Of a stretch of DNA of 64,000 nucleotides, positions 1-64,000 are shown piece after piece. The notes beneath the pieces were generated by a model. The model was given only the letters and a program-made list of their open reading frames with translations. It did not search any database and was not told the DNA's origin. This DNA is from Pontixanthobacter aquaemixtae (GTDB lineage Bacteria > Pseudomonadota > Alphaproteobacteria > Sphingomonadales > Sphingomonadaceae). Where the stretch lies: assembly GCF_009827395.1 (NCBI RefSeq), contig NZ_WTYX01000001.1, positions 1,741,722 to 1,805,721 on the forward strand, in the 5' to 3' direction. Each line of letters begins with the position of its first letter. The stretch's first letter is position 1. A program made the position numbers and the translations under genes.

Positions 1-349
1 GGTCGCGCATGAACTGGTCTCCGAAGCCGCCGTTGTCGGCATGCCGCACGAAATCAAGGGGCAAGGCATCTATGCCTATGTCACCACCAATGCGGGCGTG
101 GAGGACAGCGAGGATCTGCGCGCCGAACTGGTCAAATGGGTGCGCAAGGAAATCGGGCCGATTGCAACGCCCGATGTGCTGCAATTTGCCCCCGGTCTGC
201 CCAAGACGCGAAGCGGCAAGATCATGCGGCGTATCCTGCGCAAAATCGCTGAGGACGACACCGGCAATCTGGGCGACACATCGACCTTGGCCGACCCGAG
301 CGTGGTCGATGATCTGGTCGCCAACCGGGCCCAGAACAAACAATCGTGA
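1..349 (+). CDS. acs: Acetyl-CoA synthetase, C-terminal part (5' end outside window)
   Basis: About 115 C-terminal residues of an AMP-forming acetyl-CoA synthetase; the reading frame is open to the left edge. It contains the typical C-terminal lid sequence [20 protein letters not shown] and, near the end, TRSGKIMRR. In the Acs family the lysine of that second motif completes the adenylation reaction and is the residue silenced by acetylation. The enzyme would convert acetate, ATP and CoA to acetyl-CoA in the cytoplasm. Its stop overlaps the GTG start of the next gene (GTGA at 346-349), so the two are probably co-transcribed. The family assignment is strong, but acetate specificity cannot be proved without the N-terminal domain; a propionyl-CoA synthetase is the main alternative. 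Confidence 0.9.
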
Positions 350-1212
350 CCGGACAAATCCGCCCGCTACGCAGCGCATTATACCTACCCGCCAATCGCG
401 CCAGCGCGGTTGCCAAGGCGCGGCAGGCAGATTGCGATGCGGTGATCCTAGATCTGGAAGATGCGGTCGCCCCGGAAGCCAAGGGCGAAGCGCGCGAGGC
501 AGCAATTGCCGCCGTCCGCGAAGGCGGGTTCGGGCACCGCATGCTGGTTGTGCGCGTCAATGCGATTGATAGCGAATGGGGGGCGAAAGACATTGCCGCG
601 CTGTCGCAATGCCGCCCCGACGCAGTGCTTGTTCCCAAGCTCTGCCATGCTGACGAAGCAAACGCCTATCGCCAAGAGCTCGGGGAAGGGCCGGAACTAT
701 GGGCTATGCTGGAAACCTGCATCGCATTTACGCAGCTTGGCGCTATCTCCGCCAAGGCGGCCGGTTCCAAGCTGACGACCTTCGTTCTGGGAACCAACGA
801 CCTGGCGCTGGAGATGCGCGCCAAGCTGGATACGGCCCGCGCGCCTTTCCTGCCTTTGCTCACCCAAGCTGTAATCAGCGCGAGAGCCCACGGCCTGTCA
901 GTGCTCGACGGGGTATTCAACGATATCGCTGACGAGGGCGGATTGGAGCAGCAATGCCGGCAAGGTGCGGATATGGGTTTTGACGGCAAAACCTTGATCC
1001 ACCCCAAACAGCTTTCGATTTGCAACGCGGCCTTCAACCCGTCCGAACAGGAAGTTGACCGCGCCAAAGCGATTGTCGCCGCCTTTGATCTGCCCGAAAA
1101 TGCGGGGAAAGGTGTCATCAAAGTGGACGGCAGGATGACCGAAATCCTGCATTTGCGCGAAGCGGAACGCACGCTGGCGCTGCATCAGGCCACGCAGCGG
1201 CTCGGCACTTGA
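346..1212 (+). CDS. CoA-ester lyase, HpcH/HpaI aldolase / CitE family
   Basis: A 288-residue protein of the CitE/malyl-CoA lyase family, which makes TIM-barrel enzymes that cleave or hydrolyse C-C-linked CoA esters (malyl-CoA, beta-methylmalyl-CoA, citramalyl-CoA or citryl-CoA). Visible family features are [10 protein letters not shown] near the N-terminus, VILDLEDAV with acidic Mg2+ ligands, VRVNAID, the conserved MLET segment, [12 protein letters not shown] and [13 protein letters not shown]. It starts with GTG inside the stop of the acetyl-CoA synthetase gene, which indicates translational coupling. No citrate lyase alpha or gamma subunit is adjacent, so it is more likely a stand-alone malyl- or citramalyl-CoA lyase or thioesterase than citrate lyase. 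The exact substrate cannot be read from the sequence. Confidence 0.85.
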
Positions 1213-1278
1213 AATCGCTGCGCTTGCGGCCCACAGCGATCCCTGCAAAAGCACAGTAAATTAGTTTCAGGAGTAACT

Positions 1279-2463
1279 ATGGCCGGAATGGTGCCTTTCA
1301 GCTGGGAAGATCCCTTCAATCTGGAATCCCAACTGACCGAAGACGAACGGATGATCCGCGATGCGGCGCATGGATTTGCGCAAAGCGAATTGCAGCCGCG
1401 CGTGCAGGAAGCCTTCCGCGGCGAAGTGGATGCGCCGGAACTGTTCCCGCTGTTTGGCCAGGCCGGCCTGCTGGGCGCGACCGTTCCCGAAGAATATGGC
1501 GGCGCCGGCGCAGGCTATGTCTCTTACGGATTGATCGCGCGCGAGATTGAGCGCGTTGACAGCGGATACCGGTCGATGGCCTCCGTCCAGTCCAGCCTCG
1601 TCATGTATCCGATCTACGCTTACGGATCCGAAGAACAGCGCCGCAAATATCTGCCCGGGCTTGCCAGCGGCGAGTTGATCGGCTGCTTCGGTCTGACCGA
1701 GCCCGATGCCGGCTCCGACCCCGGTTCAATGAAGACCTATGCCAAGAAGGACGGCGACGGTTACTCGCTTTCCGGTTCCAAAACATGGATTTCCAATTCG
1801 CCATTCGCCGATGTCTTCGTGGTTTGGGCCAAGAGCGAGGCGCATGGTGATGGCATTCGCGGATTTGTCCTGGAAAAAGGAATGGAAGGGCTCTCGGCGC
1901 CCAAAATCGAAGGCAAGGTTAGCCTGCGCGCATCGACCACCGGCATGATCATGATGGATGATGTAAAACTGCCCGCCGATGCGCTGTTGCCCGAAGTCCA
2001 GGGGTTGAAAGGTCCGTTCGGCTGCCTCAACCGCGCGCGCTACGGGATCAGCTGGGGCAGCATGGGCGCAGCGGAATTCTGCCTCCATGCCGCGCGTCAA
2101 TACGGGCTCGATCGCAAACAATTCGGGCGTCCGCTGGCGAACACGCAGCTGTTCCAGAAGAAACTGGCCGATATGATGACCGACATTGCGCTGGGCCTAC
2201 AAGGCTCGCTGCAAGTCGGGCGGCTGATGGATAAAGGCGAATTTGCGCCCGAAATGATCAGCATCGTCAAACGAAACAATGTTGGCAAAGCGCTCGATAT
2301 CGCCCGCCATGCGCGCGATATGCATGGCGGCAACGGCATCAGCGACGAATATCAGGTGATCCGCCATATGGTGAACCTCGAAACGGTGAACACCTATGAA
2401 GGCACGCATGATGTCCACGCGCTGATTCTGGGCCGCGCGATTACAGGACTGGCGGCGTTTTGA
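1279..2463 (+). CDS. gcdH: Acyl-CoA dehydrogenase, glutaryl-CoA dehydrogenase type
   Basis: A 394-residue FAD-dependent acyl-CoA dehydrogenase, close to the usual GcdH length. The family would oxidise and decarboxylate glutaryl-CoA to crotonyl-CoA in lysine and tryptophan degradation, passing electrons to ETF. It has the FAD/substrate segment [13 protein letters not shown] and the conserved sequences [13 protein letters not shown] and [16 protein letters not shown]. Near the C-terminus [19 protein letters not shown] carries the catalytic glutamate at about residue 374, placed as in GcdH rather than in medium-chain enzymes. A good ribosome binding site (AGGAG) precedes the ATG. It lies 66 bases after the CoA-ester lyase gene. 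A short-branched-chain acyl-CoA dehydrogenase is a less likely alternative. Confidence 0.88.
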
Positions 2464-2626
2464 TTGCGGCCTGTCCTACAAGCGTATTTGGTGCCAAAGA
2501 GGGTGGCATGACCGCCCACAACCCCCTGTTTAATCTGCTGAATTGCGCGGAGGATACAGCCCCGGCTTTTTTCCTTTTGAACAGTGGTCCATGTGGTCCA
2601 TGTCTCCACCAACAGGGGGCCGCATT

Positions 2627-3268
2627 GTGAAACTGTTTGGCTATTATCGCAGCTCCACCAGCTACCGGCTGCGCATAGCGCTGGAGCTGAAAGGGCTCGC
2701 TTACGAGAACGTTCCGGTCAATCTGCTGAAGGACGAACAGAAGGGCGATGCTTTCACTAGCCGCAATCCCTTCGCCGGGGTTCCCATGCTGGAAGCCGAT
2801 GGCCGTGACCGCGCGCAAAGCATGGCGATGATCGAGTGGCTCGACGAGGCATATCCCGAACGGCCTTTGCTGCCTTCCTCCGCCGAAGATCGCTATACCG
2901 CGCGTGAACTGGCCTATGCCATAGCGACCGAGCTGCATGCGCCGCTCAACCTGCCGGTGCTCAAATTCCTGGCGGCGGAATATGGCAAGTCGCAGGAAGA
3001 GGTGGTCGAATGGTATCGCCACTGGCTTGCCAAGACGCTGGTTCCGGTTGAGGCACGGCTCGCACAGCTCGGGACGGGAGACTTCCTGTTCGATGCGCCG
3101 GGCATCTTTGAAACCGTGCTGTTGCCGCAGATCTATAATGCGCGGCGGTTCGAATATGATCTGTCCGATGCGCCGCAGATGATGCGCATCGAGGCGGCTT
3201 GCCTTGCGCTTGAACCCTTCCAGCGCGCGCACCCTGACAACCAGAATGACAATCCGGAGAACATCTGA
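2627..3268 (+). CDS. maiA: Maleylacetoacetate isomerase (zeta-class glutathione transferase)
   Basis: Glutathione-dependent isomerase converting maleylacetoacetate (or maleylpyruvate) to the fumaryl isomer in homogentisate or gentisate breakdown. The N-terminal thioredoxin-fold domain carries the zeta-GST signature SSTSYRLRIAL, with the catalytic serine region just after KLFGYYR, followed by an all-helical C-terminal domain. I chose the GTG at 2627 because it gives 213 residues, the usual family length. It also places the N-terminus at the first beta strand, and an AGGGGG ribosome binding site lies just upstream. An upstream ATG at 2543 would add 28 residues unlike the family. The fumarylacetoacetate hydrolase gene follows after three bases, which supports the role. 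Confidence 0.88.
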   Translation: MKLFGYYRSSTSYRLRIALELKGLAYENVPVNLLKDEQKGDAFTSRNPFAGVPMLEADGRDRAQSMAMIEWLDEAYPERPLLPSSAEDRYTARELAYAIATELHAPLNLPVLKFLAAEYGKSQEEVVEWYRHWLAKTLVPVEARLAQLGTGDFLFDAPGIFETVLLPQIYNARRFEYDLSDAPQMMRIEAACLALEPFQRAHPDNQNDNPENI

Positions 3269-3271
3269 CCC

Positions 3272-4282
3272 ATGAAACTCGCAACGCTAAAAGATGGTAC
3301 TCGCGACGGCAAGCTGGTCGTCGTGTCGAAAGACATCACCCGCTATTGCGCGGCCGACAATATCGCGGCGACCATGCAAGATGCGCTCGACAATTGGGAC
3401 GACGTCGCGCCGCGGCTGGAAGCGCTTTATCGCGATGTCGAACATCAGGCTGTGCCGTGCGAGCGTTTCCACGAGGGCGAGGCGCATTCGCCCCTGCCCC
3501 GCGCCTATCAATGGGCCGATGGCAGCGCCTATATCAACCATGTCGAACTGGTGCGCAAAGCGCGCAATTCGGAAGTTCCGGAGAGCTTCTATTCCGACCC
3601 GCTGATGTATCAGGGCGGTAGCGATACTTTCCTCGCCCCGCGGCAGGACATCCCGCTGGGCGACACCGCATGGGGTTGTGACATGGAAGGCGAAGTCGCC
3701 GTGATCACCGGCGATGTGCCGATGGGTGTATCCGCAGAGGATGCAGCCGGTCACATCAAGCTGGTGATGCTGGTGAACGACGTGTCGCTGCGCGGCCTGA
3801 TACCCGGTGAACTGGCCAAGGGTTTCGGCTTCTTCCAGTCAAAACCGTCCAGCGCATTCTCCCCCGTCGCGGTCACGCCTGACGAGCTGGGCGATGCATG
3901 GCAGGACAGCCTGATCCACTTGCCATTGCTGGTCGATTACAACCGCGAACCCTTTGGCCGCGCCGAGGCTGGCGTCGATGCCACATTCAATCTCGCGCAA
4001 TTGGTCGCACATGCGGCGAAGACGCGCAATCTGGCCGCCGGCACGATCGTAGGATCGGGTACCGTTTCCAACAAAGGCGAAGATGGCGGCCCCGGCAAGC
4101 CGGTGAGCGAAGGCGGCGCAGGATATAGCTGCATTGCCGAAATCCGCATGATCGAGACGATCTATGACGGCGGTCCGAAAACGCGCTTCATGCAGCCGGG
4201 TGACACGGTGAAAATCGAAATGAAGGACAAGGACGGCCACACCATCTTCGGAGCGATCAAGCAGGAAGTTGTGCAGGCCTGA
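3272..4282 (+). CDS. Fumarylacetoacetate hydrolase family protein
   Basis: A 336-residue FAH-family protein. It carries the metal-binding segment DMEGEVAVITGDVP (acidic ligands of Mg2+/Ca2+), then LVNDVSLRGLIPGE, and a C-terminal beta core with VGSGTVSNKGEDGG. Enzymes of the family hydrolyse fumarylacetoacetate to fumarate and acetoacetate, the last step after maleylacetoacetate isomerase. It starts three bases after maiA, so the two almost certainly form one transcriptional unit. The length is between short FAH-like hydrolases (about 220-280) and classical FAH (about 420). This fits the 330-340-residue bacterial group often found next to maiA. The substrate is inferred from context. Confidence 0.86.
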   Translation: MKLATLKDGTRDGKLVVVSKDITRYCAADNIAATMQDALDNWDDVAPRLEALYRDVEHQAVPCERFHEGEAHSPLPRAYQWADGSAYINHVELVRKARNSEVPESFYSDPLMYQGGSDTFLAPRQDIPLGDTAWGCDMEGEVAVITGDVPMGVSAEDAAGHIKLVMLVNDVSLRGLIPGELAKGFGFFQSKPSSAFSPVAVTPDELGDAWQDSLIHLPLLVDYNREPFGRAEAGVDATFNLAQLVAHAAKTRNLAAGTIVGSGTVSNKGEDGGPGKPVSEGGAGYSCIAEIRMIETIYDGGPKTRFMQPGDTVKIEMKDKDGHTIFGAIKQEVVQA

Positions 4283-4400
4283 TCACCCAGAACTGCAATC
4301 TATGGTTCCAGACCCACAAGCAGTTTGACTGATGCCGCGCTTTAGCAGATGGTCCCCGCATACAGAGGCGGTCAGGCCGCCCGTTTGACAGGGATCTGCG

Positions 4401-5636
4401 ATGTTTAAGTACTGGTTCTCAATTCCATTGTGGCAACGCGTCATCGGGGCGCTGGTGCTGGGTACGGCGCTAGGGCTTTGGTGGGGCCCTGGGGCTGAAA
4501 ACATAAAATGGATTGGCGATCTGTTCATCAAAGCGATCAAAATGCTGATCGTGCCGCTGATCTTCTTCTCATTGATCTCGGGCATCGCCGCATTGGGTGA
4601 TCTCAAAAAGCTCGGCAGTGTCGGTGGCAAGGCGTTGCTGCTGTTCGCTGCAACAGCGCTTATATCCGTCACTCTCGGTGTGACCCTTGGGAATATCTTC
4701 CAGCCTGGTATTGGTCTCGAAGTTGCCATGCCGGAGGGCTTAACAGACAAGCCACCACCGGTTGACTGGATCGCGATGGTCTTGCGCATGATTCCTGACA
4801 ACCCGATCATGACAATGGCTGAGGGCAATGTATTGCCGCTCATCGTGTTCGCCATGCTTGTCGGTATTTCAGTACTGATGGCCGGCGAAGAAGCTGCCCC
4901 GATTGTTCGTGGGGTAGATGCTGGCGCTGTGGTCATGCAGCGCATGACATTGATCGTTATGGAACTCGCTCCATTCGGGGTCTTTGCTCTTATGGCGTGG
5001 GTTGCGGGCACCTTTGGATGGGCGTCTTTGATCCCGTTGGCGAAAGTAGTCGCGCTGAACTACGCTGGGTGCTTCATCATTATTTTGCTGGTCTATCCGG
5101 CTATCATCAAGTTCATTGCGAAATTGCCGATCATCGATTTCTTCCGCGGAATCGTGGACGCTCAGGTGGTCGCTTTCTCCACGGCGTCGTCCAATGCTGC
5201 CCTACCCGTGACCCTGCGCTGCGTGCAACGCAACCTTGGCGTCTCCCGGTCGGTTTCAAGCTTTGTGGTGGCGCTCGGCGCGACGATCAACATGAATGGC
5301 ACAGCCATGTATCTGGGCCTTGTAGCTGTATTCGGCGCACAAATTTACGGAATTGATCTGACGGTCACGAGCTACATCTTGATCGGTCTAACCGCGACAC
5401 TGGGGTCAATAGGCGCAGCAGGCATTCCTGGATCAGGACTGATTATGCTCGGGCTTGTTTTGGGCACGATCGGAGTGCCGCTTGAAACCATCGCATTTGT
5501 GGCCGGGATCAATCACATCATGGATATGATGCGCACGATGAACAACGTTACCGGCGATGCTACTGTTGCGGTGGCCGTTGGCCGGATGGCGGGCGAGATC
5601 GACGTCGAGGAATATGTCTCGGACGACGACATCTAG
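4401..5636 (+). CDS. Dicarboxylate/amino acid:cation symporter (DAACS family)
   Basis: A 411-residue inner-membrane transporter of the GltP/DctA family with about eight hydrophobic segments and two re-entrant hairpins. Diagnostic motifs are the serine-rich hairpin AFSTASSNAALPVTLR, the cation/substrate motif GATINMNGTAMYLG, the second hairpin GIPGSGLIMLGLVLG and the final MDMMRTMNNVTGDATVAVAV. Members import glutamate, aspartate or C4-dicarboxylates with Na+ or H+. The gene starts 118 bases after the FAH gene and may have its own promoter. Fumarate is a product of the preceding pathway, so a dicarboxylate role is plausible, but the substrate cannot be decided from sequence alone. Confidence 0.92.
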   Translation: MFKYWFSIPLWQRVIGALVLGTALGLWWGPGAENIKWIGDLFIKAIKMLIVPLIFFSLISGIAALGDLKKLGSVGGKALLLFAATALISVTLGVTLGNIFQPGIGLEVAMPEGLTDKPPPVDWIAMVLRMIPDNPIMTMAEGNVLPLIVFAMLVGISVLMAGEEAAPIVRGVDAGAVVMQRMTLIVMELAPFGVFALMAWVAGTFGWASLIPLAKVVALNYAGCFIIILLVYPAIIKFIAKLPIIDFFRGIVDAQVVAFSTASSNAALPVTLRCVQRNLGVSRSVSSFVVALGATINMNGTAMYLGLVAVFGAQIYGIDLTVTSYILIGLTATLGSIGAAGIPGSGLIMLGLVLGTIGVPLETIAFVAGINHIMDMMRTMNNVTGDATVAVAVGRMAGEIDVEEYVSDDDI

Positions 5637-5925
5637 GCCGGCGCGCGGCCACGCGTTTGGTTGGAAATACCCGGCCTGGGCAAGGGCCGCAGCACGGCCA
5701 ATCGGGTCAATTCGACCAACGTCTGATGACGTCCGACTGGTGCGCTAGACTGGCGGGCCATCGCCACTATGTAGACAATGGCTGGGGACGTTGGATTTGG
5801 GATATCAAGCGTTGCGGCTCGTCGCAGGCGAACTCGTCCCAAAATCGGCATCAGCTATAGTTCAGAAAAGACAATTTAGTCGTCGCGGTTGCAAATCAAG
5901 CGACAGGAAATTTGAGAAGAGCATT

Positions 5926-7071
5926 ATGAAAACGAACTTCATCAAAACCGCCGGGCTGGCTGTGCTTCTTTGCACTTCGACGGCCTTGACCGCTCAAACT
6001 TCCGACAATTCCTTCGCGCGCAATCAGAGCGATCCTGCCTTTGCCCAATTCCAACCGAAGGCGAATGCGGTCAAAACACAGATTGATTATACGATTTGGG
6101 ATGAAGCGCTGAAGGCGCTCGTCATTCGTATGGGCAAATCAATCCGCGAAGGCGCCCCCAGAGTGGAGCCCGGCATGGCGACGCGCCGTATTTACGGGCA
6201 TGACTCGCGCTATCGGCTGGAAGGCAACCGCGTCGGTTTCTCGTTCTTCACCGAGGAAGTAACGCAGTCTCTGACAGAATACCGCAAGGATCTGGAAGAG
6301 GTCGCCAATTCGATAGATGTTTCGACCTTGAGCCGGAATGAGCAGCTGGCCTTCTGGATGAACCTGCACAATGTCGCGGTCGTCGAACAGATTGCGCTCG
6401 AATATCCGGTCAGCCAGCCTTCGCGAATGTCGATTGGTGAAGCCAAGTTGCCCGTCGATGACGCCCCCGTCATCACCATCAGAAACGTCAAGATGAGCCC
6501 CAAGGATATCAGGACCAAGATCGTCTATCCTAACTGGAGCAATCCCAAGGTGATCTACGGCTTCTTCCGCGGCGATATCGGCGGACCATCGATCCAGCGC
6601 AAGGCGTTTACCGCGGCGAACCTGAACGACACTCTCGACAGCTCGGCGCGGGAATTCATCAATTCTCTGCGTGGAACCGAAAAAACGGGCAGCACGATGA
6701 ATGTGTCCAGGATCTATGCCGAAGCGCAGCCCTTTTACTTTAGCGATTGGCCGAATGCGCTGCGCAGCCACTATTCGACCTATGCCGAAGAGGATGTGAT
6801 CAAAATCATGTCCGAGACATCGACAGTTGAGCCCAAATTGTACGAGTTTGACATTGCCGATCTGTCAAATGGCGAACGCGACCCCAATTACAATTACCTG
6901 CAAGATGCCGAAAGCTTGGGAATCCGCGTCCCGACAGCCATCGCCCGATTGATGGTCGAACGCCACCGCAAGATCGAGAAGATCATTAAGCGCGGCGAGA
7001 GAGTGGGCGAAGTAACCTTCATCGATGTCAATCTGACCGGTGAGTCTGTCGAGCCCAAAGAAGTCGAATAG
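5926..7071 (+). CDS. Exported DUF547 domain protein
   Basis: A 381-residue protein with an N-terminal signal peptide (lysines, then a hydrophobic stretch, ending near TALTAQ at residues 20-24). The rest matches the DUF547 pattern: an aromatic/acidic region around RKDLEEVANSIDVSTLSRNEQLAFWMNLHNVAV, then a segment containing IYGFFRGDIGGPSIQ. DUF547 proteins are widespread in marine bacteria and their biochemical role is not established. The ATG at 5926 was chosen because it begins the signal peptide; an in-frame start 135 bases upstream would put a non-conserved leader before it. The C-terminal third is rich in charged residues. The gene is monocistronic and ends before a strong terminator. Confidence 0.8.
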   Translation: MKTNFIKTAGLAVLLCTSTALTAQTSDNSFARNQSDPAFAQFQPKANAVKTQIDYTIWDEALKALVIRMGKSIREGAPRVEPGMATRRIYGHDSRYRLEGNRVGFSFFTEEVTQSLTEYRKDLEEVANSIDVSTLSRNEQLAFWMNLHNVAVVEQIALEYPVSQPSRMSIGEAKLPVDDAPVITIRNVKMSPKDIRTKIVYPNWSNPKVIYGFFRGDIGGPSIQRKAFTAANLNDTLDSSAREFINSLRGTEKTGSTMNVSRIYAEAQPFYFSDWPNALRSHYSTYAEEDVIKIMSETSTVEPKLYEFDIADLSNGERDPNYNYLQDAESLGIRVPTAIARLMVERHRKIEKIIKRGERVGEVTFIDVNLTGESVEPKEVE

Positions 7072-7131
7072 ACCCCGCAAATTTGGTTGGAGAGCGCAGC
7101 GCTGCGGCAAATGGGAGCGCTGGCGAAAAAC

Positions 7132-7172
7132 AAAAGGAGCGGCAACACAGTTATGTTGCCGCTCCTCTTTTG
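7132..7172. terminator. Bidirectional rho-independent terminator
   Basis: A perfect 13-base-pair inverted repeat, AGGAGCGGCAACA at 7135-7147 and its complement at 7154-7166, with a six-base loop. An A-run lies to its left and a CTTTT tract to its right. It sits between the converging DUF547 gene (plus) and S9 peptidase gene (minus), so it can end transcription from both sides. Confidence 0.88.
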
Positions 7173-7222
7173 TCTCTAGCGGGCTAGCCCAGCCCACCCG
7201 AAGTGACTGTCGATCGACGGCC

Positions 7223-9340
7223 TTAGAGGCCACCCGGTCCACAGTCGTTCTTCAGGAAGTCGAGCATTTCAGTGTAGAGCTTCTCCTGATGGTTATACAT
7301 CAGCGTGACGTAGAAGTGGTCAGCCCCTTCAAGCGTCACAAAGCGGTGCTTGGGCTGGAAATTCGCCTTTTGCGTCGCAGTTGCTGCTCCTGTGACTCCG
7401 TTTGTGGACCCCACAGCTGCGTCGTCAGGGGCATCAACCGTACCGTCCGAATTCTCGACGAGCACTCTTGGGTTCAGCATGCCAGCCTTTTCAAACTCGG
7501 ACTTATAGTCCTCAAAATTGAAATACAGCACGCGTGCATCGACATCGCCGTGAACCATGAATACCGGCACGTTGACCTTATCGACTTCGTTGATTGGGTT
7601 AACGCCAATCATACCGCGACGCTTCGCCCAATCATCGATCGCTTTCGGCGTGTAGGGGTTGCTACGCTTGAGATAGACCTTTTCAGGGTCAGCAACAGCT
7701 GCGCCGGCAATGACACACTGATATATCTGCGGGTCACGCGATGCTGCGACCAGCGCTGCATATCCGCCGTAAGACCAACCGAACATCGCCATACGATCCG
7801 GATCGACCAGCCCCTCTTTGACGAGATAAAGCGCGCCGTCGTCCTTATCGTCCTGCATTTTGCCGCCGTGCTCACCATAGGCCGAGTCGAACAGTTCCTG
7901 CCCCCAACCAACCGACATACGGTATTGCGGCTGCAGCACCATATAACCGGCATTGGCGAGGAATTGGCCCCATTCATCATAGCCGATGACTTCGTTCACA
8001 TGCGGTCCGCCATGCGGCAACACAACCAGCGGAAACGGCCCTTCGCCTTTTGGCTTGGTGACATATCCGGCAATCGTTTTCCCGTCGCGCGCGGGGTAGC
8101 GGATGAATTCAACATCAGACAGATCGCTGGGTTTGAGCAGCGGATTGCGGCTGCCCAGTTTGACCATCTTGCTGTCTTTCACCATCCAGTATGAACCCGG
8201 ATCGCGAGGACCGCTGTTGTAAACAATCATCGTATTGCCATCGCGCGAACGGCTGGAGATGCTAACCGCGTGGGAATTTGGAATCTGCGCTTCTAGCGCT
8301 TCGTGAAGAACCTTTTCTTCCTCATCAAACCACACGCGCTCGCGCTTGGCCCAGGGGTACCGCGCGGCAACAAGTGTATCATTGCCAGGGATCGAGTGGC
8401 GTTGGATCCACATGATATCGGCCTGGTCGGTGGCGGCGAGCTTCTCTCCATACTGGCCGGTTTCGAAATTGAATTCCCAAAGCGCAGCTTTGTCCTCTCC
8501 GCGGTTGTCAATGACATAACCGATATTCGGATTGTTGGGGTCAAAGGCCTTGAGGCCCATGAAGCCGCTCAGTGTCCGGTACAAATTTTCATGTTTGTCT
8601 TGGTCGTAACGCTCAAACTCTTTCCACGAGCTGTCGCCAATGCCACGGTAGTATGTGATCGCTTCCTTCGTTGTGCGATCGTATCCGCGTGTCCAGCGTG
8701 GGTTACCCTGATTGTCGAAGACGGCATCGGGATATTTCTCGCTGCCCTTTAGAACCAGTTCCTTGGTGCCTTTGCGCAGGTTGAACTTGTAATAGGAACG
8801 CGGACGGAAAGCAGCGAAAGGATCAACCCCGCCAATACCGCCATCAACAGTCGTTCCTTCCTCTAGAATAATGCTTTCCGGTTCGTCGGGAAGCAAGCTT
8901 GCGATGCCAAATTCACCCTTGATCTGCTGAAACTTGTTATCTTTCAAGCTATAAGCAAAAACGGTTTGGTCGTAAGTTCCTTGTTCCGGTCCGGGAACCG
9001 ACTTGCGGCGCTGCTGCCATGCATTGCCGAAAATGTAGTTGTCGCTGACCCATTGCGCGCCGGTAATTTCCATCGGATCTGCATCAAGCGTCCGGAACGG
9101 CTTGGTCATATCATCGGTTTTGAAAATCTGCAGAAGATAGGTGCCTTTCTGGCTGCCGAGCACATGTACCAGGACGTGTTTGCCGTCTGGGGAGACTTCA
9201 ACTGCATTTACCACGTCACGCAGCGCCCAATCGGAAATCGGAACGGTTGGTTCACCAGCGGCTTGAACAGATGCGGCCGGGGCCGTCAGTGCAAGTGCAC
9301 CGGCAGCAGCGGCGAGCAAAGTAGACTTCAACGTTTTCAT
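7223..9340 (-). CDS. Secreted S9-family (prolyl oligopeptidase-like) serine peptidase
   Basis: A 705-residue protein with a signal peptide ending near VQAAGE (about residue 28). A beta-propeller-like region (about 40-400) is followed by an alpha/beta-hydrolase catalytic domain (about 410-700). Catalytic residues seen are Ser523 in GWSYGG, Asp601 in HGDVDARV and His675 in EGADHFY; VVLPHGGPH at about 439-447 is the usual strand and oxyanion region. Such enzymes cleave oligopeptides, often after proline or as dipeptidyl peptidases. An insert of roughly 40 residues (about 625-665, rich in Gly, Ala and Thr) before the histidine is unusual. The gene lies 113 bases after the TonB receptor gene on the same strand, so the pair probably handles imported peptides in the periplasm or at the surface. 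Confidence 0.9.
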   Translation of the reverse strand: MKTLKSTLLAAAAGALALTAPAASVQAAGEPTVPISDWALRDVVNAVEVSPDGKHVLVHVLGSQKGTYLLQIFKTDDMTKPFRTLDADPMEITGAQWVSDNYIFGNAWQQRRKSVPGPEQGTYDQTVFAYSLKDNKFQQIKGEFGIASLLPDEPESIILEEGTTVDGGIGGVDPFAAFRPRSYYKFNLRKGTKELVLKGSEKYPDAVFDNQGNPRWTRGYDRTTKEAITYYRGIGDSSWKEFERYDQDKHENLYRTLSGFMGLKAFDPNNPNIGYVIDNRGEDKAALWEFNFETGQYGEKLAATDQADIMWIQRHSIPGNDTLVAARYPWAKRERVWFDEEEKVLHEALEAQIPNSHAVSISSRSRDGNTMIVYNSGPRDPGSYWMVKDSKMVKLGSRNPLLKPSDLSDVEFIRYPARDGKTIAGYVTKPKGEGPFPLVVLPHGGPHVNEVIGYDEWGQFLANAGYMVLQPQYRMSVGWGQELFDSAYGEHGGKMQDDKDDGALYLVKEGLVDPDRMAMFGWSYGGYAALVAASRDPQIYQCVIAGAAVADPEKVYLKRSNPYTPKAIDDWAKRRGMIGVNPINEVDKVNVPVFMVHGDVDARVLYFNFEDYKSEFEKAGMLNPRVLVENSDGTVDAPDDAAVGSTNGVTGAATATQKANFQPKHRFVTLEGADHFYVTLMYNHQEKLYTEMLDFLKNDCGPGGL

Positions 9341-9390
9341 GATGCGACTCTCAAGATTTGGGGGTTACGGTTTCTATAGCACCAATACAC

Positions 9391-9426
9391 AAAGCGGCCC
9401 CATACTCAAAGGTATGGAGCCGCTTC
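9391..9426 (-). terminator. Hairpin between TonB receptor and S9 peptidase genes
   Basis: An inverted repeat of 14 bases with one G-T type mismatch (9392-9405 and 9412-9425) and a six-base loop, just downstream of the TonB receptor stop. The T-rich tail on the minus strand is weak. It may be an attenuating terminator or an mRNA-stabilising hairpin that lowers expression of the downstream peptidase gene. Confidence 0.5.
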
Positions 9427-9453
9427 GCGTTACATCATCAAAGATGAATGGAC

Positions 9454-12400
9454 TTAGAACTCAACATTGACCGAAGCGAAGAACTCACGACCGTTATAAT
9501 CGTAACCTGCGCCCAGGGCAGTGTTTGCAATGTCGGTGATACCGCCTGCAAACGGGCTGACCTGTGGTGGTGCTGTGTCGAAAATATTGCTCACGCCGAG
9601 CAGGATTTCGAAGTTCGTTGCACGATAGCGAAGCGATGCCGTGTGCAGGAACTGCTCATCCGCGAAGCCAACCGGGCGACAGAACACCCCGTCACCGGCG
9701 ACAACGCCGTCTTGAACGCCGAACGCGTCGCGCGAACCGCCACCAAGACAGGTGCTGCCGGTCTGGCCGATGAACTGACCAGCTTCGTTATAACCGAATA
9801 CGTCGGAGAATTCGTCAATGACGTCCGGATCCTGATCAAAGCCGCCGATATAGCGGGTTGTCCAAGAGAAACGGAACTTGTCGATATCCGCCGAGAAGGT
9901 TGCACGGCCGGTCCACTTTTGCAGACCAACTTCACCCGCATCATCGTCGAATGTCTGATCGCCATTGTCGTTGATGAACAGCGAGCTCCGCTCGATCAGG
10001 TGGTTCGCACGAAGTGTCAGACCAAGATCAACCAGCGTGTTGCCGATAGCAACTTCTTTGCCGAAGCGGGCATTGAAGTCCATGCCGCGGACGCTTTCCT
10101 GGTTCAGGTTGATGAAGCCAGCAAAAATGTCCGAGACCAGCATTGAACCGGTAGATGCTACCGTAATACGGTCACAGAAGGTGCTCCGCTGTGCATCTTC
10201 GCGTGTGTAGCAGTCATTGATAATGAACTGCGGATTTGGCGAGATGATCGAGTCTTTCAACTTGATGTCGTAGTAGTTCGCGCCCAGCGCAACGTCCCAT
10301 CCGTCACCAAAGGTTTCTTCGAATGCGAAACCGGCAGTGAGCGAACGCGATGTTTCCGGATCGATATCCAGCGCACCACCGCGAGCGATTTCGACGCTTG
10401 CGGTTTGGATTGGTGGCAATGCGTTGCCCGTTGTCGGGTCGATTTGAAGACCAGCGGTTGTCGGATCACGACCTTCACGAATACATGCGTCCAAAATACG
10501 TTGGTCGCGGGTTTCGTTGGTTGGATCGTAAGTTCCGGTCGTAGCGTCGAAGGCGTTGTCCGGAACAGCGCATGGGTCAAACAGAGTGTTGAAGCCCGTT
10601 TGCGAACCAAGGAAGTTTTCGCGCAGGTTCGGTGCACGGAACGACGTACCGTAACTGAACTTGAGCAGCAGCGGTTCAATCGGGCGCCAACCGGCTTTGA
10701 TCGAATATGTGAAGTTGGTTCCGTAGAACTCTTCATCTGTCAGACGACCGGAAAGGTTCAGATTGAGCTCTTCAACCCAAGGCTTGCCCGCTTGAAGCGG
10801 AATGTCGATCTCACCAAAGACCTCTTTGATTTCCTTCGAACCGACAGCACCGCTATCGGCAAAGAAGCCAAAGAACAAACCGTTCGATGCCACGTCGCTG
10901 GCGATCGAATTGATTTTGTCACGGCGATATTCGACACCAAGCACGGCGCCGACCGGACCGGCAGGCAGATCGAACAGATCACCGGTTGCAAATGCGTTCC
11001 AGACGATTTGCTCGTAAGTGGTTTTGAACGACCGGTCACCGAACGCATAGGCACGTTCTGCTGCAGTCGCAAAATCACCTTGAGCAGAGTTCAGGACGCT
11101 CGGTGCAAACAGGTTAATCGGCACACAGCCCTGCGTCAGATCAGCAAGCGCTGCACTTGGGTTAGCAAGAGCAGAAGCATCACAAGGAGTGATTGCTGGC
11201 AGACCGCCGGTTACCTGGGCAATGAACGAGTTACCGACTGTTGCACCCGAGATGTAGTCGTCGGCAATTCCGTCACCGTTGTTGTCGAAGATGCCGTCAC
11301 CATCGAAGTCCTGGGTAGGGTCGATACCAAGCGCGAAAGCAAGTTTGTCTTCACGGATACCGCGGACATTCGAACGACCGTCAGCGAACGAGTAGACGAA
11401 TGAGGTGTCAAACGACCAGCTTGGCGAAATGAACGGAAGGTCGCCCTTGATACCGAAGACACCGCGATATTGCTCTTGCGTTACGTCGGTGTTGTTCCGG
11501 TCACCTTCAATCGCGAAGACTGGGCGAACCGAGATTGGGCCGAAGCCGGCAATGGCACCAAAGTTCGTGTCCGAACGGCAATCGACGCCAGAAACGTTGG
11601 TGTTACAGGGGTTGAATGGGTTGTTGTCCGGAACATGCGGGAAGATCTGGGCGAAGAATTCGTTTTCGCCGAAGATTTCTGCGCGCGTGTACATCGCTTC
11701 GAAATATGGTGTGATATTCGCTTCGCCAGGGAAGGTATACTCACCATAAGCAAGAACGTTGTAACGCTTTTGCTGGCTCAGGAACGTCTGCTCCGGGTTT
11801 GCACCGTTGAGGTTGTAGTCGTTCAGGAAGTCAATATCGCGAACGCCATCGCCGTCAAAGTCGATTGGACCGCCGAAGAATGACTCACTGTAACCCGGAA
11901 TGCCCGAGTTACCGGCCTGCCCACCAAAAGTGGTTTCGTCAAAATAGACCGAACCAACGTTTGTGAACGGGATAATGATACGGCCGTTGAAACCGTTCTG
12001 GATACATTCGCTGGTTGAGGTGGTGATCGCACCACCAGAGTCAGCGAGTGTGAGCGCCTGATCATCGATGCCCAAGCGGCGGATTTCACCAGTGTTGGTG
12101 ATATCAAGCTGGGTCGTACAACCGCGGAAGAACTCGCGGTCGCTCAGGCGGATGCTATCGCGGAAGTCATATTCCGCGCCGATGCCGAAGAAGCCACGGT
12201 CGGTGTTGAAGCCCCAAGCACCACCGATGGTGTAATCATCGCCGCCGCCCTCTGGGTTGATGTTGCCGAACGCGGTCAGTTCGAGACCGTCGAAGTCCTT
12301 CTTCAGGATTACGTTACCCACACCGGCAACAGCGTCAGAACCATAAACCGACGACGCACCGTCGAGCAGCAGGTCATAGCGTTCGATCAGGGTGCTTGGC

Positions 12401-12876
12401 AGCAGGTTCAGCGATGGAGCGGTAGGAGCGCCTTCCACACCAGCTGGCGCGAGGCGACGACCGTTGATCAGAAGCAGGGTGCGGTCAGCACCAAGGCCGC
12501 GAAGGTCAAGCGTTGTCGAGCCTGGGCCGTTGTTAAGAACAAAACCTTGGAATGTCGCGTCGATCTGAACGCCAGCAGCACTTTCAGAACGCTGCAGGAT
12601 CGATGTTGGATCGAAAAGGCCTGCTGCCTGCTCTTCGTCAGTCGTCAGGACCTGAAGCGGCGAAACGCTCGAGAACGTGTCGCGCTTAATACGCGAGCCG
12701 GTAACAACGATCGGAGTTCCGTCGCCTTGGCTGGCGGAGTCGTCGGTTACGTCTACCTGCTCTTCTTCATCCTCGTCAGGGGCATCCTGAGCGTAAGCCG
12801 GTGCCGATAGGACGAGCGCCATGGCCGAGACCGAATAGGCCAGGCCCTTCAATGTGTCTTCTTGAAACTTTTTCAT
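9454..12876 (-). CDS. TonB-dependent outer-membrane receptor
   Basis: A 1140-residue receptor. The signal peptide ends near APAYAQ (about residue 30). An acidic linker (DEDEEEQ) comes next, then the plug domain from about residue 55, with VVTGSRI as the TonB-box-like start, LDLRGLGADRTLLLINGRR and DGASSVYGSDAVAGVGNVI. The remaining 850 or so residues have alternating beta-barrel sequence and end with the terminal phenylalanine expected for BAM recognition (FFASVNVEF). The barrel loops contain paired cysteines and EF-hand-like runs such as DFDGDGIFDNNGDGIADD, which probably bind calcium. Its length and plug resemble the large sphingomonad receptors for peptides or oligosaccharides. The adjacent secreted peptidase points to peptides. 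No signalling N-terminal extension or linked sigma factor is seen. Confidence 0.93.
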   Translation of the reverse strand: MKKFQEDTLKGLAYSVSAMALVLSAPAYAQDAPDEDEEEQVDVTDDSASQGDGTPIVVTGSRIKRDTFSSVSPLQVLTTDEEQAAGLFDPTSILQRSESAAGVQIDATFQGFVLNNGPGSTTLDLRGLGADRTLLLINGRRLAPAGVEGAPTAPSLNLLPSTLIERYDLLLDGASSVYGSDAVAGVGNVILKKDFDGLELTAFGNINPEGGGDDYTIGGAWGFNTDRGFFGIGAEYDFRDSIRLSDREFFRGCTTQLDITNTGEIRRLGIDDQALTLADSGGAITTSTSECIQNGFNGRIIIPFTNVGSVYFDETTFGGQAGNSGIPGYSESFFGGPIDFDGDGVRDIDFLNDYNLNGANPEQTFLSQQKRYNVLAYGEYTFPGEANITPYFEAMYTRAEIFGENEFFAQIFPHVPDNNPFNPCNTNVSGVDCRSDTNFGAIAGFGPISVRPVFAIEGDRNNTDVTQEQYRGVFGIKGDLPFISPSWSFDTSFVYSFADGRSNVRGIREDKLAFALGIDPTQDFDGDGIFDNNGDGIADDYISGATVGNSFIAQVTGGLPAITPCDASALANPSAALADLTQGCVPINLFAPSVLNSAQGDFATAAERAYAFGDRSFKTTYEQIVWNAFATGDLFDLPAGPVGAVLGVEYRRDKINSIASDVASNGLFFGFFADSGAVGSKEIKEVFGEIDIPLQAGKPWVEELNLNLSGRLTDEEFYGTNFTYSIKAGWRPIEPLLLKFSYGTSFRAPNLRENFLGSQTGFNTLFDPCAVPDNAFDATTGTYDPTNETRDQRILDACIREGRDPTTAGLQIDPTTGNALPPIQTASVEIARGGALDIDPETSRSLTAGFAFEETFGDGWDVALGANYYDIKLKDSIISPNPQFIINDCYTREDAQRSTFCDRITVASTGSMLVSDIFAGFINLNQESVRGMDFNARFGKEVAIGNTLVDLGLTLRANHLIERSSLFINDNGDQTFDDDAGEVGLQKWTGRATFSADIDKFRFSWTTRYIGGFDQDPDVIDEFSDVFGYNEAGQFIGQTGSTCLGGGSRDAFGVQDGVVAGDGVFCRPVGFADEQFLHTASLRYRATNFEILLGVSNIFDTAPPQVSPFAGGITDIANTALGAGYDYNGREFFASVNVEF

Positions 12877-13766
12877 AAGTACTCCGATTGCGACAGACAG
12901 GGAGTTCAGCTTGCTTAACCTTCAATTCAGCCAAGCTCACAAATAAGATTGCAAGCCATCGGCGAATCGCACAGTTTTTCTGGTGCCTCTTCCCCTTGAC
13001 CGCAGCGTAGTGCCGCAGGGGCGCAACCTTGTCAAAGCGCCTCAACGCTTTTCATCTTCATGTTGCGTTAATCACACAGTCAGGGTTCAGTCACGGTTCC
13101 AAACCGGCTTTTTTGGGACAGATTTGCCTGCAATTCGCTCTGCAGATGAATGGTCTGCCCGCTCGGGCCAAGGATTTCCAAACAAGTGGCGCTCAAGCGA
13201 TTCGGTCAGAATTATCGCCAGAACCAAAATTTGGCGGCCGGCGAGCAAAAAGCAAAACCTGCCCGCCACATGCCCAAAAATGAGACCCGATTTCGGCCTG
13301 AATCGCGCACCTAAATGTCAATTTGACAGCTTCACACCTGGCAATTTCAGCTAGACCACAGAGCCAAGAGACCAGCTTCACCCACCGACTTAAGCGTTCA
13401 ATAAAATGTCGAGAATATCCAAGTATTATTTCTCGTTTATTTAGCGAAAGACTTGATTAACTTGACTTCAGTCAGATAGTTTTGGTGGTTAACAACTAAG
13501 CCTTTGGGCTTAACTTATTTCTCAAATATTGATTTTTCTATTCATCGCAAAAAATGCACAGATGGCAGTTATTGGTTTGAGAGAATCGCGATGAACTGTG
13601 ACTTTTTTCGTGGTTGCAAGATTTTTGAGTCAAAACTGGCTCCAACAATACAATTTGTCCGATGCATTACTTCATTTTTATGCATCTATACTGCAGTAGG
13701 CGGTGGCAACCGCTTTCTGCAATGGGTTTGTGCGCCTGAAACTTGTTGCGAGGGATTGTTCACCGG
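12877..13766. other. Long AT-rich intergenic region between divergent transcription units
   Basis: About 890 bases with no convincing gene. The left part (12877-13370) carries the leader of the minus-strand TonB receptor gene. The right part (13371-13742) is visibly richer in A+T than the rest of the window, with T-runs such as the one in GTGACTTTTTTCG, and lies upstream of the large plus-strand operon. It is the natural place for that operon's promoter and control sites. Short open frames here have no ribosome binding site or protein-like composition. I could not assign a clear -35/-10 pair. Confidence 0.6.
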
Positions 13767-16613
13767 ATGCCAGAGGCGGAAGCATTCTTTATAAATAAGC
13801 AGTTGCAAGCGCTCGATCCGCTTGCCCTTATCCGCCAAACCTTTTCCGAGCGAGAAGCCTTTCTCGCCGCCAAAGAGAAAATCACCAATACCGATATCCC
13901 TTTGGTGCCACCGGGGCAATTTACCACTGGCGTCACCTACCCTTCTGCCAAAGAAGGTAAACCCGAATGGCATCTACCCCATTACATCTTGCACCGGCAA
14001 AATGACCGCTGGTCGACCAACCTCACGCTTAATCGCGCGACTTCTGATCCGGGCGCGCCAATAGGTAGTCTGTCGATTGATCTGCAATCGCTGCCTCCGC
14101 CTGCCGGGCATGCGACAAGCCGCGCGATTCCGCACACATTGGCGCTCCGCCTGGGCTTCCACGTGCCGGTGGTCGGCGACCCGGCCACCGACAGCCCTGC
14201 CCCGCGCCCAGAAGGCGCCGCAGAATTCGCCGGTGACTGGGAGAATCTAGATCCCGATACAATCGGCATTGTCAAACTGGAAATCGCCCCAAACGGGCCC
14301 GACGATCTCATCGTCGTCGCTCACGAGAATTGTCCGCCAAAGCGCTGCATAGTCGGAAAGGAGCTGGCGCAATTCGTCGATGGCAAAGCGATGGTTTCCT
14401 TCCGCAGTGAAGCCAAAACGGTTTCATTGCACTTGAGCCGGGAAGGCGATCATCTGGTCGTCTCCGAACATGTCGACATTCACGATCCGCAGTCTCCCGG
14501 CGACTATCTGACGACGCATATATTCATGCTCAAACGGGCGATCCGCGATCTGCCTATCATCTGGATGGATCTTGGCACTCCCGATCCGGTCACCGGCAAT
14601 GTGCGCCGGTCCGTCACCCAGATACCCGATCACCAGACATATGCGCGCATCCTGTCAGTCATGACCGATCCTGTGCATGCTGCGCGGCTGGAGCTTACCT
14701 GTTCGGCGACGGTGGGGCAGCGCATCATGCGCCAGGTCTTTGTCGGAAATCTCCGGACAGCCGATTTTGTGGCGGAGACTGGCAAAAAATCCTTCGAAAT
14801 GGATCAGATAGTTGCGGCAACGATCCGAAACCAATTGGCTGCTGCTGTCCTGAACAATCCCGCGGATCTCAACAGCTTCAGTACTATCTTCGAAGTCCAC
14901 AAACCTGCAACTCTGCCCCCTCCTACACCGCCTCCACCGCCGCCGCACCGTGGCGATCTGGGGAGCATTCTAATTGGCGGGCTTGTATCCGGCCTCTTGC
15001 GCGGAAACTCTTCCGGTACGACGAGCGATTTCCGCAGTAGCTCGCGGTCCGAAGTTTCCGCGCGCTCCTCGCATATGTCCTCAGCGAGCAGAGAGGCCAT
15101 TTCGTCGCGCAATCGCGCGCGCGTGGACGCTGCCGAGCGATTCAGAATGGCACGCGATGCCGCGGGGACCGGGAACGCGGCACGGGCCGCCCTTCCCGCG
15201 ACCAATGCAGCAGCAACCTTGAAGATCGAGCAAGTCGCAAAGGAATCGCTGATAGATCGCAAGCTGCCGCGCCACACGCTTGTGGAGCCGACCGGCGAAC
15301 CGGTTTTGACCCGGCGCGGTGACAGCGCGGTCCAGATCGTTGCCCCCTTCACCTTCGATCTACAGCGTCATGCATATATGTTCGATATGCCCCCGGAAAA
15401 CGCACAGGGGCTGGTCTTGCTGCGGCACGAAGTGAGCACCGGCGGACGAACCGCCAGCTTCTTCCAGGAGGGTCTGGACAGCAAACTCTATTATTACGAA
15501 CCCGAGGAGTTCCGCCTCGCCCGCGATGACAATGCGCCATTTGCGCCATCGATGCTGTTCCACCTTAGCGAAGTGGTAGACCCAGAGGCAGATGAGGGCG
15601 AGGGAATCGCTTTCGAAGTCACCCTGACCTATCGCGCGGTTCCCTATATCAATCCGTCTTTACTCACACAGGCGCGCGCCGAATTCGGTCCGGATGCGCG
15701 CTTCGCCCCGATTTCGCCAACGATCAATTCGCTAACCATCAGCCTGCCCGGCGAAAGCGGAGCGGCTGACATCGTCCTTCGCGACGAAGCCGAGGTCGAT
15801 TTCAGCAACGGCATCAGCGACATGATCAACCTGACCGAAGATCAGTATTTGCAGTTCACACGCGCGCTGCAAACTGCTTCGGGCATCGGACTGGAAGGCC
15901 ATGTCGAGGCGGTCCTGATGGACGGCACGATTGCAAGCGTACCCGTCAGGGTCGGCCTGCGGGACAGTGCCGAGTTTGCATTCGATCATGCGGTGGACAG
16001 CGTGGACGCGAACACGGCCCGCGTGACATTGCGTAACCGGATCGAAAGCCCGGTGCGCATCGATCATATCCACGATGTTGCTTTGCCCGACGGCGCATCT
16101 GCCGCGCCAACCCAATTGGCCTCTGCCGACCCGATCGAACCCGGCGCAACGACCAATGTCGACTTTGCGCTGAACCCGCCGGGCACGCCATCAGCATCGC
16201 TTGATCCGCAATTCGATGCGTCTGTCCTGCCCGACTTTCTTGCGATCCTCAGCCAAACGACCATCACGCAAGGCTACTCTGATCGTGACTTCTCGATTGA
16301 TGTCAGCATTGACCCCGCCTTCTTTGCCTCCGCCGCATCCGATCTGGGCCCGCTGACCGCGATAGAGATCGCGTTTCGGACCCTGGAAGAGCCCGTTCTG
16401 CTCACCGCGGCGCAGCCGAGCCAGACGGTAACCCTGCCGATGCCGCTGTTGCTGTTCATCACCAATGCCAGCGACGCGCAGCATTACAGCTATCAAATCA
16501 CCGACATTCATGGCGGCGAACGCGGCGAGGCAACCGCCTACACCGCTGGCAGCGGCAATCTGGAAGTCACTCCGGTCGCAGGTGCCAACCCGTTTGGAGG
16601 AGGCTTCGGGTGA
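13767..16613 (+). CDS. Large protein of unknown function, first gene of the paralogue operon
   Basis: A 948-residue protein I do not recognise, with no signal peptide. An N-terminal region (about 1-370) is followed by a proline run (PPPTPPPPPP, about 384-393), a short Gly/Leu hydrophobic stretch and a Ser/Arg-rich linker (about 412-470). The C-terminal half (about 520-940) seems distantly related to the other operon proteins. Its KLYYYEPEEFRLARDDNAPF followed by beta-rich sequence parallels their FYYVP...I.VDD.G.P pattern, and a module resembling their tandem repeats lies near the end. ATG at 13767 is chosen with GAGGGA upstream; a TTG 24 bases earlier would add eight residues. The next gene overlaps its stop (TGATG), indicating translational coupling. 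Confidence 0.75.
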   Translation: MPEAEAFFINKQLQALDPLALIRQTFSEREAFLAAKEKITNTDIPLVPPGQFTTGVTYPSAKEGKPEWHLPHYILHRQNDRWSTNLTLNRATSDPGAPIGSLSIDLQSLPPPAGHATSRAIPHTLALRLGFHVPVVGDPATDSPAPRPEGAAEFAGDWENLDPDTIGIVKLEIAPNGPDDLIVVAHENCPPKRCIVGKELAQFVDGKAMVSFRSEAKTVSLHLSREGDHLVVSEHVDIHDPQSPGDYLTTHIFMLKRAIRDLPIIWMDLGTPDPVTGNVRRSVTQIPDHQTYARILSVMTDPVHAARLELTCSATVGQRIMRQVFVGNLRTADFVAETGKKSFEMDQIVAATIRNQLAAAVLNNPADLNSFSTIFEVHKPATLPPPTPPPPPPHRGDLGSILIGGLVSGLLRGNSSGTTSDFRSSSRSEVSARSSHMSSASREAISSRNRARVDAAERFRMARDAAGTGNAARAALPATNAAATLKIEQVAKESLIDRKLPRHTLVEPTGEPVLTRRGDSAVQIVAPFTFDLQRHAYMFDMPPENAQGLVLLRHEVSTGGRTASFFQEGLDSKLYYYEPEEFRLARDDNAPFAPSMLFHLSEVVDPEADEGEGIAFEVTLTYRAVPYINPSLLTQARAEFGPDARFAPISPTINSLTISLPGESGAADIVLRDEAEVDFSNGISDMINLTEDQYLQFTRALQTASGIGLEGHVEAVLMDGTIASVPVRVGLRDSAEFAFDHAVDSVDANTARVTLRNRIESPVRIDHIHDVALPDGASAAPTQLASADPIEPGATTNVDFALNPPGTPSASLDPQFDASVLPDFLAILSQTTITQGYSDRDFSIDVSIDPAFFASAASDLGPLTAIEIAFRTLEEPVLLTAAQPSQTVTLPMPLLLFITNASDAQHYSYQITDIHGGERGEATAYTAGSGNLEVTPVAGANPFGGGFG

Positions 16614-18346
16614 TGGTGCTGGATATGCCTCTTGGACAGTCTCAAGGCGTTTTCGCAGATAGCGATCAACCCGGATTGGTTCATGCGCTGCCTGACGGCT
16701 TGGAAGTCGCTTCAGATCCTGCGGGGCAGGCTGAGCTCAGCCTGTCGCTTCATCGCGGAGCAGGCCGCGGGGGCGGTGTATTTCAGGCACGATGGACGCC
16801 GGTGCGCAAACCCGCAACAGCGCCGGCGCAGATCGGTTGGCAGTTAGCGACAGCGAGTTCGGCTCGACTTAGGATAATTGCGCGCACGCCAGTGACCGCG
16901 CTCGCGGAACTCGCCGCATGGCGTGACATTGTGCTCGATGGAGAAGGCGGTGCGATCGCGACCATCCGTTTGTCGCAGCACGAGGCCGAAATCATGCGCG
17001 ACCTTGCGCTGGGGGACAGCAACCCGCTTCAGATTGAGCTGGAACTTGCAATGCCCGGTATCGTGGGCGGGCTGCCTTTCATCGCTGAACTGCAAACGGA
17101 AGCGGTGCACGGCCTGCTGTCGGCGCAGTTTGGGGCAAACCCTGCCGATGAGAATGAGATCAAGGCAGCATTCCAATCCATACCCAAAGCCATGCTCAGC
17201 TTCCGTCGCAACGGGTCGGGTCGCAATCCGGGCGATGACGCCCTCAGGAATGAGCTGGCGCAGCGCGCAATCTACGCCATGTTTGAACCGTCTAGCGAAG
17301 TTCCCGGACAATACACCTTTGGTGAGCTTCCACCGCAAAGCCCTTTGTCGATCCGGCTCGACTTACCCCGCCGTGACCAGCACATAACCCGCGTTTCATG
17401 GTCTTTCCGCGAATTCGTGGCCAGCTTGGAAAATGACGATGCCATCGCGCGTCATTTCCCCCAACGCGATGATATCAGGCCGTTTGACACGGTAGAAATA
17501 TCTGCACTCAATCAGGTCCCGCTTGATAGCAGTCACGTGCAAAGGTTGCGCGTCGATCTAGAATTTACCGGGCGAACGGGAACGCCGGTTCACGAAACGA
17601 TCGAATTTCGTCCGGGAGATCCGTTGATCAAGCGGATTTCTGCCACCTGGCCATCTCTGACCCATCGCTTCGAGATGCGCAGCAAGCTGACTGCATTCGT
17701 GACGCAGCCCGTCGGGTTTCGAGGCCCCGCCTTCGCCTGGCCAGATCCAGCGCAATTCTCCGACGCTGCCGATCCACTGGCAATTGATCTCAGTTCCAGC
17801 CGGCTAGGCTTGGCGATGACCGAAATTCGCGCGCTCGACGGCCTATTCGATCTCTGCGCGTCATGCACATACCGGCTGAATTTCGGCCCTAGAGAATTTG
17901 AGGGCACTCTGGATCCTTCGCGGATGCGCGGCTTTGTGATGTATCCGGCGGGCGGGCCGGTGCCCAATGTGACAATTGTCGCGCACCCGATCGACCCATC
18001 CCATTCTGACGTCATCGTGCATGACGGGCCGCCCGAAGGCGGCCAGGTGCTCATTTCGCCGCTCGAAGCGCAGCGCCGGGAACCGCTGTGGGTCGAGGCG
18101 CAAATTGCAGATCCTGAAATCCCCTATGCCGTGATCGAAATTCGCAGCTCCGAAGGCGCGCGCATCACCACACGCATAGTTCGCCCGGGCCAACCAGCGC
18201 GCATCGCCCGCTGGCCCAGCCTGTTTGCCCCGCTTGCCTACGAACACCGACTTTCGGTGGTTCGCCGAGACGCCGAGGGCCGCACCAAACCGATCGAGAC
18301 CGAAGAATGGACCCCAGGCACCGCGCCGGTCCTGACCATCAATTGA
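16613..18346 (+). CDS. Unknown protein, shortened paralogue of the operon family
   Basis: A 577-residue protein with no signal peptide and no recognised domain. Residues 110-160 (AIATIRLSQHEAEIMRDLAL, then PLQIELELAMPG) parallel the segment AVMIELTEAGATFMQQTLVE of the 911-residue paralogue, so it appears to be a shorter, diverged member. One or more repeat-like beta modules lie between about 290 and 560. A CxxC pair (LCASCTY) is at about 414-420. The start is the ATG at 16613, overlapping the previous stop, with GGAGGAGG nine bases upstream; a GTG one codon earlier is possible. The assignment to the family rests on pattern reading, not on an alignment score. Confidence 0.72.
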   Translation: MVLDMPLGQSQGVFADSDQPGLVHALPDGLEVASDPAGQAELSLSLHRGAGRGGGVFQARWTPVRKPATAPAQIGWQLATASSARLRIIARTPVTALAELAAWRDIVLDGEGGAIATIRLSQHEAEIMRDLALGDSNPLQIELELAMPGIVGGLPFIAELQTEAVHGLLSAQFGANPADENEIKAAFQSIPKAMLSFRRNGSGRNPGDDALRNELAQRAIYAMFEPSSEVPGQYTFGELPPQSPLSIRLDLPRRDQHITRVSWSFREFVASLENDDAIARHFPQRDDIRPFDTVEISALNQVPLDSSHVQRLRVDLEFTGRTGTPVHETIEFRPGDPLIKRISATWPSLTHRFEMRSKLTAFVTQPVGFRGPAFAWPDPAQFSDAADPLAIDLSSSRLGLAMTEIRALDGLFDLCASCTYRLNFGPREFEGTLDPSRMRGFVMYPAGGPVPNVTIVAHPIDPSHSDVIVHDGPPEGGQVLISPLEAQRREPLWVEAQIADPEIPYAVIEIRSSEGARITTRIVRPGQPARIARWPSLFAPLAYEHRLSVVRRDAEGRTKPIETEEWTPGTAPVLTIN

Positions 18347-18380
18347 ACCAGCCCGCCATGGGCCAAAGGAGAAGAGCCAA

Positions 18381-20993
18381 ATGTTGACCGCACCAGCAGT
18401 TGCCGAAGTGGATGGTGTAACCATTTGGGCGGACGATACCGACTTCTTCCGCTTTTATCTGACCAGCGCCAATCCGCGCGTCAGGCTCGATGACAATGGC
18501 GATCCAGTCTTCCTGCTGGTCCAATATGACATGTCGGAAGAAGATCGCGCGGCCGACCCGACCTTGCCAAGCGGCGGCGGGTTCATGAATTTCGATGTGA
18601 CCTTTTCGATCACGGACGAAGAGGAAACCGCAGCACGCGACCTGATGCAGCCGCGCGTTGATGCCGAGTGGGAAAGGCTGCGCAACGGCACGGCCGAGGA
18701 AAAGAACAAGCGCGGCGTCAAAGGCACATCCGAAGCCCCACAAGTCGAATTTGCGAGCCCGACCTACACGCAGGGGACAGTCGAAATGTTCGCGCCGCAA
18801 TCCGATCTGCTTGTCGATGCGCAAGTGGCGCAAGGCGAACCCGATCTTCTGGCCGGCAATACTGCGGTGTTCAGCATCGATCTGAGCGCTGCCGGCTCCC
18901 AGTTCATGAGCGAAACGCTGACTGGAGGCGATGGGTCGGACCTGACCCCGATCCAGGTCGCGTATCATTTGAACTTCATGGCCCGATTGCCGCCTGTCGA
19001 TATCGTGGTTCTCGCCAACACCCAGCGCATTTACGAACAAACGCGCAAATATATGGACGGCGAAGGGCGCGATGCCTGTTCGACATACGATTTCAAGAAC
19101 TCCGACATCAACACAAGTACAGCCGAATTGAGCGGCATGATCGAGGTTAAGATCGATCCCGGCTCCAGCCATGTCACTGACGAGGTGATGGAGGAGCTAC
19201 GCCAATATGCGCTCGACATGATGCAATCCCAGATCGAGAGCAGCTTCTTCACCGACGATCCGCAAGATGCCTACTTTTCGCAATTCCCCGATGGCGCGCC
19301 TCCTGAATTTTTGGAGGAAGAATCAAACCGCAATCGCAACAACAAGAATTCGAAGAAGTATCTCAAGAAAGTCAGCGATACATCGACCATCGATCTGACC
19401 TTGAACCTGCAGCAGCACTCGGTCGTCGAGTGGAAGATCAATCCGCAATCCACATTGCAGACATTCTTTGCCGGAATGCCGCCAGCCCAAATCGAACGTT
19501 TCGTCCGGCAGGTGCGGACGGGCAGCCCGTTCTTCCAGTCGCTCAATCTCGGCGTCCGTGTATTTGGCGAATTTGATGACAGCGATCTCGAGGCCGTCGA
19601 AGTCCAGCTGCGCTATACAGGCTTCGACTTCAACGGGGAGAATTTGAGCAAGGAGAAGGTGCTGACCTTCACCGACAATAGCTCGCAAACGTGGAACCCC
19701 GACCTGATCGGCGCTGAACGCGAGGTCCAATATCGCCGTAGGATCAAGACCGCTGGCAGAGAGTTCGGCCCGTTTTCCTCGTGGGAACGGACAAAGGCCA
19801 ACGCGATCAATATTTCGGTGGCAAAACCGGGGCGGGTGCAACGCTCGATTGCGCAGGGCCTGCTCGATTTTGAATCGCTCGACCTCTCGGCGGCCGAAGT
19901 CACCCTGCGCTATCAAGACGGGGAGCTGGGCGTTGATCCGGTGGAAGAGGTGGTCGTGCTCAATCCCGCCACACCAACCGCCACTTTCGATCACCAGATC
20001 GGCGTGGAGGCACGCAAACCGGTTCTGTACCGGACGAAATATAAGTTCAAAAACAATGACATCATCGAAGACGAGGCGTTTCGCGAGAGCACATCGAACC
20101 TGATCCTGATTGATCATCCCTTCGAATCCACTCTGGCGGTGCAGCTTCTGCCGGTAGGAGTGGGGTGGAGCGAAGTCGTACAGACACAGGTCGCGCTGTC
20201 ATATGATGATGAAGACAGCAATTTCCACGCGCATGACGTGGTCACTCTGAAGACAAACCAGGATACGCGCGAATGGCTGGTGCGTCTGCGCGATCCGGAA
20301 ATGACCACCTACCGGTACGAAGTGATCACCAGCTACAAAGATGGTGATCACGACAGCAGCGGCGAACTGACCAGCAGCGGGTCGGGAATTTTGCCGATCG
20401 AAGTGCGCGAACCGCGCACGACCAAAGTTGTCATTGTGCCCAGCCGCATCAATTTCGAAGCTACGCCGAGCTGCGAAGTTGTGGTGACCCACGAAGCGTC
20501 CGGGACGGTTGAATCCTTCTTTATCGATAGTTCTAAAACCAGAGAATGGACGGTTCCCGTGAGGCCGAGCGATCCGCTGTCGTACAGCGCGGTTGTCACC
20601 TTCCATACGCCCGATGGCGAAGACATTGTTTTCGATCCAATCCATGGCGAAGACAACGCTCTGGTTTTGCCGCGCTACAATCCGCCGGAACCAGGAACCA
20701 TCCACTATCAGATCATGCCGACGCTGATCGATTTCGCGAAGACTCCGCTGGTCGTGGTCGAGCTACTCTACGAAGATGAAGCCAACGGCGTCCGGCACGA
20801 GAACAGCTTTGCGTTTTCGGCGTCGACGCAGAACATGGACTGGGAAATCCATGTCGAGGACAAAAACCGCAGATTGCTGCGCCAAGTAACGCGCCATTTC
20901 GTCGCTCCCGACAACATTCCGCACGAAGCCGAACCCGCATTCCAGACCAGCAACCTGCTGGTCCTGAAGCCCTTCGTCGCGCCCGAAATTTGA
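18381..20993 (+). CDS. Modular paralogue family protein (shared N-terminal region plus five tandem beta modules)
   Basis: An 870-residue protein of unknown function without a signal peptide. The N-terminal region (about 1-385) has DDTDFFRFYLTSANPRVRLD, NGDPVFLLV, a GGG turn, NTAVFSIDLSAAGSQFM and ARLPPVDIVVLANTQRIYEQ, all echoed in the other family members. A helical section (about 265-295) and a charged Asn/Lys stretch (about 313-330) follow. From about 390 to 863 there are five modules of some 90-100 residues with a shared rhythm: V.V.V.Y.D, then W, then Y.Y, then DG. These are probably beta-sandwich domains. The ribosome binding site is AAGGAGAAG, and the gene starts 34 bases after its neighbour in the same operon. 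Confidence 0.75.
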   Translation: MLTAPAVAEVDGVTIWADDTDFFRFYLTSANPRVRLDDNGDPVFLLVQYDMSEEDRAADPTLPSGGGFMNFDVTFSITDEEETAARDLMQPRVDAEWERLRNGTAEEKNKRGVKGTSEAPQVEFASPTYTQGTVEMFAPQSDLLVDAQVAQGEPDLLAGNTAVFSIDLSAAGSQFMSETLTGGDGSDLTPIQVAYHLNFMARLPPVDIVVLANTQRIYEQTRKYMDGEGRDACSTYDFKNSDINTSTAELSGMIEVKIDPGSSHVTDEVMEELRQYALDMMQSQIESSFFTDDPQDAYFSQFPDGAPPEFLEEESNRNRNNKNSKKYLKKVSDTSTIDLTLNLQQHSVVEWKINPQSTLQTFFAGMPPAQIERFVRQVRTGSPFFQSLNLGVRVFGEFDDSDLEAVEVQLRYTGFDFNGENLSKEKVLTFTDNSSQTWNPDLIGAEREVQYRRRIKTAGREFGPFSSWERTKANAINISVAKPGRVQRSIAQGLLDFESLDLSAAEVTLRYQDGELGVDPVEEVVVLNPATPTATFDHQIGVEARKPVLYRTKYKFKNNDIIEDEAFRESTSNLILIDHPFESTLAVQLLPVGVGWSEVVQTQVALSYDDEDSNFHAHDVVTLKTNQDTREWLVRLRDPEMTTYRYEVITSYKDGDHDSSGELTSSGSGILPIEVREPRTTKVVIVPSRINFEATPSCEVVVTHEASGTVESFFIDSSKTREWTVPVRPSDPLSYSAVVTFHTPDGEDIVFDPIHGEDNALVLPRYNPPEPGTIHYQIMPTLIDFAKTPLVVVELLYEDEANGVRHENSFAFSASTQNMDWEIHVEDKNRRLLRQVTRHFVAPDNIPHEAEPAFQTSNLLVLKPFVAPEI

Positions 20994-21018
20994 GAACCCA
21001 CCCGCCAGGAGAAACACC

Positions 21019-23754
21019 ATGCTGAAAGTCCCAGCCTTCCAATATTACGAAGACCTTCGCGTCACCGTCTATCAGGACGATACCGAGTGGTGGAAATTCT
21101 ACCTGCTGCCCGACTATGTCTCGATCCGCAAAGACATCAATGGCGATCCGGTGTTCCTTTTGGTGAAATACGCCTTTGGCGATCAGGACCGGGAAGAAAA
21201 CGAAGATTTACCGCGCGGCGGCGGATTGATGGCCTTTGACATCGAACTGACCGTTCAGGAATCCGATGAACCCGATTTGCGGGATCGCTTGCAAAGTTAT
21301 GTCGACCGCGAATGGAACCGGCTGAAAAGCTTTGCCGATGCCGCGAACCACGACATTGAAAGCCTGACACTGAACAGCTGGCACAACCGCACCAATGGTG
21401 TGCCGCGACCAGCGGGTGACCCGACCACCCCGCCCAGCCTGACGATCGATGACGTTTCGCTTGGCCTCAACCCGGATCGGCCCACTGCGCCCCCGGGTGA
21501 CGCCCCGCCGCAGATCCAGCTGTCCTACCCCGAATTTACCGAGGGGACATTCACCGTCCTTGCGCCGCAATCTGACGGGTTGGTCACCCATTCGATTACC
21601 GAAGGCCCGCTTTCGCTGACCGGCCCCAACACAGCGGCCGTGATGATCGAGCTTACCGAAGCGGGTGCCACTTTCATGCAGCAAACTCTGGTCGAAACCA
21701 GCGGTGTCGGGGCGACCAATCTGGTTCCGCTGGGCGCGCGAATGGACCTCAAATTCAAAGCCCGCATCCCGCCCGCTTCGCTGCATGTGAAAGCAGACAC
21801 CCGATCGGTCTACAAAGCGATGGAATCCATCGATCACGACTATGACGACTACGCATGCCGCGAAGATGACATCGCGCATTACGAAACGATGATGGAAGCC
21901 GCCATCGAGTCCAAATTGATCGATGTCACACTCGATACCGGCGAGCTCGATCTCGAAAGCGATCTGGTGGAAGAGCTGATGGGCATCTCGATGGAGCTGA
22001 TCCGCGATCTTCTGTCAGAAGAACTGTTCGAGGAGACCGATCCGCCAGACGATGTTGATGACGACCTGCTGAAAGAGAAGACCGACTATTACATCATGAA
22101 GCAAGAGGAGCGGATATCCTTCAAAACGATGAATACCAAGATCGAGATCAATTCGATCATCGAAGCTGAAAAGCACCCGCAAGGGACCATGCAGGCATTC
22201 TTTGCCGGCGTTCCGAAATCCAAAATGAACCAGTTTGTCCGGGTGGTAAATCTGGACGATGATTTCTTCAAAACGCTCGGCCTGACGGTCAATTGCTTTG
22301 CCGATTGGGAAAACGATCCAATCGCCTTTGTCGAAGTGCAAATCCAATATGACGGCCGCAACGAGCAAGGCCAGATCGAGCAAAAGCAGGAAACCTTCAC
22401 GTTCGACAAAGACACTACGTCTGGCGAATGGGACCCGAGCCTGATCGGCAAACAGCGCGGATACAAATACCGTTGGCGCCTGGCCTATACCGGTCAGGAA
22501 GCAGGCGAATTCTCGCGCTGGGAAAAAGAGCGCAGCCCGATGCTCAACATTACGGTTCCGTCCAGCGGTCGGATCAATCTGCCGATCATCGCCGGCAATG
22601 TCGATTTCCAGCAAACCGTGCAACAGGTCCAGATCGCTGTCAGCTACGAAGACCGCAGCGACGATGTGGCTTCGCAAACCGAAAACTTCGTCCTGATGGC
22701 CGGGCAGTTGGAACAGACCTACAGCCGTGATCTGTTCACCGATTGGGACAAGGAAATCACCTACAAGCCGACTTTCATACTGAAAGACGGGCAAGTGATC
22801 GAGGGCGACGAGCAATCGACCGATGAACGCTCGCTGCTCATCAATGCACCCCTGTTTGACAAGCTGGATGTCAATTTTGTTCTCGTGGCATCGCAGGCCG
22901 CCGATATCGCGCAGGTCTTGATCGATGTGCGATATGATGACGATGCGAATGACTATCACGTCGATGAAGTCCTTCGCCTGAAAGACGCCAACGAGTTCAA
23001 GAGCTGGTCGGTGGTGCTTCAGGACCGCGACAATCGCAATTTCCGCTACAAAGCCGTTATCACTTTCAATGACGGCACGATGACCGACACCGGCTTCATC
23101 GAGATGGAAGGTGACCAAACCATCCCGATCAAGGGGAATGCCCCTCCGCGTCTGAATGTCACGGTGATGCCCAGCGTTATCGATTTCGGGACCACGCCGC
23201 TGGTGACCTGCGATTTGCGGTACCGCGATCCCGACAATGCGATCGATGCGCGCAAGACGCTGTTCTTCGACACCAATAACAAGGCGCCGGTTCCGTGGAC
23301 ATTGCCAATTTCGGATTCCTCACGACAGACATATAGCTACGATGTTGATTACCATGCCCTGTCGGGGACGATTGACCGCGAAGAGATCGAAACCGACGAC
23401 GGTGTGCTGGTGATCAAGCGGGCGATCGTGCCCGAAGTGAAGTGCATATTCACCTGCACCCAGATCAATTTCACCGACACCCCCGTTGTTGAACTCCAGA
23501 TCGAATATACCGATCCGGTCAACGGCAATGATATGAGCGACACGCTGATCGTCAGCAGCGTCGCTGACAATCCGGTGTTCCAGCACATGGTGCAGGAAGA
23601 CAGCCCGCGCGAATTCACGCTGACGCGGATCTACCACTTGGCTGACGGCCAAGTTCATCAGGACGATCCGCAGGTCATCAACCGCAAGCGCTACGTCATT
23701 CCGCGGCACATGCCCGACCCGGTGGTGGTTGAAGAACCGGACACCCCCGAATGA
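21019..23754 (+). CDS. Modular paralogue family protein (five tandem beta modules)
   Basis: A 911-residue protein, very similar in layout to the preceding one. The N-terminal region (about 1-410) has VTVYQDDTEWWKFYLLPDYV, NGDPVFLLVKYAF, GGGLMAFDIEL, NTAAVMIELTEAGATFMQQT and KARIPPASLHVKADTRSVYK. HPQGTMQAFFAGVPKSKM at about 386-403 matches NPQSTLQTFFAGMPPAQI in the neighbour. Five modules follow at about 420-514, 517-611, 612-706, 709-800 and 803-897. A Pro-rich loop (about 128-165) and an acidic stretch (about 335-350) are specific to this copy. There is no signal peptide or membrane segment. AGGAGAAACACC precedes the ATG, 25 bases after the previous stop. The two genes look like a tandem duplication. 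Confidence 0.77.
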   Translation: MLKVPAFQYYEDLRVTVYQDDTEWWKFYLLPDYVSIRKDINGDPVFLLVKYAFGDQDREENEDLPRGGGLMAFDIELTVQESDEPDLRDRLQSYVDREWNRLKSFADAANHDIESLTLNSWHNRTNGVPRPAGDPTTPPSLTIDDVSLGLNPDRPTAPPGDAPPQIQLSYPEFTEGTFTVLAPQSDGLVTHSITEGPLSLTGPNTAAVMIELTEAGATFMQQTLVETSGVGATNLVPLGARMDLKFKARIPPASLHVKADTRSVYKAMESIDHDYDDYACREDDIAHYETMMEAAIESKLIDVTLDTGELDLESDLVEELMGISMELIRDLLSEELFEETDPPDDVDDDLLKEKTDYYIMKQEERISFKTMNTKIEINSIIEAEKHPQGTMQAFFAGVPKSKMNQFVRVVNLDDDFFKTLGLTVNCFADWENDPIAFVEVQIQYDGRNEQGQIEQKQETFTFDKDTTSGEWDPSLIGKQRGYKYRWRLAYTGQEAGEFSRWEKERSPMLNITVPSSGRINLPIIAGNVDFQQTVQQVQIAVSYEDRSDDVASQTENFVLMAGQLEQTYSRDLFTDWDKEITYKPTFILKDGQVIEGDEQSTDERSLLINAPLFDKLDVNFVLVASQAADIAQVLIDVRYDDDANDYHVDEVLRLKDANEFKSWSVVLQDRDNRNFRYKAVITFNDGTMTDTGFIEMEGDQTIPIKGNAPPRLNVTVMPSVIDFGTTPLVTCDLRYRDPDNAIDARKTLFFDTNNKAPVPWTLPISDSSRQTYSYDVDYHALSGTIDREEIETDDGVLVIKRAIVPEVKCIFTCTQINFTDTPVVELQIEYTDPVNGNDMSDTLIVSSVADNPVFQHMVQEDSPREFTLTRIYHLADGQVHQDDPQVINRKRYVIPRHMPDPVVVEEPDTPE

Positions 23755-23806
23755 TGGCGAACCACTTTTCCCGAAAACGAAAGCTGCATCTGCAGGAGAA
23801 TGAGCC

Positions 23807-26200
23807 ATGCTGAAACTGGGCCCTCCCTACTTCGACATAGAAGGCGTTGCCGTGATGAGCGACGCCCATGATGACCGGCAATTCTACTATGTCCCCAACG
23901 CCCCGCACATTGCGGTTGATGACCAGGGACGTCCGGCCATCCGGTTCATCGTGCTGAAGGATGCGCACGATGCGATCATCGGCAATTCCGACGATACCGA
24001 GAGCTTGCCCGCTGGCGAAGATAGTGAAGATATCAGCGGTTTCCTGTTCTTTGACACCGTTCTGAGTTGGCCGGACGAAACGCTCAACAAAGTCCGCAAG
24101 GAGCTATCCAAACGTCTGGAAGATGCGCACGAGGAAGAGACCGGAGAGCGCATCGAGATTGAAGTACAGCTCGCTCCCTTGCCTTACCGCAAGGGCTCTG
24201 TGCGATTGACGATGCTGGACAAGACAACGCGCGAAATCCAGATCGAGCCCGAACTCGGCCCCGATGGCGAACCGCTCACCGAACCGGAGACCGAAACTGT
24301 CTCTGCGTGGGTGCCCTTCGCCCATACCCCCGGAGTTCCGTCGCTCTATGGCGAGAACCGTGCCGTATTTCAGGCAAAGCTTAGCCGAAAGGCCGTCAAG
24401 CTACTATATGGTGCGTTCTCCGGTTTGATCCCGGCCTCCGTCTATTACGATTTGCAATATGTCGGGCAAATGCAGGGCTACAATGTGAGCGTGTCAGCCG
24501 ACTGGGAGCAAGTCTACGACTTCATCCAAAAGCGTCATGGGGTCAATCTCGGTTTCTTCTCTGCAGATGTCGAGAAAACCACCACGGAGATGATCGAGAA
24601 CAAGATCATCAATATCGAAGCCGAGGTTGATGCCACCGAAACCGACATCGCCGTCGAACAGCAAATGGACGATTTCGAGACTGTGAAAAGCGATCTGCAG
24701 GACATGGTCTTGCAGACCTTCTTCGAACCAACCACCAACCCCAATGAAGATCCCGATTCTATAAACACGCTGTCCCGGCTTCACGGCCTCAAAACAAGCT
24801 GGGCCCCGGTCGGCTATTCCCGCCGCGAGCTTTCTGTCACCGAGCTGCGTTCGATTTCGGTCGATTATACTGTCCGCCGCGCTGTCAAACGGCGGATTGC
24901 GCCGCAAGCGCATATGCATGTCTTCTTCGAAGATCTGAATGTCACGCGCGACGATCTTGTGACCGTTGTGGATGGCAACGATTCCATCTGGCGCGAAGTC
25001 GACATGCAGGTTGGCGTGAATGGCGATTTTGAACGCAACGACATCAACCAGGTCGTGGTCGATGTTCAATATACCAAGACGCTTGATCTGGAACCGGATC
25101 TGGAAGCCGACCCTGACGCGCAATGGAGCTTCGTGTTCGAAACCGGCGAAGAACGCTTCAACCGCTCAAGCTGGTACAGCGACGATGTAGGAACCAATTT
25201 TTTCTACCGGTACCGGGTATTCTTCAACGGCAGCGGCCTGCCCGGCCCGGCCAGCTCCGCCGCCAGCGAATGGCGACGGATCGACAGCAATGTGATCATG
25301 GCCGACACGGCCGAGTTGTTCGAACGGCAAGACGTGCAAATCCAGGCCGTCAATAGTTTCCCTTGGGATCGCTATCCGCAAGTTTTCGTGCGGCTGCGTT
25401 ATGACGACACAGTGTCCGAATGGCGGCACGAAGATGCCAAGCTCCTTTCGCAAAATGATGCGATATTCACCACCGCTTTCCGCCAACGCGCGAAGGACGG
25501 GATCGAGCCAGAATATCAGCTGCAATATCTGCGTAATGATGGCGAGTCGATCACGACCGCTTGGGAGCCTGTTAAAGGCGATATCGAGCTGATCCTCAGT
25601 CCGGACCCGCAGCAGATGGAAGTGCGGGTCATCGTGAGCCCGGCAACCCGCATTGGCGATCACGGCTTTGTCATTGTCGACATGAACTACGAGGATGTGG
25701 ACAACAACGTTTCCGAGACTGTCAGCATGATGTTCACTGCCGACAATGTCCGCCTGCCGCAAACCTGGAAAGTTCCGTGGAAGGACCCGACGAAGCGCCG
25801 GTACAAGATGAGCCAGCTGATCATCGATTCCGAAGGCAATGTCACCAATACGGGCTTTGTCGAGACAGAGGGAAATACCCAGATTGTCGGGACAACTTTT
25901 GCCAAGACAATGACCGTCCAGCCCAAGATGATCGGGCCGGAGCTTGGCCCCCAAAACATCGACAAGATCATGCTTCGGCTGAAATATGAAGATGCGGCCA
26001 ACGGTGTGCTGAGCGAGCGCATGCATGAGATATCCGCACCCGGGGACGTTCCCAGTTGGACGGTGATGCTGAAAGACGCATCGCTGCGCGAATATAGTTA
26101 CGAGCTGACCTATGTGCTCAATACAGGCTTTACCCAATCGACCGGAATACGCACGCAAAGCGATAATTTCCCGATCTTTTCAACGGCGCTGCCCGAGTGA
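23807..26200 (+). CDS. Modular paralogue family protein (four tandem beta modules)
   Basis: A 797-residue member of the same family. The N-terminal region starts MLKLGPPYFDIEGVAVMSDA and has DDRQFYYVPNAPHIAVDDQG, GFLFFDTVLSW, ENRAVFQAKLSRKAVKLLYG and YDLQYVGQMQGYNVSVSADW. A predicted helical or coiled-coil section (about 250-305) precedes four modules at about 398-500, 501-598, 600-697 and 700-795. It has no signal peptide. The ribosome binding site GCAGGAG lies before the ATG. Its stop overlaps the GTG start of the next gene (GTGA at 26197-26200), which indicates coupled translation. Function is unknown. Confidence 0.75.
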   Translation: MLKLGPPYFDIEGVAVMSDAHDDRQFYYVPNAPHIAVDDQGRPAIRFIVLKDAHDAIIGNSDDTESLPAGEDSEDISGFLFFDTVLSWPDETLNKVRKELSKRLEDAHEEETGERIEIEVQLAPLPYRKGSVRLTMLDKTTREIQIEPELGPDGEPLTEPETETVSAWVPFAHTPGVPSLYGENRAVFQAKLSRKAVKLLYGAFSGLIPASVYYDLQYVGQMQGYNVSVSADWEQVYDFIQKRHGVNLGFFSADVEKTTTEMIENKIINIEAEVDATETDIAVEQQMDDFETVKSDLQDMVLQTFFEPTTNPNEDPDSINTLSRLHGLKTSWAPVGYSRRELSVTELRSISVDYTVRRAVKRRIAPQAHMHVFFEDLNVTRDDLVTVVDGNDSIWREVDMQVGVNGDFERNDINQVVVDVQYTKTLDLEPDLEADPDAQWSFVFETGEERFNRSSWYSDDVGTNFFYRYRVFFNGSGLPGPASSAASEWRRIDSNVIMADTAELFERQDVQIQAVNSFPWDRYPQVFVRLRYDDTVSEWRHEDAKLLSQNDAIFTTAFRQRAKDGIEPEYQLQYLRNDGESITTAWEPVKGDIELILSPDPQQMEVRVIVSPATRIGDHGFVIVDMNYEDVDNNVSETVSMMFTADNVRLPQTWKVPWKDPTKRRYKMSQLIIDSEGNVTNTGFVETEGNTQIVGTTFAKTMTVQPKMIGPELGPQNIDKIMLRLKYEDAANGVLSERMHEISAPGDVPSWTVMLKDASLREYSYELTYVLNTGFTQSTGIRTQSDNFPIFSTALPE

Positions 26201-27090
26201 GCCTAACCGCCCGCCTCGACGCTTCTGAAGGAAGCAAATTTTCGCCTGTGGAAGCACCGGCGGAAAGTGCGGATGTGGCGGCCCCTGTCCCCACACGGAG
26301 CTGTATCGAGGGCGGGGGTGATCTGATGGTGACCTTTCACGCTCCCGGACCGGTTACTCGTGGGACCGCCACCAGCACAAGCAAGCCCTGCGGCCCGGGC
26401 GCACGGCACTGGGATCGCGCGGCACAAGGCAAACCACCGGGCGAAACTATCATTTGGATGGACTCGCGCGGCGGGAGTTTGGGCGAGGTTCTGGAATTCC
26501 TACCCAAACCAGGCGCTCCTGATCTGTTCGCTGAGCGGCTCGGCTTCCTCCGGTCATGCGGGCGCATCTACATGGCGACAAAGGCGGAGCCCGAGACCGG
26601 CGAAAGCTGGCTTTCATTCGCTCTCGACCGCCGCGTTTCGCCGCGTCAGGCGCTGACGAATTTGGGATGCATAGGCGGATGGCCGGCAGCGCAAGGCATG
26701 TTGTCGCGCGTTTTTGGCCGGACAGTCACCGAACGCACCCGGCCATGGAGTATCGCACTCCCGCTTTCCGGCGAAGCTCTGGAAAGCCGGACCTTCCGTC
26801 TCGGCACCGCCGCATGGGGCCGCCTCCCCGAAGACGCGGGCAAGCGTGCGCATATGGCCGCAGCACTCGATGAAACGGGCGGCGACGGCTCCGGTGCTGC
26901 CGATGACTATGCCGCAATCGCCGCATTGCACACCGGCCCACTCAACTTCGCCAACGCCATAGGCTCTGCGGCCGAAGTCGATGTGAGCCCGAATGGGGCA
27001 CAGGGCCTGCTGCTGACCCTGAGAACCCAAACCCCCAATTTCAACGCCCCGAATTCCCAATCCAAACCTGACAACCGAGGAGACACCTGA
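26197..27090 (+). CDS. Unknown 297-residue protein coupled to the subtilisin gene
   Basis: A 297-residue protein I do not recognise. It starts with GTG overlapping the previous stop, and its own stop overlaps the ATG of the peptidase gene (TGATG), so it is translationally coupled on both sides. It has no signal peptide and does not show the repeat modules of its neighbours. Several cysteines are spread through it (SCIEGG, KPCGPG, RSCGRIY, LGCIGG), and the C-terminus is low in complexity and rich in Asn, Pro and Gln. Because it directly precedes the protease, it could be a chaperone, inhibitor or substrate of it, but only the gene order supports this. Confidence 0.65.
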   Translation: MSLTARLDASEGSKFSPVEAPAESADVAAPVPTRSCIEGGGDLMVTFHAPGPVTRGTATSTSKPCGPGARHWDRAAQGKPPGETIIWMDSRGGSLGEVLEFLPKPGAPDLFAERLGFLRSCGRIYMATKAEPETGESWLSFALDRRVSPRQALTNLGCIGGWPAAQGMLSRVFGRTVTERTRPWSIALPLSGEALESRTFRLGTAAWGRLPEDAGKRAHMAAALDETGGDGSGAADDYAAIAALHTGPLNFANAIGSAAEVDVSPNGAQGLLLTLRTQTPNFNAPNSQSKPDNRGDT

Positions 27091-30000
27091 TGTCCAAGAT
27101 TAATCCTGACCTCCAGCTCACACTTCGTTCACTCCTCAACGAAGATTTGAGCGACGAGGCGCGAGAGGCCCTGGGTGTTGGCGTCAATGAAGATGGCACC
27201 GACCAGATATTGGTGATGGTGCAATTTTCAGGCGAATCCGCCCCGCTTGTTGAGGCTGGTCTCACCATTATTACCCGTAATGATGATCTGGTTACCGGAT
27301 CGATCGCGCCTGAGAACGTCGAGGCGCTCGCTGCAATTGAGTCAGTGCAAAGGATTGAAGGCGATTCACCACTTGAGCCAGAAGTTCAGCTATCCGTTGC
27401 GGACGTGCGGGCCGACCAGGTGAATTCTGGAGCCGGGATAGGTACTCCGCCTACCAACTATACTGGCAACGGCGTCATTGTCGGCATTATCGATTCAGGC
27501 ACCGACTACCAACACAGCGCATTCAGAAATGGAAACGATTCCCGAATCTTGAACATCTGGGATCAAGGGCTCACTCCGCAAGGAGCCGAAACACCACCCA
27601 ATGGGTACGGCGGTGCGGGGGTCGTCTACGACCGTACAGAAATCAATGCCGCGTTGGCGTCTGCCAATCCTCTATCCAGAGTACGCCATGTCGGTGGCGA
27701 TCATGGAACGCATGTTGCCTCAATCGCGGCCGGCAATTCAGCGACCCACCCTGGTATCGCAACGGGCGCTGATCTCATTGTCGTCCGATCCAGTCCTACC
27801 TCAATCCACGCTCTGCATGCCCTTAGCTTTATCTATGACACCGCATCATCGTTAAATCGCCCATGCGTGGTCAATCAAAGCCAAGGTCATCATCGGGGGG
27901 CCGCACATGATGGCACCTCTCTTTACGAACGCCATATCAACAAACTTCTTGGTCGACCCGGCCGCGCATACGTGAAGTCGGCAGGCAATGATGGTGATAA
28001 CGATGTGCACCATTCAGATGTCGTGCCCGCGAATGGAAGTGTGACATTTCAGGTGCAGGTCAGGCCCAATCAAGGCAAGACCGATCTGGATATTTGGTAT
28101 CCCACAGGAACCAATCTCAGCGTGAAGATCACCGATCCTGCGGGCACGGATCATGGCCCCCATGTGCAACCGCCGGATGGGGGTGAATTACCGCTTCCTG
28201 TTCCAACAATAACTGCAGGCGGTACATCCGTGGAGTTTGCATTCGAAACAGACTTCACTCCCAATCATCACAACCAGATTGTGATCCGAAAAACCAATGT
28301 TTTCCCCGGGCAAATCGATGGGGGCAATTGGACAATTACGCTGACCAATCCGACCGGCAGTCCTGTTGAAATCGATGCGTATCTTCATCCGAACCGAGGG
28401 GGTTACGGATTTGTTCGGGCACCCGCTCCGGTCGGGGAATCAGCGAGTGACCGGGCCGCCAGGCTCGCTCGCAACGCCGCCCAAAGCATATCGATACCTG
28501 GCACTGCGCACGAAGCAATCGCTGTGGGTAGTTATGTTACCAGGATCAGCTCGCTCAACACGCCAGTTGGCGAAATATCGAGCTTTTCAAGCCGCGGGAA
28601 AACCCGCGATGGACGTATCAAGCCCGACCTGTGCGCACCCGGCGAAATCATCGAAGCAGCCCAAGCAGGCACGGCCGCTGGTCATGTGTTTATGGGAGGA
28701 ACTTCGATGGCGGCCCCGCACGTTACCGGTGCAATCGCGCTGTTGCTGGAGAAACAACCTACCCTTACGCAGGAGCAAATACGCAAGGGACTGCAGACCA
28801 CCTGCAGAACCGATGCGCGAACAGGAACAGGTAGCCAAGTCCCCAACAATACATGGGGCTACGGCAAACTCGATGCGCGCGCATTGTTGGAATATGAATT
28901 CCCTGCATCCGAAACGCGCAATTGGGTACGCATCCGGTCCAGCCTTTACAATTGGACCGAGGGGGACACCCCTCCCAGTTTCGAAATCATGTCCAATGAA
29001 AACGGCCGCGCTGTTGTCGAGCTCGCATGGGGTTCAACCGATATTCCCCAACGCCCTGCGCGAACCCCTGCAGAGCCGATACGCTACTACACCACAGCCG
29101 AGCATCTGACGGCGAACATTAACAAGGCTGATGGTTCGACCATGGCTCTCGACATTCCCGAACAGCAGATCGTGCTGACCGGTAACAAGGCCACATGGAC
29201 CATGCCGCAAGATCTGTGGGACGCCTATCGGGAGGAATTAAACAAGGCGCGCCAAACCCCGCCGCAAAGCCAGATGGGGCAAATGCTCTATTATCGGGTC
29301 CGATTTGAACCGACCGGGGCAGCATCGGCAATAATCTGGCCGGACGATTCATCCTTCAACGCATCACCGTTCAACAACCGGATGAATATCATCGCGCTGA
29401 ACGTTGATCCGATTACCCAGGTGGTCCCCGATCGGGCGGCAATGTTGGCCATGCCGCGACACGCCAGCGAGCTCGAATGGCTATGGCAGAACTTGCCGGA
29501 GGACAATCCCGACCGGATTTCCCTTGCGAATATCTTCAGCCACCGCTTCTTCACCAACCAGATGGAAGTTGAGCTTCGCGGAAAGCTGCTGACCCTGTGG
29601 GTTCAGGCGGGGCCCGCACGCTTGTGGCTTTACACCATGCTGGATCGCCAATTCCGGACCGATGCCGGATTGGAAATGACCGTTCTGAAACAACCATGCA
29701 TCCGCGAAAATATCATGCTGATCGATCATTTGCTCGAGCTACCGAACATCGTCCCCCACCCTGACATTGCCGGGGTTCGCGTGTCTGAACAATTGCTCGA
29801 CGATGTGCTGACCGAAATTCGCGATCCCAATGGCCAGATGAATCAGGGACTGGCCGGCACCTGCGCCCCAACAGGGATCCAGACGCTGCTGATCAATGAA
29901 AACGCGGCAGAATATGTGCGGCTGATGCGCGGTCTGTTGTCGGTCGGCAAGCAAGCTACTCTCGCGAATGGAGATGTGATTGAGCCACCGCCGGGAATTT

Positions 30001-30569
30001 ACCGCGTGGCGCTATATGCAGGAGCCCAATCAATCGGCTTCTACGCGCGCACGAATTCTGAGCTCGGTTTCCAGGCCACCATGCTCAAATATGCGAAAGG
30101 ATCCGGTTTCCCTCAATATGATCCTTCCGCGCCGCCGAATGATCCCAACGGAATAAACACGGTATTCCAAACGACGATTGCCGGCGGCCTGACTTTTGAG
30201 GAGATCGAGACCCTGCTGGAAGGGCTGTTCAACAAACCATTCACCCGCACTCATTCGTCGCAGCCCACCGCCGCATTGCGCAACCAGTTGGTGACCGCAA
30301 TGGGCAGCACGAGCGAGCCTCTGCTGACTGTCCTGAAATGGGGTCCATCGACCTCGCCGGGCCTGCATGCGGTGCTGTCATTGCGCCACGAAAGCGGGCG
30401 GCTGATGTTCAAGAACCCGCAATATACGGGCGAGACGGCCCCAGCTGATTGGCAACCCAATTCAAGCCAGGAAAACCCGCCCAGGTTGCTCGATGATCCC
30501 ACACAAGCCCTTGAATCGATGGGCGATGACGACCTGTCCGGTTGGGTTCGCGCCTATTACTCCGCTTGA
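27090..30569 (+). CDS. Two-domain peptidase: subtilisin (S8) with C-terminal papain-like cysteine-peptidase domain
   Basis: A 1159-residue protein. Residues 35-95 look like a subtilisin propeptide. The S8 domain has Asp135 (VGIIDSGTD), His205 (GGDHGTHVAS), oxyanion Asn300 (SAGN) and Ser539 (GGTSMAAPH). A beta-rich insert (about 310-440) separates the oxyanion and serine segments, as in CspB-like or PPC-containing subtilases. After a middle region (about 610-890) of unknown fold, the C-terminal domain has MNQGLAGTCAPTGIQTLL (Cys925 with upstream Gln919), GLHAVLSL (His1093) and FKNPQY (Asn1109). This is the order and spacing of a papain-like Cys/His/Asn triad. There is no signal peptide. It sits in the paralogue operon and may process those proteins. 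The S8 call is firm; the cysteine-peptidase call is inference from motifs. Confidence 0.85.
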   Translation: MSKINPDLQLTLRSLLNEDLSDEAREALGVGVNEDGTDQILVMVQFSGESAPLVEAGLTIITRNDDLVTGSIAPENVEALAAIESVQRIEGDSPLEPEVQLSVADVRADQVNSGAGIGTPPTNYTGNGVIVGIIDSGTDYQHSAFRNGNDSRILNIWDQGLTPQGAETPPNGYGGAGVVYDRTEINAALASANPLSRVRHVGGDHGTHVASIAAGNSATHPGIATGADLIVVRSSPTSIHALHALSFIYDTASSLNRPCVVNQSQGHHRGAAHDGTSLYERHINKLLGRPGRAYVKSAGNDGDNDVHHSDVVPANGSVTFQVQVRPNQGKTDLDIWYPTGTNLSVKITDPAGTDHGPHVQPPDGGELPLPVPTITAGGTSVEFAFETDFTPNHHNQIVIRKTNVFPGQIDGGNWTITLTNPTGSPVEIDAYLHPNRGGYGFVRAPAPVGESASDRAARLARNAAQSISIPGTAHEAIAVGSYVTRISSLNTPVGEISSFSSRGKTRDGRIKPDLCAPGEIIEAAQAGTAAGHVFMGGTSMAAPHVTGAIALLLEKQPTLTQEQIRKGLQTTCRTDARTGTGSQVPNNTWGYGKLDARALLEYEFPASETRNWVRIRSSLYNWTEGDTPPSFEIMSNENGRAVVELAWGSTDIPQRPARTPAEPIRYYTTAEHLTANINKADGSTMALDIPEQQIVLTGNKATWTMPQDLWDAYREELNKARQTPPQSQMGQMLYYRVRFEPTGAASAIIWPDDSSFNASPFNNRMNIIALNVDPITQVVPDRAAMLAMPRHASELEWLWQNLPEDNPDRISLANIFSHRFFTNQMEVELRGKLLTLWVQAGPARLWLYTMLDRQFRTDAGLEMTVLKQPCIRENIMLIDHLLELPNIVPHPDIAGVRVSEQLLDDVLTEIRDPNGQMNQGLAGTCAPTGIQTLLINENAAEYVRLMRGLLSVGKQATLANGDVIEPPPGIYRVALYAGAQSIGFYARTNSELGFQATMLKYAKGSGFPQYDPSAPPNDPNGINTVFQTTIAGGLTFEEIETLLEGLFNKPFTRTHSSQPTAALRNQLVTAMGSTSEPLLTVLKWGPSTSPGLHAVLSLRHESGRLMFKNPQYTGETAPADWQPNSSQENPPRLLDDPTQALESMGDDDLSGWVRAYYSA

Positions 30570-30597
30570 TCGCGGCTAGATTGCAGGAGAAATTCCA

Positions 30598-33066
30598 ATG
30601 CTCGCACTTTATGACAAAACTCAGGCCATTCCCGGCGTAATCGTATATCGTGATCATCAAGACCCCGGGCAATTCTACTTCATTTCCGAACGCCCGCGCA
30701 TCGCACGCAACAATGGTGTGCCCGCGTTAAGCTTTGTGAAGTTTCGCCGCGACATCACCGACAATGTCGATTTCGAGGAAGGCGATTCACTTGGCGGCGG
30801 CATTCTCAACTTCACCGTCGATCTTGCCGTGACAGAACGCGAGCAGGACCAGATCAAACGGGAAATCAAGCGCGCGTTCGAGAATGTGCCAGAAAACATC
30901 AAACTGGCCCCGGTTTCGGTGCGCGATGGATCGGTACGCCTTTCGGTAATGCGCGACGCCGCCGACGATCCGGAGGCATCACCCGATGCTCCGCGCGGAT
31001 TGCGGCTGTTCGAGGAAGTGCATGGTTCAACAAAACCCTCGCTGATCGGTGACCAACGGGCGACTTTTACCGTGATGCTCAACCGCGAGATGGCAACGGC
31101 GATGGAGCAGACTCTGCGCGGCGGAGTGAGCATGTTCGGCGTGAATTACCAGCTGTTCTTCCTCGGAATGACACCGGCGATGAGCGTGAAGGTCGAAGCT
31201 GACTACAAGCGGGTCTATACCTCGCTCGAGACTGAACTCGGTGTCCAGGGCCAGATACAGGCTGTCAGCATTGCTGCGGATATCGAGGCAGCATATCAGA
31301 AGCTGCGTGAAGACGGTGTGATCAAGGTGGAAATTACCGAATTCACCGACGATGCCGACCTGAAGGCCAAAGGCCACGCCGCATGGGACTGGTTCAAGGG
31401 CCAGCTGACTGCCGACTTTTTCCAGAGCACGATGCCCGTGCCAGCAATCATGCAGCCCGATTCAGGCGGGGGAATTCTTGGCAGGTTGCAAGATATGTTC
31501 GGTGCAATCCCGCGCGCTCCCGCGACAGGGTCGCTATCACCCGGGCGCGGCGCAGCTGCCACCACTCCGCCCAATACAGCCCCAGCTGCAACCGGGCCGT
31601 CTGACCAGGTTACACCCACAACCGAAACCAATCGCCGCGAAGCCGCAGCGCGTGGTGGCGGGGGCGGCTCTGGTGCGGGAAATCTCGCATCCGAACTTTC
31701 ACCCTTCCGCGTCGGGTTTTCGCTCAAGATCATGCATCAGGACGAGCTGCGCACACGCCGCTTCGATTACAATTTGCAAAGCGCGATCCAGGCGGAGGCG
31801 AATCCTAACGGTATGTTCTCCGGCCTCGTTGACGGATTCAATATGGACGATCTCATTTTCGAGGTTGATATGGACGATCCGTTCTTCGATCGCCTGCGGA
31901 CCACTGTCACGATGGGGCAGGATCTGGCCGCAATTGGGGTCTCTTCGGTCGCGGTGAATATGGAATATCCCGGCGAACGAGAAGCCGGCGAAAATGCCGA
32001 GCATATCGACGGATTTGAATTCCGCCCCGGCGACAGCGAGAACAAGCTGTTCACCACATTCCTCGATGACGATGGAACGCGTGAATATCGCTACCGTATG
32101 ACAATCACATTCGATCCGACAACCGAATGGCGCGGGAAAGACAGCCAGGTGGTCACTCCTTGGTTGGTCTCTGCCGAAACGCAATTGACGCTTGCACCAA
32201 TCGATGCGGTTGAACGGCTCGACGTCGAGATTGCGCTAAGCAACCAGCACTCCGAAAGCGTCACCCAAGTTGAAGTCGAGGTGCGCTACGAGAATCCCGC
32301 AACCGGCTTCAAGGACAACCGTACATTCGTTCTTGAACCGGGCGGGGAAAGCCACAACTGGCGGCTCCGCCTGGCTGACAATGCGCCGCGCGGATATGAA
32401 TATCGCGTTCGCTATTTCTTCGCGCAAGGCAACACGATGATCGAAACGCCTTGGGAAGAACGCGATCAGCCTTCGATCATCGTGAATGTTCCCTTCCGCA
32501 GCAAGCATCGGGTGATGGTCAATCCTCTCCTGCTCGATTCCGCAAACCTGCTGCAGGCCATCGTCGATATCGAATACAGAGAGCCGGACACCGGATACAC
32601 GGTTGCGATGCGCCAGGAATTTATGGGCGGCGATGTGTTGGTCCCGCAGAGTTTCGAAATTCCGACGCTGGCGGAAGACCCGCCGCCAATCGTCTATTCG
32701 ACGACCATCCTCAAGCTCGACGGACAAGTGATCACCGAACGCGATCAGGAAACCGAAAGCGGGATCATACTCCTCAGCGAAGGGACCGGGGTTGTTCAGC
32801 GTGTCGAAGTGCGCTTGCCGCAGGACTCGCTGGGGTCGTTCCAAGCACTCAAGGTGGATTTGACAGGTCGCGGTGATGTGCCAGACACAACCTCTGTCAT
32901 ATTCACCCCGAGCCAGACTCAGAAACAGCTTGCAGCGTTGGTCCAGCCATCTGGCCGGTTCAAAACCTATGATTTCAAGGTGACGGGATACGACCAGTTG
33001 GGTGTTGCGTCAGAGCTGGCAGCGGGCAGCAGCACCGACCGGGTGATGATCGTTCCGATGCAATAG
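30598..33066 (+). CDS. Modular paralogue family protein (four modules, long low-complexity linker)
   Basis: An 822-residue family member and the last gene of the operon. The N-terminal region has IPGVIVYRDHQDPGQFYFIS, GGGILNFTVDLAVTE, DQRATFTVMLNREMATAMEQ and YQLFFLGMTPAMSVKVEADY. A linker at about 290-363, rich in Pro, Thr, Ala and Gly and ending in a poly-Gly tract, divides it from a second section (about 365-430). Four modules follow at about 435-538, 539-632, 633-729 and 730-820. It has no signal peptide. The ribosome binding site is CAGGAGAAATTCC, 28 bases after the peptidase gene. The flexible linker could be a cleavage site for the neighbouring proteases, though nothing in the sequence proves that. 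Confidence 0.75.
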   Translation: MLALYDKTQAIPGVIVYRDHQDPGQFYFISERPRIARNNGVPALSFVKFRRDITDNVDFEEGDSLGGGILNFTVDLAVTEREQDQIKREIKRAFENVPENIKLAPVSVRDGSVRLSVMRDAADDPEASPDAPRGLRLFEEVHGSTKPSLIGDQRATFTVMLNREMATAMEQTLRGGVSMFGVNYQLFFLGMTPAMSVKVEADYKRVYTSLETELGVQGQIQAVSIAADIEAAYQKLREDGVIKVEITEFTDDADLKAKGHAAWDWFKGQLTADFFQSTMPVPAIMQPDSGGGILGRLQDMFGAIPRAPATGSLSPGRGAAATTPPNTAPAATGPSDQVTPTTETNRREAAARGGGGGSGAGNLASELSPFRVGFSLKIMHQDELRTRRFDYNLQSAIQAEANPNGMFSGLVDGFNMDDLIFEVDMDDPFFDRLRTTVTMGQDLAAIGVSSVAVNMEYPGEREAGENAEHIDGFEFRPGDSENKLFTTFLDDDGTREYRYRMTITFDPTTEWRGKDSQVVTPWLVSAETQLTLAPIDAVERLDVEIALSNQHSESVTQVEVEVRYENPATGFKDNRTFVLEPGGESHNWRLRLADNAPRGYEYRVRYFFAQGNTMIETPWEERDQPSIIVNVPFRSKHRVMVNPLLLDSANLLQAIVDIEYREPDTGYTVAMRQEFMGGDVLVPQSFEIPTLAEDPPPIVYSTTILKLDGQVITERDQETESGIILLSEGTGVVQRVEVRLPQDSLGSFQALKVDLTGRGDVPDTTSVIFTPSQTQKQLAALVQPSGRFKTYDFKVTGYDQLGVASELAAGSSTDRVMIVPMQ

Positions 33067-33077
33067 CCATGACCAAA

Positions 33078-33106
33078 GCGGGCCGGTTGCTTTTATCCGG
33101 CCCCGC
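33078..33106. terminator. Possible hairpin at the end of the paralogue operon
   Basis: A GC-rich inverted repeat, GCGGGCCGG at 33078-33086 and CCGGCCCCGC at 33097-33106 with one bulge, about 11 bases after the last operon stop and between convergent genes. There is no clear T-run after it, so a rho-independent terminator is possible but not certain. Confidence 0.4.
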
Positions 33107-33171
33107 ACCACTCGCTTGCGCTGCGTGGGACCAGCTGTCTCCAACGTCAAATTGCCTCGGCGGCAGTCGGT

Positions 33172-33543
33172 TCACAGCACGCGCGTGACTGTCTTTAGAA
33201 CGCCGCTGATCAGCTTTGCGCCTTGCTCGACCTTGTCGAGAATGTTCGCAATGTCTTCCATCTGGTCGAGCAGATCATTGGCCCGATCCGCAGCATCGGT
33301 GAGCTGCGCGATGATGTCATCGGTGACATCCTGACTGAGCAGCAACGCGCCCAATTCCAGCTCCAGATCTTCCATATCGCGCCGCGCGACGGCCAGACCT
33401 GCTTCAAGCATGGCGGCTCTAACCTCGTCGCCCTCGATCATTCGGGCTCTGGTAATCTGGCGGCGAACTTTGGTTACATACTGCGTGAACAGATCTTGCG
33501 CTTTTTGTTGGGCCTTGAGCGCCCGCTCAGCCTTGTCTGTCAT
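33172..33543 (-). CDS. Small helical coiled-coil protein of unknown function
   Basis: A 123-residue protein predicted to be almost entirely helical, with heptad-like stretches around residues 5-30 and 55-110 and an acidic middle (MEDLELELGALLL). It has no signal peptide or membrane segment. Its ATG overlaps the stop of the lipoprotein gene (ATGA at 33540-33543), so the two are translationally coupled. It converges with the large paralogue operon, 105 bases away. No family is recognised. A cytoplasmic or adaptor role beside the lipoprotein is only a guess. Confidence 0.68.
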   Translation of the reverse strand: MTDKAERALKAQQKAQDLFTQYVTKVRRQITRARMIEGDEVRAAMLEAGLAVARRDMEDLELELGALLLSQDVTDDIIAQLTDAADRANDLLDQMEDIANILDKVEQGAKLISGVLKTVTRVL

Positions 33544-34589
33544 CGCGCATTCTCCTGCTCCAGATCGCCTATCGCATCGACGAAAGCCTTGGTTTTGATC
33601 ACAAGATTGTCGATGCGCTCATTCGCCCGCGCCAATGCATCGATGCTTTGCGGCTGCCGAAACGCCTCGACCATCGCGACATGCGCCTCTGCGATGGCCA
33701 AATGAACGCGCCACGGGGCGTTGTTTTCCATCTGCGCCAGCTGATCATAGGCAAGCCGCAGATCGCGCGTGGCGGCAATTGCTTCCTCGCGCGATCCACC
33801 ATTTCTCAAGGCCACAATCGCGCGCTGTTGCGCCCCGTTTGCAGCATCAAGAGCATTGTAAGCGGCAAGGATTTCTTCGCTGGTTTGCGAGCGATACCAA
33901 CCCGCGATTGCTCGCGACGACAGTTGCACCGCAGGGTCGGATTGCTCGACCAGTTTCTGCAACAACCGGTAGCGCTTCGTTTCAAAATATTCGCGCAGCA
34001 GGGTGGAGCCTAGCCCGGCACCCGCATCGGCCAAATTGGCAGTCGGACGGGACAGTCCTTCGCCTTCCGGCCCCAGCCTTTTTGCATCATCTACCAAATT
34101 GAGCACAGCTGCAGCCGCACTATCGAAATTGCGCCCCAGTTCGGCAGGCGCGTTGCTTCGTGCCAGAGTATCCAACGCTTCCGCATAGGCACCAAGGCTG
34201 CTCGACAGACGCATCGCATTTTCACCAGTGATACCCGGAAGGCCGTCTTCCAGTTCAATAAAGGCTGGAACGATATCGCCGTTTTCGATTTTCAAAGTCC
34301 GATAGCCGCAATGCTCGGAGAAATCGGTCAGTCCCGGGTCTCCGATCGGAACAGACAAGCCTATCGGTGCAGCGCAATTTTCCAGCTCATAAAATGCCTG
34401 TTGATCGACCACTGCTTCGTCATATTCATTGGCCAGCAGCCCTTCGATATCATCGCGGGCGTAGCGCCTTTCGACTGTGTTGGCAGTGGCGCGGACAGCA
34501 GCGGAAAAATCGCCGATTGCGGGTTGGACGGGTGCGGTCTGGCATCCGGCCAGAGCCAAGCTCACGCATAATAGCAGGCGCTTGATCAT
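33540..34589 (-). CDS. Putative lipoprotein of unknown function
   Basis: A 349-residue protein with a clear lipoprotein signal, MIKRLLLCVSLALAGC, giving a lipidated cysteine at residue 16. The start at 34589 is supported by GGGAGGAAACCT just upstream; an earlier in-frame start would put 13 extra residues before the signal. The mature part is mostly helical and rich in Ala, Leu and Glu from about 120 to the end. Two cysteines near residues 71 and 95 (ENCAAP, EHCGYR) might form a disulfide in the periplasm. It is co-transcribed with the coiled-coil protein. No family is recognised; it could anchor or guide products of the facing operon. Confidence 0.75.
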   Translation of the reverse strand: MIKRLLLCVSLALAGCQTAPVQPAIGDFSAAVRATANTVERRYARDDIEGLLANEYDEAVVDQQAFYELENCAAPIGLSVPIGDPGLTDFSEHCGYRTLKIENGDIVPAFIELEDGLPGITGENAMRLSSSLGAYAEALDTLARSNAPAELGRNFDSAAAAVLNLVDDAKRLGPEGEGLSRPTANLADAGAGLGSTLLREYFETKRYRLLQKLVEQSDPAVQLSSRAIAGWYRSQTSEEILAAYNALDAANGAQQRAIVALRNGGSREEAIAATRDLRLAYDQLAQMENNAPWRVHLAIAEAHVAMVEAFRQPQSIDALARANERIDNLVIKTKAFVDAIGDLEQENAR

Positions 34590-34648
34590 AGGTTTCCTCC
34601 CTCGGAAACATTGCCCGAATACGGGCAAGTAACATCGAAAGAAATAAC

Positions 34649-34678
34649 GTTACGCAAAGTAAGAGTACTGCGCGTAAC
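34649..34678. promoter_or_regulatory. Inverted repeat upstream of the lipoprotein gene
   Basis: GTTACGC at 34649-34655 is mirrored by GCGTAAC at 34672-34678, with a 16-base spacer. It lies about 60 bases upstream of the lipoprotein start in a 218-base AT-rich intergenic stretch that is otherwise empty. It may be a regulator site; no regulator can be named. Confidence 0.3.
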
Positions 34679-34807
34679 AGAATCTCTCAATCTCCAGGAT
34701 TCAGCCTATATGCAAAATTGAACTATAACAACCTTGTTTGATACAGTGAAAATGTAGAATTACTCTTCAACCGTTCTCGCGATTTGCTCGCAGTTTTATT
34801 TTAACAA

Positions 34808-35959
34808 TCATCGCTCTTGCAAAGATTGCCCGGTTGATTTCAGGATGGGCTTGGCGATGTACTCCCACACAGTTTGCGATCCAGTCAGAATCTCCGCAGT
34901 CGCCGTCATCCCGGGTTGCAAGTCTATCGCTCCTTCATCCTCACGCGGTCGCATTGTCGCCGTATCGACTTCCAGATTGACCCGGTAATAGGTGTTCACC
35001 GATCCATCTTCGCGTTCTTCGGACAAAGTGTCGGGTCCGATAAACACTACTTTCCCGCTGCCCGATCCATAAACCGCATTGTCATAGGCATCGAAATTGA
35101 CGCGTGCTTTCTGATCGAGCTGGACAAAGGCAATGTCACGCGGGGACACGCGTGCGGTGACGATCAGCTTCTCTCCTGTCGGGACGATCTGAAGAACTTC
35201 GTCCCCGGGACGCAGCACGCCGCCAATTGTGGTGAGCCTGACATTCTTCACGATCCCGTCGGTCGGGGCGACCAGCTCCGCGCCGCGCAAACTGTCTTCG
35301 CGCTGCGTGAGAACTTGCTCCGCGGCAACGAGCTGTTCTTCGGTCTCGGCAAATTCGGTCTGTAAGTCGCGCACATATTGCGAGCGAATGTTGGAAATAC
35401 GCCCGCGCGTCTCGACAATCGTGCGCTCCATCCGGATGATTTCGGATCGGGCGACATCGCCGGTTTCAAGCAGAGGTTTGTTGAGATTGAGCTCTTGCTG
35501 TTGCAATTCCGCGATCTCCTGCAGACTTTGTATTTCTGCTGCGAGCGCGGATTGGCGGCGGCGGAACAGCTGCCTCTGATTGGACGTAAACTCCGGATAG
35601 TCAGAAAGGCCAGCCGGGAAAGTAAGCGGTTTACTGAACAATTCCGCGTCGATCCGCGCCATCCGGCTGCGCAAAGCAGCTACTCTTGCACGGGCTTCGC
35701 GGACCGATGCCGCAAGTTGAACCGTATCCAGTTCGACCAAGAGCTGACCGGCCTTTACCCGGTCGCCTTCGCGCACCGCAATTCTGCTGATCGATCCGCC
35801 TTCTTCGCTTTGGACAACTTGAACCCGGGCAAAAGGTATGACCGTTCCCGGCGCACGCGTAACTTGATCCAGCTCAGCCCAATTGGCCCAGGCGATAAAG
35901 CCGACCAACGTCACGCTGATTGCAATGATAATCCAGTGGGCAGTGCGCAGCATCTTCAT
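34808..35959 (-). CDS. Type I secretion periplasmic adaptor (HlyD family)
   Basis: A 383-residue membrane-fusion protein linking the inner-membrane ABC transporter to the TolC-type outer-membrane channel. It has one N-terminal transmembrane helix (about 8-27) and a lipoyl-like half (GTVIPFARVQVVQSEEGGSI). A long helical hairpin (about 75-225) has coiled-coil character. It is followed by the second lipoyl half (LRGAELVAPTDGIVKNVRL) and the beta-barrel region. Its ATG overlaps the stop of the ATPase gene (ATGA at 35956-35959). It is the last gene of the TolC-ABC-HlyD operon on this strand, and the nearby RTX proteins are its likely cargo. Confidence 0.93.
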   Translation of the reverse strand: MKMLRTAHWIIIAISVTLVGFIAWANWAELDQVTRAPGTVIPFARVQVVQSEEGGSISRIAVREGDRVKAGQLLVELDTVQLAASVREARARVAALRSRMARIDAELFSKPLTFPAGLSDYPEFTSNQRQLFRRRQSALAAEIQSLQEIAELQQQELNLNKPLLETGDVARSEIIRMERTIVETRGRISNIRSQYVRDLQTEFAETEEQLVAAEQVLTQREDSLRGAELVAPTDGIVKNVRLTTIGGVLRPGDEVLQIVPTGEKLIVTARVSPRDIAFVQLDQKARVNFDAYDNAVYGSGSGKVVFIGPDTLSEEREDGSVNTYYRVNLEVDTATMRPREDEGAIDLQPGMTATAEILTGSQTVWEYIAKPILKSTGQSLQER

Positions 35960-38088
35960 GTCGTGCCCTTCTTCGCCGAAAGCGAGCTGGTCACCGTGCC
36001 TTCAACGGGCGGCCTCGCCTTTACGCCCTTACCAGAAATTGACTTGGGCATCATGTCACGCAGCACATCCTGCGTTGGACCATCGCGGATGATTTTGCCA
36101 TTGGCCATCACGACGATCCGCGAGAAACGGGTGAGCAGCTGGATCTTGTGTGTCACCATAATCAGGATTGAATCGTCTTCCAGCACGCTGTCGATGGCAT
36201 CCAAAGCAGCCGTTTCGGTTAGCTGGTCCAGGGATGCGGTGGGCTCATCCAGCAACCACACTTTGGGGCTCGACAAAAGCAGTCGGTTGATCCCCACAAG
36301 ACTGCGCTGTCCGCCCGACAGGCCGATGCCGCCCTCCTGAATTTGCAACGCAAGCCCGTCTTCACGCGCAGCGATCAGATTGTCGAGCTTCGTCGTCCGC
36401 GCGACTTCCATGATTTCCGGATCGGTTACGTCACCCAGCCCCATAACCAGATTGTCGCGCAAAGTGCCGTTGATCAGCCGCGCATCTTGCGCGACATAAC
36501 CAACATGGCGGCGGGCAATATCCTCCGCCACTTGCGACAGGTCCAAACGCCCCAGAAGCACACTTCCCTGCGTTGGTGAATAAAGGCCCGATAGCAGCTT
36601 GAGCAGGGTCGATTTGCCCGAACCAATGCCGCCAATCACCGCCACGCGTTCACCGGGCCGGATTGCAAACCTGTCAATTTCCAAAGATGGCCGCTGCGCA
36701 CCGACATAGGCAAAGACTGCACTATTGATGTCGTAGCCGCCTTCAATGTGATCGGGCCGCAAGGCCCCCGCTCCGCTCGCGGTATCGAGCGGCAGCCTCA
36801 TGATCCCGTCGAGCGCGTTGAGCGAAGATTTCGCATAGCCCCACTGCACAATCAAATTGGGCATCTGCGCCACGAGCGGGCCGTTGATCCGCCCGGAAAT
36901 AATCGAGCAGGCAAGCAATGCGCCGGTGGTAATCTGGCCAGTGGCAGCCAGATAGGCGCCCCACCCCATGATCCCGACATAGGCAGTTTGCTGGAGCGTA
37001 GAGAAAAGCGAACCCGCGACTGCAGACGCCTTCTTCACCGGCAGCTCGTAATGGTTGATCTCGCGCACCAACCGGTTCCAGCGCCCCATCATGAACCAGC
37101 CGCCGCGATTGGCCTTCACCGTCTCCGTCGCGTCGAGCGATTCAACCAGCATCCCGTTCTTGCGATTGCCGCTGACCTGAGCGCGATCTGTGCCCTTGCG
37201 GATGATCCGCGACAGGAACAGCGCGAACAGCAGAGCAATGGGCAGACTGATAATCGGGACCAGCGCCAGCTTACCTCCGATCATTGCGATCACTGCAATA
37301 AAGAACAGTGCGAATGGCAAATCGGCGAGCAGGAATAGAGAGCTGGACGACATGACTTGGCGGACCTGCTCCTGGCCGCGAAGCTGCGCCGCCATGGTGC
37401 CGATACCAGGGGGACGTGCATCAAGCCGGATCGCCTGAGCGCGAGCAAAAAAGAACTCGCTTACTTCGGCATCGATTTCCTGTGCTTCGCGCTCGATCAG
37501 AAGGGCTCTCAATGACCTCAGGCACAGATCGAGCAGCAGCGCGAAAGCGACACCGGCGGTCAGCACAAACAAGGTGTCAAAACTCGCCAGCGGGATCACC
37601 CGGTCGTAAAGCTGCATTGAATAGAGCGATGTCGCCAGCGTAAGCAGATTTGCAAAAACGGTGGCCAATCCCGCCATGATCAGCGGTTGCTTGCGCCGCT
37701 TGATCGCGCGCCAGAAGACGCCTACGGCACTTTCGTCACCCGCCGCGAGCGGATCGGGAAGGCTCAATGTGAAGAATATCTGGTCCGGATTGTACGGTAG
37801 TGACGTGCGGGAGCCGACCAGGGCCATCATCTCTTCGCCATCCCACTGCTGGACCACCGCCCAACCTGTGTCGGGATCGTGGAGGATCAGAGGAAACTGA
37901 TCCGGACGCGGACGATCTTCGATGCGCTTCGCCGGTGCCCAACCAAGCACTCCAACCAGCGCGGCCAGCGCGTCAACACCTTCGGGCATCGACACTTCGC
38001 GCAGCTCTTCATTCCAATGCGGCGACAAGGGCTTGCCGGTGGCCTTGGCATAGCGCTCTATTGCGCGTTCAATAAAAGTATCGCTCAT
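35956..38088 (-). CDS. Type I secretion ABC transporter (permease/ATPase)
   Basis: A 710-residue exporter. An N-terminal C39-like domain (about 1-125) lacks a catalytic cysteine, so it should bind cargo rather than cleave it. It is followed by six transmembrane helices (about 135-430) and the ATPase domain. The ATPase shows Walker A GGIGSGKST at 486-494, signature LSGGQ at 590-594, Walker B WLLDEPT at about 611-617 and the H-loop THK at about 646. It would drive ATP-dependent export of RTX proteins with C-terminal signals. The start codon overlaps the TolC gene stop (ATGA at 38085-38088) and the stop overlaps HlyD. The C-terminus carries a short Ser/Lys-rich tail. Confidence 0.94.
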   Translation of the reverse strand: MSDTFIERAIERYAKATGKPLSPHWNEELREVSMPEGVDALAALVGVLGWAPAKRIEDRPRPDQFPLILHDPDTGWAVVQQWDGEEMMALVGSRTSLPYNPDQIFFTLSLPDPLAAGDESAVGVFWRAIKRRKQPLIMAGLATVFANLLTLATSLYSMQLYDRVIPLASFDTLFVLTAGVAFALLLDLCLRSLRALLIEREAQEIDAEVSEFFFARAQAIRLDARPPGIGTMAAQLRGQEQVRQVMSSSSLFLLADLPFALFFIAVIAMIGGKLALVPIISLPIALLFALFLSRIIRKGTDRAQVSGNRKNGMLVESLDATETVKANRGGWFMMGRWNRLVREINHYELPVKKASAVAGSLFSTLQQTAYVGIMGWGAYLAATGQITTGALLACSIISGRINGPLVAQMPNLIVQWGYAKSSLNALDGIMRLPLDTASGAGALRPDHIEGGYDINSAVFAYVGAQRPSLEIDRFAIRPGERVAVIGGIGSGKSTLLKLLSGLYSPTQGSVLLGRLDLSQVAEDIARRHVGYVAQDARLINGTLRDNLVMGLGDVTDPEIMEVARTTKLDNLIAAREDGLALQIQEGGIGLSGGQRSLVGINRLLLSSPKVWLLDEPTASLDQLTETAALDAIDSVLEDDSILIMVTHKIQLLTRFSRIVVMANGKIIRDGPTQDVLRDMMPKSISGKGVKARPPVEGTVTSSLSAKKGTT

Positions 38089-39461
38089 TGGCCCGTATCC
38101 GCGCCGCTAGGCTGCCAGCGGCAGGTCCGGGCGTAAATCCGCGCTGTCGCCGTTGCCGCTAGAACCCGCGCATCGCTCTCCGACAAGCGCGCGCTGGCCG
38201 CTTCGCGAACCGCGTTCATCACGTCGAGCCAGCTGCGCCGACCGGCGATAAACTGGCGTCGGTAGCTGCCGACAATATCATCTGCGGCGCCCGTCGCCTG
38301 CGTACCTGCAGCAAGCCGCGCCTTGGCAGCTTTGAGCAAGACATAGTCGCGCCGCAATTCCTCGCGAACGCGCCGATGGGCCTGGCCAAATTCGGCCAAA
38401 GCGCGCGTCACCCGCGCGTCAGTAGAATCGATAGCCGCCAACTGCGCACCCCCATTGCCCAATTGCATCCGAAGCACGAAAGCCGCTCTCGCGCCAGTAA
38501 TCTCGTTCTGCGACAATTGCAGGAGCAATTGCGGAAGCAATTGTGCTTTGGCAATATCGCGCTGCGCTTCTGCTGCGGTGATTTGGCTGGTCAAGGCTGC
38601 CAGAGTTGGGTCACACGCCATTGCTTCGATCAAGGCGACCTCTTCGGAGGGGAGCAACTCCTCCACTCCCGGCGGAGGTATTGCCGGATCGATCGCGACA
38701 CCGCCGGTCAGCTCGTAAAGCCGGATACGCGCGCTTTCGCGAGTTTCCTCATTGAGAGCGAGATCGATCTCGACTTGCGCGGTACGGGACCGGCCAAGCG
38801 TCAAATCGGCCAGTGGAGAGACCTCTTGATCGACACGCCGTCCGATCGCGGCAAGCAGCTCTTGGTGTTGTCGCAAGCTCTCTTGCAGTACCGCGAACCG
38901 TTCATCCGCCTGCACATAGCCGTAATAGGCGCTGATAACGTCGAGCACGATTTGCCGCTGCGCCTCGTCGACCCGATCCTCTCCGGAGCGCATAGTCGCC
39001 CGCGCACGCGCAATCTCTCCGCTAATCCGCCCGCCGCTCCAGATCGGTTGTTCCAGCGCAAGGTTGAGAGCGAGCCCGTCCTCATCTGCCAGAGCCGATC
39101 CTGACGTGGCAGCAAGCGCTTCAACCGAGATGTTTGGGTATCGCTGCCACTTCGCGCCGCGATATTCAGCCGCAAGCGCATCGGCCTCCGCCTCTGCGCT
39201 TTCCACCAGTGGATGCGTTTGGGATGCAAGCGCTGCCGCGCGATCGAGCGGTTTGGGAATGGCTATCGGGGTGATCGGAACGATGGCCGCTGTCTCATCC
39301 GCTGGCGGTCCATAGGTTGCCGCTTCCTTGGCAACGGGTTCGGCCGGCGTTTCATCAATCGTCTGGGGAATGGCCGGCGTAGCAAGTGTCAAACCAGCAA
39401 CAAGAAAACTGGCGGTCAATCGCCAGCGATGCTTGTTGCGGAGACTGTTGGAGACCGACAT
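38085..39461 (-). CDS. TolC-family outer-membrane channel of the type I secretion system
   Basis: A 458-residue outer-membrane efflux protein forming the trimeric exit duct. The ATG at 39461 begins a credible signal peptide (basic start, then TASFLVAGLTLATPAIPQ) and has AGGT upstream. In-frame starts further upstream (to 39590) would bury the signal behind about 40 residues. Two OEP repeats with long helices are visible, for example LALEQPIWSGGRISGEIARA and AYYGYVQADERFAVLQESL. It is the first gene of the operon followed by the ABC transporter and HlyD. The order TolC-ABC-HlyD beside RTX genes supports a dedicated system. Confidence 0.9.
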   Translation of the reverse strand: MSVSNSLRNKHRWRLTASFLVAGLTLATPAIPQTIDETPAEPVAKEAATYGPPADETAAIVPITPIAIPKPLDRAAALASQTHPLVESAEAEADALAAEYRGAKWQRYPNISVEALAATSGSALADEDGLALNLALEQPIWSGGRISGEIARARATMRSGEDRVDEAQRQIVLDVISAYYGYVQADERFAVLQESLRQHQELLAAIGRRVDQEVSPLADLTLGRSRTAQVEIDLALNEETRESARIRLYELTGGVAIDPAIPPPGVEELLPSEEVALIEAMACDPTLAALTSQITAAEAQRDIAKAQLLPQLLLQLSQNEITGARAAFVLRMQLGNGGAQLAAIDSTDARVTRALAEFGQAHRRVREELRRDYVLLKAAKARLAAGTQATGAADDIVGSYRRQFIAGRRSWLDVMNAVREAASARLSESDARVLAATATARIYARTCRWQPSGADTGQ

Positions 39462-39653
39462 CAAATTTCGACCTGAATTGCCAAACCGGCTCATGCCCTC
39501 AGCATTATGCCATTGAGAACGTTGGAACCTAGGCGTCCGGCACATTTTTGGCAATGTGATTGCCGCTACGCCAACGCGCCGCTGCGACACAAGATCAATT
39601 GCGTAGTGACCTTGCGTAGCCAGCGGCGCGCAAATTTCGCGGTGAAATCAAGC

Positions 39654-42419
39654 TTACCCTATGGTTTCAACCATCAGGTTGGAGACATCATAGCGCAGCT
39701 CCATCGGATCGTGCTGGACCGACAGGCCGTGAGTCACAGCTTCGGCGCCCTGTTTGCCCCCATCCTCGACATCCTGAACGGGCGTGCTGTCTTTGTCGCT
39801 GGCGTCGTCGCTTTCTTGTCCGCTCGGGAACCAACCGGCCCATGTCTCCGGCCCAAACCCGTTTGCGGTCAGGAAATCGATTACCTGCTGCTCTGACTGA
39901 TAGTTGGCGTACTGGATGTTGCCGTCTGCATGCATGTAGGCATGGAGATAGGCCGTACCATCGGTCAGCGCGAAATAGACTTCCTGAAGGCCATCGCCAT
40001 CATAGTCGTCCGCGCCGAGAACGCGGTTGATGTTCTCGATCAACAAATCGTTCTGGAAGCGGCGCTGGCTATCAGTATCGCTACCGGCTTCAACGGTGCC
40101 ATTGGCCACCAGCGGATCGATATAGATCCCCACGACGCGCGTCTCACCGGCCCAGCCATGATCATCGAAATAAACCAAACCGTCTTCGGCGGTCCCGACC
40201 GTGGCAAAGCGGCCAATCAGCGAGTTAACGAGAATCTGGTCAATATCGCCATCGCCGTCCACATCGGCGCTGCCGATCCGCAACCAGCCGCCATTGCCGC
40301 CCAAGGCGTTGCCGTCGAAGTCTTGAATGGCGTTCATCGCACCTTGATAGACCGACGGATCGGTAGACTCGAAGTTCACCGATACGCCCGTGCCAGGCAG
40401 CAAGCGGATCGTCTGGTCATCGAATTGCAGATACTCGATTGCGGTCAGCGTATCGGTGCCATCGGCGCCCACAACCTGGAACACGCCCGTCGCAGTCTGC
40501 GTCACCGTGTAATCGGCGCGGTTGCCTCGCACCACCGCCGTGTCGATGTTCGAACCGCCATCGAGACTGTCATTACCCAGGCCGCCGGTGAGGGAGTTGC
40601 CCACATCATTGCCGATCAGCGTGTCGTTGCCCGAACCGCCAACCGCATTTTCAATAACGGTGCCGCGGGCAATGCTCATATTGCCGACACTGCCGCCGAC
40701 ATTCGAGAATGTCTCAGCGTTCAAATTGATCAACTGCGCGGCAGAATATGGCGAGTAATCGAGCGTATCTTCACCGCCATTGTCGATGATAGTGAAGGCC
40801 AGCAAATTACCAGCACTGTTGGTCACGTTGGCGCCAATGCCATAGATATCGCGTCCGGTAGTGTTGCCGAAGCCATAAGTGTCATCGCCGGTGCGTGTGG
40901 TGGTGACGACACCATAAATCTGCTGGATGGCAACGATGTCAGCGCTCATGGGGGAAAGCGTGAAGACACGGCTGAAACCCTGACTGCTGAAGAACGAATT
41001 TTCCGTCTGGCTGAAATAGGACATGACCGTGGTCGCCCAGGAATCGTTCAGATAGCTCGCATCCTGCACGTAATCGGCAGTCGAGTTGTAATTGCCGCCA
41101 TGGCCAAGACCCAAGGCATGCCCGATTTCGTGGATATAGGTCTGGAACGAATAGCTATCGAGCGTAGTTCCCGAATTGGCCAGCCAGTCGGTCGACACGT
41201 TTACATTGGACACGGTGATCGTGTTGCCCGTCCGCGTCGAAGTAGCGAATGCACCGCTTTCATCATCGTCAAAGATGATCTGCCCACCGGAGGCGACCTC
41301 GTTAAAGGTAACGCCCAGCACATCGCTCCATAAATTGAGCGCTTCGCGGGCGAGGTATTGGCCATCAGCAGTCAAGGCGGTGATGTTGACGTCGATCGAA
41401 CCGCCCGGTGCAACATTGAAACTGCGGGCAGAGCCTGCCCCGCCCCAATATCCATTGATCAGCTGGTCGGCGATCTGGTCATTGGTGAATTCCTGAAGCG
41501 GCGGAGCGACCACGGCTTCCAGCTGATATGCACCAGACGAAGAATTCGCCCACCCACCCACGTCGATGTAGAAAGTGCCGCTTGTTTCCGTTTCGAAACG
41601 CACGCGCGAATAGGTTCCCGAACTGTCGTCGTTAAACGCCAAGACATTGCCGTCTGCATCGCGGATCGTAAGCGTGGTGTCGGCATCCCCGCTGGGGCCG
41701 GTCGCGCTTGTTGTAAATTCGTAGAGCGTGCCAGCTTCAAGCGTCACCGCGTACCAGTCACGATCGCCGGTTTGTTCGAGCGTGCCAACTGTGGCCGGAT
41801 CACCAATTGTAATCGTCGCGCCAGTTGACGCATCGCCCGCGACAGAATCGTCAAGCGGGAAAGAGCTGGAAATATAATATTGGCCAGTCGACGTCCCCCA
41901 TCCCGATACGTCGAGATAATAAGTTCCAGAAGTTGTCGCGGTAAAAATGATCTCTGACTGATAGAGCTGCGCCCCGGTATTCATGTCGTCATTGGTGGCG
42001 ATCTCGACGCCGTTGGAATCGCGCAGCGTCAGAATACTGTCGCGCAGACCGCCGCCCGGCAAGTAAGTTGAAAACTGGTATGTTTCCCCCGCTTGAAGCG
42101 TGATCCGAAACCAGTCGCTGTCACCGGCGGTGTCGATTGAACTCGTCACAGCGCCGCCCGGCGCCATCACGCCGGTTGTGCTGGTGTCGCTCGAAATATT
42201 GTCCTCGGAGCCGACCGAACCGTCGCCGGGCTGGTGGATTTTCCCATCGTCGTCATGTTCATGGCAAGATGCGCAGCTGCAACCATCGATATGCGATGTG
42301 TTCTTGGTCTGGCTCAGCGTTTCGCCAAGCCGATCACCCCCTGCAACCAAACCCAGACCATAGGGGTCCAAACCGGGAAAGATTGTGTCCCGCACAAATT
42401 CATTGACCATTACTGTCAT
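39654..42419 (-). CDS. Serralysin-like M10 metalloprotease with PPC domains, RTX repeats and a shared C-terminal domain
   Basis: About 921 residues. Near residues 43-58 there is a Cys/His-rich segment, HIDGCSCASCHEHD. Two beta-sandwich PPC-like domains follow at about 75-185 and 205-305. Then comes the zincin domain with IHEIGHALGLGH (about 429-440) and the Met-turn VMSYFS (about 465). RTX calcium repeats (GGSGNDTLIGNDVGNSLTGG) lie near residue 615-640. The last 200 or so residues are a domain also found in the 1165-residue RTX protein. There is no Sec signal, as expected for type I export. ATG at 42419 has AGGTGG eight bases upstream; a GTG at 42431 would add four residues. The enzyme should digest extracellular protein. 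N-terminal PPC domains are unusual for serralysins. Confidence 0.9.
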   Translation of the reverse strand: MTVMVNEFVRDTIFPGLDPYGLGLVAGGDRLGETLSQTKNTSHIDGCSCASCHEHDDDGKIHQPGDGSVGSEDNISSDTSTTGVMAPGGAVTSSIDTAGDSDWFRITLQAGETYQFSTYLPGGGLRDSILTLRDSNGVEIATNDDMNTGAQLYQSEIIFTATTSGTYYLDVSGWGTSTGQYYISSSFPLDDSVAGDASTGATITIGDPATVGTLEQTGDRDWYAVTLEAGTLYEFTTSATGPSGDADTTLTIRDADGNVLAFNDDSSGTYSRVRFETETSGTFYIDVGGWANSSSGAYQLEAVVAPPLQEFTNDQIADQLINGYWGGAGSARSFNVAPGGSIDVNITALTADGQYLAREALNLWSDVLGVTFNEVASGGQIIFDDDESGAFATSTRTGNTITVSNVNVSTDWLANSGTTLDSYSFQTYIHEIGHALGLGHGGNYNSTADYVQDASYLNDSWATTVMSYFSQTENSFFSSQGFSRVFTLSPMSADIVAIQQIYGVVTTTRTGDDTYGFGNTTGRDIYGIGANVTNSAGNLLAFTIIDNGGEDTLDYSPYSAAQLINLNAETFSNVGGSVGNMSIARGTVIENAVGGSGNDTLIGNDVGNSLTGGLGNDSLDGGSNIDTAVVRGNRADYTVTQTATGVFQVVGADGTDTLTAIEYLQFDDQTIRLLPGTGVSVNFESTDPSVYQGAMNAIQDFDGNALGGNGGWLRIGSADVDGDGDIDQILVNSLIGRFATVGTAEDGLVYFDDHGWAGETRVVGIYIDPLVANGTVEAGSDTDSQRRFQNDLLIENINRVLGADDYDGDGLQEVYFALTDGTAYLHAYMHADGNIQYANYQSEQQVIDFLTANGFGPETWAGWFPSGQESDDASDKDSTPVQDVEDGGKQGAEAVTHGLSVQHDPMELRYDVSNLMVETIG
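39657..40370 (-). repeat. Copy 1 of duplicated C-terminal coding segment
   Basis: Codes for the last 200-235 residues of the metalloprotease. It is clearly similar at DNA and protein level to 43117-43820. Both contain VGIYIDPLV, DDYDGDGLQEVYFALTDGTA, LHAYMHADGNI, QQVIDFLTANG, TPVQDVEDGGKQG and LRYDVSNLMVET. It probably arose by duplication and carries the secretion signal or a shared accessory function. Confidence 0.85.
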
Positions 42420-42466
42420 CTTCTCGTCCACCTATTTTATTCTGTGCAACTGCTACCGGCTTTGCC

Positions 42467-42856
42467 TTAATTTGTTTTCAGCATCTGGGCCACGGAGTCA
42501 GCCAATTTGTCCAAATCGTCCTTGGCGAGAGGCCGATCCATGACATCGACAGCGACCACGGGATAGTCCGTCACTTCGCCACCATCTTGTCGGGAAACCT
42601 GCGCTTCAGCAGAGCCGCGCTCGTGCAATTGTATCGCTACAGTCAGTGCACCTGCTTTGGCTGATGTTCCATCTGCCGCTATAGCCTTGCTCAGACGATC
42701 TTCAAAACCGCGGCAAATTTCGCTGTCAGAATAAGCGCCTGACAGGTATTTTGCACCCTCAACAGTGCAATTTGCGGATACGTCCTTAGCCACGCAGGCA
42801 GCCTGCGTAGTTAGAACAAAGGCCGAAAAGACCGAAATTTTCGCAATTCTTGACAT
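42467..42856 (-). CDS. Small exported protein between the two RTX genes
   Basis: A 129-residue protein with a Sec signal peptide (ISVFSAFVLTTQAACVA, cleavage near residue 20; the cysteine also leaves open a weak lipobox). The mature part has two cysteines (ANCTVEG, EICRGF) that could pair, and an alpha/beta composition. No family is recognised. Size, export and position beside a serralysin and its type I exporter recall the small periplasmic serralysin inhibitors (AprI/Inh), but I see no sequence similarity to them. It lies 48 bases upstream of the metalloprotease gene on the same strand. Confidence 0.7.
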   Translation of the reverse strand: MSRIAKISVFSAFVLTTQAACVAKDVSANCTVEGAKYLSGAYSDSEICRGFEDRLSKAIAADGTSAKAGALTVAIQLHERGSAEAQVSRQDGGEVTDYPVVAVDVMDRPLAKDDLDKLADSVAQMLKTN

Positions 42857-43113
42857 CGGTGAATCTCACCATCTGAACCCCTCTTCAATAGAACTATCAG
42901 TCCATGCTGGCCCGTACAAGTAAATGCATGGCAAATTCATGAAATTGCACGCTTCAATCCGATATCGGCAATATTCCGAAGACAAGGGCCGCCCTGATGA
43001 AAGATCGTTATCTTCCCCTTCAACGAGAATTGCCGCGAAGGGAGTCTGTAAGATCCGCCTGAGGGGTTTGCCCGGGGTAAACGGTTGCTCGCGAGCTAGG
43101 GTCGCGGGCACCC

Positions 43114-46100
43114 TTACACCATCGTTTCAACCATCAGGTTTGACACGTCATAGCGCAGTTCGATCGGATCATATTGGACTGAAAGACCATAGGTCACCGC
43201 CTCAACGCCTTGCTTACCGCCGTCTTCGACATCCTGAACAGGCGTAGTATCCTTGGCACTGCTTTCTTCTGCTCTGCTTGGGAACCAGTCCGCCCATGTG
43301 CTTTGATCATAGCCATTGGCGGTCAGGAAATCGATCACCTGTTGCTGTGACTGGTAGTTGGCGTACCGGATATTGCCGTCTGCGTGCATATAGGCGTGGA
43401 GAAAAGCCGTACCGTCGGTCAACGCGAAATAGACTTCCTGCAATCCATCTCCGTCATAGTCGTCACTTCCCAGAACATCAGAGATGTTGTTTATGAACAG
43501 GTCGTGTTGGAAACGCCTCTGGCTGTCGTGGTCACCGCCTGCTTCAACCTCGCCTGATAGAACCAGCGGATCGATGTAAATGCCGACCACACGCGTGTCT
43601 CCGCCCCAGCTGTGATTGTCGAAATAGACCCGTCCATCAGCACCCAATCCGACTTCGGCGAAACGACCGATTTGGTGATTGACGAAAATATAGTCGGCGC
43701 TTCCATCGCCATTCGCATCGGCCTGACCGATTAGCTCCCAATTCGATGCACCGCCCAGATCATTTCCGTCAAAATCGCGGATATTGAGCATAAATGTATC
43801 CGGATCCGCTGTGGCCGGATCGACAGCGACACCTGTGCCTGTATCGAGCAGCACGGAGATATCGGCGAACTGCAGAGTTTCAAAACCAGTCAGGGTTTCG
43901 CTGCCGAATGCACCCGTTATCGTGAATTGCCCCGGGACATTTTCTACAATCGTGTAGTCACCAAATACGCCCTGATAGTGAGCTATGTCTTCGCCTTCAC
44001 CACCCGATATCAGTCCGGTCGTCGTTCCACCTAAATTATAATATACGTCGTTTCCGGCACCCAGATTGACTTGGCCATTGATTAGGCCGGAATTGCGCAG
44101 CTCGTCCCCCGGGCGATAAGTTGTGATGTCTGCATTGATCGTGCCGGAATTGTTGATCTGCACGTTCAGTTGGTAATCCGAATAATCAACGAGGAGATCA
44201 TCGGCCGAAATTGTGCCGCTATTCACGATATTGGCGCCCTGCAACCACAAATAGAACGCCGCCGATCTATCGCCGCTTTCATTGGTGGTCGTTGCGGTAA
44301 TTTCACCTTCGTTGATGATGCTGAAATGCCCACCGCCCGTTACAACGCCGTAAGCTCCAGCTCCGCCTGAAACATCAATCCGCCCTGAGTTATGCACCGT
44401 AGCGCCATTGAAGTTGAAAATGCCGATCGCGCGATCAGTCTCGGACGAAACGATTAATTCTCCTCGATTATCGACGGCATAGGGCTCATCGAGCTCGGGG
44501 CCGAACGAAGCATCGTATGTGTGAATGCCCAATGCGGCCCCGTTGACCGCGAAGCTGCTGATGGTGCCGGAATTCAGAATAGGCCCGTTCGCAGCGACAG
44601 AGATCGCAACACTGATGCCGCTTTTGGTCGATTCCGAGTAAATCAGGCCAGAATTATCGATCAGACCGCCATGATTGGAATAGACGGCCATCGCGCCCAA
44701 CCTGTCACTGATCCCGTCGAACCAGCCCAGCATCGAAAGATCGCCCTGAACATAGCCGATAATGCCATTATTGTTCGAAGGCACTGTGTCGGACACGCTG
44801 ATGATTGTGCCGTCATTGTCGAGAACGCTGAAATCGTTGATCGCGAGAACTGTATTGCCCTGCTCCGAATACCAGGTTTCGGATTCGGATATCTGCAGAT
44901 CGTCTCTAACCACAAAGAAATTGGCAAATGACAAGCCGCTATAGCGTTCGCTACCCGCGATCACGCCGGGTTCGGGCGCGGCATCGCCTGTGGCAATCGC
45001 ATCAAGCCCGACTGCGCCCGCCGGTGCCGAAGCAGAAATAGTGACTGCGATACCCGCTGCCACCAGCACGCGTTCACCATTGATGCGAAAGGCAGAGTAT
45101 GAAACGCCGTCGACAGTCTCGGCGCCGTCGGCAGCCCATGCCCCAACCAGGTGTAACGTACCCGTATTCGTGCCGCTGACAATCAGCTGATTGTCATTAT
45201 TGAGCCCTGAAACATCGCTGGCACGCACCACCAGCCCATCCGACGCGCCAAGTTCGATCTGTTCGAAATTGAGCAGTCTGCCACTGGCCACAACCGCGGA
45301 AAGATCAAGCAGTCGGCCAGTGCCCGCCAGAGCAAGCGTGTCGTGGCCGTCTTCACCGTTTATGAAAGCGAAGGTGTAGTCACCCAATTCGACCCTGTCG
45401 GTTCCTGCGCCTGCAAGAACAACGTCTCCGCCAAGAGTAACGATCAGATCGTCACCAAATTCGCCGTATAGCCCGTCATTGCCAAGGCCGCCGATCAGAG
45501 TGTCTGCGCCCCAATCGCCAATCAGCAGATCGTTTCCGCCATTGCCTTCTAGCCGGTCATCCCCGGTTTCACCCCGAACATAATCCGAAAAAGCAGAACC
45601 AAGGAAAACATCGTTTCCAAAACCGCCATTGGCGAAGCCTTCAAAGCTACCCCCGCGCGTGTCGAACAGATCATCGCCATTGCCGAGCAAAACATCGCCC
45701 CGGATTGCGCCGTGATTGACGAGGATATCGTCTCCTTCGGCGAGCATGATCGCGCCTTCGATGACGCCGGTCGCGCTATTCGTTACACGGTCGGTCGATT
45801 CTTGCTGCGGCGAATAGGACGCACCCGATGCGAAGATAGCAATGTCAGCCCGGATCGTCCCTTCGTTGACGACCTCCATCCATTCAAATTCCAGATGCTG
45901 GATGAATATTCCGATGGAGGCAAAATCCACGTCGAGCGAAATCGCCTCAATCAACCCACGGTTGACGATCTGCGGGTCATAGGTCGCGCCTGCTCCGGTA
46001 TAGGCGCCGCGGTTGAACACCACGCCCGTTGCATTGGCACCAGCGGCTTGGATGATGCCGTTGGTTTCGTTGATGAATGTGCCGCCATTGTCCATGATCA

Positions 46101-46611
46101 CGCCGGTGGCGCCCGCATTGGGGGAATGGACCGCAATTACACCTTCGTTGGTCAACGATCCGAACGGATCTTCGGATGTATAGCCGTGCACATTGGCTGC
46201 TGCACTGTAACCATAAAGCCATCCCGAATTTAACGAGTGACCGGCAGCAAAAACCACGAAGACACTTTTGTTCTCATTCTCGACCGCGATGACGCCGTTA
46301 TTGGTTACTGCGCCCCAGCCGGATGCCACGCCAAAATCGGCCAAGCCTGTCCGGGTCTCTGTGCTTGGCTGATAATTCCAGATCACACCGTGATTGATCA
46401 GACCATGAGGATCCCGGCCGGAATAGACATCATAGTCGATATAGACCGCCATCGATCCGTTGAGACTGCTCGACTCATATTCGGATAATCCCAGCCCATT
46501 GGAAAATAGGATCACACCTTCATCGATTACTGTTTCGGTTTCGAGTACGCGTGTCTCGTCAATCGTCACAACGCTTGGGCGGGCGATTGGTGGTGTTAGC
46601 AATTCTGGCAT
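43114..46611 (-). CDS. RTX beta-solenoid surface/secreted protein with shared C-terminal domain
   Basis: A 1165-residue secreted protein without a Sec signal. Residues about 60-330 and 590-900 are built from short repeats of the type VTNNGVIAV or ILNSGTIS, typical of right-handed beta-solenoids in adhesins. Between them (about 335-400) are calcium-binding RTX nonapeptides (GNGGNDLLIGDWGADTLIGG). The last 200 or so residues repeat the C-terminal domain of the neighbouring metalloprotease, including DDYDGDGLQEVYFALTDGTA and LRYDVSNLMVET. It is a likely cargo of the adjacent type I system and may act as an adhesin or surface layer component. No catalytic motif is seen. Confidence 0.85.
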   Translation of the reverse strand: MPELLTPPIARPSVVTIDETRVLETETVIDEGVILFSNGLGLSEYESSSLNGSMAVYIDYDVYSGRDPHGLINHGVIWNYQPSTETRTGLADFGVASGWGAVTNNGVIAVENENKSVFVVFAAGHSLNSGWLYGYSAAANVHGYTSEDPFGSLTNEGVIAVHSPNAGATGVIMDNGGTFINETNGIIQAAGANATGVVFNRGAYTGAGATYDPQIVNRGLIEAISLDVDFASIGIFIQHLEFEWMEVVNEGTIRADIAIFASGASYSPQQESTDRVTNSATGVIEGAIMLAEGDDILVNHGAIRGDVLLGNGDDLFDTRGGSFEGFANGGFGNDVFLGSAFSDYVRGETGDDRLEGNGGNDLLIGDWGADTLIGGLGNDGLYGEFGDDLIVTLGGDVVLAGAGTDRVELGDYTFAFINGEDGHDTLALAGTGRLLDLSAVVASGRLLNFEQIELGASDGLVVRASDVSGLNNDNQLIVSGTNTGTLHLVGAWAADGAETVDGVSYSAFRINGERVLVAAGIAVTISASAPAGAVGLDAIATGDAAPEPGVIAGSERYSGLSFANFFVVRDDLQISESETWYSEQGNTVLAINDFSVLDNDGTIISVSDTVPSNNNGIIGYVQGDLSMLGWFDGISDRLGAMAVYSNHGGLIDNSGLIYSESTKSGISVAISVAANGPILNSGTISSFAVNGAALGIHTYDASFGPELDEPYAVDNRGELIVSSETDRAIGIFNFNGATVHNSGRIDVSGGAGAYGVVTGGGHFSIINEGEITATTTNESGDRSAAFYLWLQGANIVNSGTISADDLLVDYSDYQLNVQINNSGTINADITTYRPGDELRNSGLINGQVNLGAGNDVYYNLGGTTTGLISGGEGEDIAHYQGVFGDYTIVENVPGQFTITGAFGSETLTGFETLQFADISVLLDTGTGVAVDPATADPDTFMLNIRDFDGNDLGGASNWELIGQADANGDGSADYIFVNHQIGRFAEVGLGADGRVYFDNHSWGGDTRVVGIYIDPLVLSGEVEAGGDHDSQRRFQHDLFINNISDVLGSDDYDGDGLQEVYFALTDGTAFLHAYMHADGNIRYANYQSQQQVIDFLTANGYDQSTWADWFPSRAEESSAKDTTPVQDVEDGGKQGVEAVTYGLSVQYDPIELRYDVSNLMVETMV
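43117..43820 (-). repeat. Copy 2 of duplicated C-terminal coding segment
   Basis: Codes for the last 200-235 residues of the 1165-residue RTX protein and is the counterpart of 39657-40370. Conservation is strong even at DNA level near the 3' ends, where both copies share GTTTCAACCATCAGGTT. This points to a fairly recent duplication or gene conversion. Confidence 0.85.
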
Positions 46612-46740
46612 TTAAGCATCCTGAAAAACTGGTTAGCTCGCATTCGCAGGCGCAGCGCTTTTACCAACCAATTTTTTAAACAAGAACAGAAAAATGACGT
46701 GGAGGTGCCATTTGACCGATAAAGGATAGTCGGCTGCTAA

Positions 46741-47922
46741 CTAAAGAGAATTTCCGATTGCGATGGTCGAAAGTCCGACATTGGACAGCGTCGACAAAAA
46801 CTTCTGCAAATCCGCACCAGGAGCGCTGGAAACATAGAGCAAATCGCCATCCCTTATGGCGAAATCTTGTGCCGCAAAGAAGCCCGCCCCCTGCGACAGG
46901 TCGACACGGTAAATCACCGGCACTTTGCCTTCCAAGGTTTGGCGTGCGTTGGCGGTAAGCGCCGGGTCAAGTGCAGCAGGATCTTCCAACCTGAAAACGA
47001 AAACTCCGCGAATATCCGCCCGATCATCGCGCAAGCCGCCGATCCGCCCCAAGGCTTGCGCCAATGTCAGCCCTGCCCCTTCAAAGGGAACTTCCGCGTT
47101 CCGTGTAACCGCACCCAGAGCGATAAAACTGTAAGGTTGATGCAGCACCGTCAGTACATCGTTGGAGCGCAATGTTATGTTCTGAGCGGGGTCAAGAATG
47201 ATCGCATCGAGCGGCATGGTCGCGGCCTGATCACCGCGGGTTAGGCGGATGGTAGTTTTGTCCACGTCTTCGGTTGGCCCACCTGCCGCAGCGAGAATAT
47301 CGAGCAAACGTTCCCCTCGTGCAGTCAAAGGCACGCGGCGCGTATTCGCAACTTCACCCAAGATCGTGACATTGCTTGCCTGGTTGTCGATCAAACGGAC
47401 CAAAGCTTGCGGATCGTGAGCGCGGCCGCGCAGCCGCGCCACAATGTCGCGTTGCAGTTGAGAAGTGGTGCGCCCGGCTGCTCTTACATTGCCGACAAAT
47501 GGAATGGCGATCGTGCCGTCTTCCTCAACACGCTGTTCCGGGATAGCTGCGCTTTGCGCGAGCGCGGCTCCCTCTGCTGCGCGAGAAGGGCCGCCTACTC
47601 CGAATAACACTGCCGGCGGTGCTTCCCATAAGGTTACGCCAACAATATCGCCGCGTTCGATTAGCGACGCCGCAACAGCCCTTTCGCCAAACACTTCAGA
47701 AAAGTTCTTGCTTTGCGCATAGTCCGCGATCCGCCGCGTCGTGTTGTTGTCCAGATTGATGATCGCGATATCCGCTGCGGCATAGGTCTGGCCGCCAGCG
47801 TCATTGATTGCACGCGAACTGGGTCCTGCTGCCCCGAAAGAGGAGCAACCTGCGAGCATTATCGCACATACCGCCGCCATGACGGTTGAAGCAAAAGGAC
47901 GTGCGAGAAACGGAGCCATCAT
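46741..47922 (-). CDS. Polysaccharide export outer-membrane lipoprotein (Wza/KpsD/BexD-like)
   Basis: A 393-residue protein with lipobox AIMLAGC (cysteine at about residue 26). A polysaccharide-export domain (VEEDGTIAIPFVGNVRAAGR) is followed by two SLBB-like segments (RRVPLTARGERLLDILAAAG and the region around LGAVTRNAEVPFEG). It forms the outer-membrane channel for ABC-type capsule export together with the KpsE, KpsM and KpsT homologues upstream. Its ATG overlaps the stop of the glycosyltransferase gene (ATGA at 47919-47922). The C-terminus has the short region (SNVGLSTIAIGNSL) expected for the translocon's membrane helix. Confidence 0.92.
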   Translation of the reverse strand: MMAPFLARPFASTVMAAVCAIMLAGCSSFGAAGPSSRAINDAGGQTYAAADIAIINLDNNTTRRIADYAQSKNFSEVFGERAVAASLIERGDIVGVTLWEAPPAVLFGVGGPSRAAEGAALAQSAAIPEQRVEEDGTIAIPFVGNVRAAGRTTSQLQRDIVARLRGRAHDPQALVRLIDNQASNVTILGEVANTRRVPLTARGERLLDILAAAGGPTEDVDKTTIRLTRGDQAATMPLDAIILDPAQNITLRSNDVLTVLHQPYSFIALGAVTRNAEVPFEGAGLTLAQALGRIGGLRDDRADIRGVFVFRLEDPAALDPALTANARQTLEGKVPVIYRVDLSQGAGFFAAQDFAIRDGDLLYVSSAPGADLQKFLSTLSNVGLSTIAIGNSL

Positions 47923-49247
47923 AGGTACCTAGCATAGACTGATTGCAGGCGGTCGCGGTAATTTTCCTGGCTATAACGCGCGGCCTGCTTGATACCACGC
48001 GCGGTCAGATCAGCGCGCAAATCAACGTCGGCATCGAGTTCGCGGATTGCGGTAGAAATTGCCTGCGAGTCGTAAGGGTCGACCATGCGTGCTGCATCCC
48101 CGACAACTTCGGGAAGCGACGATGTGTTCGAACAAATGACCGGGGTTTTGAGCAGCATTGCCTCCAATGCCGGAAGCCCGAATCCTTCATAGAGCGACGG
48201 GAAAAGTGCGGCTTTGGCGCCCCTGATCAAGCTGACCAGCATTCCGAATGGCACATAGTCCAACCGGATAATCCGTTTGCGCGCACCGCGCGTACGCTCG
48301 ATGCTGCCAAATGCGCTCTTTTCCATCGCATCTTCGTTGAGCAATGCGAGTTCTTTTTCCGCTTTCCACGCCTGCGCACCGATGATCACCAACGGGGTGG
48401 AAACTTCGCTCGCCATATAGGCTTCGATCATCTTTCCAATATTCTTCTTCGGCTCCAACGATCCCCAGAACAGAAAATACTCTTTATAGCCAAAGCCGGT
48501 TACACCCTCGACTTCGCGAGCGACCTGATCATCGGGCTTTTCGCGAAATTTCGCGGGAATCTGGACCGATTGATATGTATTGGTGATCTTCTGCTCGGGA
48601 ATGCCGAGCAGATCGATCAAATCCTGTTTGGAATTTTCAGAAACCGTCACAATGTGATCGGCCCGATCGCCAATCAATCGCATTAGCCGCAGGTAGCGTC
48701 TCTTGTTGTCGAGTGTGGTATAGGGCAGCCGCAATGGCACCAGATCATGCATTGTATAGATGTTGGGTGCGTCCTTGATGCGGACAGGCAAAGGATAGGT
48801 CCAATGCGCCAGATCGGGTGCTTCGGGCAGCTTGATATTCATCAGCCGCTTCCAAAGCCAAAACGCACTTTGCGCGTTCTTGAACAAATCGGTCGAGTTA
48901 TAAATGGCGTCGTAATAGGGTAAACGCGCGGCAAAAGTCCGTGAAATTACACGGCCAGACATCGGAATCTGCTTGGCGCGATATCTGAACGGCAGGCGCA
49001 TCGCAGCCCGCGCACGCTCGATCATTTCGAGGATTCGCGGCTGCTCTACATTGCCGTCAAAGAACGCAATTTCCCGTAGCAGATCATCTCGGTTCAGCGA
49101 GCCGCGATTGCCATAAAGAACCGACACTTTGTGGCCCAGATCGCGAAGCTCATAGCTGAGATTGCGCGCATAGGTCGCAACTCCGGTGCCTTTTTCGAGC
49201 CCCAGATTATACCCGTCGATTAGGATGGTTTTCTGATTATCCGACAT
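47919..49247 (-). CDS. Glycosyltransferase, family 1/4 (GT-B fold)
   Basis: A 442-residue cytoplasmic glycosyltransferase. The donor-binding half has [18 protein letters not shown] and the family motif [20 protein letters not shown], whose glutamates contact the sugar nucleotide, then [16 protein letters not shown]. The N-terminal half starts [20 protein letters not shown], typical for WcaL/RfaB-like transferases. It probably adds a sugar to the capsule repeat or primer. It lies three bases after the KpsT-like gene and overlaps the Wza-like gene, all in one operon. Sugar and linkage cannot be told from sequence. Confidence 0.9.
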
Positions 49248-49250
49248 CGC

Positions 49251-50621
49251 TCAATTAATCCGGTTCTCTAGTTGGCGAGCCTGGATAGCTGCACGCGTTT
49301 GCGGCCAATCCGCGAATGCGCCCGTGGGAAGCAACTGATCCGCGCTTGATGCTTCCCCCGGACTGCCGCCGACAAGGCATTTCGCCCGTTCAAACAACGC
49401 GTGATTATCCGGGGGCGGCGCAAGGGGGTTACCAGCGTCCAAGACCATCGCCGCCGCGAGCGCATCAAGCGTTTCGTGCTGCCTGACCTGATCCAGCATG
49501 TCTTCGGGCTCGCATTCCGCTCCTGCCCGAAGCAACCAGTTCAAAGCATCAAAGTCGGGCTTTGACGGCGGTTGCCAAGCACTGGCTCTTGCCGTTGGAG
49601 CGCGAAGGGGCAATCCGTCGATCGAGTCGCCTTGCTGCTCGACGACAAAACCCGCATGAACTTCTACGTCAGCCATGGGCTCACCCAGGGCAACCGCTGT
49701 GCGATAAGCAATCTCGGCATTGGCAAAATTGCCTAGCACTTTCTCGACATGGCCAAGCTGCGTCCAATAGCTGCGTTGGTACGGATAGAGCGCCAGTGCC
49801 TTGCTATATTCGGCCGCCGCCCGCTTCCAATCGCTTTCATCGCGCGCCCAATCGCCCTGCTGGACATGCACGCGGAACCGCTCGTCGGTCAGAGCGGCGT
49901 GCTGCGAGGAATCCACCATCCGAGCGCGGTTGCTATAATTCACTGCGACCGGCTGCGTATGCATATCCACACCGATTAGTTCCTTATAGGTCGAATAGGC
50001 GACTTCAAAATCGTCGAACTGGGACAGCCTGCCATCATGCAGGATAGCCCATCTGTTGCAATGTTCGCGGACATAGCCGGCGTCGTGCGAGATTATCATC
50101 ATGGCGCGGTCGCTGCGCACGTCAAACAGTTCATAGTTGCAGCGATCATGGAACCGGGCATCGCCAACCGCACCGATTTCATCGATCAGAAAACAGTCAA
50201 ATTCGATGATCATCGAGATCGCGAATGCAAGCCGCGCGCGCATTCCCGAAGAATAGGTTCGCACCGGCTCGCGCAGATAGGGCCCGAGTTCGGCAAAATC
50301 CTCCACGAAAGCCAGATTCTTCTCAAAATCCTGATCGTAGATCGACGTGATAAAGCGGATATTGTCGATCCCGGTCAATTGCGGCTGAAACGCACCGCCA
50401 AAGGCCAGTGGCCACGACACCGACATGGACCGCTCGATCATACCCGATGTCGGCTTTTCTGCGCCGCTGACCAAGCGGATCATGGTCGACTTTCCGGCGC
50501 CATTGCGGCCAAGAATCCCTAACCGCTCTCCCATTGCCAGATCGAAATCGATCCCTTCCAACACGACATTGCGGCCAAAGCGGGTGGCGTAGGATTTGTG
50601 GAGATCGCGAACGTGAATCAT
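49251..50621 (-). CDS. Capsule-export ABC ATPase (KpsT-like) with long TPR-like C-terminal extension
   Basis: A 456-residue protein. Residues 1-220 or so are a KpsT-type ATPase: Walker A GRNGAGKST (38-46), signature YSSGMRARL (about 124-132), Walker B FDCFLIDE (about 142-149) and the H-loop ISHD. KpsT proteins are usually about 220 residues. Here another 230 follow, including two TPR-like helical pairs (WKRAAAEYSKALALYP, then FANAEIAYRTAVALGE) and a Pro/Ala-rich tail. The ATG at 50621 overlaps the permease stop (ATGA), which decides it against an upstream start nine codons earlier. The ATPase powers polysaccharide flipping with KpsM. The extension may bind glycosyltransferases or sense chain length. 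Confidence 0.9.
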   Translation of the reverse strand: MIHVRDLHKSYATRFGRNVVLEGIDFDLAMGERLGILGRNGAGKSTMIRLVSGAEKPTSGMIERSMSVSWPLAFGGAFQPQLTGIDNIRFITSIYDQDFEKNLAFVEDFAELGPYLREPVRTYSSGMRARLAFAISMIIEFDCFLIDEIGAVGDARFHDRCNYELFDVRSDRAMMIISHDAGYVREHCNRWAILHDGRLSQFDDFEVAYSTYKELIGVDMHTQPVAVNYSNRARMVDSSQHAALTDERFRVHVQQGDWARDESDWKRAAAEYSKALALYPYQRSYWTQLGHVEKVLGNFANAEIAYRTAVALGEPMADVEVHAGFVVEQQGDSIDGLPLRAPTARASAWQPPSKPDFDALNWLLRAGAECEPEDMLDQVRQHETLDALAAAMVLDAGNPLAPPPDNHALFERAKCLVGGSPGEASSADQLLPTGAFADWPQTRAAIQARQLENRIN

Positions 50622-51433
50622 TCCGGAACCACGCGATTGGCTGTCCAACGGACCATCATCAGCGCAATCGCCGTGAGAATCAGATTAAAGCTCGTCAGAT
50701 AGGCTATGCTGTAATGCGCACGTGCGAGCGATCCGAACCACCCTTCCCGAACCAGCTCCACCCCGTGGACCATTGGAAAATACAGCACAGCTTCCTGCGC
50801 AACACGGGGCAGCGCATCGACCAGAAATGCTGCCCCGGATAGCGGAAACAACAAATACGAAGTCGGGTGCCACAATTTGTCGACCACCTCGCTCTGATGC
50901 GAAAGCGCACCAAGGAACACTGCCAGAGCCGCACCGAACCACGCCAGCAGCATCCAACCGCCAGCGACTTTCAGAAAATCCTCAGGCAGTTCCAGAATGC
51001 CCAGCGCCGTGAACGCCAAAGCCAGAGTAGCAAAGGAAATCGTTGCCCCGCCAAATTCCAACAGCAAGCGCGCCAGATATACGTCGAGAACCTTGATGTT
51101 GCGGTGATAAATCAATGACAAATTGGCCCACAAAGCCCCCACGCAGCGCCCAGGCATGTTGCGCCACAAAAGGACACTGGAATATCCGGTCAGGGCAAAG
51201 GCCACGATCGGCAAGTCGCTGCCATGGACAGATTTGGTTGCCGTCCACAGCACAGTCACCCCCAAAGTGAACAGCATTGGCTCGACGAAAAGCCATAGGA
51301 AGCCAATATTGTGCCGCCCATACCGCGTGAGCATCTCGCGAATGAGCAGCGCACCGATGATCCGCCGGTTGACTTGCAGGCTGGCAATCAGCGAACCGTT
51401 GGCCGGCTCTGGTTTGGCAGGTACGCTTGCCAT
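50618..51433 (-). CDS. Capsule-export ABC permease (KpsM-like)
   Basis: A 271-residue inner-membrane protein of the ABC-2 type with six hydrophobic segments. Family traits include the amphipathic start RIIGALLIREMLTRYGRHNI, the segment GFLWLFVEPMLFTLGVTVLW and the later PMVHGVELVREGWFG. It is the membrane half of the KpsMT exporter. Its ATG follows the KpsE-like stop directly (TGAATG), and its stop overlaps the ATPase start. The full KpsM-T-E-D set is thus present in one operon. Confidence 0.93.
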   Translation of the reverse strand: MASVPAKPEPANGSLIASLQVNRRIIGALLIREMLTRYGRHNIGFLWLFVEPMLFTLGVTVLWTATKSVHGSDLPIVAFALTGYSSVLLWRNMPGRCVGALWANLSLIYHRNIKVLDVYLARLLLEFGGATISFATLALAFTALGILELPEDFLKVAGGWMLLAWFGAALAVFLGALSHQSEVVDKLWHPTSYLLFPLSGAAFLVDALPRVAQEAVLYFPMVHGVELVREGWFGSLARAHYSIAYLTSFNLILTAIALMMVRWTANRVVPE

Positions 51434-52540
51434 TCAGTCGCGGTGCTCCCTGATGCCGACCAGCAGCATCGATAAAATCCCCCATGCCAGCAATCCCAGC
51501 AGCAATGTCGCCAGAACTCCCCGAAGACGCCTGGGGTAGGCCGCATAGTCAGGAAGAGAGGCATCGGAAATGCGGTCCACATAGGCCTGCTTGCGCCGCG
51601 CCTCTGCTTGCGCGTCCTGCTGCGAAGCCAAGGCGACTGCCAATTGCTTTTCGGCAAATTGGGACGCGAGGTTCAATTCCTGATAGCGCGCGGCGTCGGC
51701 AGACAGCGAGCGCGATCCGCCGGCGATACTGCGCGTCTGTTTGGCAATTTCGCTTTCAAGTTCACGCACTTGTGTTCTGAGAAACGGGATCTGCGAAGCG
51801 CGCGGAGTATAGGTCCGCATTTGCAAAAGCTGCGTGCGTGTCGCGATCAGTTCTTCCTGCAATTGCGAAATGTTTTGCAATGCCACCTTGGCCTGCATTT
51901 CGGGATCGATAACACCCGCCTGATCGCGAAAGCGCGCCAATGCCAGCGACGCGCTGCGCGCATTATCCCGCGCCTCGCTTACTTCCTCGTTCGAAAAGCT
52001 GATCGCGTCTGCACGCGCGCGCGCGGATAGCGTATTCACCAACACTTCGGCACGTTCGAGCAGGCGCTTGTTGATGGTCTGCGCGTGTGCAGGATCGAAA
52101 GCCTCCACGCGCAGGCGCATAACTTGCGCGCTTGTACCATCTTCGATTGCCAGTTTCTCGCTGAAATATTCGTATAGCTGTTCGGAACTGTCGCCGCTCA
52201 GCCCGCCGAACCGATCAAAGATGGAAAGAGCGGGGCTTCCATAAGCATTTCGGACGAAATCGTCCTTGTCGATCTGCGCGAGCGCTTCGCGGGACTGAAG
52301 AAATTCGCGCACAGCCTCGCTCTCCTCGCTCGCCGCAGCGATTGAGCCAGAGCCGAGCACCGCGCCGAGCGGGGAAACGTCGGGCTTGCTAGGGCTGCGA
52401 ACAATGATCCGCGATTCCGAAGTATATATGTCCTCCGCCAAGAAGGCGAAATAGACCGTTGCCAGGATTGTCGGCAGCACCACGACCGCCCAAAAAAGCG
52501 GGCTGATAGACCTGATCTTGCTCAACACTGGGCTTGTCAA
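51434..52540 (-). CDS. Capsule-export inner-membrane protein (KpsE/CtrB-like)
   Basis: A 368-residue polysaccharide co-polymerase-type protein with one transmembrane helix near each end (about 14-34 and 340-362). The periplasmic part has extensive coiled-coil sequence (about 170-320). The TSESRIIVRSPSKPDVSPLG region after the first helix is typical of KpsE/BexC/CtrB. It bridges KpsMT to the Wza-like outer-membrane channel. The start is uncertain. The TTG at 52540 overlaps the stop of the glycosyltransferase gene (TTGA); a GTG four codons in is the alternative. Confidence 0.9.
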   Translation of the reverse strand: MTSPVLSKIRSISPLFWAVVVLPTILATVYFAFLAEDIYTSESRIIVRSPSKPDVSPLGAVLGSGSIAAASEESEAVREFLQSREALAQIDKDDFVRNAYGSPALSIFDRFGGLSGDSSEQLYEYFSEKLAIEDGTSAQVMRLRVEAFDPAHAQTINKRLLERAEVLVNTLSARARADAISFSNEEVSEARDNARSASLALARFRDQAGVIDPEMQAKVALQNISQLQEELIATRTQLLQMRTYTPRASQIPFLRTQVRELESEIAKQTRSIAGGSRSLSADAARYQELNLASQFAEKQLAVALASQQDAQAEARRKQAYVDRISDASLPDYAAYPRRLRGVLATLLLGLLAWGILSMLLVGIREHRD

Positions 52541-53772
52541 CTCCGACGCTTTTGCTCTGTCGGGGCATTGTAAAGGTGATAATCGCTACCAACGCAAGTT
52601 GCGGTACCGCCCCCGTAATGGTCAAGACGGGCAAGCCAGCCATCAAGCGCCGCAAAATGTTCAGCCCAATTGGGAGCACGGAACGCGTCTATAGCTGCCA
52701 TTTGCCGCCGCCATTCCCCACCGCCAACGTGGAACTCCGCGATAACGGCTGCCCATGCGTTGATGTCGGTTGGGTCGATAAAAGTCGGGATTGTCTGGCC
52801 AATCTCGCGCAAGCTTGGCAGATCGCTAGTAATCACAGGGACACGCAGCTGTAATGCTTCGATCATTGGCAAGCCGTATCCTTCCGCGAGCGTAGGCAGC
52901 AGCACAGCACGCGCTCCCGCCACCAGCCGCGCAATTTCCGCATCTTCCATGCCGGACCGGACTTCGATCAATTGGCGCAAGCGCGGATCGCTCTTCATAG
53001 CCTTTCGGATCGATCCGGCGCCCAACCCCCAATTTCCCGCAAGGATCAAGCGCGGCGTTTTTCCGCCAAGCCGGTCAACCAACTGCGCCCAAACATCAAG
53101 CAACAATGCATGATTCTTCCGCGTTTCAATGGTGCCAACCGAAACGAAATAGGTGTCACGTCGCAGATCGCATTCCACACGGCGCGGCAGTTTGGCTCCG
53201 GCGATTGGGGCAACCAACATTGGCGGGATATCGAGAGCATGATCCGTTGCGAACTTCCTCAACTCCTCAGCCGTCGCCTGTGAATTGACGACAATCCCAG
53301 CGCCCTGCTTCAAGGCGCCAAGCACCCGGCCGCGATGCCTTTCCGTCTTATGCGGCGTCGTGAGATGCGGATGGGTGACGGGAATCAGGTCGTGGAGAAA
53401 GTACACCGGCTTTAGCTTGTGCCGGGCGATCTCTTGCCAATGCAACGCCAGGTCAAAATCAGTATGGCTGACATTGAAATAGTGAGCTCCGCATAATTCC
53501 CCGGGTTTCGCGGTGGACCACGGTAGCCTGACAATCAGCGCTGCCAATCTGATTCGAAACCGCTGTGCAGGCAGTTCCAATGCCGCAAATAGATTGCGCG
53601 ATGCCTCTTCGTTCAACACAATCATGCGCCCGCGAATTTGCAGCACGGCGCGTGCGCTTTCGGCAAATCTGGCTGCATATGCATCGGCCACGCGATCGAT
53701 ACCACTCGGCGTTTGTCCTTTCAGACGTCGCGCCACGCAGCGGGTCATATCAAGGAGCAGCGGGGCGCCCAT
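52537..53772 (-). CDS. Glycosyltransferase family 1/4 of the capsule locus
   Basis: A 411-residue GT-B glycosyltransferase. It has the LLLDMTRCVARRLKGQTPSG start seen in capsule-locus transferases, SVGTIETRKNHALLLDVW in the donor domain and the motif LAEGYGLPMIEALQLRVPVI. This is followed by SDLPSLREIGQTIPTFIDP. It lies in the operon running from the inositol genes through KpsE; its ATG overlaps the stop of the nucleotidyltransferase gene (TGATG). It probably adds a capsule sugar. Donor and acceptor are unknown. Confidence 0.9.
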   Translation of the reverse strand: MGAPLLLDMTRCVARRLKGQTPSGIDRVADAYAARFAESARAVLQIRGRMIVLNEEASRNLFAALELPAQRFRIRLAALIVRLPWSTAKPGELCGAHYFNVSHTDFDLALHWQEIARHKLKPVYFLHDLIPVTHPHLTTPHKTERHRGRVLGALKQGAGIVVNSQATAEELRKFATDHALDIPPMLVAPIAGAKLPRRVECDLRRDTYFVSVGTIETRKNHALLLDVWAQLVDRLGGKTPRLILAGNWGLGAGSIRKAMKSDPRLRQLIEVRSGMEDAEIARLVAGARAVLLPTLAEGYGLPMIEALQLRVPVITSDLPSLREIGQTIPTFIDPTDINAWAAVIAEFHVGGGEWRRQMAAIDAFRAPNWAEHFAALDGWLARLDHYGGGTATCVGSDYHLYNAPTEQKRRS

Positions 53773-54521
53773 CAGGCACTCTCCAATGTTCCGAACAATT
53801 CGGGGAGATGCTCGCCAATTTGTTCACGCGCCAGCGCAAGCGCGCTCGCATCGTCGACATCGATCCACCACGCATCGCCAATATCGACTGTAGAAGCCCG
53901 TCCCGCATCGGCCAGATATTGCATGCCGTCCGATAGTGACCCGGGCTTGCCATCGCGAATGGCGGCGCGAATGGCCGCTGGAAGCGCGGGAGATACACGA
54001 AAAGCGCCGCAATCAACGGCGCTGTATTCGGTCAAAGATTTGCCAATATGCCGAATCTTGCCATCATCGGACGTCATCACCCAGGTCGCATCTTCCGGGT
54101 CGACCAGCGGAGAGTTGGTGTGGCGATCAATCGCCAGCACTGCGCCGTCCTTTGCGTCCGGGCCGGAGACCAAGGCCGCCAGCACATCGCGTGAAAAGAT
54201 ATGGTCGGCCATAACCAGCAGGAAATCGCCGTCAAATTCTTCCGATCCCGTTATCACGGAACGACCGTTGGGCTGGTGGAAATCGTCCACCCGGCGGGGC
54301 TCGACGGGGATTGCTGCGCGGGCCGAAATCGCCGGCAAGGCAGTTTCGATCTCTTCTGCCTGATAACCGACTGACACGACGATCCGCGTCGCACCCACGC
54401 TTGCCAATTGCCGAACGGAAATTTCCAGCAACGACAAACCATCCAGCTCGGTCAAAGGCTTGCATGGCGCGACATCGCGAATCCGGCTTCCCAGACCAGC
54501 CGCCAGGATCAGCGCCTCCAT
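53772..54521 (-). CDS. Nucleotidyltransferase, IPCT-like (putative inositol-phosphate cytidylyltransferase)
   Basis: A 249-residue NTP-transferase. The nucleotide loop is EALILAAGLGSRIRD, followed by PLTELDGLSLLEI. The MADHIFSRDV segment (metal-binding Asp) and DAWWIDVDDASALALAREQI near the end resemble the cytidylyltransferase half of archaeal bifunctional IPCT/DIPPS enzymes, which activate inositol phosphate as CDP-inositol. Inositol-3-phosphate synthase is immediately upstream and two CDP-alcohol phosphotransferases lie nearby, which supports this reading. ATG at 54521 begins the conserved core. A MobA-like or sugar-phosphate nucleotidyltransferase is the alternative. Confidence 0.8.
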   Translation of the reverse strand: MEALILAAGLGSRIRDVAPCKPLTELDGLSLLEISVRQLASVGATRIVVSVGYQAEEIETALPAISARAAIPVEPRRVDDFHQPNGRSVITGSEEFDGDFLLVMADHIFSRDVLAALVSGPDAKDGAVLAIDRHTNSPLVDPEDATWVMTSDDGKIRHIGKSLTEYSAVDCGAFRVSPALPAAIRAAIRDGKPGSLSDGMQYLADAGRASTVDIGDAWWIDVDDASALALAREQIGEHLPELFGTLESA

Positions 54522-54555
54522 TGCATTTCGCCTGTTTGAGTGAGCGCGAGCATCC

Positions 54556-55656
54556 TTATTCGGCAGCCTCAATATGGCGCGAGACATATTCGTCCAGCAT
54601 TCGCAAAGCGGCATCTTCACCAATTTGCTGAGGCGGGTGTTTGCAATAATAGGCACTCGGCGCGATCAAAGCGCCGCTGTCACCATTGTCGAGCGCATAT
54701 TTGCAAAAGCGGATGGCATCCATCACGCAAGCTGCGGCATTGGGGCTGTCCTCAACTGAAAGCCGCAGTTCCATTTCAACCGGAACGCCGCCCCATTGGC
54801 TACCCTCGATCCGCATGAAGCAGACCTTGTTGTCCTTCTGCCATGGAACATATTCGGACGGGCCAATCTGGATATTTTCGTCGTCCAGCCGTGCCGCCAA
54901 CGCTGCCTGTACAGCCTCGGTCTTGGATGTTTTCTTGTCCGCCAAACGCTGCTGATCGAGCATATTCATGAAGTCGGTATTGCCGCCGGTGTTGAGCTGG
55001 TATGTCCGTTCAACATCCACTCCGCGCGTCGTGAACAAGCTGGACAGAGCGCGGTGTATGATTGTCGCGCCGATTTGCGCTTTGATATCGTCGCCGACAA
55101 TGGGCAGGCCGCGCTCGCGAAAGCGCGCTTCCCACTCCGGATCGCTCGCAATAAAGACAGGAATGCAATTGACGACCGCGACACCGGCTTCGAGCGCACA
55201 CTCCATGTAAAACTCGGTCGCCTGCTGCGATCCTACCGGCAGGAAATTGACCAGAATCTGCGCTTTTGACGCCTGCAGTGCGGCAACAATATCTTCCTTT
55301 GTCGCGTCCGGACCATTGGCGATCTGAAACCCGCGTTCCCCTGCCACGGTCATGTGCTCTGCTACACCGTCAAGCACCCGCCCGCGGATCACTCGCGCAC
55401 CACAAGCGGGTACATTATCACAAAAGACCTTAGTGTTATTAGGAGCCGCAAAGATTGCTTCGCTCAGGTCCTTGCCCACCTTGCGCGCATCAACATCAAT
55501 GCCGAGTACAAATCGCACATCCCCGGGCGCATATCCGGCAATCCGGTGATGGATCAGTCCCTGGACCGTATCATTCTGCGAGTAGTGCGCAGCGCCTTGA
55601 ACAAGCGAGCTTGCGCAGTTCCCGATGCCCAGAATGGCTACGCGGACAGGAGTCAT
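54556..55656 (-). CDS. ino1: Inositol-3-phosphate synthase
   Basis: A 366-residue NAD-dependent synthase converting glucose-6-phosphate to 1D-myo-inositol 3-phosphate. It is of the short actinobacterial/archaeal type. The Rossmann motif is VAILGIGNCASSLVQG. Family segments include LVNFLPVGSQQATEFYMECA, VNCIPVFIASDPEW, VGDDIKAQIGATIIHRALS and QLNTGGNTDFMNM. It is the first gene of the minus-strand capsule operon, 34 bases before the IPCT-like gene. Inositol synthesis is uncommon in proteobacteria, which makes its place in a capsule locus notable. Confidence 0.93.
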   Translation of the reverse strand: MTPVRVAILGIGNCASSLVQGAAHYSQNDTVQGLIHHRIAGYAPGDVRFVLGIDVDARKVGKDLSEAIFAAPNNTKVFCDNVPACGARVIRGRVLDGVAEHMTVAGERGFQIANGPDATKEDIVAALQASKAQILVNFLPVGSQQATEFYMECALEAGVAVVNCIPVFIASDPEWEARFRERGLPIVGDDIKAQIGATIIHRALSSLFTTRGVDVERTYQLNTGGNTDFMNMLDQQRLADKKTSKTEAVQAALAARLDDENIQIGPSEYVPWQKDNKVCFMRIEGSQWGGVPVEMELRLSVEDSPNAAACVMDAIRFCKYALDNGDSGALIAPSAYYCKHPPQQIGEDAALRMLDEYVSRHIEAAE

Positions 55657-56005
55657 ATATTCGTAAGCCTCAATCTTGTTCAGCCCGCAGGTTACGGGAA
55701 TGCCTGGTCAATAAACGCCGCTGCAAATGGCGGGTCACAGGATATATCCTCTGCCCCGCCATTGGAAGAGCCAAGCGGCCAATCTACAAATTATACAGAT
55801 ACCTAGCGGCCAATCAGAACAAACATGCTTTCAATTGGAGGAAGCTGGAAACTATATTACAGATTTCGGGTTCATGGCTGCCGTTTGCTCCGTCAAAGGT
55901 GACTTTCCCCATGAAGCTGGTTTTTGCACTCTGTCGGAGATACGAGTTGACCAGGCCATGAACAGGGGCCGCCAAAGTGAAGCAAAGCGCTGAGAGGCAC
56001 CCAAT
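55657..56005. other. Divergent promoter region
   Basis: About 350 bases between the minus-strand inositol/capsule operon and the plus-strand glycosyltransferase gene. It holds AT-rich stretches (for example CTATATTACAGATTTC near 55850) and should contain both promoters. No convincing gene, hairpin or binding site was found. Confidence 0.5.
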
Positions 56006-57130
56006 ATGCCAACCGTGTGTCTCGATTGCCGTTATATCAAGCCCAGGCCCAGCGGGATTGCTGGAGTGGTCAGCGCATTGGTGGACCATTTGCCGGCGCT
56101 GGCACCGGACTGGCGTTTCCTTTTCCTGCGACACGCATCGCTTAGGCGCGCGCTTTCCGACGCGCCGAATGTGACCGAGATCGAACTTGCGGCTGAGGTC
56201 AACGGGCCCGCCGGAATGTGGTTTTTGCCGCAGCTTGTCGATCTGCGAGGGATCGATTTGTTCCACGCTCCCGCCAATATTTTGCCGCGCGGGCTTGATA
56301 TGCCGTGCGTTACGACCATTCACGATTTGATGTGGCTGACACATCCCAATCTTTGCAATGCGGGGCCGTGGGGACGGGTTGAGCGGTTTTTCTACCGCCA
56401 TGGGATCAATCGCGCATTGGAACAGTCCGACGCAATCGTAACGGTTAGCCAATCCACGCGGGATTCGATTGTTGAGAGGAGCGCGGGGCTAGCAGGAAAA
56501 ACCCGCGCAATTTTGCCCGGCGTTTCAGCCGGTTTTCAGCCGCAGGATGTGAGCCAAGCCATGCTCCAACACCTTAGCATCGGCGCAGCGCGATATGTGC
56601 TCGTGGTGGGACAAAATGCCCCCTATAAGAACCACGAAGGCGCCCTTCGCGGGTTTGCCCGCGCCTTTGCAAATGAGCCGGATATTGATCTGGTATTTGT
56701 GCAGCGCCGCAGCGGATCTTCGGGGCCAGTGCGGCGGCTAGCAAACACATTGAACCTGTCGGGCAGAGTCCACTTTCTGCCTTCTCTTGAAGAACGTGAT
56801 CTGGCGACATTATACAGTGGCGCAATGGCCTTGCTGCATCCTTCCTTCCAAGAGGGATTCGGGATGCCACTGGCCGAAGCTATGGCGAGCGGCCTTCCTG
56901 TGATCACCAGCAAATGTTCTGCCATGCCCGAAGTAACGGGTGGGGCAGCATTGTTGGTTGATCCCGAAGATTCTTCTTCGATTGCGTTTGCTTTGAAACG
57001 CGTCGCAGACGAACCGGGTCTGGCGGACAAGCTCCGGAACGATGGTCTCGCCAGAGCCAAACAACTCGATTGGCACGATTTTGCGGTTGGCAATCTCGAA
57101 GTGTACAAGCATGTCCTTGGACAAAACTAA
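56006..57130 (+). CDS. Glycosyltransferase family 4
   Basis: A 374-residue GT-B glycosyltransferase. The donor-binding half has VVGQNAPYKNHEGALRGFAR, LPSLEERDLATLYSGAMALL and the family motif FQEGFGMPLAEAMASGLPVI. The N-terminal half starts with LDCRYIKPRPSGIAGVV, as in mannosyltransferase-like enzymes. It is divergent from the main capsule operon but belongs to the locus by content. Its stop codon overlaps that of the convergent CDP-alcohol phosphotransferase gene (CTAA at 57127-57130). A mannosyl- or other glycosyl-transfer to an inositol lipid or to the capsule is possible. Confidence 0.9.
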   Translation: MPTVCLDCRYIKPRPSGIAGVVSALVDHLPALAPDWRFLFLRHASLRRALSDAPNVTEIELAAEVNGPAGMWFLPQLVDLRGIDLFHAPANILPRGLDMPCVTTIHDLMWLTHPNLCNAGPWGRVERFFYRHGINRALEQSDAIVTVSQSTRDSIVERSAGLAGKTRAILPGVSAGFQPQDVSQAMLQHLSIGAARYVLVVGQNAPYKNHEGALRGFARAFANEPDIDLVFVQRRSGSSGPVRRLANTLNLSGRVHFLPSLEERDLATLYSGAMALLHPSFQEGFGMPLAEAMASGLPVITSKCSAMPEVTGGAALLVDPEDSSSIAFALKRVADEPGLADKLRNDGLARAKQLDWHDFAVGNLEVYKHVLGQN

Positions 57131-57933
57131 AGCGCGGCGCGCAGGGACCGCATCGTTTTGCGTGATCGCCAAATTGCATGGGCCAAAGCGAGATTTAGCA
57201 CGGTTATTTCGTACAGGAAATACCAAACCGGCGATCCGGCCAACATCGATAATCCCAATGCTACTGTCCGATAGGTGGCACCAAGAAGCCCACTTCCTGC
57301 CAATGGAGAAGGGCCCAATTCAAGCAGTCGAGAGCGGAGCTGTTCGCGTTTCAGCGGGTCGACAGCGGCACCTTCAAGCTCTGCATCACCCGGCGCGAGT
57401 TTATCGGCTATGCCAATATAGAAACTGCCGATGGATCGCGCCCAAGCGGGGCTGGAAATACCCGCCGATCGAAGCCACGAAACACCATGCACCCAATCGA
57501 GATATTGCCTACGCTGTGCTTCATGAAAGCTTGCCTGCGCGATGCGGCTTACTGCCGCCGCCGCGGCAAGGAGCCACGCCAATGGACCGAAGGCGGCAAA
57601 GGCTGCGCCGGCTAATAGGCAGTATAGGATGAAGTGCGAGAAATAGTCACACAGCCCGTCGACAATCTCCCCTTTAGGGCTTGATTGACCCGTCAGCCGC
57701 GCCAAATCGCCATCTGCCCCATCGAACACATGCCAGGCCATATGTAAGGCAAGGCCCAACAGCACGGAGCCGGGCCATCCCGGCTGGAGGTAAGCGATGC
57801 CCGCAAACACCACCATCAATCCGCCCGCAACCGATACCATGTTGGGTGTTGCCCGCGTTTGCGCCAAAACCCGCGCCAGCCGCGCCGCTATGGGATGGAA
57901 AATGACGCGGTCCAATGGCGACTGCATCGACAT
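57127..57933 (-). CDS. CDP-alcohol phosphotransferase
   Basis: A membrane protein of about 268 residues with six hydrophobic segments and the family active site DGADGDLARLTGQ, then G..VDGLCD. This is the Asp-rich motif that holds two metal ions and attacks CDP-linked alcohols. Members make phospholipids or inositol phosphodiesters. ATG at 57933 has GGGGCGAG just upstream; a GTG at 58008 would add 25 residues that do not look conserved. It is tail-to-tail with the glycosyltransferase gene. With inositol-phosphate synthesis nearby, it may build a phosphatidylinositol-type lipid or an inositol phosphodiester. Confidence 0.87.
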   Translation of the reverse strand: MSMQSPLDRVIFHPIAARLARVLAQTRATPNMVSVAGGLMVVFAGIAYLQPGWPGSVLLGLALHMAWHVFDGADGDLARLTGQSSPKGEIVDGLCDYFSHFILYCLLAGAAFAAFGPLAWLLAAAAAVSRIAQASFHEAQRRQYLDWVHGVSWLRSAGISSPAWARSIGSFYIGIADKLAPGDAELEGAAVDPLKREQLRSRLLELGPSPLAGSGLLGATYRTVALGLSMLAGSPVWYFLYEITVLNLALAHAIWRSRKTMRSLRAAL

Positions 57934-58115
57934 CACTCGCCCCGCATCCGGTGCATTCTTGGCGCGGGAGGATTGGCCGGGAATTCGAGTGGTCACTTGG
58001 TCGCTCACTTTTGCGGAAGGCCCAGCGCAGGCTGGCCCGCCATCTTGTAATCATCCCTCATCCCTATAGACCTCACTGTGATCACCAGCCCTTTTTTGCA
58101 AGCCGCTTGAAAGCA

Positions 58116-59180
58116 ATGCCCGCTTCATCACCTATTCCCATCCTGTTTGAGAGCGAAGCCGCAGCCAACTCCTTGGTGGCAGGCATTCCCGCCGCAGCGC
58201 GCGCAGCTAGGCATGCCAGTTCGCTAAAAGACCGGGCAGAAGAATCCGCTTCCATCCATATCGGCGTTCGCGGCGGATGGGTACCAAGCGCGCTTTGCGA
58301 GCGAGAGGTCGAGCGCCTTACGGCGGGATTGCAATGGAAAGCCGTCGATGCCGCGGCCTCGGACAATGCGGAGTGGATTCCCGGAGTGGACCTGCAGTGC
58401 GAAACAGAAGGCAATTGTCTGGAGCCATCCAAGCACCCTGGCTCGTCCGGCGCGGACGACATCGCCAATCTGAAGATTCAGGCGCGCCGTATAATTTCGT
58501 CAACGGGAAAGCCGGGTGACGGGGTTATCTCGCGCCACATCAACCGGCCCATCTCGCAGACAATATCGCGCTCGCTGCTCCATTGGCCCGGTATCCGGCC
58601 TTGGCATGCAACTATGGCCGCAGCGATCATCGGGCTGGGTATGTTTGCCGCCTTGGTTTTTGGTGGCTCTGCAGGATTGATCGTTGGGGCAATTTTGTTC
58701 CAGACTGCCTCGATTGTCGATGGCGCAGACGGCGAAATCGCCCGTGCCACCTTTCGCACCTCAGCGCGCGGCGCCATGATGGATAGTGTAACCGATGCAG
58801 CCACCAATCTGGGGTTTGTTGGCGGGGTGAGTTTCAATCTTTATATGGCCGGGCAGCAACACGCGGGAATTGCCGGCGCAATCGGTTTCGCGCTCCTGAC
58901 CTTTGGCAGTGCCCTTCTGGCCATCCAGTCCAGACGCGACGGCGGGCCGTTCACCTTCGATGCCCTAAAAACCCGTTTCCGCGAGAAGCCATCACCGTTG
59001 AAGCAGTGGCTGACCTATATCACCATGCGCGATTTCTACGCTTTTGCGGCTTTTCTGGCCATTCTGGCCGGAGGGGCAACCTATTTGCTGTTCGCCTTCG
59101 CGACGATTGCAAGCGGATGGTTCGTGGTGCTTTGCTGGACATTGGCACAGACAAACACTGCCTCTGCACCACCGGATTGA
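58116..59180 (+). CDS. CDP-alcohol phosphotransferase, DIPPS-like, with N-terminal extension
   Basis: A 354-residue protein. The C-terminal 210 or so residues are a polytopic CDP-alcohol phosphotransferase with VDGADGEIARATFRTSARGA and MMDSVTD. Before it, GDGVISRHINRPISQTISR matches the linker and first amphipathic helix of di-myo-inositol-phosphate-phosphate synthases. The first 130 or so residues may be a degenerate nucleotidyltransferase half, which would mirror the fused archaeal IPCT/DIPPS enzyme, with the active cytidylyltransferase provided separately. ATG at 58116 is preferred because an upstream start overlaps the neighbouring gene. Product is unknown: an inositol phosphodiester is the leading idea. 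Confidence 0.82.
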   Translation: MPASSPIPILFESEAAANSLVAGIPAAARAARHASSLKDRAEESASIHIGVRGGWVPSALCEREVERLTAGLQWKAVDAAASDNAEWIPGVDLQCETEGNCLEPSKHPGSSGADDIANLKIQARRIISSTGKPGDGVISRHINRPISQTISRSLLHWPGIRPWHATMAAAIIGLGMFAALVFGGSAGLIVGAILFQTASIVDGADGEIARATFRTSARGAMMDSVTDAATNLGFVGGVSFNLYMAGQQHAGIAGAIGFALLTFGSALLAIQSRRDGGPFTFDALKTRFREKPSPLKQWLTYITMRDFYAFAAFLAILAGGATYLLFAFATIASGWFVVLCWTLAQTNTASAPPD

Positions 59181-59238
59181 CGATTGCCTTGTGGCATCAA
59201 TAGTGCCATTTTTGGCTCGCATTCAAGGGGATCGTTTG

Positions 59239-60306
59239 GTGAGGAAAATCCTAATCGGAACTGTCGTGCTGGCTGGAGTGCTGATTGCGTCTGGCATTCT
59301 ATTGCAGACGCAAATTGGAACCGCCTTGTTCAAACGGGGATTCGAGCAGAATATCGACAATAACACGGTGGCCGGCTTGCCGGATGGATTGCATGTCGGA
59401 CTATGCGGTACCGGATCGCCCATGCCCAATCCGCAGCGCGCTGGCCCTTGCAACATTGTGATCGCCGGAAATCAGGTTTTTGTCGTCGATATCGGTGAAG
59501 GCGGCGCGCGCAATATGGCGCTGATGGGCTTTGATGCATCGCGGATCTCCGCATTGCTGCTGACCCATTTTCATTCCGACCACATCGACGGAATGGGGCC
59601 TTTGATGCTCAATCATTGGGTGCGTGGGGCCAGAACTTCTCCTCTCCCGGTCTATGGCCCGACCGGCGTTGAAGCCATCACTGACGGGTTCAATGCCGCT
59701 TACTCAACCGACAACACCTATCGCACCGCACATCATGGTGAAGCTGTCGCGCCGCTCAGCGGTGGCGGAGCGCAGGCCATGCCCTTTGAGATGGAAGGCC
59801 AAAGCGCCGTTGTGCTGGAACGCGGCGAATTGAAAATCACCGCATTCAAGGTGCCACACAATCCTGCGGACCCCGCTGTCGGATATCGTTTCGACTATAA
59901 GGGCCGTTCGTTTTGCATCAGCGGCGACACCGCAAAATCACCCAGTCTCGAGCGGGTTTGCAAGAATGTCGATGTGCTGGTCCACGAAGCATTGCAGCCA
60001 GCCTTGGTGAAGGAAATGCAGAGCGTGCTGGAAGCGCGCGGAAATGCATCGGCGGCCAAGATCATGTTCGATATTCAGGATTACCACGCCTCTCCCGAAG
60101 AGGCCGCTGAAAGCGCGCAAACTGCGGGGGCCGAAATGCTGGTCCTGTCGCACCTCGTTCCGCCCTTGCCGCTATCCTATCTCTATCCGGCATTTTTGGG
60201 TGATGCGGCAAGTCGCTTTGACGGACCATTGATCGTAGGGGAAGACGGCATGCTCTTTAGCTTGCCCGCTGATAGTAACGCGATTGAACAATCCCGACTG
60301 ATGTAG
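59239..60306 (+). CDS. Membrane-anchored metallo-beta-lactamase-fold hydrolase
   Basis: A 355-residue protein with an N-terminal hydrophobic anchor (about 3-22). The MBL fold has metal-ligand motif THFHSDHIDGM, later ISGDTAKS (bridging Asp) and VLSHLVPP (His), plus the RNase Z/arylsulfatase-like CGTGSPMPNPQRAGPC loop. The GTG at 59239 has AAGGGG eight bases upstream; earlier starts overlap the phosphotransferase gene. It may act in the periplasm on phosphodiesters or sulfate esters. The nearby formylglycine-enzyme gene would fit sulfate-ester chemistry, but that is inference. Confidence 0.85.
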   Translation: MRKILIGTVVLAGVLIASGILLQTQIGTALFKRGFEQNIDNNTVAGLPDGLHVGLCGTGSPMPNPQRAGPCNIVIAGNQVFVVDIGEGGARNMALMGFDASRISALLLTHFHSDHIDGMGPLMLNHWVRGARTSPLPVYGPTGVEAITDGFNAAYSTDNTYRTAHHGEAVAPLSGGGAQAMPFEMEGQSAVVLERGELKITAFKVPHNPADPAVGYRFDYKGRSFCISGDTAKSPSLERVCKNVDVLVHEALQPALVKEMQSVLEARGNASAAKIMFDIQDYHASPEEAAESAQTAGAEMLVLSHLVPPLPLSYLYPAFLGDAASRFDGPLIVGEDGMLFSLPADSNAIEQSRLM

Positions 60307-60490
60307 GGACAAACCGCGATGTACACTATTCACGGCGCGGTGGGCTCTTCCTGCTCGATGAAAGTGCGAGCATTACACCGCCATAGACGGAGGCAACAAT
60401 CAAGTTGGCAATGGACGCATCGTTCAACGAATGCGGCAACGCTATGCCATGCTCAAAGCGGACACGCGAGCAAAACGCGGCCGTAAAGGC

Positions 60491-61396
60491 TTAGTCCGGC
60501 GCGGAGCGTTCATTGTCGACCAGACGGAAACCGATGTGATCTGTCCCCAAACCACGTTCCTGAAACTGGCGAGCCGCAGGGCGGTAGCGCGCGCAGTAAT
60601 TGGCAGCGCATAAAAACGAACCACCCTTGATGACTTTCACCGGCTCAACAGCGTCCGCGCGTCCCGCATTTGTTGTGGTCCATTCCCAGACATTGCCAAT
60701 CATATCATGCAAACCAAAACCGTTCGCCTCAAAGCAGCCAACCGGCGCGCGTGATGTAAATCCGTCTTCGCCCATATCCTGGGCAGGAAAAGCGCCTTGA
60801 TAGGTATTCGCTAACGCTTTGCCGGAGGAATCGACCGGCTCGGGCAAAGCCGTTTCCCCTGCACGGGCTGCATATTCCCATTGCTCTTCGCTGGGCAAAC
60901 TCATCCCTGCCCATTCGGCATAGGCCTGCGCATCCTGGTATGCGATCTGGACAACCGGGTCGTTGCCACGACCATCTATCGCGCTTTCTGGACCAGAGGG
61001 GGTTCGCCACATCGCCCCCGGCACCCATACCCACCAGTTTCGATCGTCCGGAGTGGGGACGCGAAAAACCGCGGATCCGGGCACCAACATGTCTGGCGGC
61101 GCGCCGGGCATAGGCGGAGGGTCCATTTCCGCAGCGGTTACATATCCGGTTTCTTCGACAAATCGCGCAAATTGCGAATTGGTGACTTCTGTCGTACCGA
61201 TCCAGAAACCATCAACTTCGACCAAACGCATTGGTCCTTCCTCGGGATAATTCGGATTTTCCCCCATCGGGAAAGTCCCGCCATCAACCCAAATCATCCC
61301 GCCATCGGAAATCCCTCTGCATGATACGGCATCCGGCTCATCGTCTGCTGCGGTACAGCTCGCCAGCAACAGCGCCAGACCAATCACCCCTCGCAT
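60491..61396 (-). CDS. Formylglycine-generating enzyme family lipoprotein
   Basis: A 301-residue protein with lipobox LLLASC (cysteine 14), so it should be anchored in the periplasm. The FGE-sulfatase domain is complete, from WVDGGTFPMGENPNYPEEG through GNVWEWT to the end. Both active-site cysteines are present (GGSFLCAANYCARYR, about residues 263 and 268). Many bacterial relatives lack them, so real oxidation of a sulfatase cysteine to formylglycine is plausible. The start at 61396 lies three bases after the TetR stop and is probably coupled to it. No sulfatase gene is in the window. Confidence 0.88.
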   Translation of the reverse strand: MRGVIGLALLLASCTAADDEPDAVSCRGISDGGMIWVDGGTFPMGENPNYPEEGPMRLVEVDGFWIGTTEVTNSQFARFVEETGYVTAAEMDPPPMPGAPPDMLVPGSAVFRVPTPDDRNWWVWVPGAMWRTPSGPESAIDGRGNDPVVQIAYQDAQAYAEWAGMSLPSEEQWEYAARAGETALPEPVDSSGKALANTYQGAFPAQDMGEDGFTSRAPVGCFEANGFGLHDMIGNVWEWTTTNAGRADAVEPVKVIKGGSFLCAANYCARYRPAARQFQERGLGTDHIGFRLVDNERSAPD

Positions 61397-61398
61397 TG

Positions 61399-62022
61399 TC
61401 AGCTCTCGATCTGGTCCAGAATGTCGCGGAGCAATTGGGTGATCACTTCCACTGTTTTGGTTTTTGATAGTCCCTCGTCCTGCCGGAAATGGCGCCAGCA
61501 ATCAAAGCTTGTGGCAAGAACGATGGCCCGGCCGCGTTCGCTGTCCCGCTCGATTGTTGGAGGCAAGATACCACGCAGCAGGTTGCGTTCTCCCTTGAGC
61601 AAACGATCGTAGTTCTTTTTCAGCATCGGTGACTGGAATCTCCGGATACTGGTCGAAAGCCTGTATGGCGCAGTATGCTCGTAAATCTTCGAGCGCCGTT
61701 CGATCAGCTCAACCAGCTGTTCACGCCAATCGTCCGACCGGAAGGGAGCGGTGATTCTCGGCTGATATGCGTTCCAGAGAATCTCATCCATCTCGCGATA
61801 GATCGATTCCTTGTCATCGAAATGCCGGAATACGGAGCGCAGGCCAACGCCTGCTTGCTCAGCCACTTTGGCTGCGCTCGGGTCAATATCGCCCTGTACG
61901 ATCAGATCCATCATCGCCTGAATGATCTTCTTGCGGCTCGACCTGCTGCGTTCGCGGCGACCGTCCGCAAGCGGCCCTTCACCATCGATCACTTTCTCAA
62001 CTGCAACGCTTTGGTCTGCCAT
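61399..62022 (-). CDS. TetR/AcrR-family transcriptional regulator
   Basis: A 207-residue repressor-type regulator. The N-terminal helix-turn-helix spans about 25-70 (KKIIQAMMDLIVQGDIDPSA, VAEQAGVGLRSVFRHFDDKE), with the SVFRHF recognition helix typical of the family. The C-terminal ligand domain is helical and of unknown specificity. It is co-transcribed with the formylglycine-enzyme lipoprotein, which it may regulate. The ligand cannot be deduced. Confidence 0.92.
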   Translation of the reverse strand: MADQSVAVEKVIDGEGPLADGRRERSRSSRKKIIQAMMDLIVQGDIDPSAAKVAEQAGVGLRSVFRHFDDKESIYREMDEILWNAYQPRITAPFRSDDWREQLVELIERRSKIYEHTAPYRLSTSIRRFQSPMLKKNYDRLLKGERNLLRGILPPTIERDSERGRAIVLATSFDCWRHFRQDEGLSKTKTVEVITQLLRDILDQIES

Positions 62023-62168
62023 TCTTACCCCGATTTCGTATCAAGCGAGACATTGCCAGCGAAAATCGATGAATTCCAGAGCGCCAAAGTATTGTGGCGG
62101 CAAACGCCTGCGCTCTTTATCAGCCGATGGAACGGATGACCCCTTCCGGGCGGCCCTCGGCTTAGGTG

Positions 62169-63197
62169 TCAAAGGCTTCGCGCACTTCCGCGGTCGAGCA
62201 GCCGAACCGGAACCCTGCGCTTTATGTTCGCCTCATCCTGTTTCTCAAGGACAGTTTGAACCAGCATAGCGCCTGCTACATCGAAATCAGGTTCGATCGT
62301 GCTGAGCGGCGGGCGGGTGTGATTACCAGCCATGATCCCGTCAAATCCGATAAGGGAGCATTGGGATGGAACGTCAACATTGCGATTGCGCAGTTCGTTC
62401 AACGCCCCCAAGGCAATCGAATCACACACGGCAAATATGCCGTCGAACGGTTGTTTGCGATCGAGCAAGTCCGAAACCGCTTTGCGCCCTTGCGCATCGC
62501 GGTCCAGCGCCCCGTCAATTTCGACGAAATGTGGCTCCAGCCCCGCTTCGTCCATTGCCGCGAGAAATCCTTCGTAGCGTTCATGGAATTGCAACTGCGG
62601 AGAGCCGGTGGCGCCGATATGAACGATATCGCGGCAACCGGCATCAATCAGCCTGCGCGTGGCCAATATTCCGCCTTCGTAATTGTCTGAACGGATCCAA
62701 TCGAGATCCTCATAAGGTGACCCCCAGAACGCGGTGGCGTGATCATCGCTTAGCGCGCGAAAATGTTCCCACGCCGCATGATTGGATGTCGTACCGATGA
62801 CGATCAATCCGTCGGCCTGGCCGCGATCCTCATATCGACCAAAGAATTCCTCTTCCTTCGACTGGAACGACACAATCGTTTCGATATCCTGTTTGGAAGC
62901 CGCCGCGCACACACTGCCCAACAGGGAAAAATAGAACGGGTTGATATCGCTGGCCATTTCGCCAGGGCGACAAATGACCACAACCGCGAGCGTTCCGGTC
63001 GATCCCTTGCGCAACCGGGCGGCCCGCGTGTCGACCATGTAATCGAGCTCCTTGGCGGCCGCCAACACACGGTCGCGGGTTGCAACCGTAATGGCTGTTG
63101 AGCCCGCAAGCGCTCTGGAAACAGTCGATTGGCTAACGCCTGCACGCTCTGCCACATCGAAGGAAGTCGCGCGTCTGCGCTCTACGGGGTCCGCCAT
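62169..63197 (-). CDS. LacI-family transcriptional regulator
   Basis: A 342-residue regulator. The helix-turn-helix at about 12-35 (TSFDVAERAGVSQSTVSRAL) is followed by the hinge helix region (VLAAAKELDYMVDTRAARLR) and a periplasmic-binding-protein-like sugar domain with ILATRRLIDAGCRDIVHIGA. ATG at 63197 has AGGTGA upstream; the GTG two codons earlier is less likely. It is upstream of a sodium:solute symporter remnant on the same strand, so it probably controls sugar uptake and breakdown genes, and perhaps itself. Confidence 0.92.
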   Translation of the reverse strand: MADPVERRRATSFDVAERAGVSQSTVSRALAGSTAITVATRDRVLAAAKELDYMVDTRAARLRKGSTGTLAVVVICRPGEMASDINPFYFSLLGSVCAAASKQDIETIVSFQSKEEEFFGRYEDRGQADGLIVIGTTSNHAAWEHFRALSDDHATAFWGSPYEDLDWIRSDNYEGGILATRRLIDAGCRDIVHIGATGSPQLQFHERYEGFLAAMDEAGLEPHFVEIDGALDRDAQGRKAVSDLLDRKQPFDGIFAVCDSIALGALNELRNRNVDVPSQCSLIGFDGIMAGNHTRPPLSTIEPDFDVAGAMLVQTVLEKQDEANIKRRVPVRLLDRGSARSL

Positions 63198-63227
63198 TGT
63201 CACCTAGTCGTAAATCAATCTCCGGTC

Positions 63228-63247
63228 GGCAACGCTAACGCATTGCC
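63228..63247. promoter_or_regulatory. Operator-like palindrome upstream of the LacI gene
   Basis: The imperfect palindrome GGCAACGCTAACGCATTGCC is centred about 40 bases upstream of the LacI-family start. Its AACGCTAACGC core resembles LacI-family operators, so it is a candidate autoregulatory site. No match to a known consensus was computed. Confidence 0.45.
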
Positions 63248-63269
63248 GCGCCAAAGTACAACCGGGTGC

Positions 63270-64000
63270 CTACCAAAGCCAAAGATAGAGACCGACCAAC
63301 ATCGCGATGACAATCACCGACAAAGTGTTGAACAGCATGGTGGTGGCAAAGCCGATATCTTTGAGCTCGACAGTCTGATCTTCCGAAGGCGGCGCGGTCA
63401 ATCGCGAGACAACGGCTGCTGCCACAAGCGAAACGAGGAAGACGATCCAGATGCGGATAATAAACGGAACATCGGGAGCCACGAATTTGAGTGTGATATT
63501 GATCGCCAGCGACCCCAGCAGCGCAACCAGCGCGCCTGCCGTGTTGGCCCGTTTGTCAAAGAAGCCCAGCAGGAATACGACGACGATGCCCGGCGCGATG
63601 AAACCGGTATATTCCTGAACCGTCTGGAACCCGCTTTCGAACCCACCGATAAAGGGTCGCGCCAGCAGCAATGCGATCAACATTGCAGCGAAGGCCGCTA
63701 CTCGGCCAACCGTGACATAATGCCGCTCGGGCTGCTCGGGCTTCCATGCGCGATAGAGATCCATCGTAAAGATTGTCGAGATCGAATTCATCATTGACGC
63801 GAGCGAGCTGACGACTGCTGCGATCAATGCCGCGAAAACCAATCCGCGCAGGCCCGCGGGCGCGAAGCTCATCAATTCGCCGTAAGTGCGATCCGATTTT
63901 TCAGCCAGCGCTGCGCCATCCAGCATTCCCTGCTGAGCCAGTACGACGGCCGCGATCCCGGGGATCACGACGATAAAGGGCACAAGGATCTTGAGGAACG
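63270..64000 (-). CDS. Sodium:solute symporter (SSS family), C-terminal part
   Basis: The last 240 or so residues of an SSS/SGLT-type transporter; the frame is open at the right edge. FLKILVPFIVVIPGIAAVVL and LMSFAPAGLRGLVFAALIAAV, then SSLASMMNSISTIFTMDLYR, are hallmark segments of sugar-type members (vSGLT-like). About seven transmembrane helices are present, ending in a final helix at the C-terminus. It probably imports a sugar or uronate with sodium and is a natural target of the LacI regulator 67 bases downstream on the same strand. Confidence 0.9.
   Translation of the reverse strand, partial: FLKILVPFIVVIPGIAAVVLAQQGMLDGAALAEKSDRTYGELMSFAPAGLRGLVFAALIAAVVSSLASMMNSISTIFTMDLYRAWKPEQPERHYVTVGRVAAFAAMLIALLLARPFIGGFESGFQTVQEYTGFIAPGIVVVFLLGFFDKRANTAGALVALLGSLAINITLKFVAPDVPFIIRIWIVFLVSLVAAAVVSRLTAPPSEDQTVELKDIGFATTMLFNTLSVIVIAMLVGLYLWLW

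What the first reader, a model, noticed from the sequence alone, without database searches (positions are those of the whole stretch)
13767..33066. Undescribed operon of giant signal-less paralogues around a two-headed protease
Eight plus-strand genes over 19 kb are packed with gaps of at most 52 bases or overlapping starts (GTGA, TGATG). Six encode large proteins that look like diverged copies of one family. One encodes a subtilisin with a second peptidase-like domain, and one a 297-residue unknown. Strong AGGAG ribosome binding sites are repeated before most genes. I know of no named system with this set. It may build a large protein assembly whose parts are processed by the protease.
Basis: partly seen in the sequence, partly recalled or inferred. 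Interest (0 to 1): 0.92.

Follow-up and report, generated by a model that had tools for sequence, protein, structure and literature searches.

The report
New multi-paralogue protein assembly operon
A conserved set of eight bacterial genes, six of them diverged copies of one unknown protein with different enzymes attached in different species, looks like an undescribed protein machine; what it does is not yet known.

Summary
In detail: eight plus-strand genes at 13767-33066, gaps of at most 52 bases, no signal peptides seen. Six are one family: g3, g4, g5 and g8 by BLAST, g2 full length by profile, g1 in its C-half (weakest). Each large one is a ~285-residue N-domain, a linker and 4-5 tandem ~93-residue beta-sandwich repeats (18 in all). 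The N-domain has no Pfam, NCBIfam, PHROG, PADLOC or PDB match. All eight genes recur in order in four rhizobial loci (two nearly identical) and a Chloroflexota MAG, fewer in a Mariprofundaceae MAG; rhizobial dN/dS is 0.07-0.28. The set is rare and patchy. Correction: the subtilisin is not the centre; among the loci seen it is fused to g7 only here. The conserved g7 part has a papain-like Q-C-H-N tetrad, and diverged relatives lack it. Enzymes beside the paralogues vary: peptidases, amidase, phospholipase D, tyrosinase, prenyltransferase-like genes. Best reading: a hetero-oligomeric scaffold of six N-domain paralogues with repeat arms, carrying or controlling swappable enzymes, perhaps in biological conflict. 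Assembly, processing and purpose are inferred, not shown. No description was found in the libraries and papers searched.

The parts
13767..16613 (+). g1, 948 aa; unknown N-half, proline-rich linker, C-half carrying a diverged N-domain (residues 562-665 aligned)
   Evidence: homologues come first in the cluster in rhizobia, Anaerolineae, Mariprofundaceae, G1277 and G1479; Paracoccus P11, not first there, is homologous by hhalign 96.5%, E 7e-10
16610..18346 (+). g2, 578 aa; short full-length paralogue
   Evidence: hhalign to the large paralogues 98.3%, E 2.3e-14, 557 columns; g2 homologues of Pararhizobium and Mariprofundaceae also hit the repeat HMM weakly (E 9e-5, 3e-4)
18381..20993 (+). g3, 870 aa; large paralogue: N-domain (18381-19277) + 5 beta-sandwich repeats (19533-20972)
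21019..23754 (+). g4, 911 aa; large paralogue: N-domain (21019-22044) + 5 repeats (22267-23706)
   Evidence: 28% identical to g3, E 5e-113
23807..26200 (+). g5, 797 aa; large paralogue: N-domain (23807-24742) + 4 repeats (24989-26185)
26197..27090 (+). g6, 297 aa, unknown, not an N-domain protein
   Evidence: homologues in the same place in rhizobia and Anaerolineae; hhalign to the paralogues 0.1%
27090..28904 (+). g7 N-part (residues 1-605): S8 subtilisin, D135/H205/S539, with a propeptide-like start (by eye); fused to g7C only in this window among the loci seen
   Evidence: Pfam S8 E 8.4e-37; motif positions; absent from g7 homologues
28923..30569 (+). g7 C-part (g7C), 548 aa: papain-like tetrad Q919-C925 ... 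H1093-N1109
   Evidence: invariant in 6 of 6 homologues; positions; dN/dS 0.068 and 0.102
30598..33066 (+). g8, 822 aa; large paralogue: N-domain (30598-31455), disordered P/G/A/T-rich linker (31438-31710), 4 repeats (31885-33057; the last one weak, E 0.036)
   Evidence: AF2 models; repeats

Best explanation
The operon encodes a hetero-oligomeric protein assembly. Six paralogues share one ~285-residue N-domain for which no PDB fold match was found; I propose that the N-domains pack together into the body of the assembly, each paralogue in its own place, and that the 4-5 beta-sandwich repeats of g3, g4, g5 and g8 form stiff arms that hold or recognise other proteins. g7C, a papain-like peptidase by its motif, is the matching enzyme of the eight-gene type and would mature or trigger the assembly; in this species a subtilisin is fused to it as an extra payload. 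In relatives other enzymes fill the payload places. The likely use is biological conflict (defence or antagonism). Shown: paralogy, domain and repeat layout, conserved gene order, selection in rhizobia, turnover of neighbouring enzymes, patchy occurrence. Inferred: assembly through N-domains, papain-like activity, processing, conflict role.
For: Six-member paralogy. Repeats: 5, 5, 4 and 4 contiguous ~93-residue units, none in one set of shuffled sequences; AF2 shows a beta-sandwich chain after a disordered linker. All eight genes in order in Pararhizobium qamdonense plasmid p2, Rhizobium Root483D2, Mesorhizobium Root552, Shinella curvata and an Anaerolineae MAG; a reduced set in a Mariprofundaceae MAG. 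dN/dS 0.07-0.28 in 16 of 16 rhizobial comparisons. Each relative locus read as a cluster, apart from one truncated contig (L020), keeps at least two paralogues while enzymes change: NAL1-like peptidase and amidase, PLD, tyrosinase, trypsin and EAD1/STAND-like genes, DMATS-like and terpene-cyclase-like genes. Two Ruegeria N-domain proteins have no repeat hit, so the N-domain may be the minimal unit. Conflict: EAD1-trypsin and STAND-like genes beside the Paracoccus set, a TIR-WD40 protein with PADLOC TIR hits beside the Anaerolineae set, AbiE, helicase and methyltransferase genes on the Ruegeria plasmid, rarity.
Against: No oligomer was modelled and no fold match supports an assembling domain. 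Among g1-g8 PADLOC matches only g7, to subtilase and weak IetS models. Neighbours with conflict domains differ between lineages and may be chance; TIR-WD40 proteins are common in large Chloroflexota genomes (recalled). Rhizobial neighbours (Crp-like regulator, P450-DyP peroxidase fusion, cyclase) suggest physiology as much as conflict, as do DMATS-like and terpene-cyclase-like genes in diverged relatives. The g7C tetrad is a motif; no Pfam or PDB profile match backs it. Two of the loci are MAG contigs whose organism rests on binning.
Confidence: 0.4

Rival explanations
1. A proteolysis-gated conflict system of the kind described by Kaur et al. 2020 (System 3): proteases in cascade release an effector on invasion, the giant paralogues being sensors or inhibitors.
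For: Window subtilisin plus papain-like domain; EAD1-trypsin, EAD1 protein and STAND-like ATPase directly upstream of the Paracoccus set; that paper (section 32 read) describes mostly alphaproteobacterial operons with trypsin, and in some cases S8, papain-like and EAD1 parts.
Against: The defining NucA endonuclease was not found in the eight window proteins or in the ten Paracoccus proteins scanned (the four large paralogues P4-P7 were not scanned); the window operon has no EAD1 or STAND match; six giant paralogues are not mentioned in the section read.
Confidence: 0.2
2. An alpha-2-macroglobulin-like protease trap or guard, like the Mag complex of Pseudomonas: beta-sandwich chains restrain proteases.
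For: Foldseek's best PDB hit for g8 is alpha-2-macroglobulin (E 4e-8), followed by mastigoneme and complement proteins; proteases accompany several sets.
Against: TM-scores of the listed hits are 0.04-0.17 at 7-12% identity, and unrelated Ig/FN3 chains rank alike, so the match is to generic beta-sandwich chains; no A2M Pfam hit; no signal peptides; g5 and g8 have no cysteine, so no thioester.
Confidence: 0.12
3. A maturation or biosynthetic complex: a scaffold that organises tailoring enzymes making a modified peptide or lipid.
For: DMATS-like, terpene-cyclase-like, Rieske oxygenase, tyrosinase and P450-DyP genes in or next to relatives; subtilisin and prenyltransferase co-occur in cyanobactin pathways (recalled).
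Against: DMATS matches are below cut-off (E 0.007-0.04) and no such gene was seen in the eight-gene sets; no precursor peptide was looked for; the P450-DyP protein also occurs at 52% identity in G1011, a genome whose handle was first given, where only G453 and G455 matched the paralogue profile.
Confidence: 0.15
4. A secreted or injected surface structure (adhesin, tail- or toxin-complex-like).
For: Beta-sandwich repeat chains resemble phage and surface proteins; 5 of 6 proteins of the Ruegeria operon have a hydrophobic start as annotated, one of them with a peptidoglycan-binding domain; a type 1 secretion set lies just downstream in the window.
Against: No signal peptides in the window proteins or in the eight Pararhizobium ones; no PHROG tail, sheath or tube match; no match in phage records or viral contigs with the queries tried.
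Confidence: 0.12

Closest known systems
NTP-dependent conflict systems, System 3 and EAD1-linked systems (Kaur et al. 2020, PMC7159879; section 32 and passages read)
   Same: Several peptidase families in one operon (trypsin, S8, papain-like), swappable enzymes; EAD1/STAND-like genes beside the Paracoccus version
   Different: No NucA endonuclease, EAD1 or STAND in the window operon; built on six giant paralogues with an unmatched N-domain and repeat arms
Mag operon / type II bacterial alpha-2-macroglobulin (PMC5764988; outline and abstract read)
   Same: Beta-sandwich chain protein made with operon partners that form complexes
   Different: Mag centres on one A2M protein, MagD, in the periplasm; here six paralogues, no A2M domain match, no signal peptide seen
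Subtilase family S8 (Pfam PF00082; the best NCBIfam model, CspBA, is far below its cut-off)
   Same: g7 residues 1-605 carry the family match and D/H/S triad
   Different: Fused to a papain-like domain family found without S8 in the other loci
Papain-like cysteine peptidases (clan CA; residue numbers recalled)
   Same: Q-6-C and H-16-N spacing as in papain, invariant in 6 of 6
   Different: No HMM match to Pfam or PDB sequences; fold not modelled

Membership tests
S8 subtilase (g7 N-part) | Pfam PF00082 match above cut-off | tested here: met
   E 8.4e-37, 127.5 bits against cut-off 21.8
S8 subtilase (g7 N-part) | Asp/His/Ser triad motifs | tested here: met
   DSG at 135, HGTH at 205, GTSMA at 537; that these are the triad motifs is recalled
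Papain-like peptidase (g7C) | Catalytic Q, C, H, N tetrad with conserved spacing | tested here: met
   Q919/C925/H1093/N1109, invariant in 6 of 6 rows; comparison with papain numbering is recalled
Papain-like peptidase (g7C) | Profile or sequence match to the clan | tested here: not met
   No relevant Pfam hit in 6 members, no PDB peptidase hit
Papain-like peptidase (g7C) | Papain fold | not tested
Kaur System 3 | NucA (Endonuclease NS) domain | tested here: not met
   Not among Pfam hits of g1-g8 or of the ten Paracoccus proteins scanned
Kaur System 3 | Trypsin-like peptidase core | tested here: not met
   Not in the window operon; trypsin-type peptidases are present in the Paracoccus and, as NAL1 C-terminal domain, Mariprofundaceae loci
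Type II A2M / Mag complex | A2M domains in a large protein | tested here: not met
   No A2M Pfam or NCBIfam hit; Foldseek A2M hits have TM 0.05-0.09
Type II A2M / Mag complex | Periplasmic export | tested here: not met
   No signal-like segment in g1-g8 (hydropathy only)
Contractile injection / phage tail systems | Sheath, tube, baseplate or spike homologues | tested here: not met
   PHROGs: g7 matches protease families; otherwise one E 0.013 hit of g1's proline-rich stretch to a virion structural family
Known anti-phage systems (PADLOC 2.0) | Model match of operon components | tested here: not met
   Among g1-g8 only g7 matches: subtilase 3e-26 and weak IetS

The most novel reading that the evidence does not exclude
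A new class of bacterial nanomachine: an ordered hetero-hexamer of N-domain paralogues of a new fold, with beta-sandwich arms, acting as a general chassis onto which different lineages load different enzymes (proteases, phospholipase-like, amidase, oxidases, prenyltransferase-like) for conflict or self-modification.
Probability: 0.3. Interest if true: 0.9.

Novelty: categorically new. Interest (0 to 1): 0.72.

Why it matters
Six giant paralogues kept in fixed order in Pseudomonadota and in a Chloroflexota MAG, with a domain family that no library used here names and with enzymes that change around it, look like a modular machine that the sources searched do not describe. It gives specialists a defined gene set, a possible minimal version (Ruegeria) and tractable hosts (rhizobia) in which to ask what it builds. 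It would add a new assembly principle, or a new conflict system, if either half of the reading holds.

Tried and rejected
Family libraries: Pfam, NCBIfam, PHROGs and PADLOC give nothing significant but the subtilisin among g1-g8; the rest are chance-level hits (best: PHROG 36300 to g1, E 0.013). PDB sequence profiles of the paralogues, g7C and g6 gave only chance hits.

The first genome-contig scan, with g3 alone, found nothing; the second, with g7C, found six loci. No phage record matched g5 or one Ruegeria protein, and no viral contig matched g8, g7C or a Ruegeria protein.

Alpha-2-macroglobulin homology from Foldseek was set aside as generic beta-sandwich similarity. Foldseek of the N-domain model (pLDDT 70.3) found no PDB match at E <= 1e-3, so its fold stays unknown.

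I suspected that g6 is a DMATS-like barrel; hhalign gave no support (0.1-0.2%) and it was dropped. Two further Ruegeria proteins (L055 13276-14214 and 14215-15201) look like N-domains by eye but hhalign gives 1.2% and 0.3%, so they are not counted.

A five-gene tree of six taxa neither supports nor rejects horizontal transfer (window with rhizobia as one clade, p-AU 0.407); the row name 'win_Alpha' there was my assumption. The 16S search of the window's genome found nothing, so its class is not established; its fumarylacetoacetase is up to 73% identical to ones on plasmids, many of them rhizobial.

The overlap filter dropped real Paracoccus genes, so the absence of g7C was tested again on all six-frame stretches without a filter. 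In G1479 and G1277 some mechanical ORFs are out of frame (for example L058 4676-6655, of which only the C-part reads as an N-domain); they are not counted as whole genes.
Full report
WHAT IS THERE. Eight genes run on the + strand from 13767 to 33066, separated by at most 52 bases or overlapping by 1-4. Six of eight have an AGGAG/GGAG site. g1 begins at ATG 13767: three rhizobial homologues begin in the same place. No protein has a signal-like or membrane segment by hydropathy. Six are one family. BLAST joins g3, g4, g5 and g8 (g3-g4 E 5e-113; g5-g8 E 7e-32). Profile comparison joins g2 over its whole length (98.3%, E 2.3e-14) and the C-half of g1 (74%, E 2.8e-5, 97 columns; the weakest link, with one supporting HMM hit at E 3e-4). 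g6 and g7 do not belong (0.1% each; these also serve as negative controls).

ANATOMY. AlphaFold2 of g8 (20-row alignment, pLDDT 75.6, pTM 0.40, so domain placement is unreliable) shows an alpha/beta N-domain (1-280), a disordered linker (281-371) and a chain of beta-sandwich domains. An HMM built from one repeat finds 5 units in g3, 5 in g4, 4 in g5 and 4 in g8 (the last at E 0.036), back to back, ~93 residues each, none in g1, g2, g6 or g7 of the window and none in one set of shuffled copies; g2 homologues of Pararhizobium and Mariprofundaceae score weakly (E 9e-5, 3e-4). The N-domain alone (pLDDT 70.3) has no PDB fold match at E <= 1e-3 (best 3e-3, TM 0.18); 20 of 20 members have only chance-level Pfam hits (best E 0.053). 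Foldseek of whole g8 ranks alpha-2-macroglobulin first, but receptor FN3 chains score alike with 7-12% identity: a generic beta-sandwich chain.

g7. Residues 1-605 are an S8 subtilase (E 8.4e-37; D135, H205, S539). Residues 612-1158 (g7C) carry Q919-C925 and H1093-N1109, spaced 6 and 16 as in papain (papain numbering recalled) and invariant in 6 of 6 homologues. No library recognises g7C; its peptidase nature rests on this motif.

ELSEWHERE. The same eight genes in the same order lie on Pararhizobium qamdonense plasmid p2, in Rhizobium Root483D2 (97-99.8% identical to the former), Mesorhizobium Root552 and Shinella curvata, and in an Anaerolineae MAG of Chloroflexota, there with an extra 270-residue ORF between g2 and g3. 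A Mesorhizobium MAG contig begins inside g7C and holds g8. A Mariprofundaceae MAG has g1, g2, one g3/g4-like gene, g5, g7C and g8, plus a NAL1-like peptidase and an amidase; its g6-like gene was placed in the alignment by position and is only 19% identical. The two MAG assignments rest on binning. In all six whole g7 homologues the subtilisin is missing (568-588 residues; 536 in Mariprofundaceae), so the S8 head is private to the window among the loci seen. Selection is purifying in all eight genes: dN/dS 0.07-0.28 in 16 of 16 rhizobial comparisons; g7C is lowest in one species pair (0.068) and second to g4 in the other (0.102 against 0.099).

DIVERGED RELATIVES. Paracoccus sp. SMMA_5_TC has a g1 homologue and five large paralogues with N-domain and repeats, with a phospholipase D-like gene inside, a terpene-cyclase-like/DMATS-like protein, tyrosinase and trypsin after, and EAD1-trypsin, EAD1 and STAND-like genes before. 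G1277 and G1479, in the window's class, have g1-like genes and paralogues; G1277 also g2-like, a short N-domain protein, a DMATS-like gene (sub-threshold) and a terpene-cyclase-like gene. G1590 shows three N-domain matches and was not read further. A 38-kb Ruegeria plasmid has two N-domain proteins (HMM E 9e-16 and 3e-11; hhalign 97.0% for one) without repeat hits, beside a protein with a peptidoglycan-binding domain; 5 of the 6 proteins of that operon have a hydrophobic start as annotated. AbiE genes and, further off, helicase and methyltransferase genes lie on the same plasmid. g7C was not found in any frame of the Paracoccus, G1277, G1479 or Ruegeria stretches held.

DISTRIBUTION. Matches were found in 1 of 60 relatives (the window's own genome; 0 of 7 congeners), 2 of 398 of its phylum (own included), 1 of 400 Chloroflexota (the genome already known), 2 of 247 of a rhizobial family (both known), 3 of 385 of its class (own included) and 3 of 10 of G1277's family. 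The samples overlap, and searches used one protein and a four-row profile, so misses are possible. In congeners G004, G005 and G007 the left flank is syntenic up to the TonB-receptor gene (window 9454-12876) and no window ORF right of it was found in the ~9-10 kb beyond; the G002 contig was too short to tell. The operon thus starts at a synteny break. This fits gain by transfer, but the gene tree does not decide it (p-AU 0.407).

HOW IT MAY WORK. The constant thing is a set of N-domain paralogues, with repeat arms in most lineages and without them in Ruegeria; the enzymes around it turn over. That is what a scaffold with payloads would look like. I infer that the N-domains assemble, each paralogue in one position (which would explain why the six are kept as distinct orthologues in distant hosts), that the arms hold partners, and that g7C matures or triggers the whole. 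Some neighbours lean towards conflict (EAD1/STAND-like, TIR-WD40, AbiE), yet rhizobial neighbours (Crp-like regulator, a ~1420-residue P450-DyP peroxidase fusion, a cyclase) and DMATS-like genes leave room for metabolism. Confidence in the scaffold reading as a whole: 0.4.

WHAT IS KNOWN. The nearest described systems are the multi-peptidase conflict systems of Kaur et al. 2020 (PMC7159879, section 32 read, passages) and the Mag complex (PMC5764988, outline and abstract). Neither is a home: NucA, trypsin, EAD1 and A2M domains were not found in the window operon. Six paper searches on parts and accession numbers (listings only) showed no description; the library lacks most subscription papers and all preprints.

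Noticed in passing
window 34808-42431 (-): A type 1 secretion set (HlyD, ABC transporter, TolC-like) next to an M10 serralysin-like protease with PPC domains; the ABC transporter's best match in 7 congeners is 34% identical (G006).
   Followed up: partly
window 43114-46611 (-): A 1165-residue protein with an RTX calcium-binding match, followed by a polysaccharide export (SLBB) gene at 46741-47922.
   Followed up: no
L034 7266-11537 (-), also L031 and L033: A ~1420-residue protein in three rhizobia upstream of the operon: P450 match near its start, DyP-type peroxidase match (TIGR01413 above cut-off) at its end; also at 52% identity in G1011, with one stop read through.
   Followed up: partly
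L012 14984-19871: EAD1-trypsin, EAD1 protein and a STAND-like ATPase directly upstream of the Paracoccus paralogues.
   Followed up: partly
L032 7021-9867: A divergent TIR-WD40 protein of 948 residues beside the Anaerolineae set.
   Followed up: partly
L056 15097-16967, L058 1431-2372, L012 36277-38373: A DMATS-like family (sub-threshold) next to, or fused with, a terpene-cyclase-like protein in diverged relatives.
   Followed up: partly
L055 11829-18091: Ruegeria plasmid operon of small proteins, mostly with hydrophobic starts, at least two with the N-domain, one neighbour with a peptidoglycan-binding domain: a possible minimal version.
   Followed up: partly
L032 1323-2135, L013 16843-17682, L012 31050-31751: Short (233-279 residues) proteins between paralogues in three loci, perhaps stand-alone N-domains; the profile comparison does not show it (3%). 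The window lacks this gene.
   Followed up: partly
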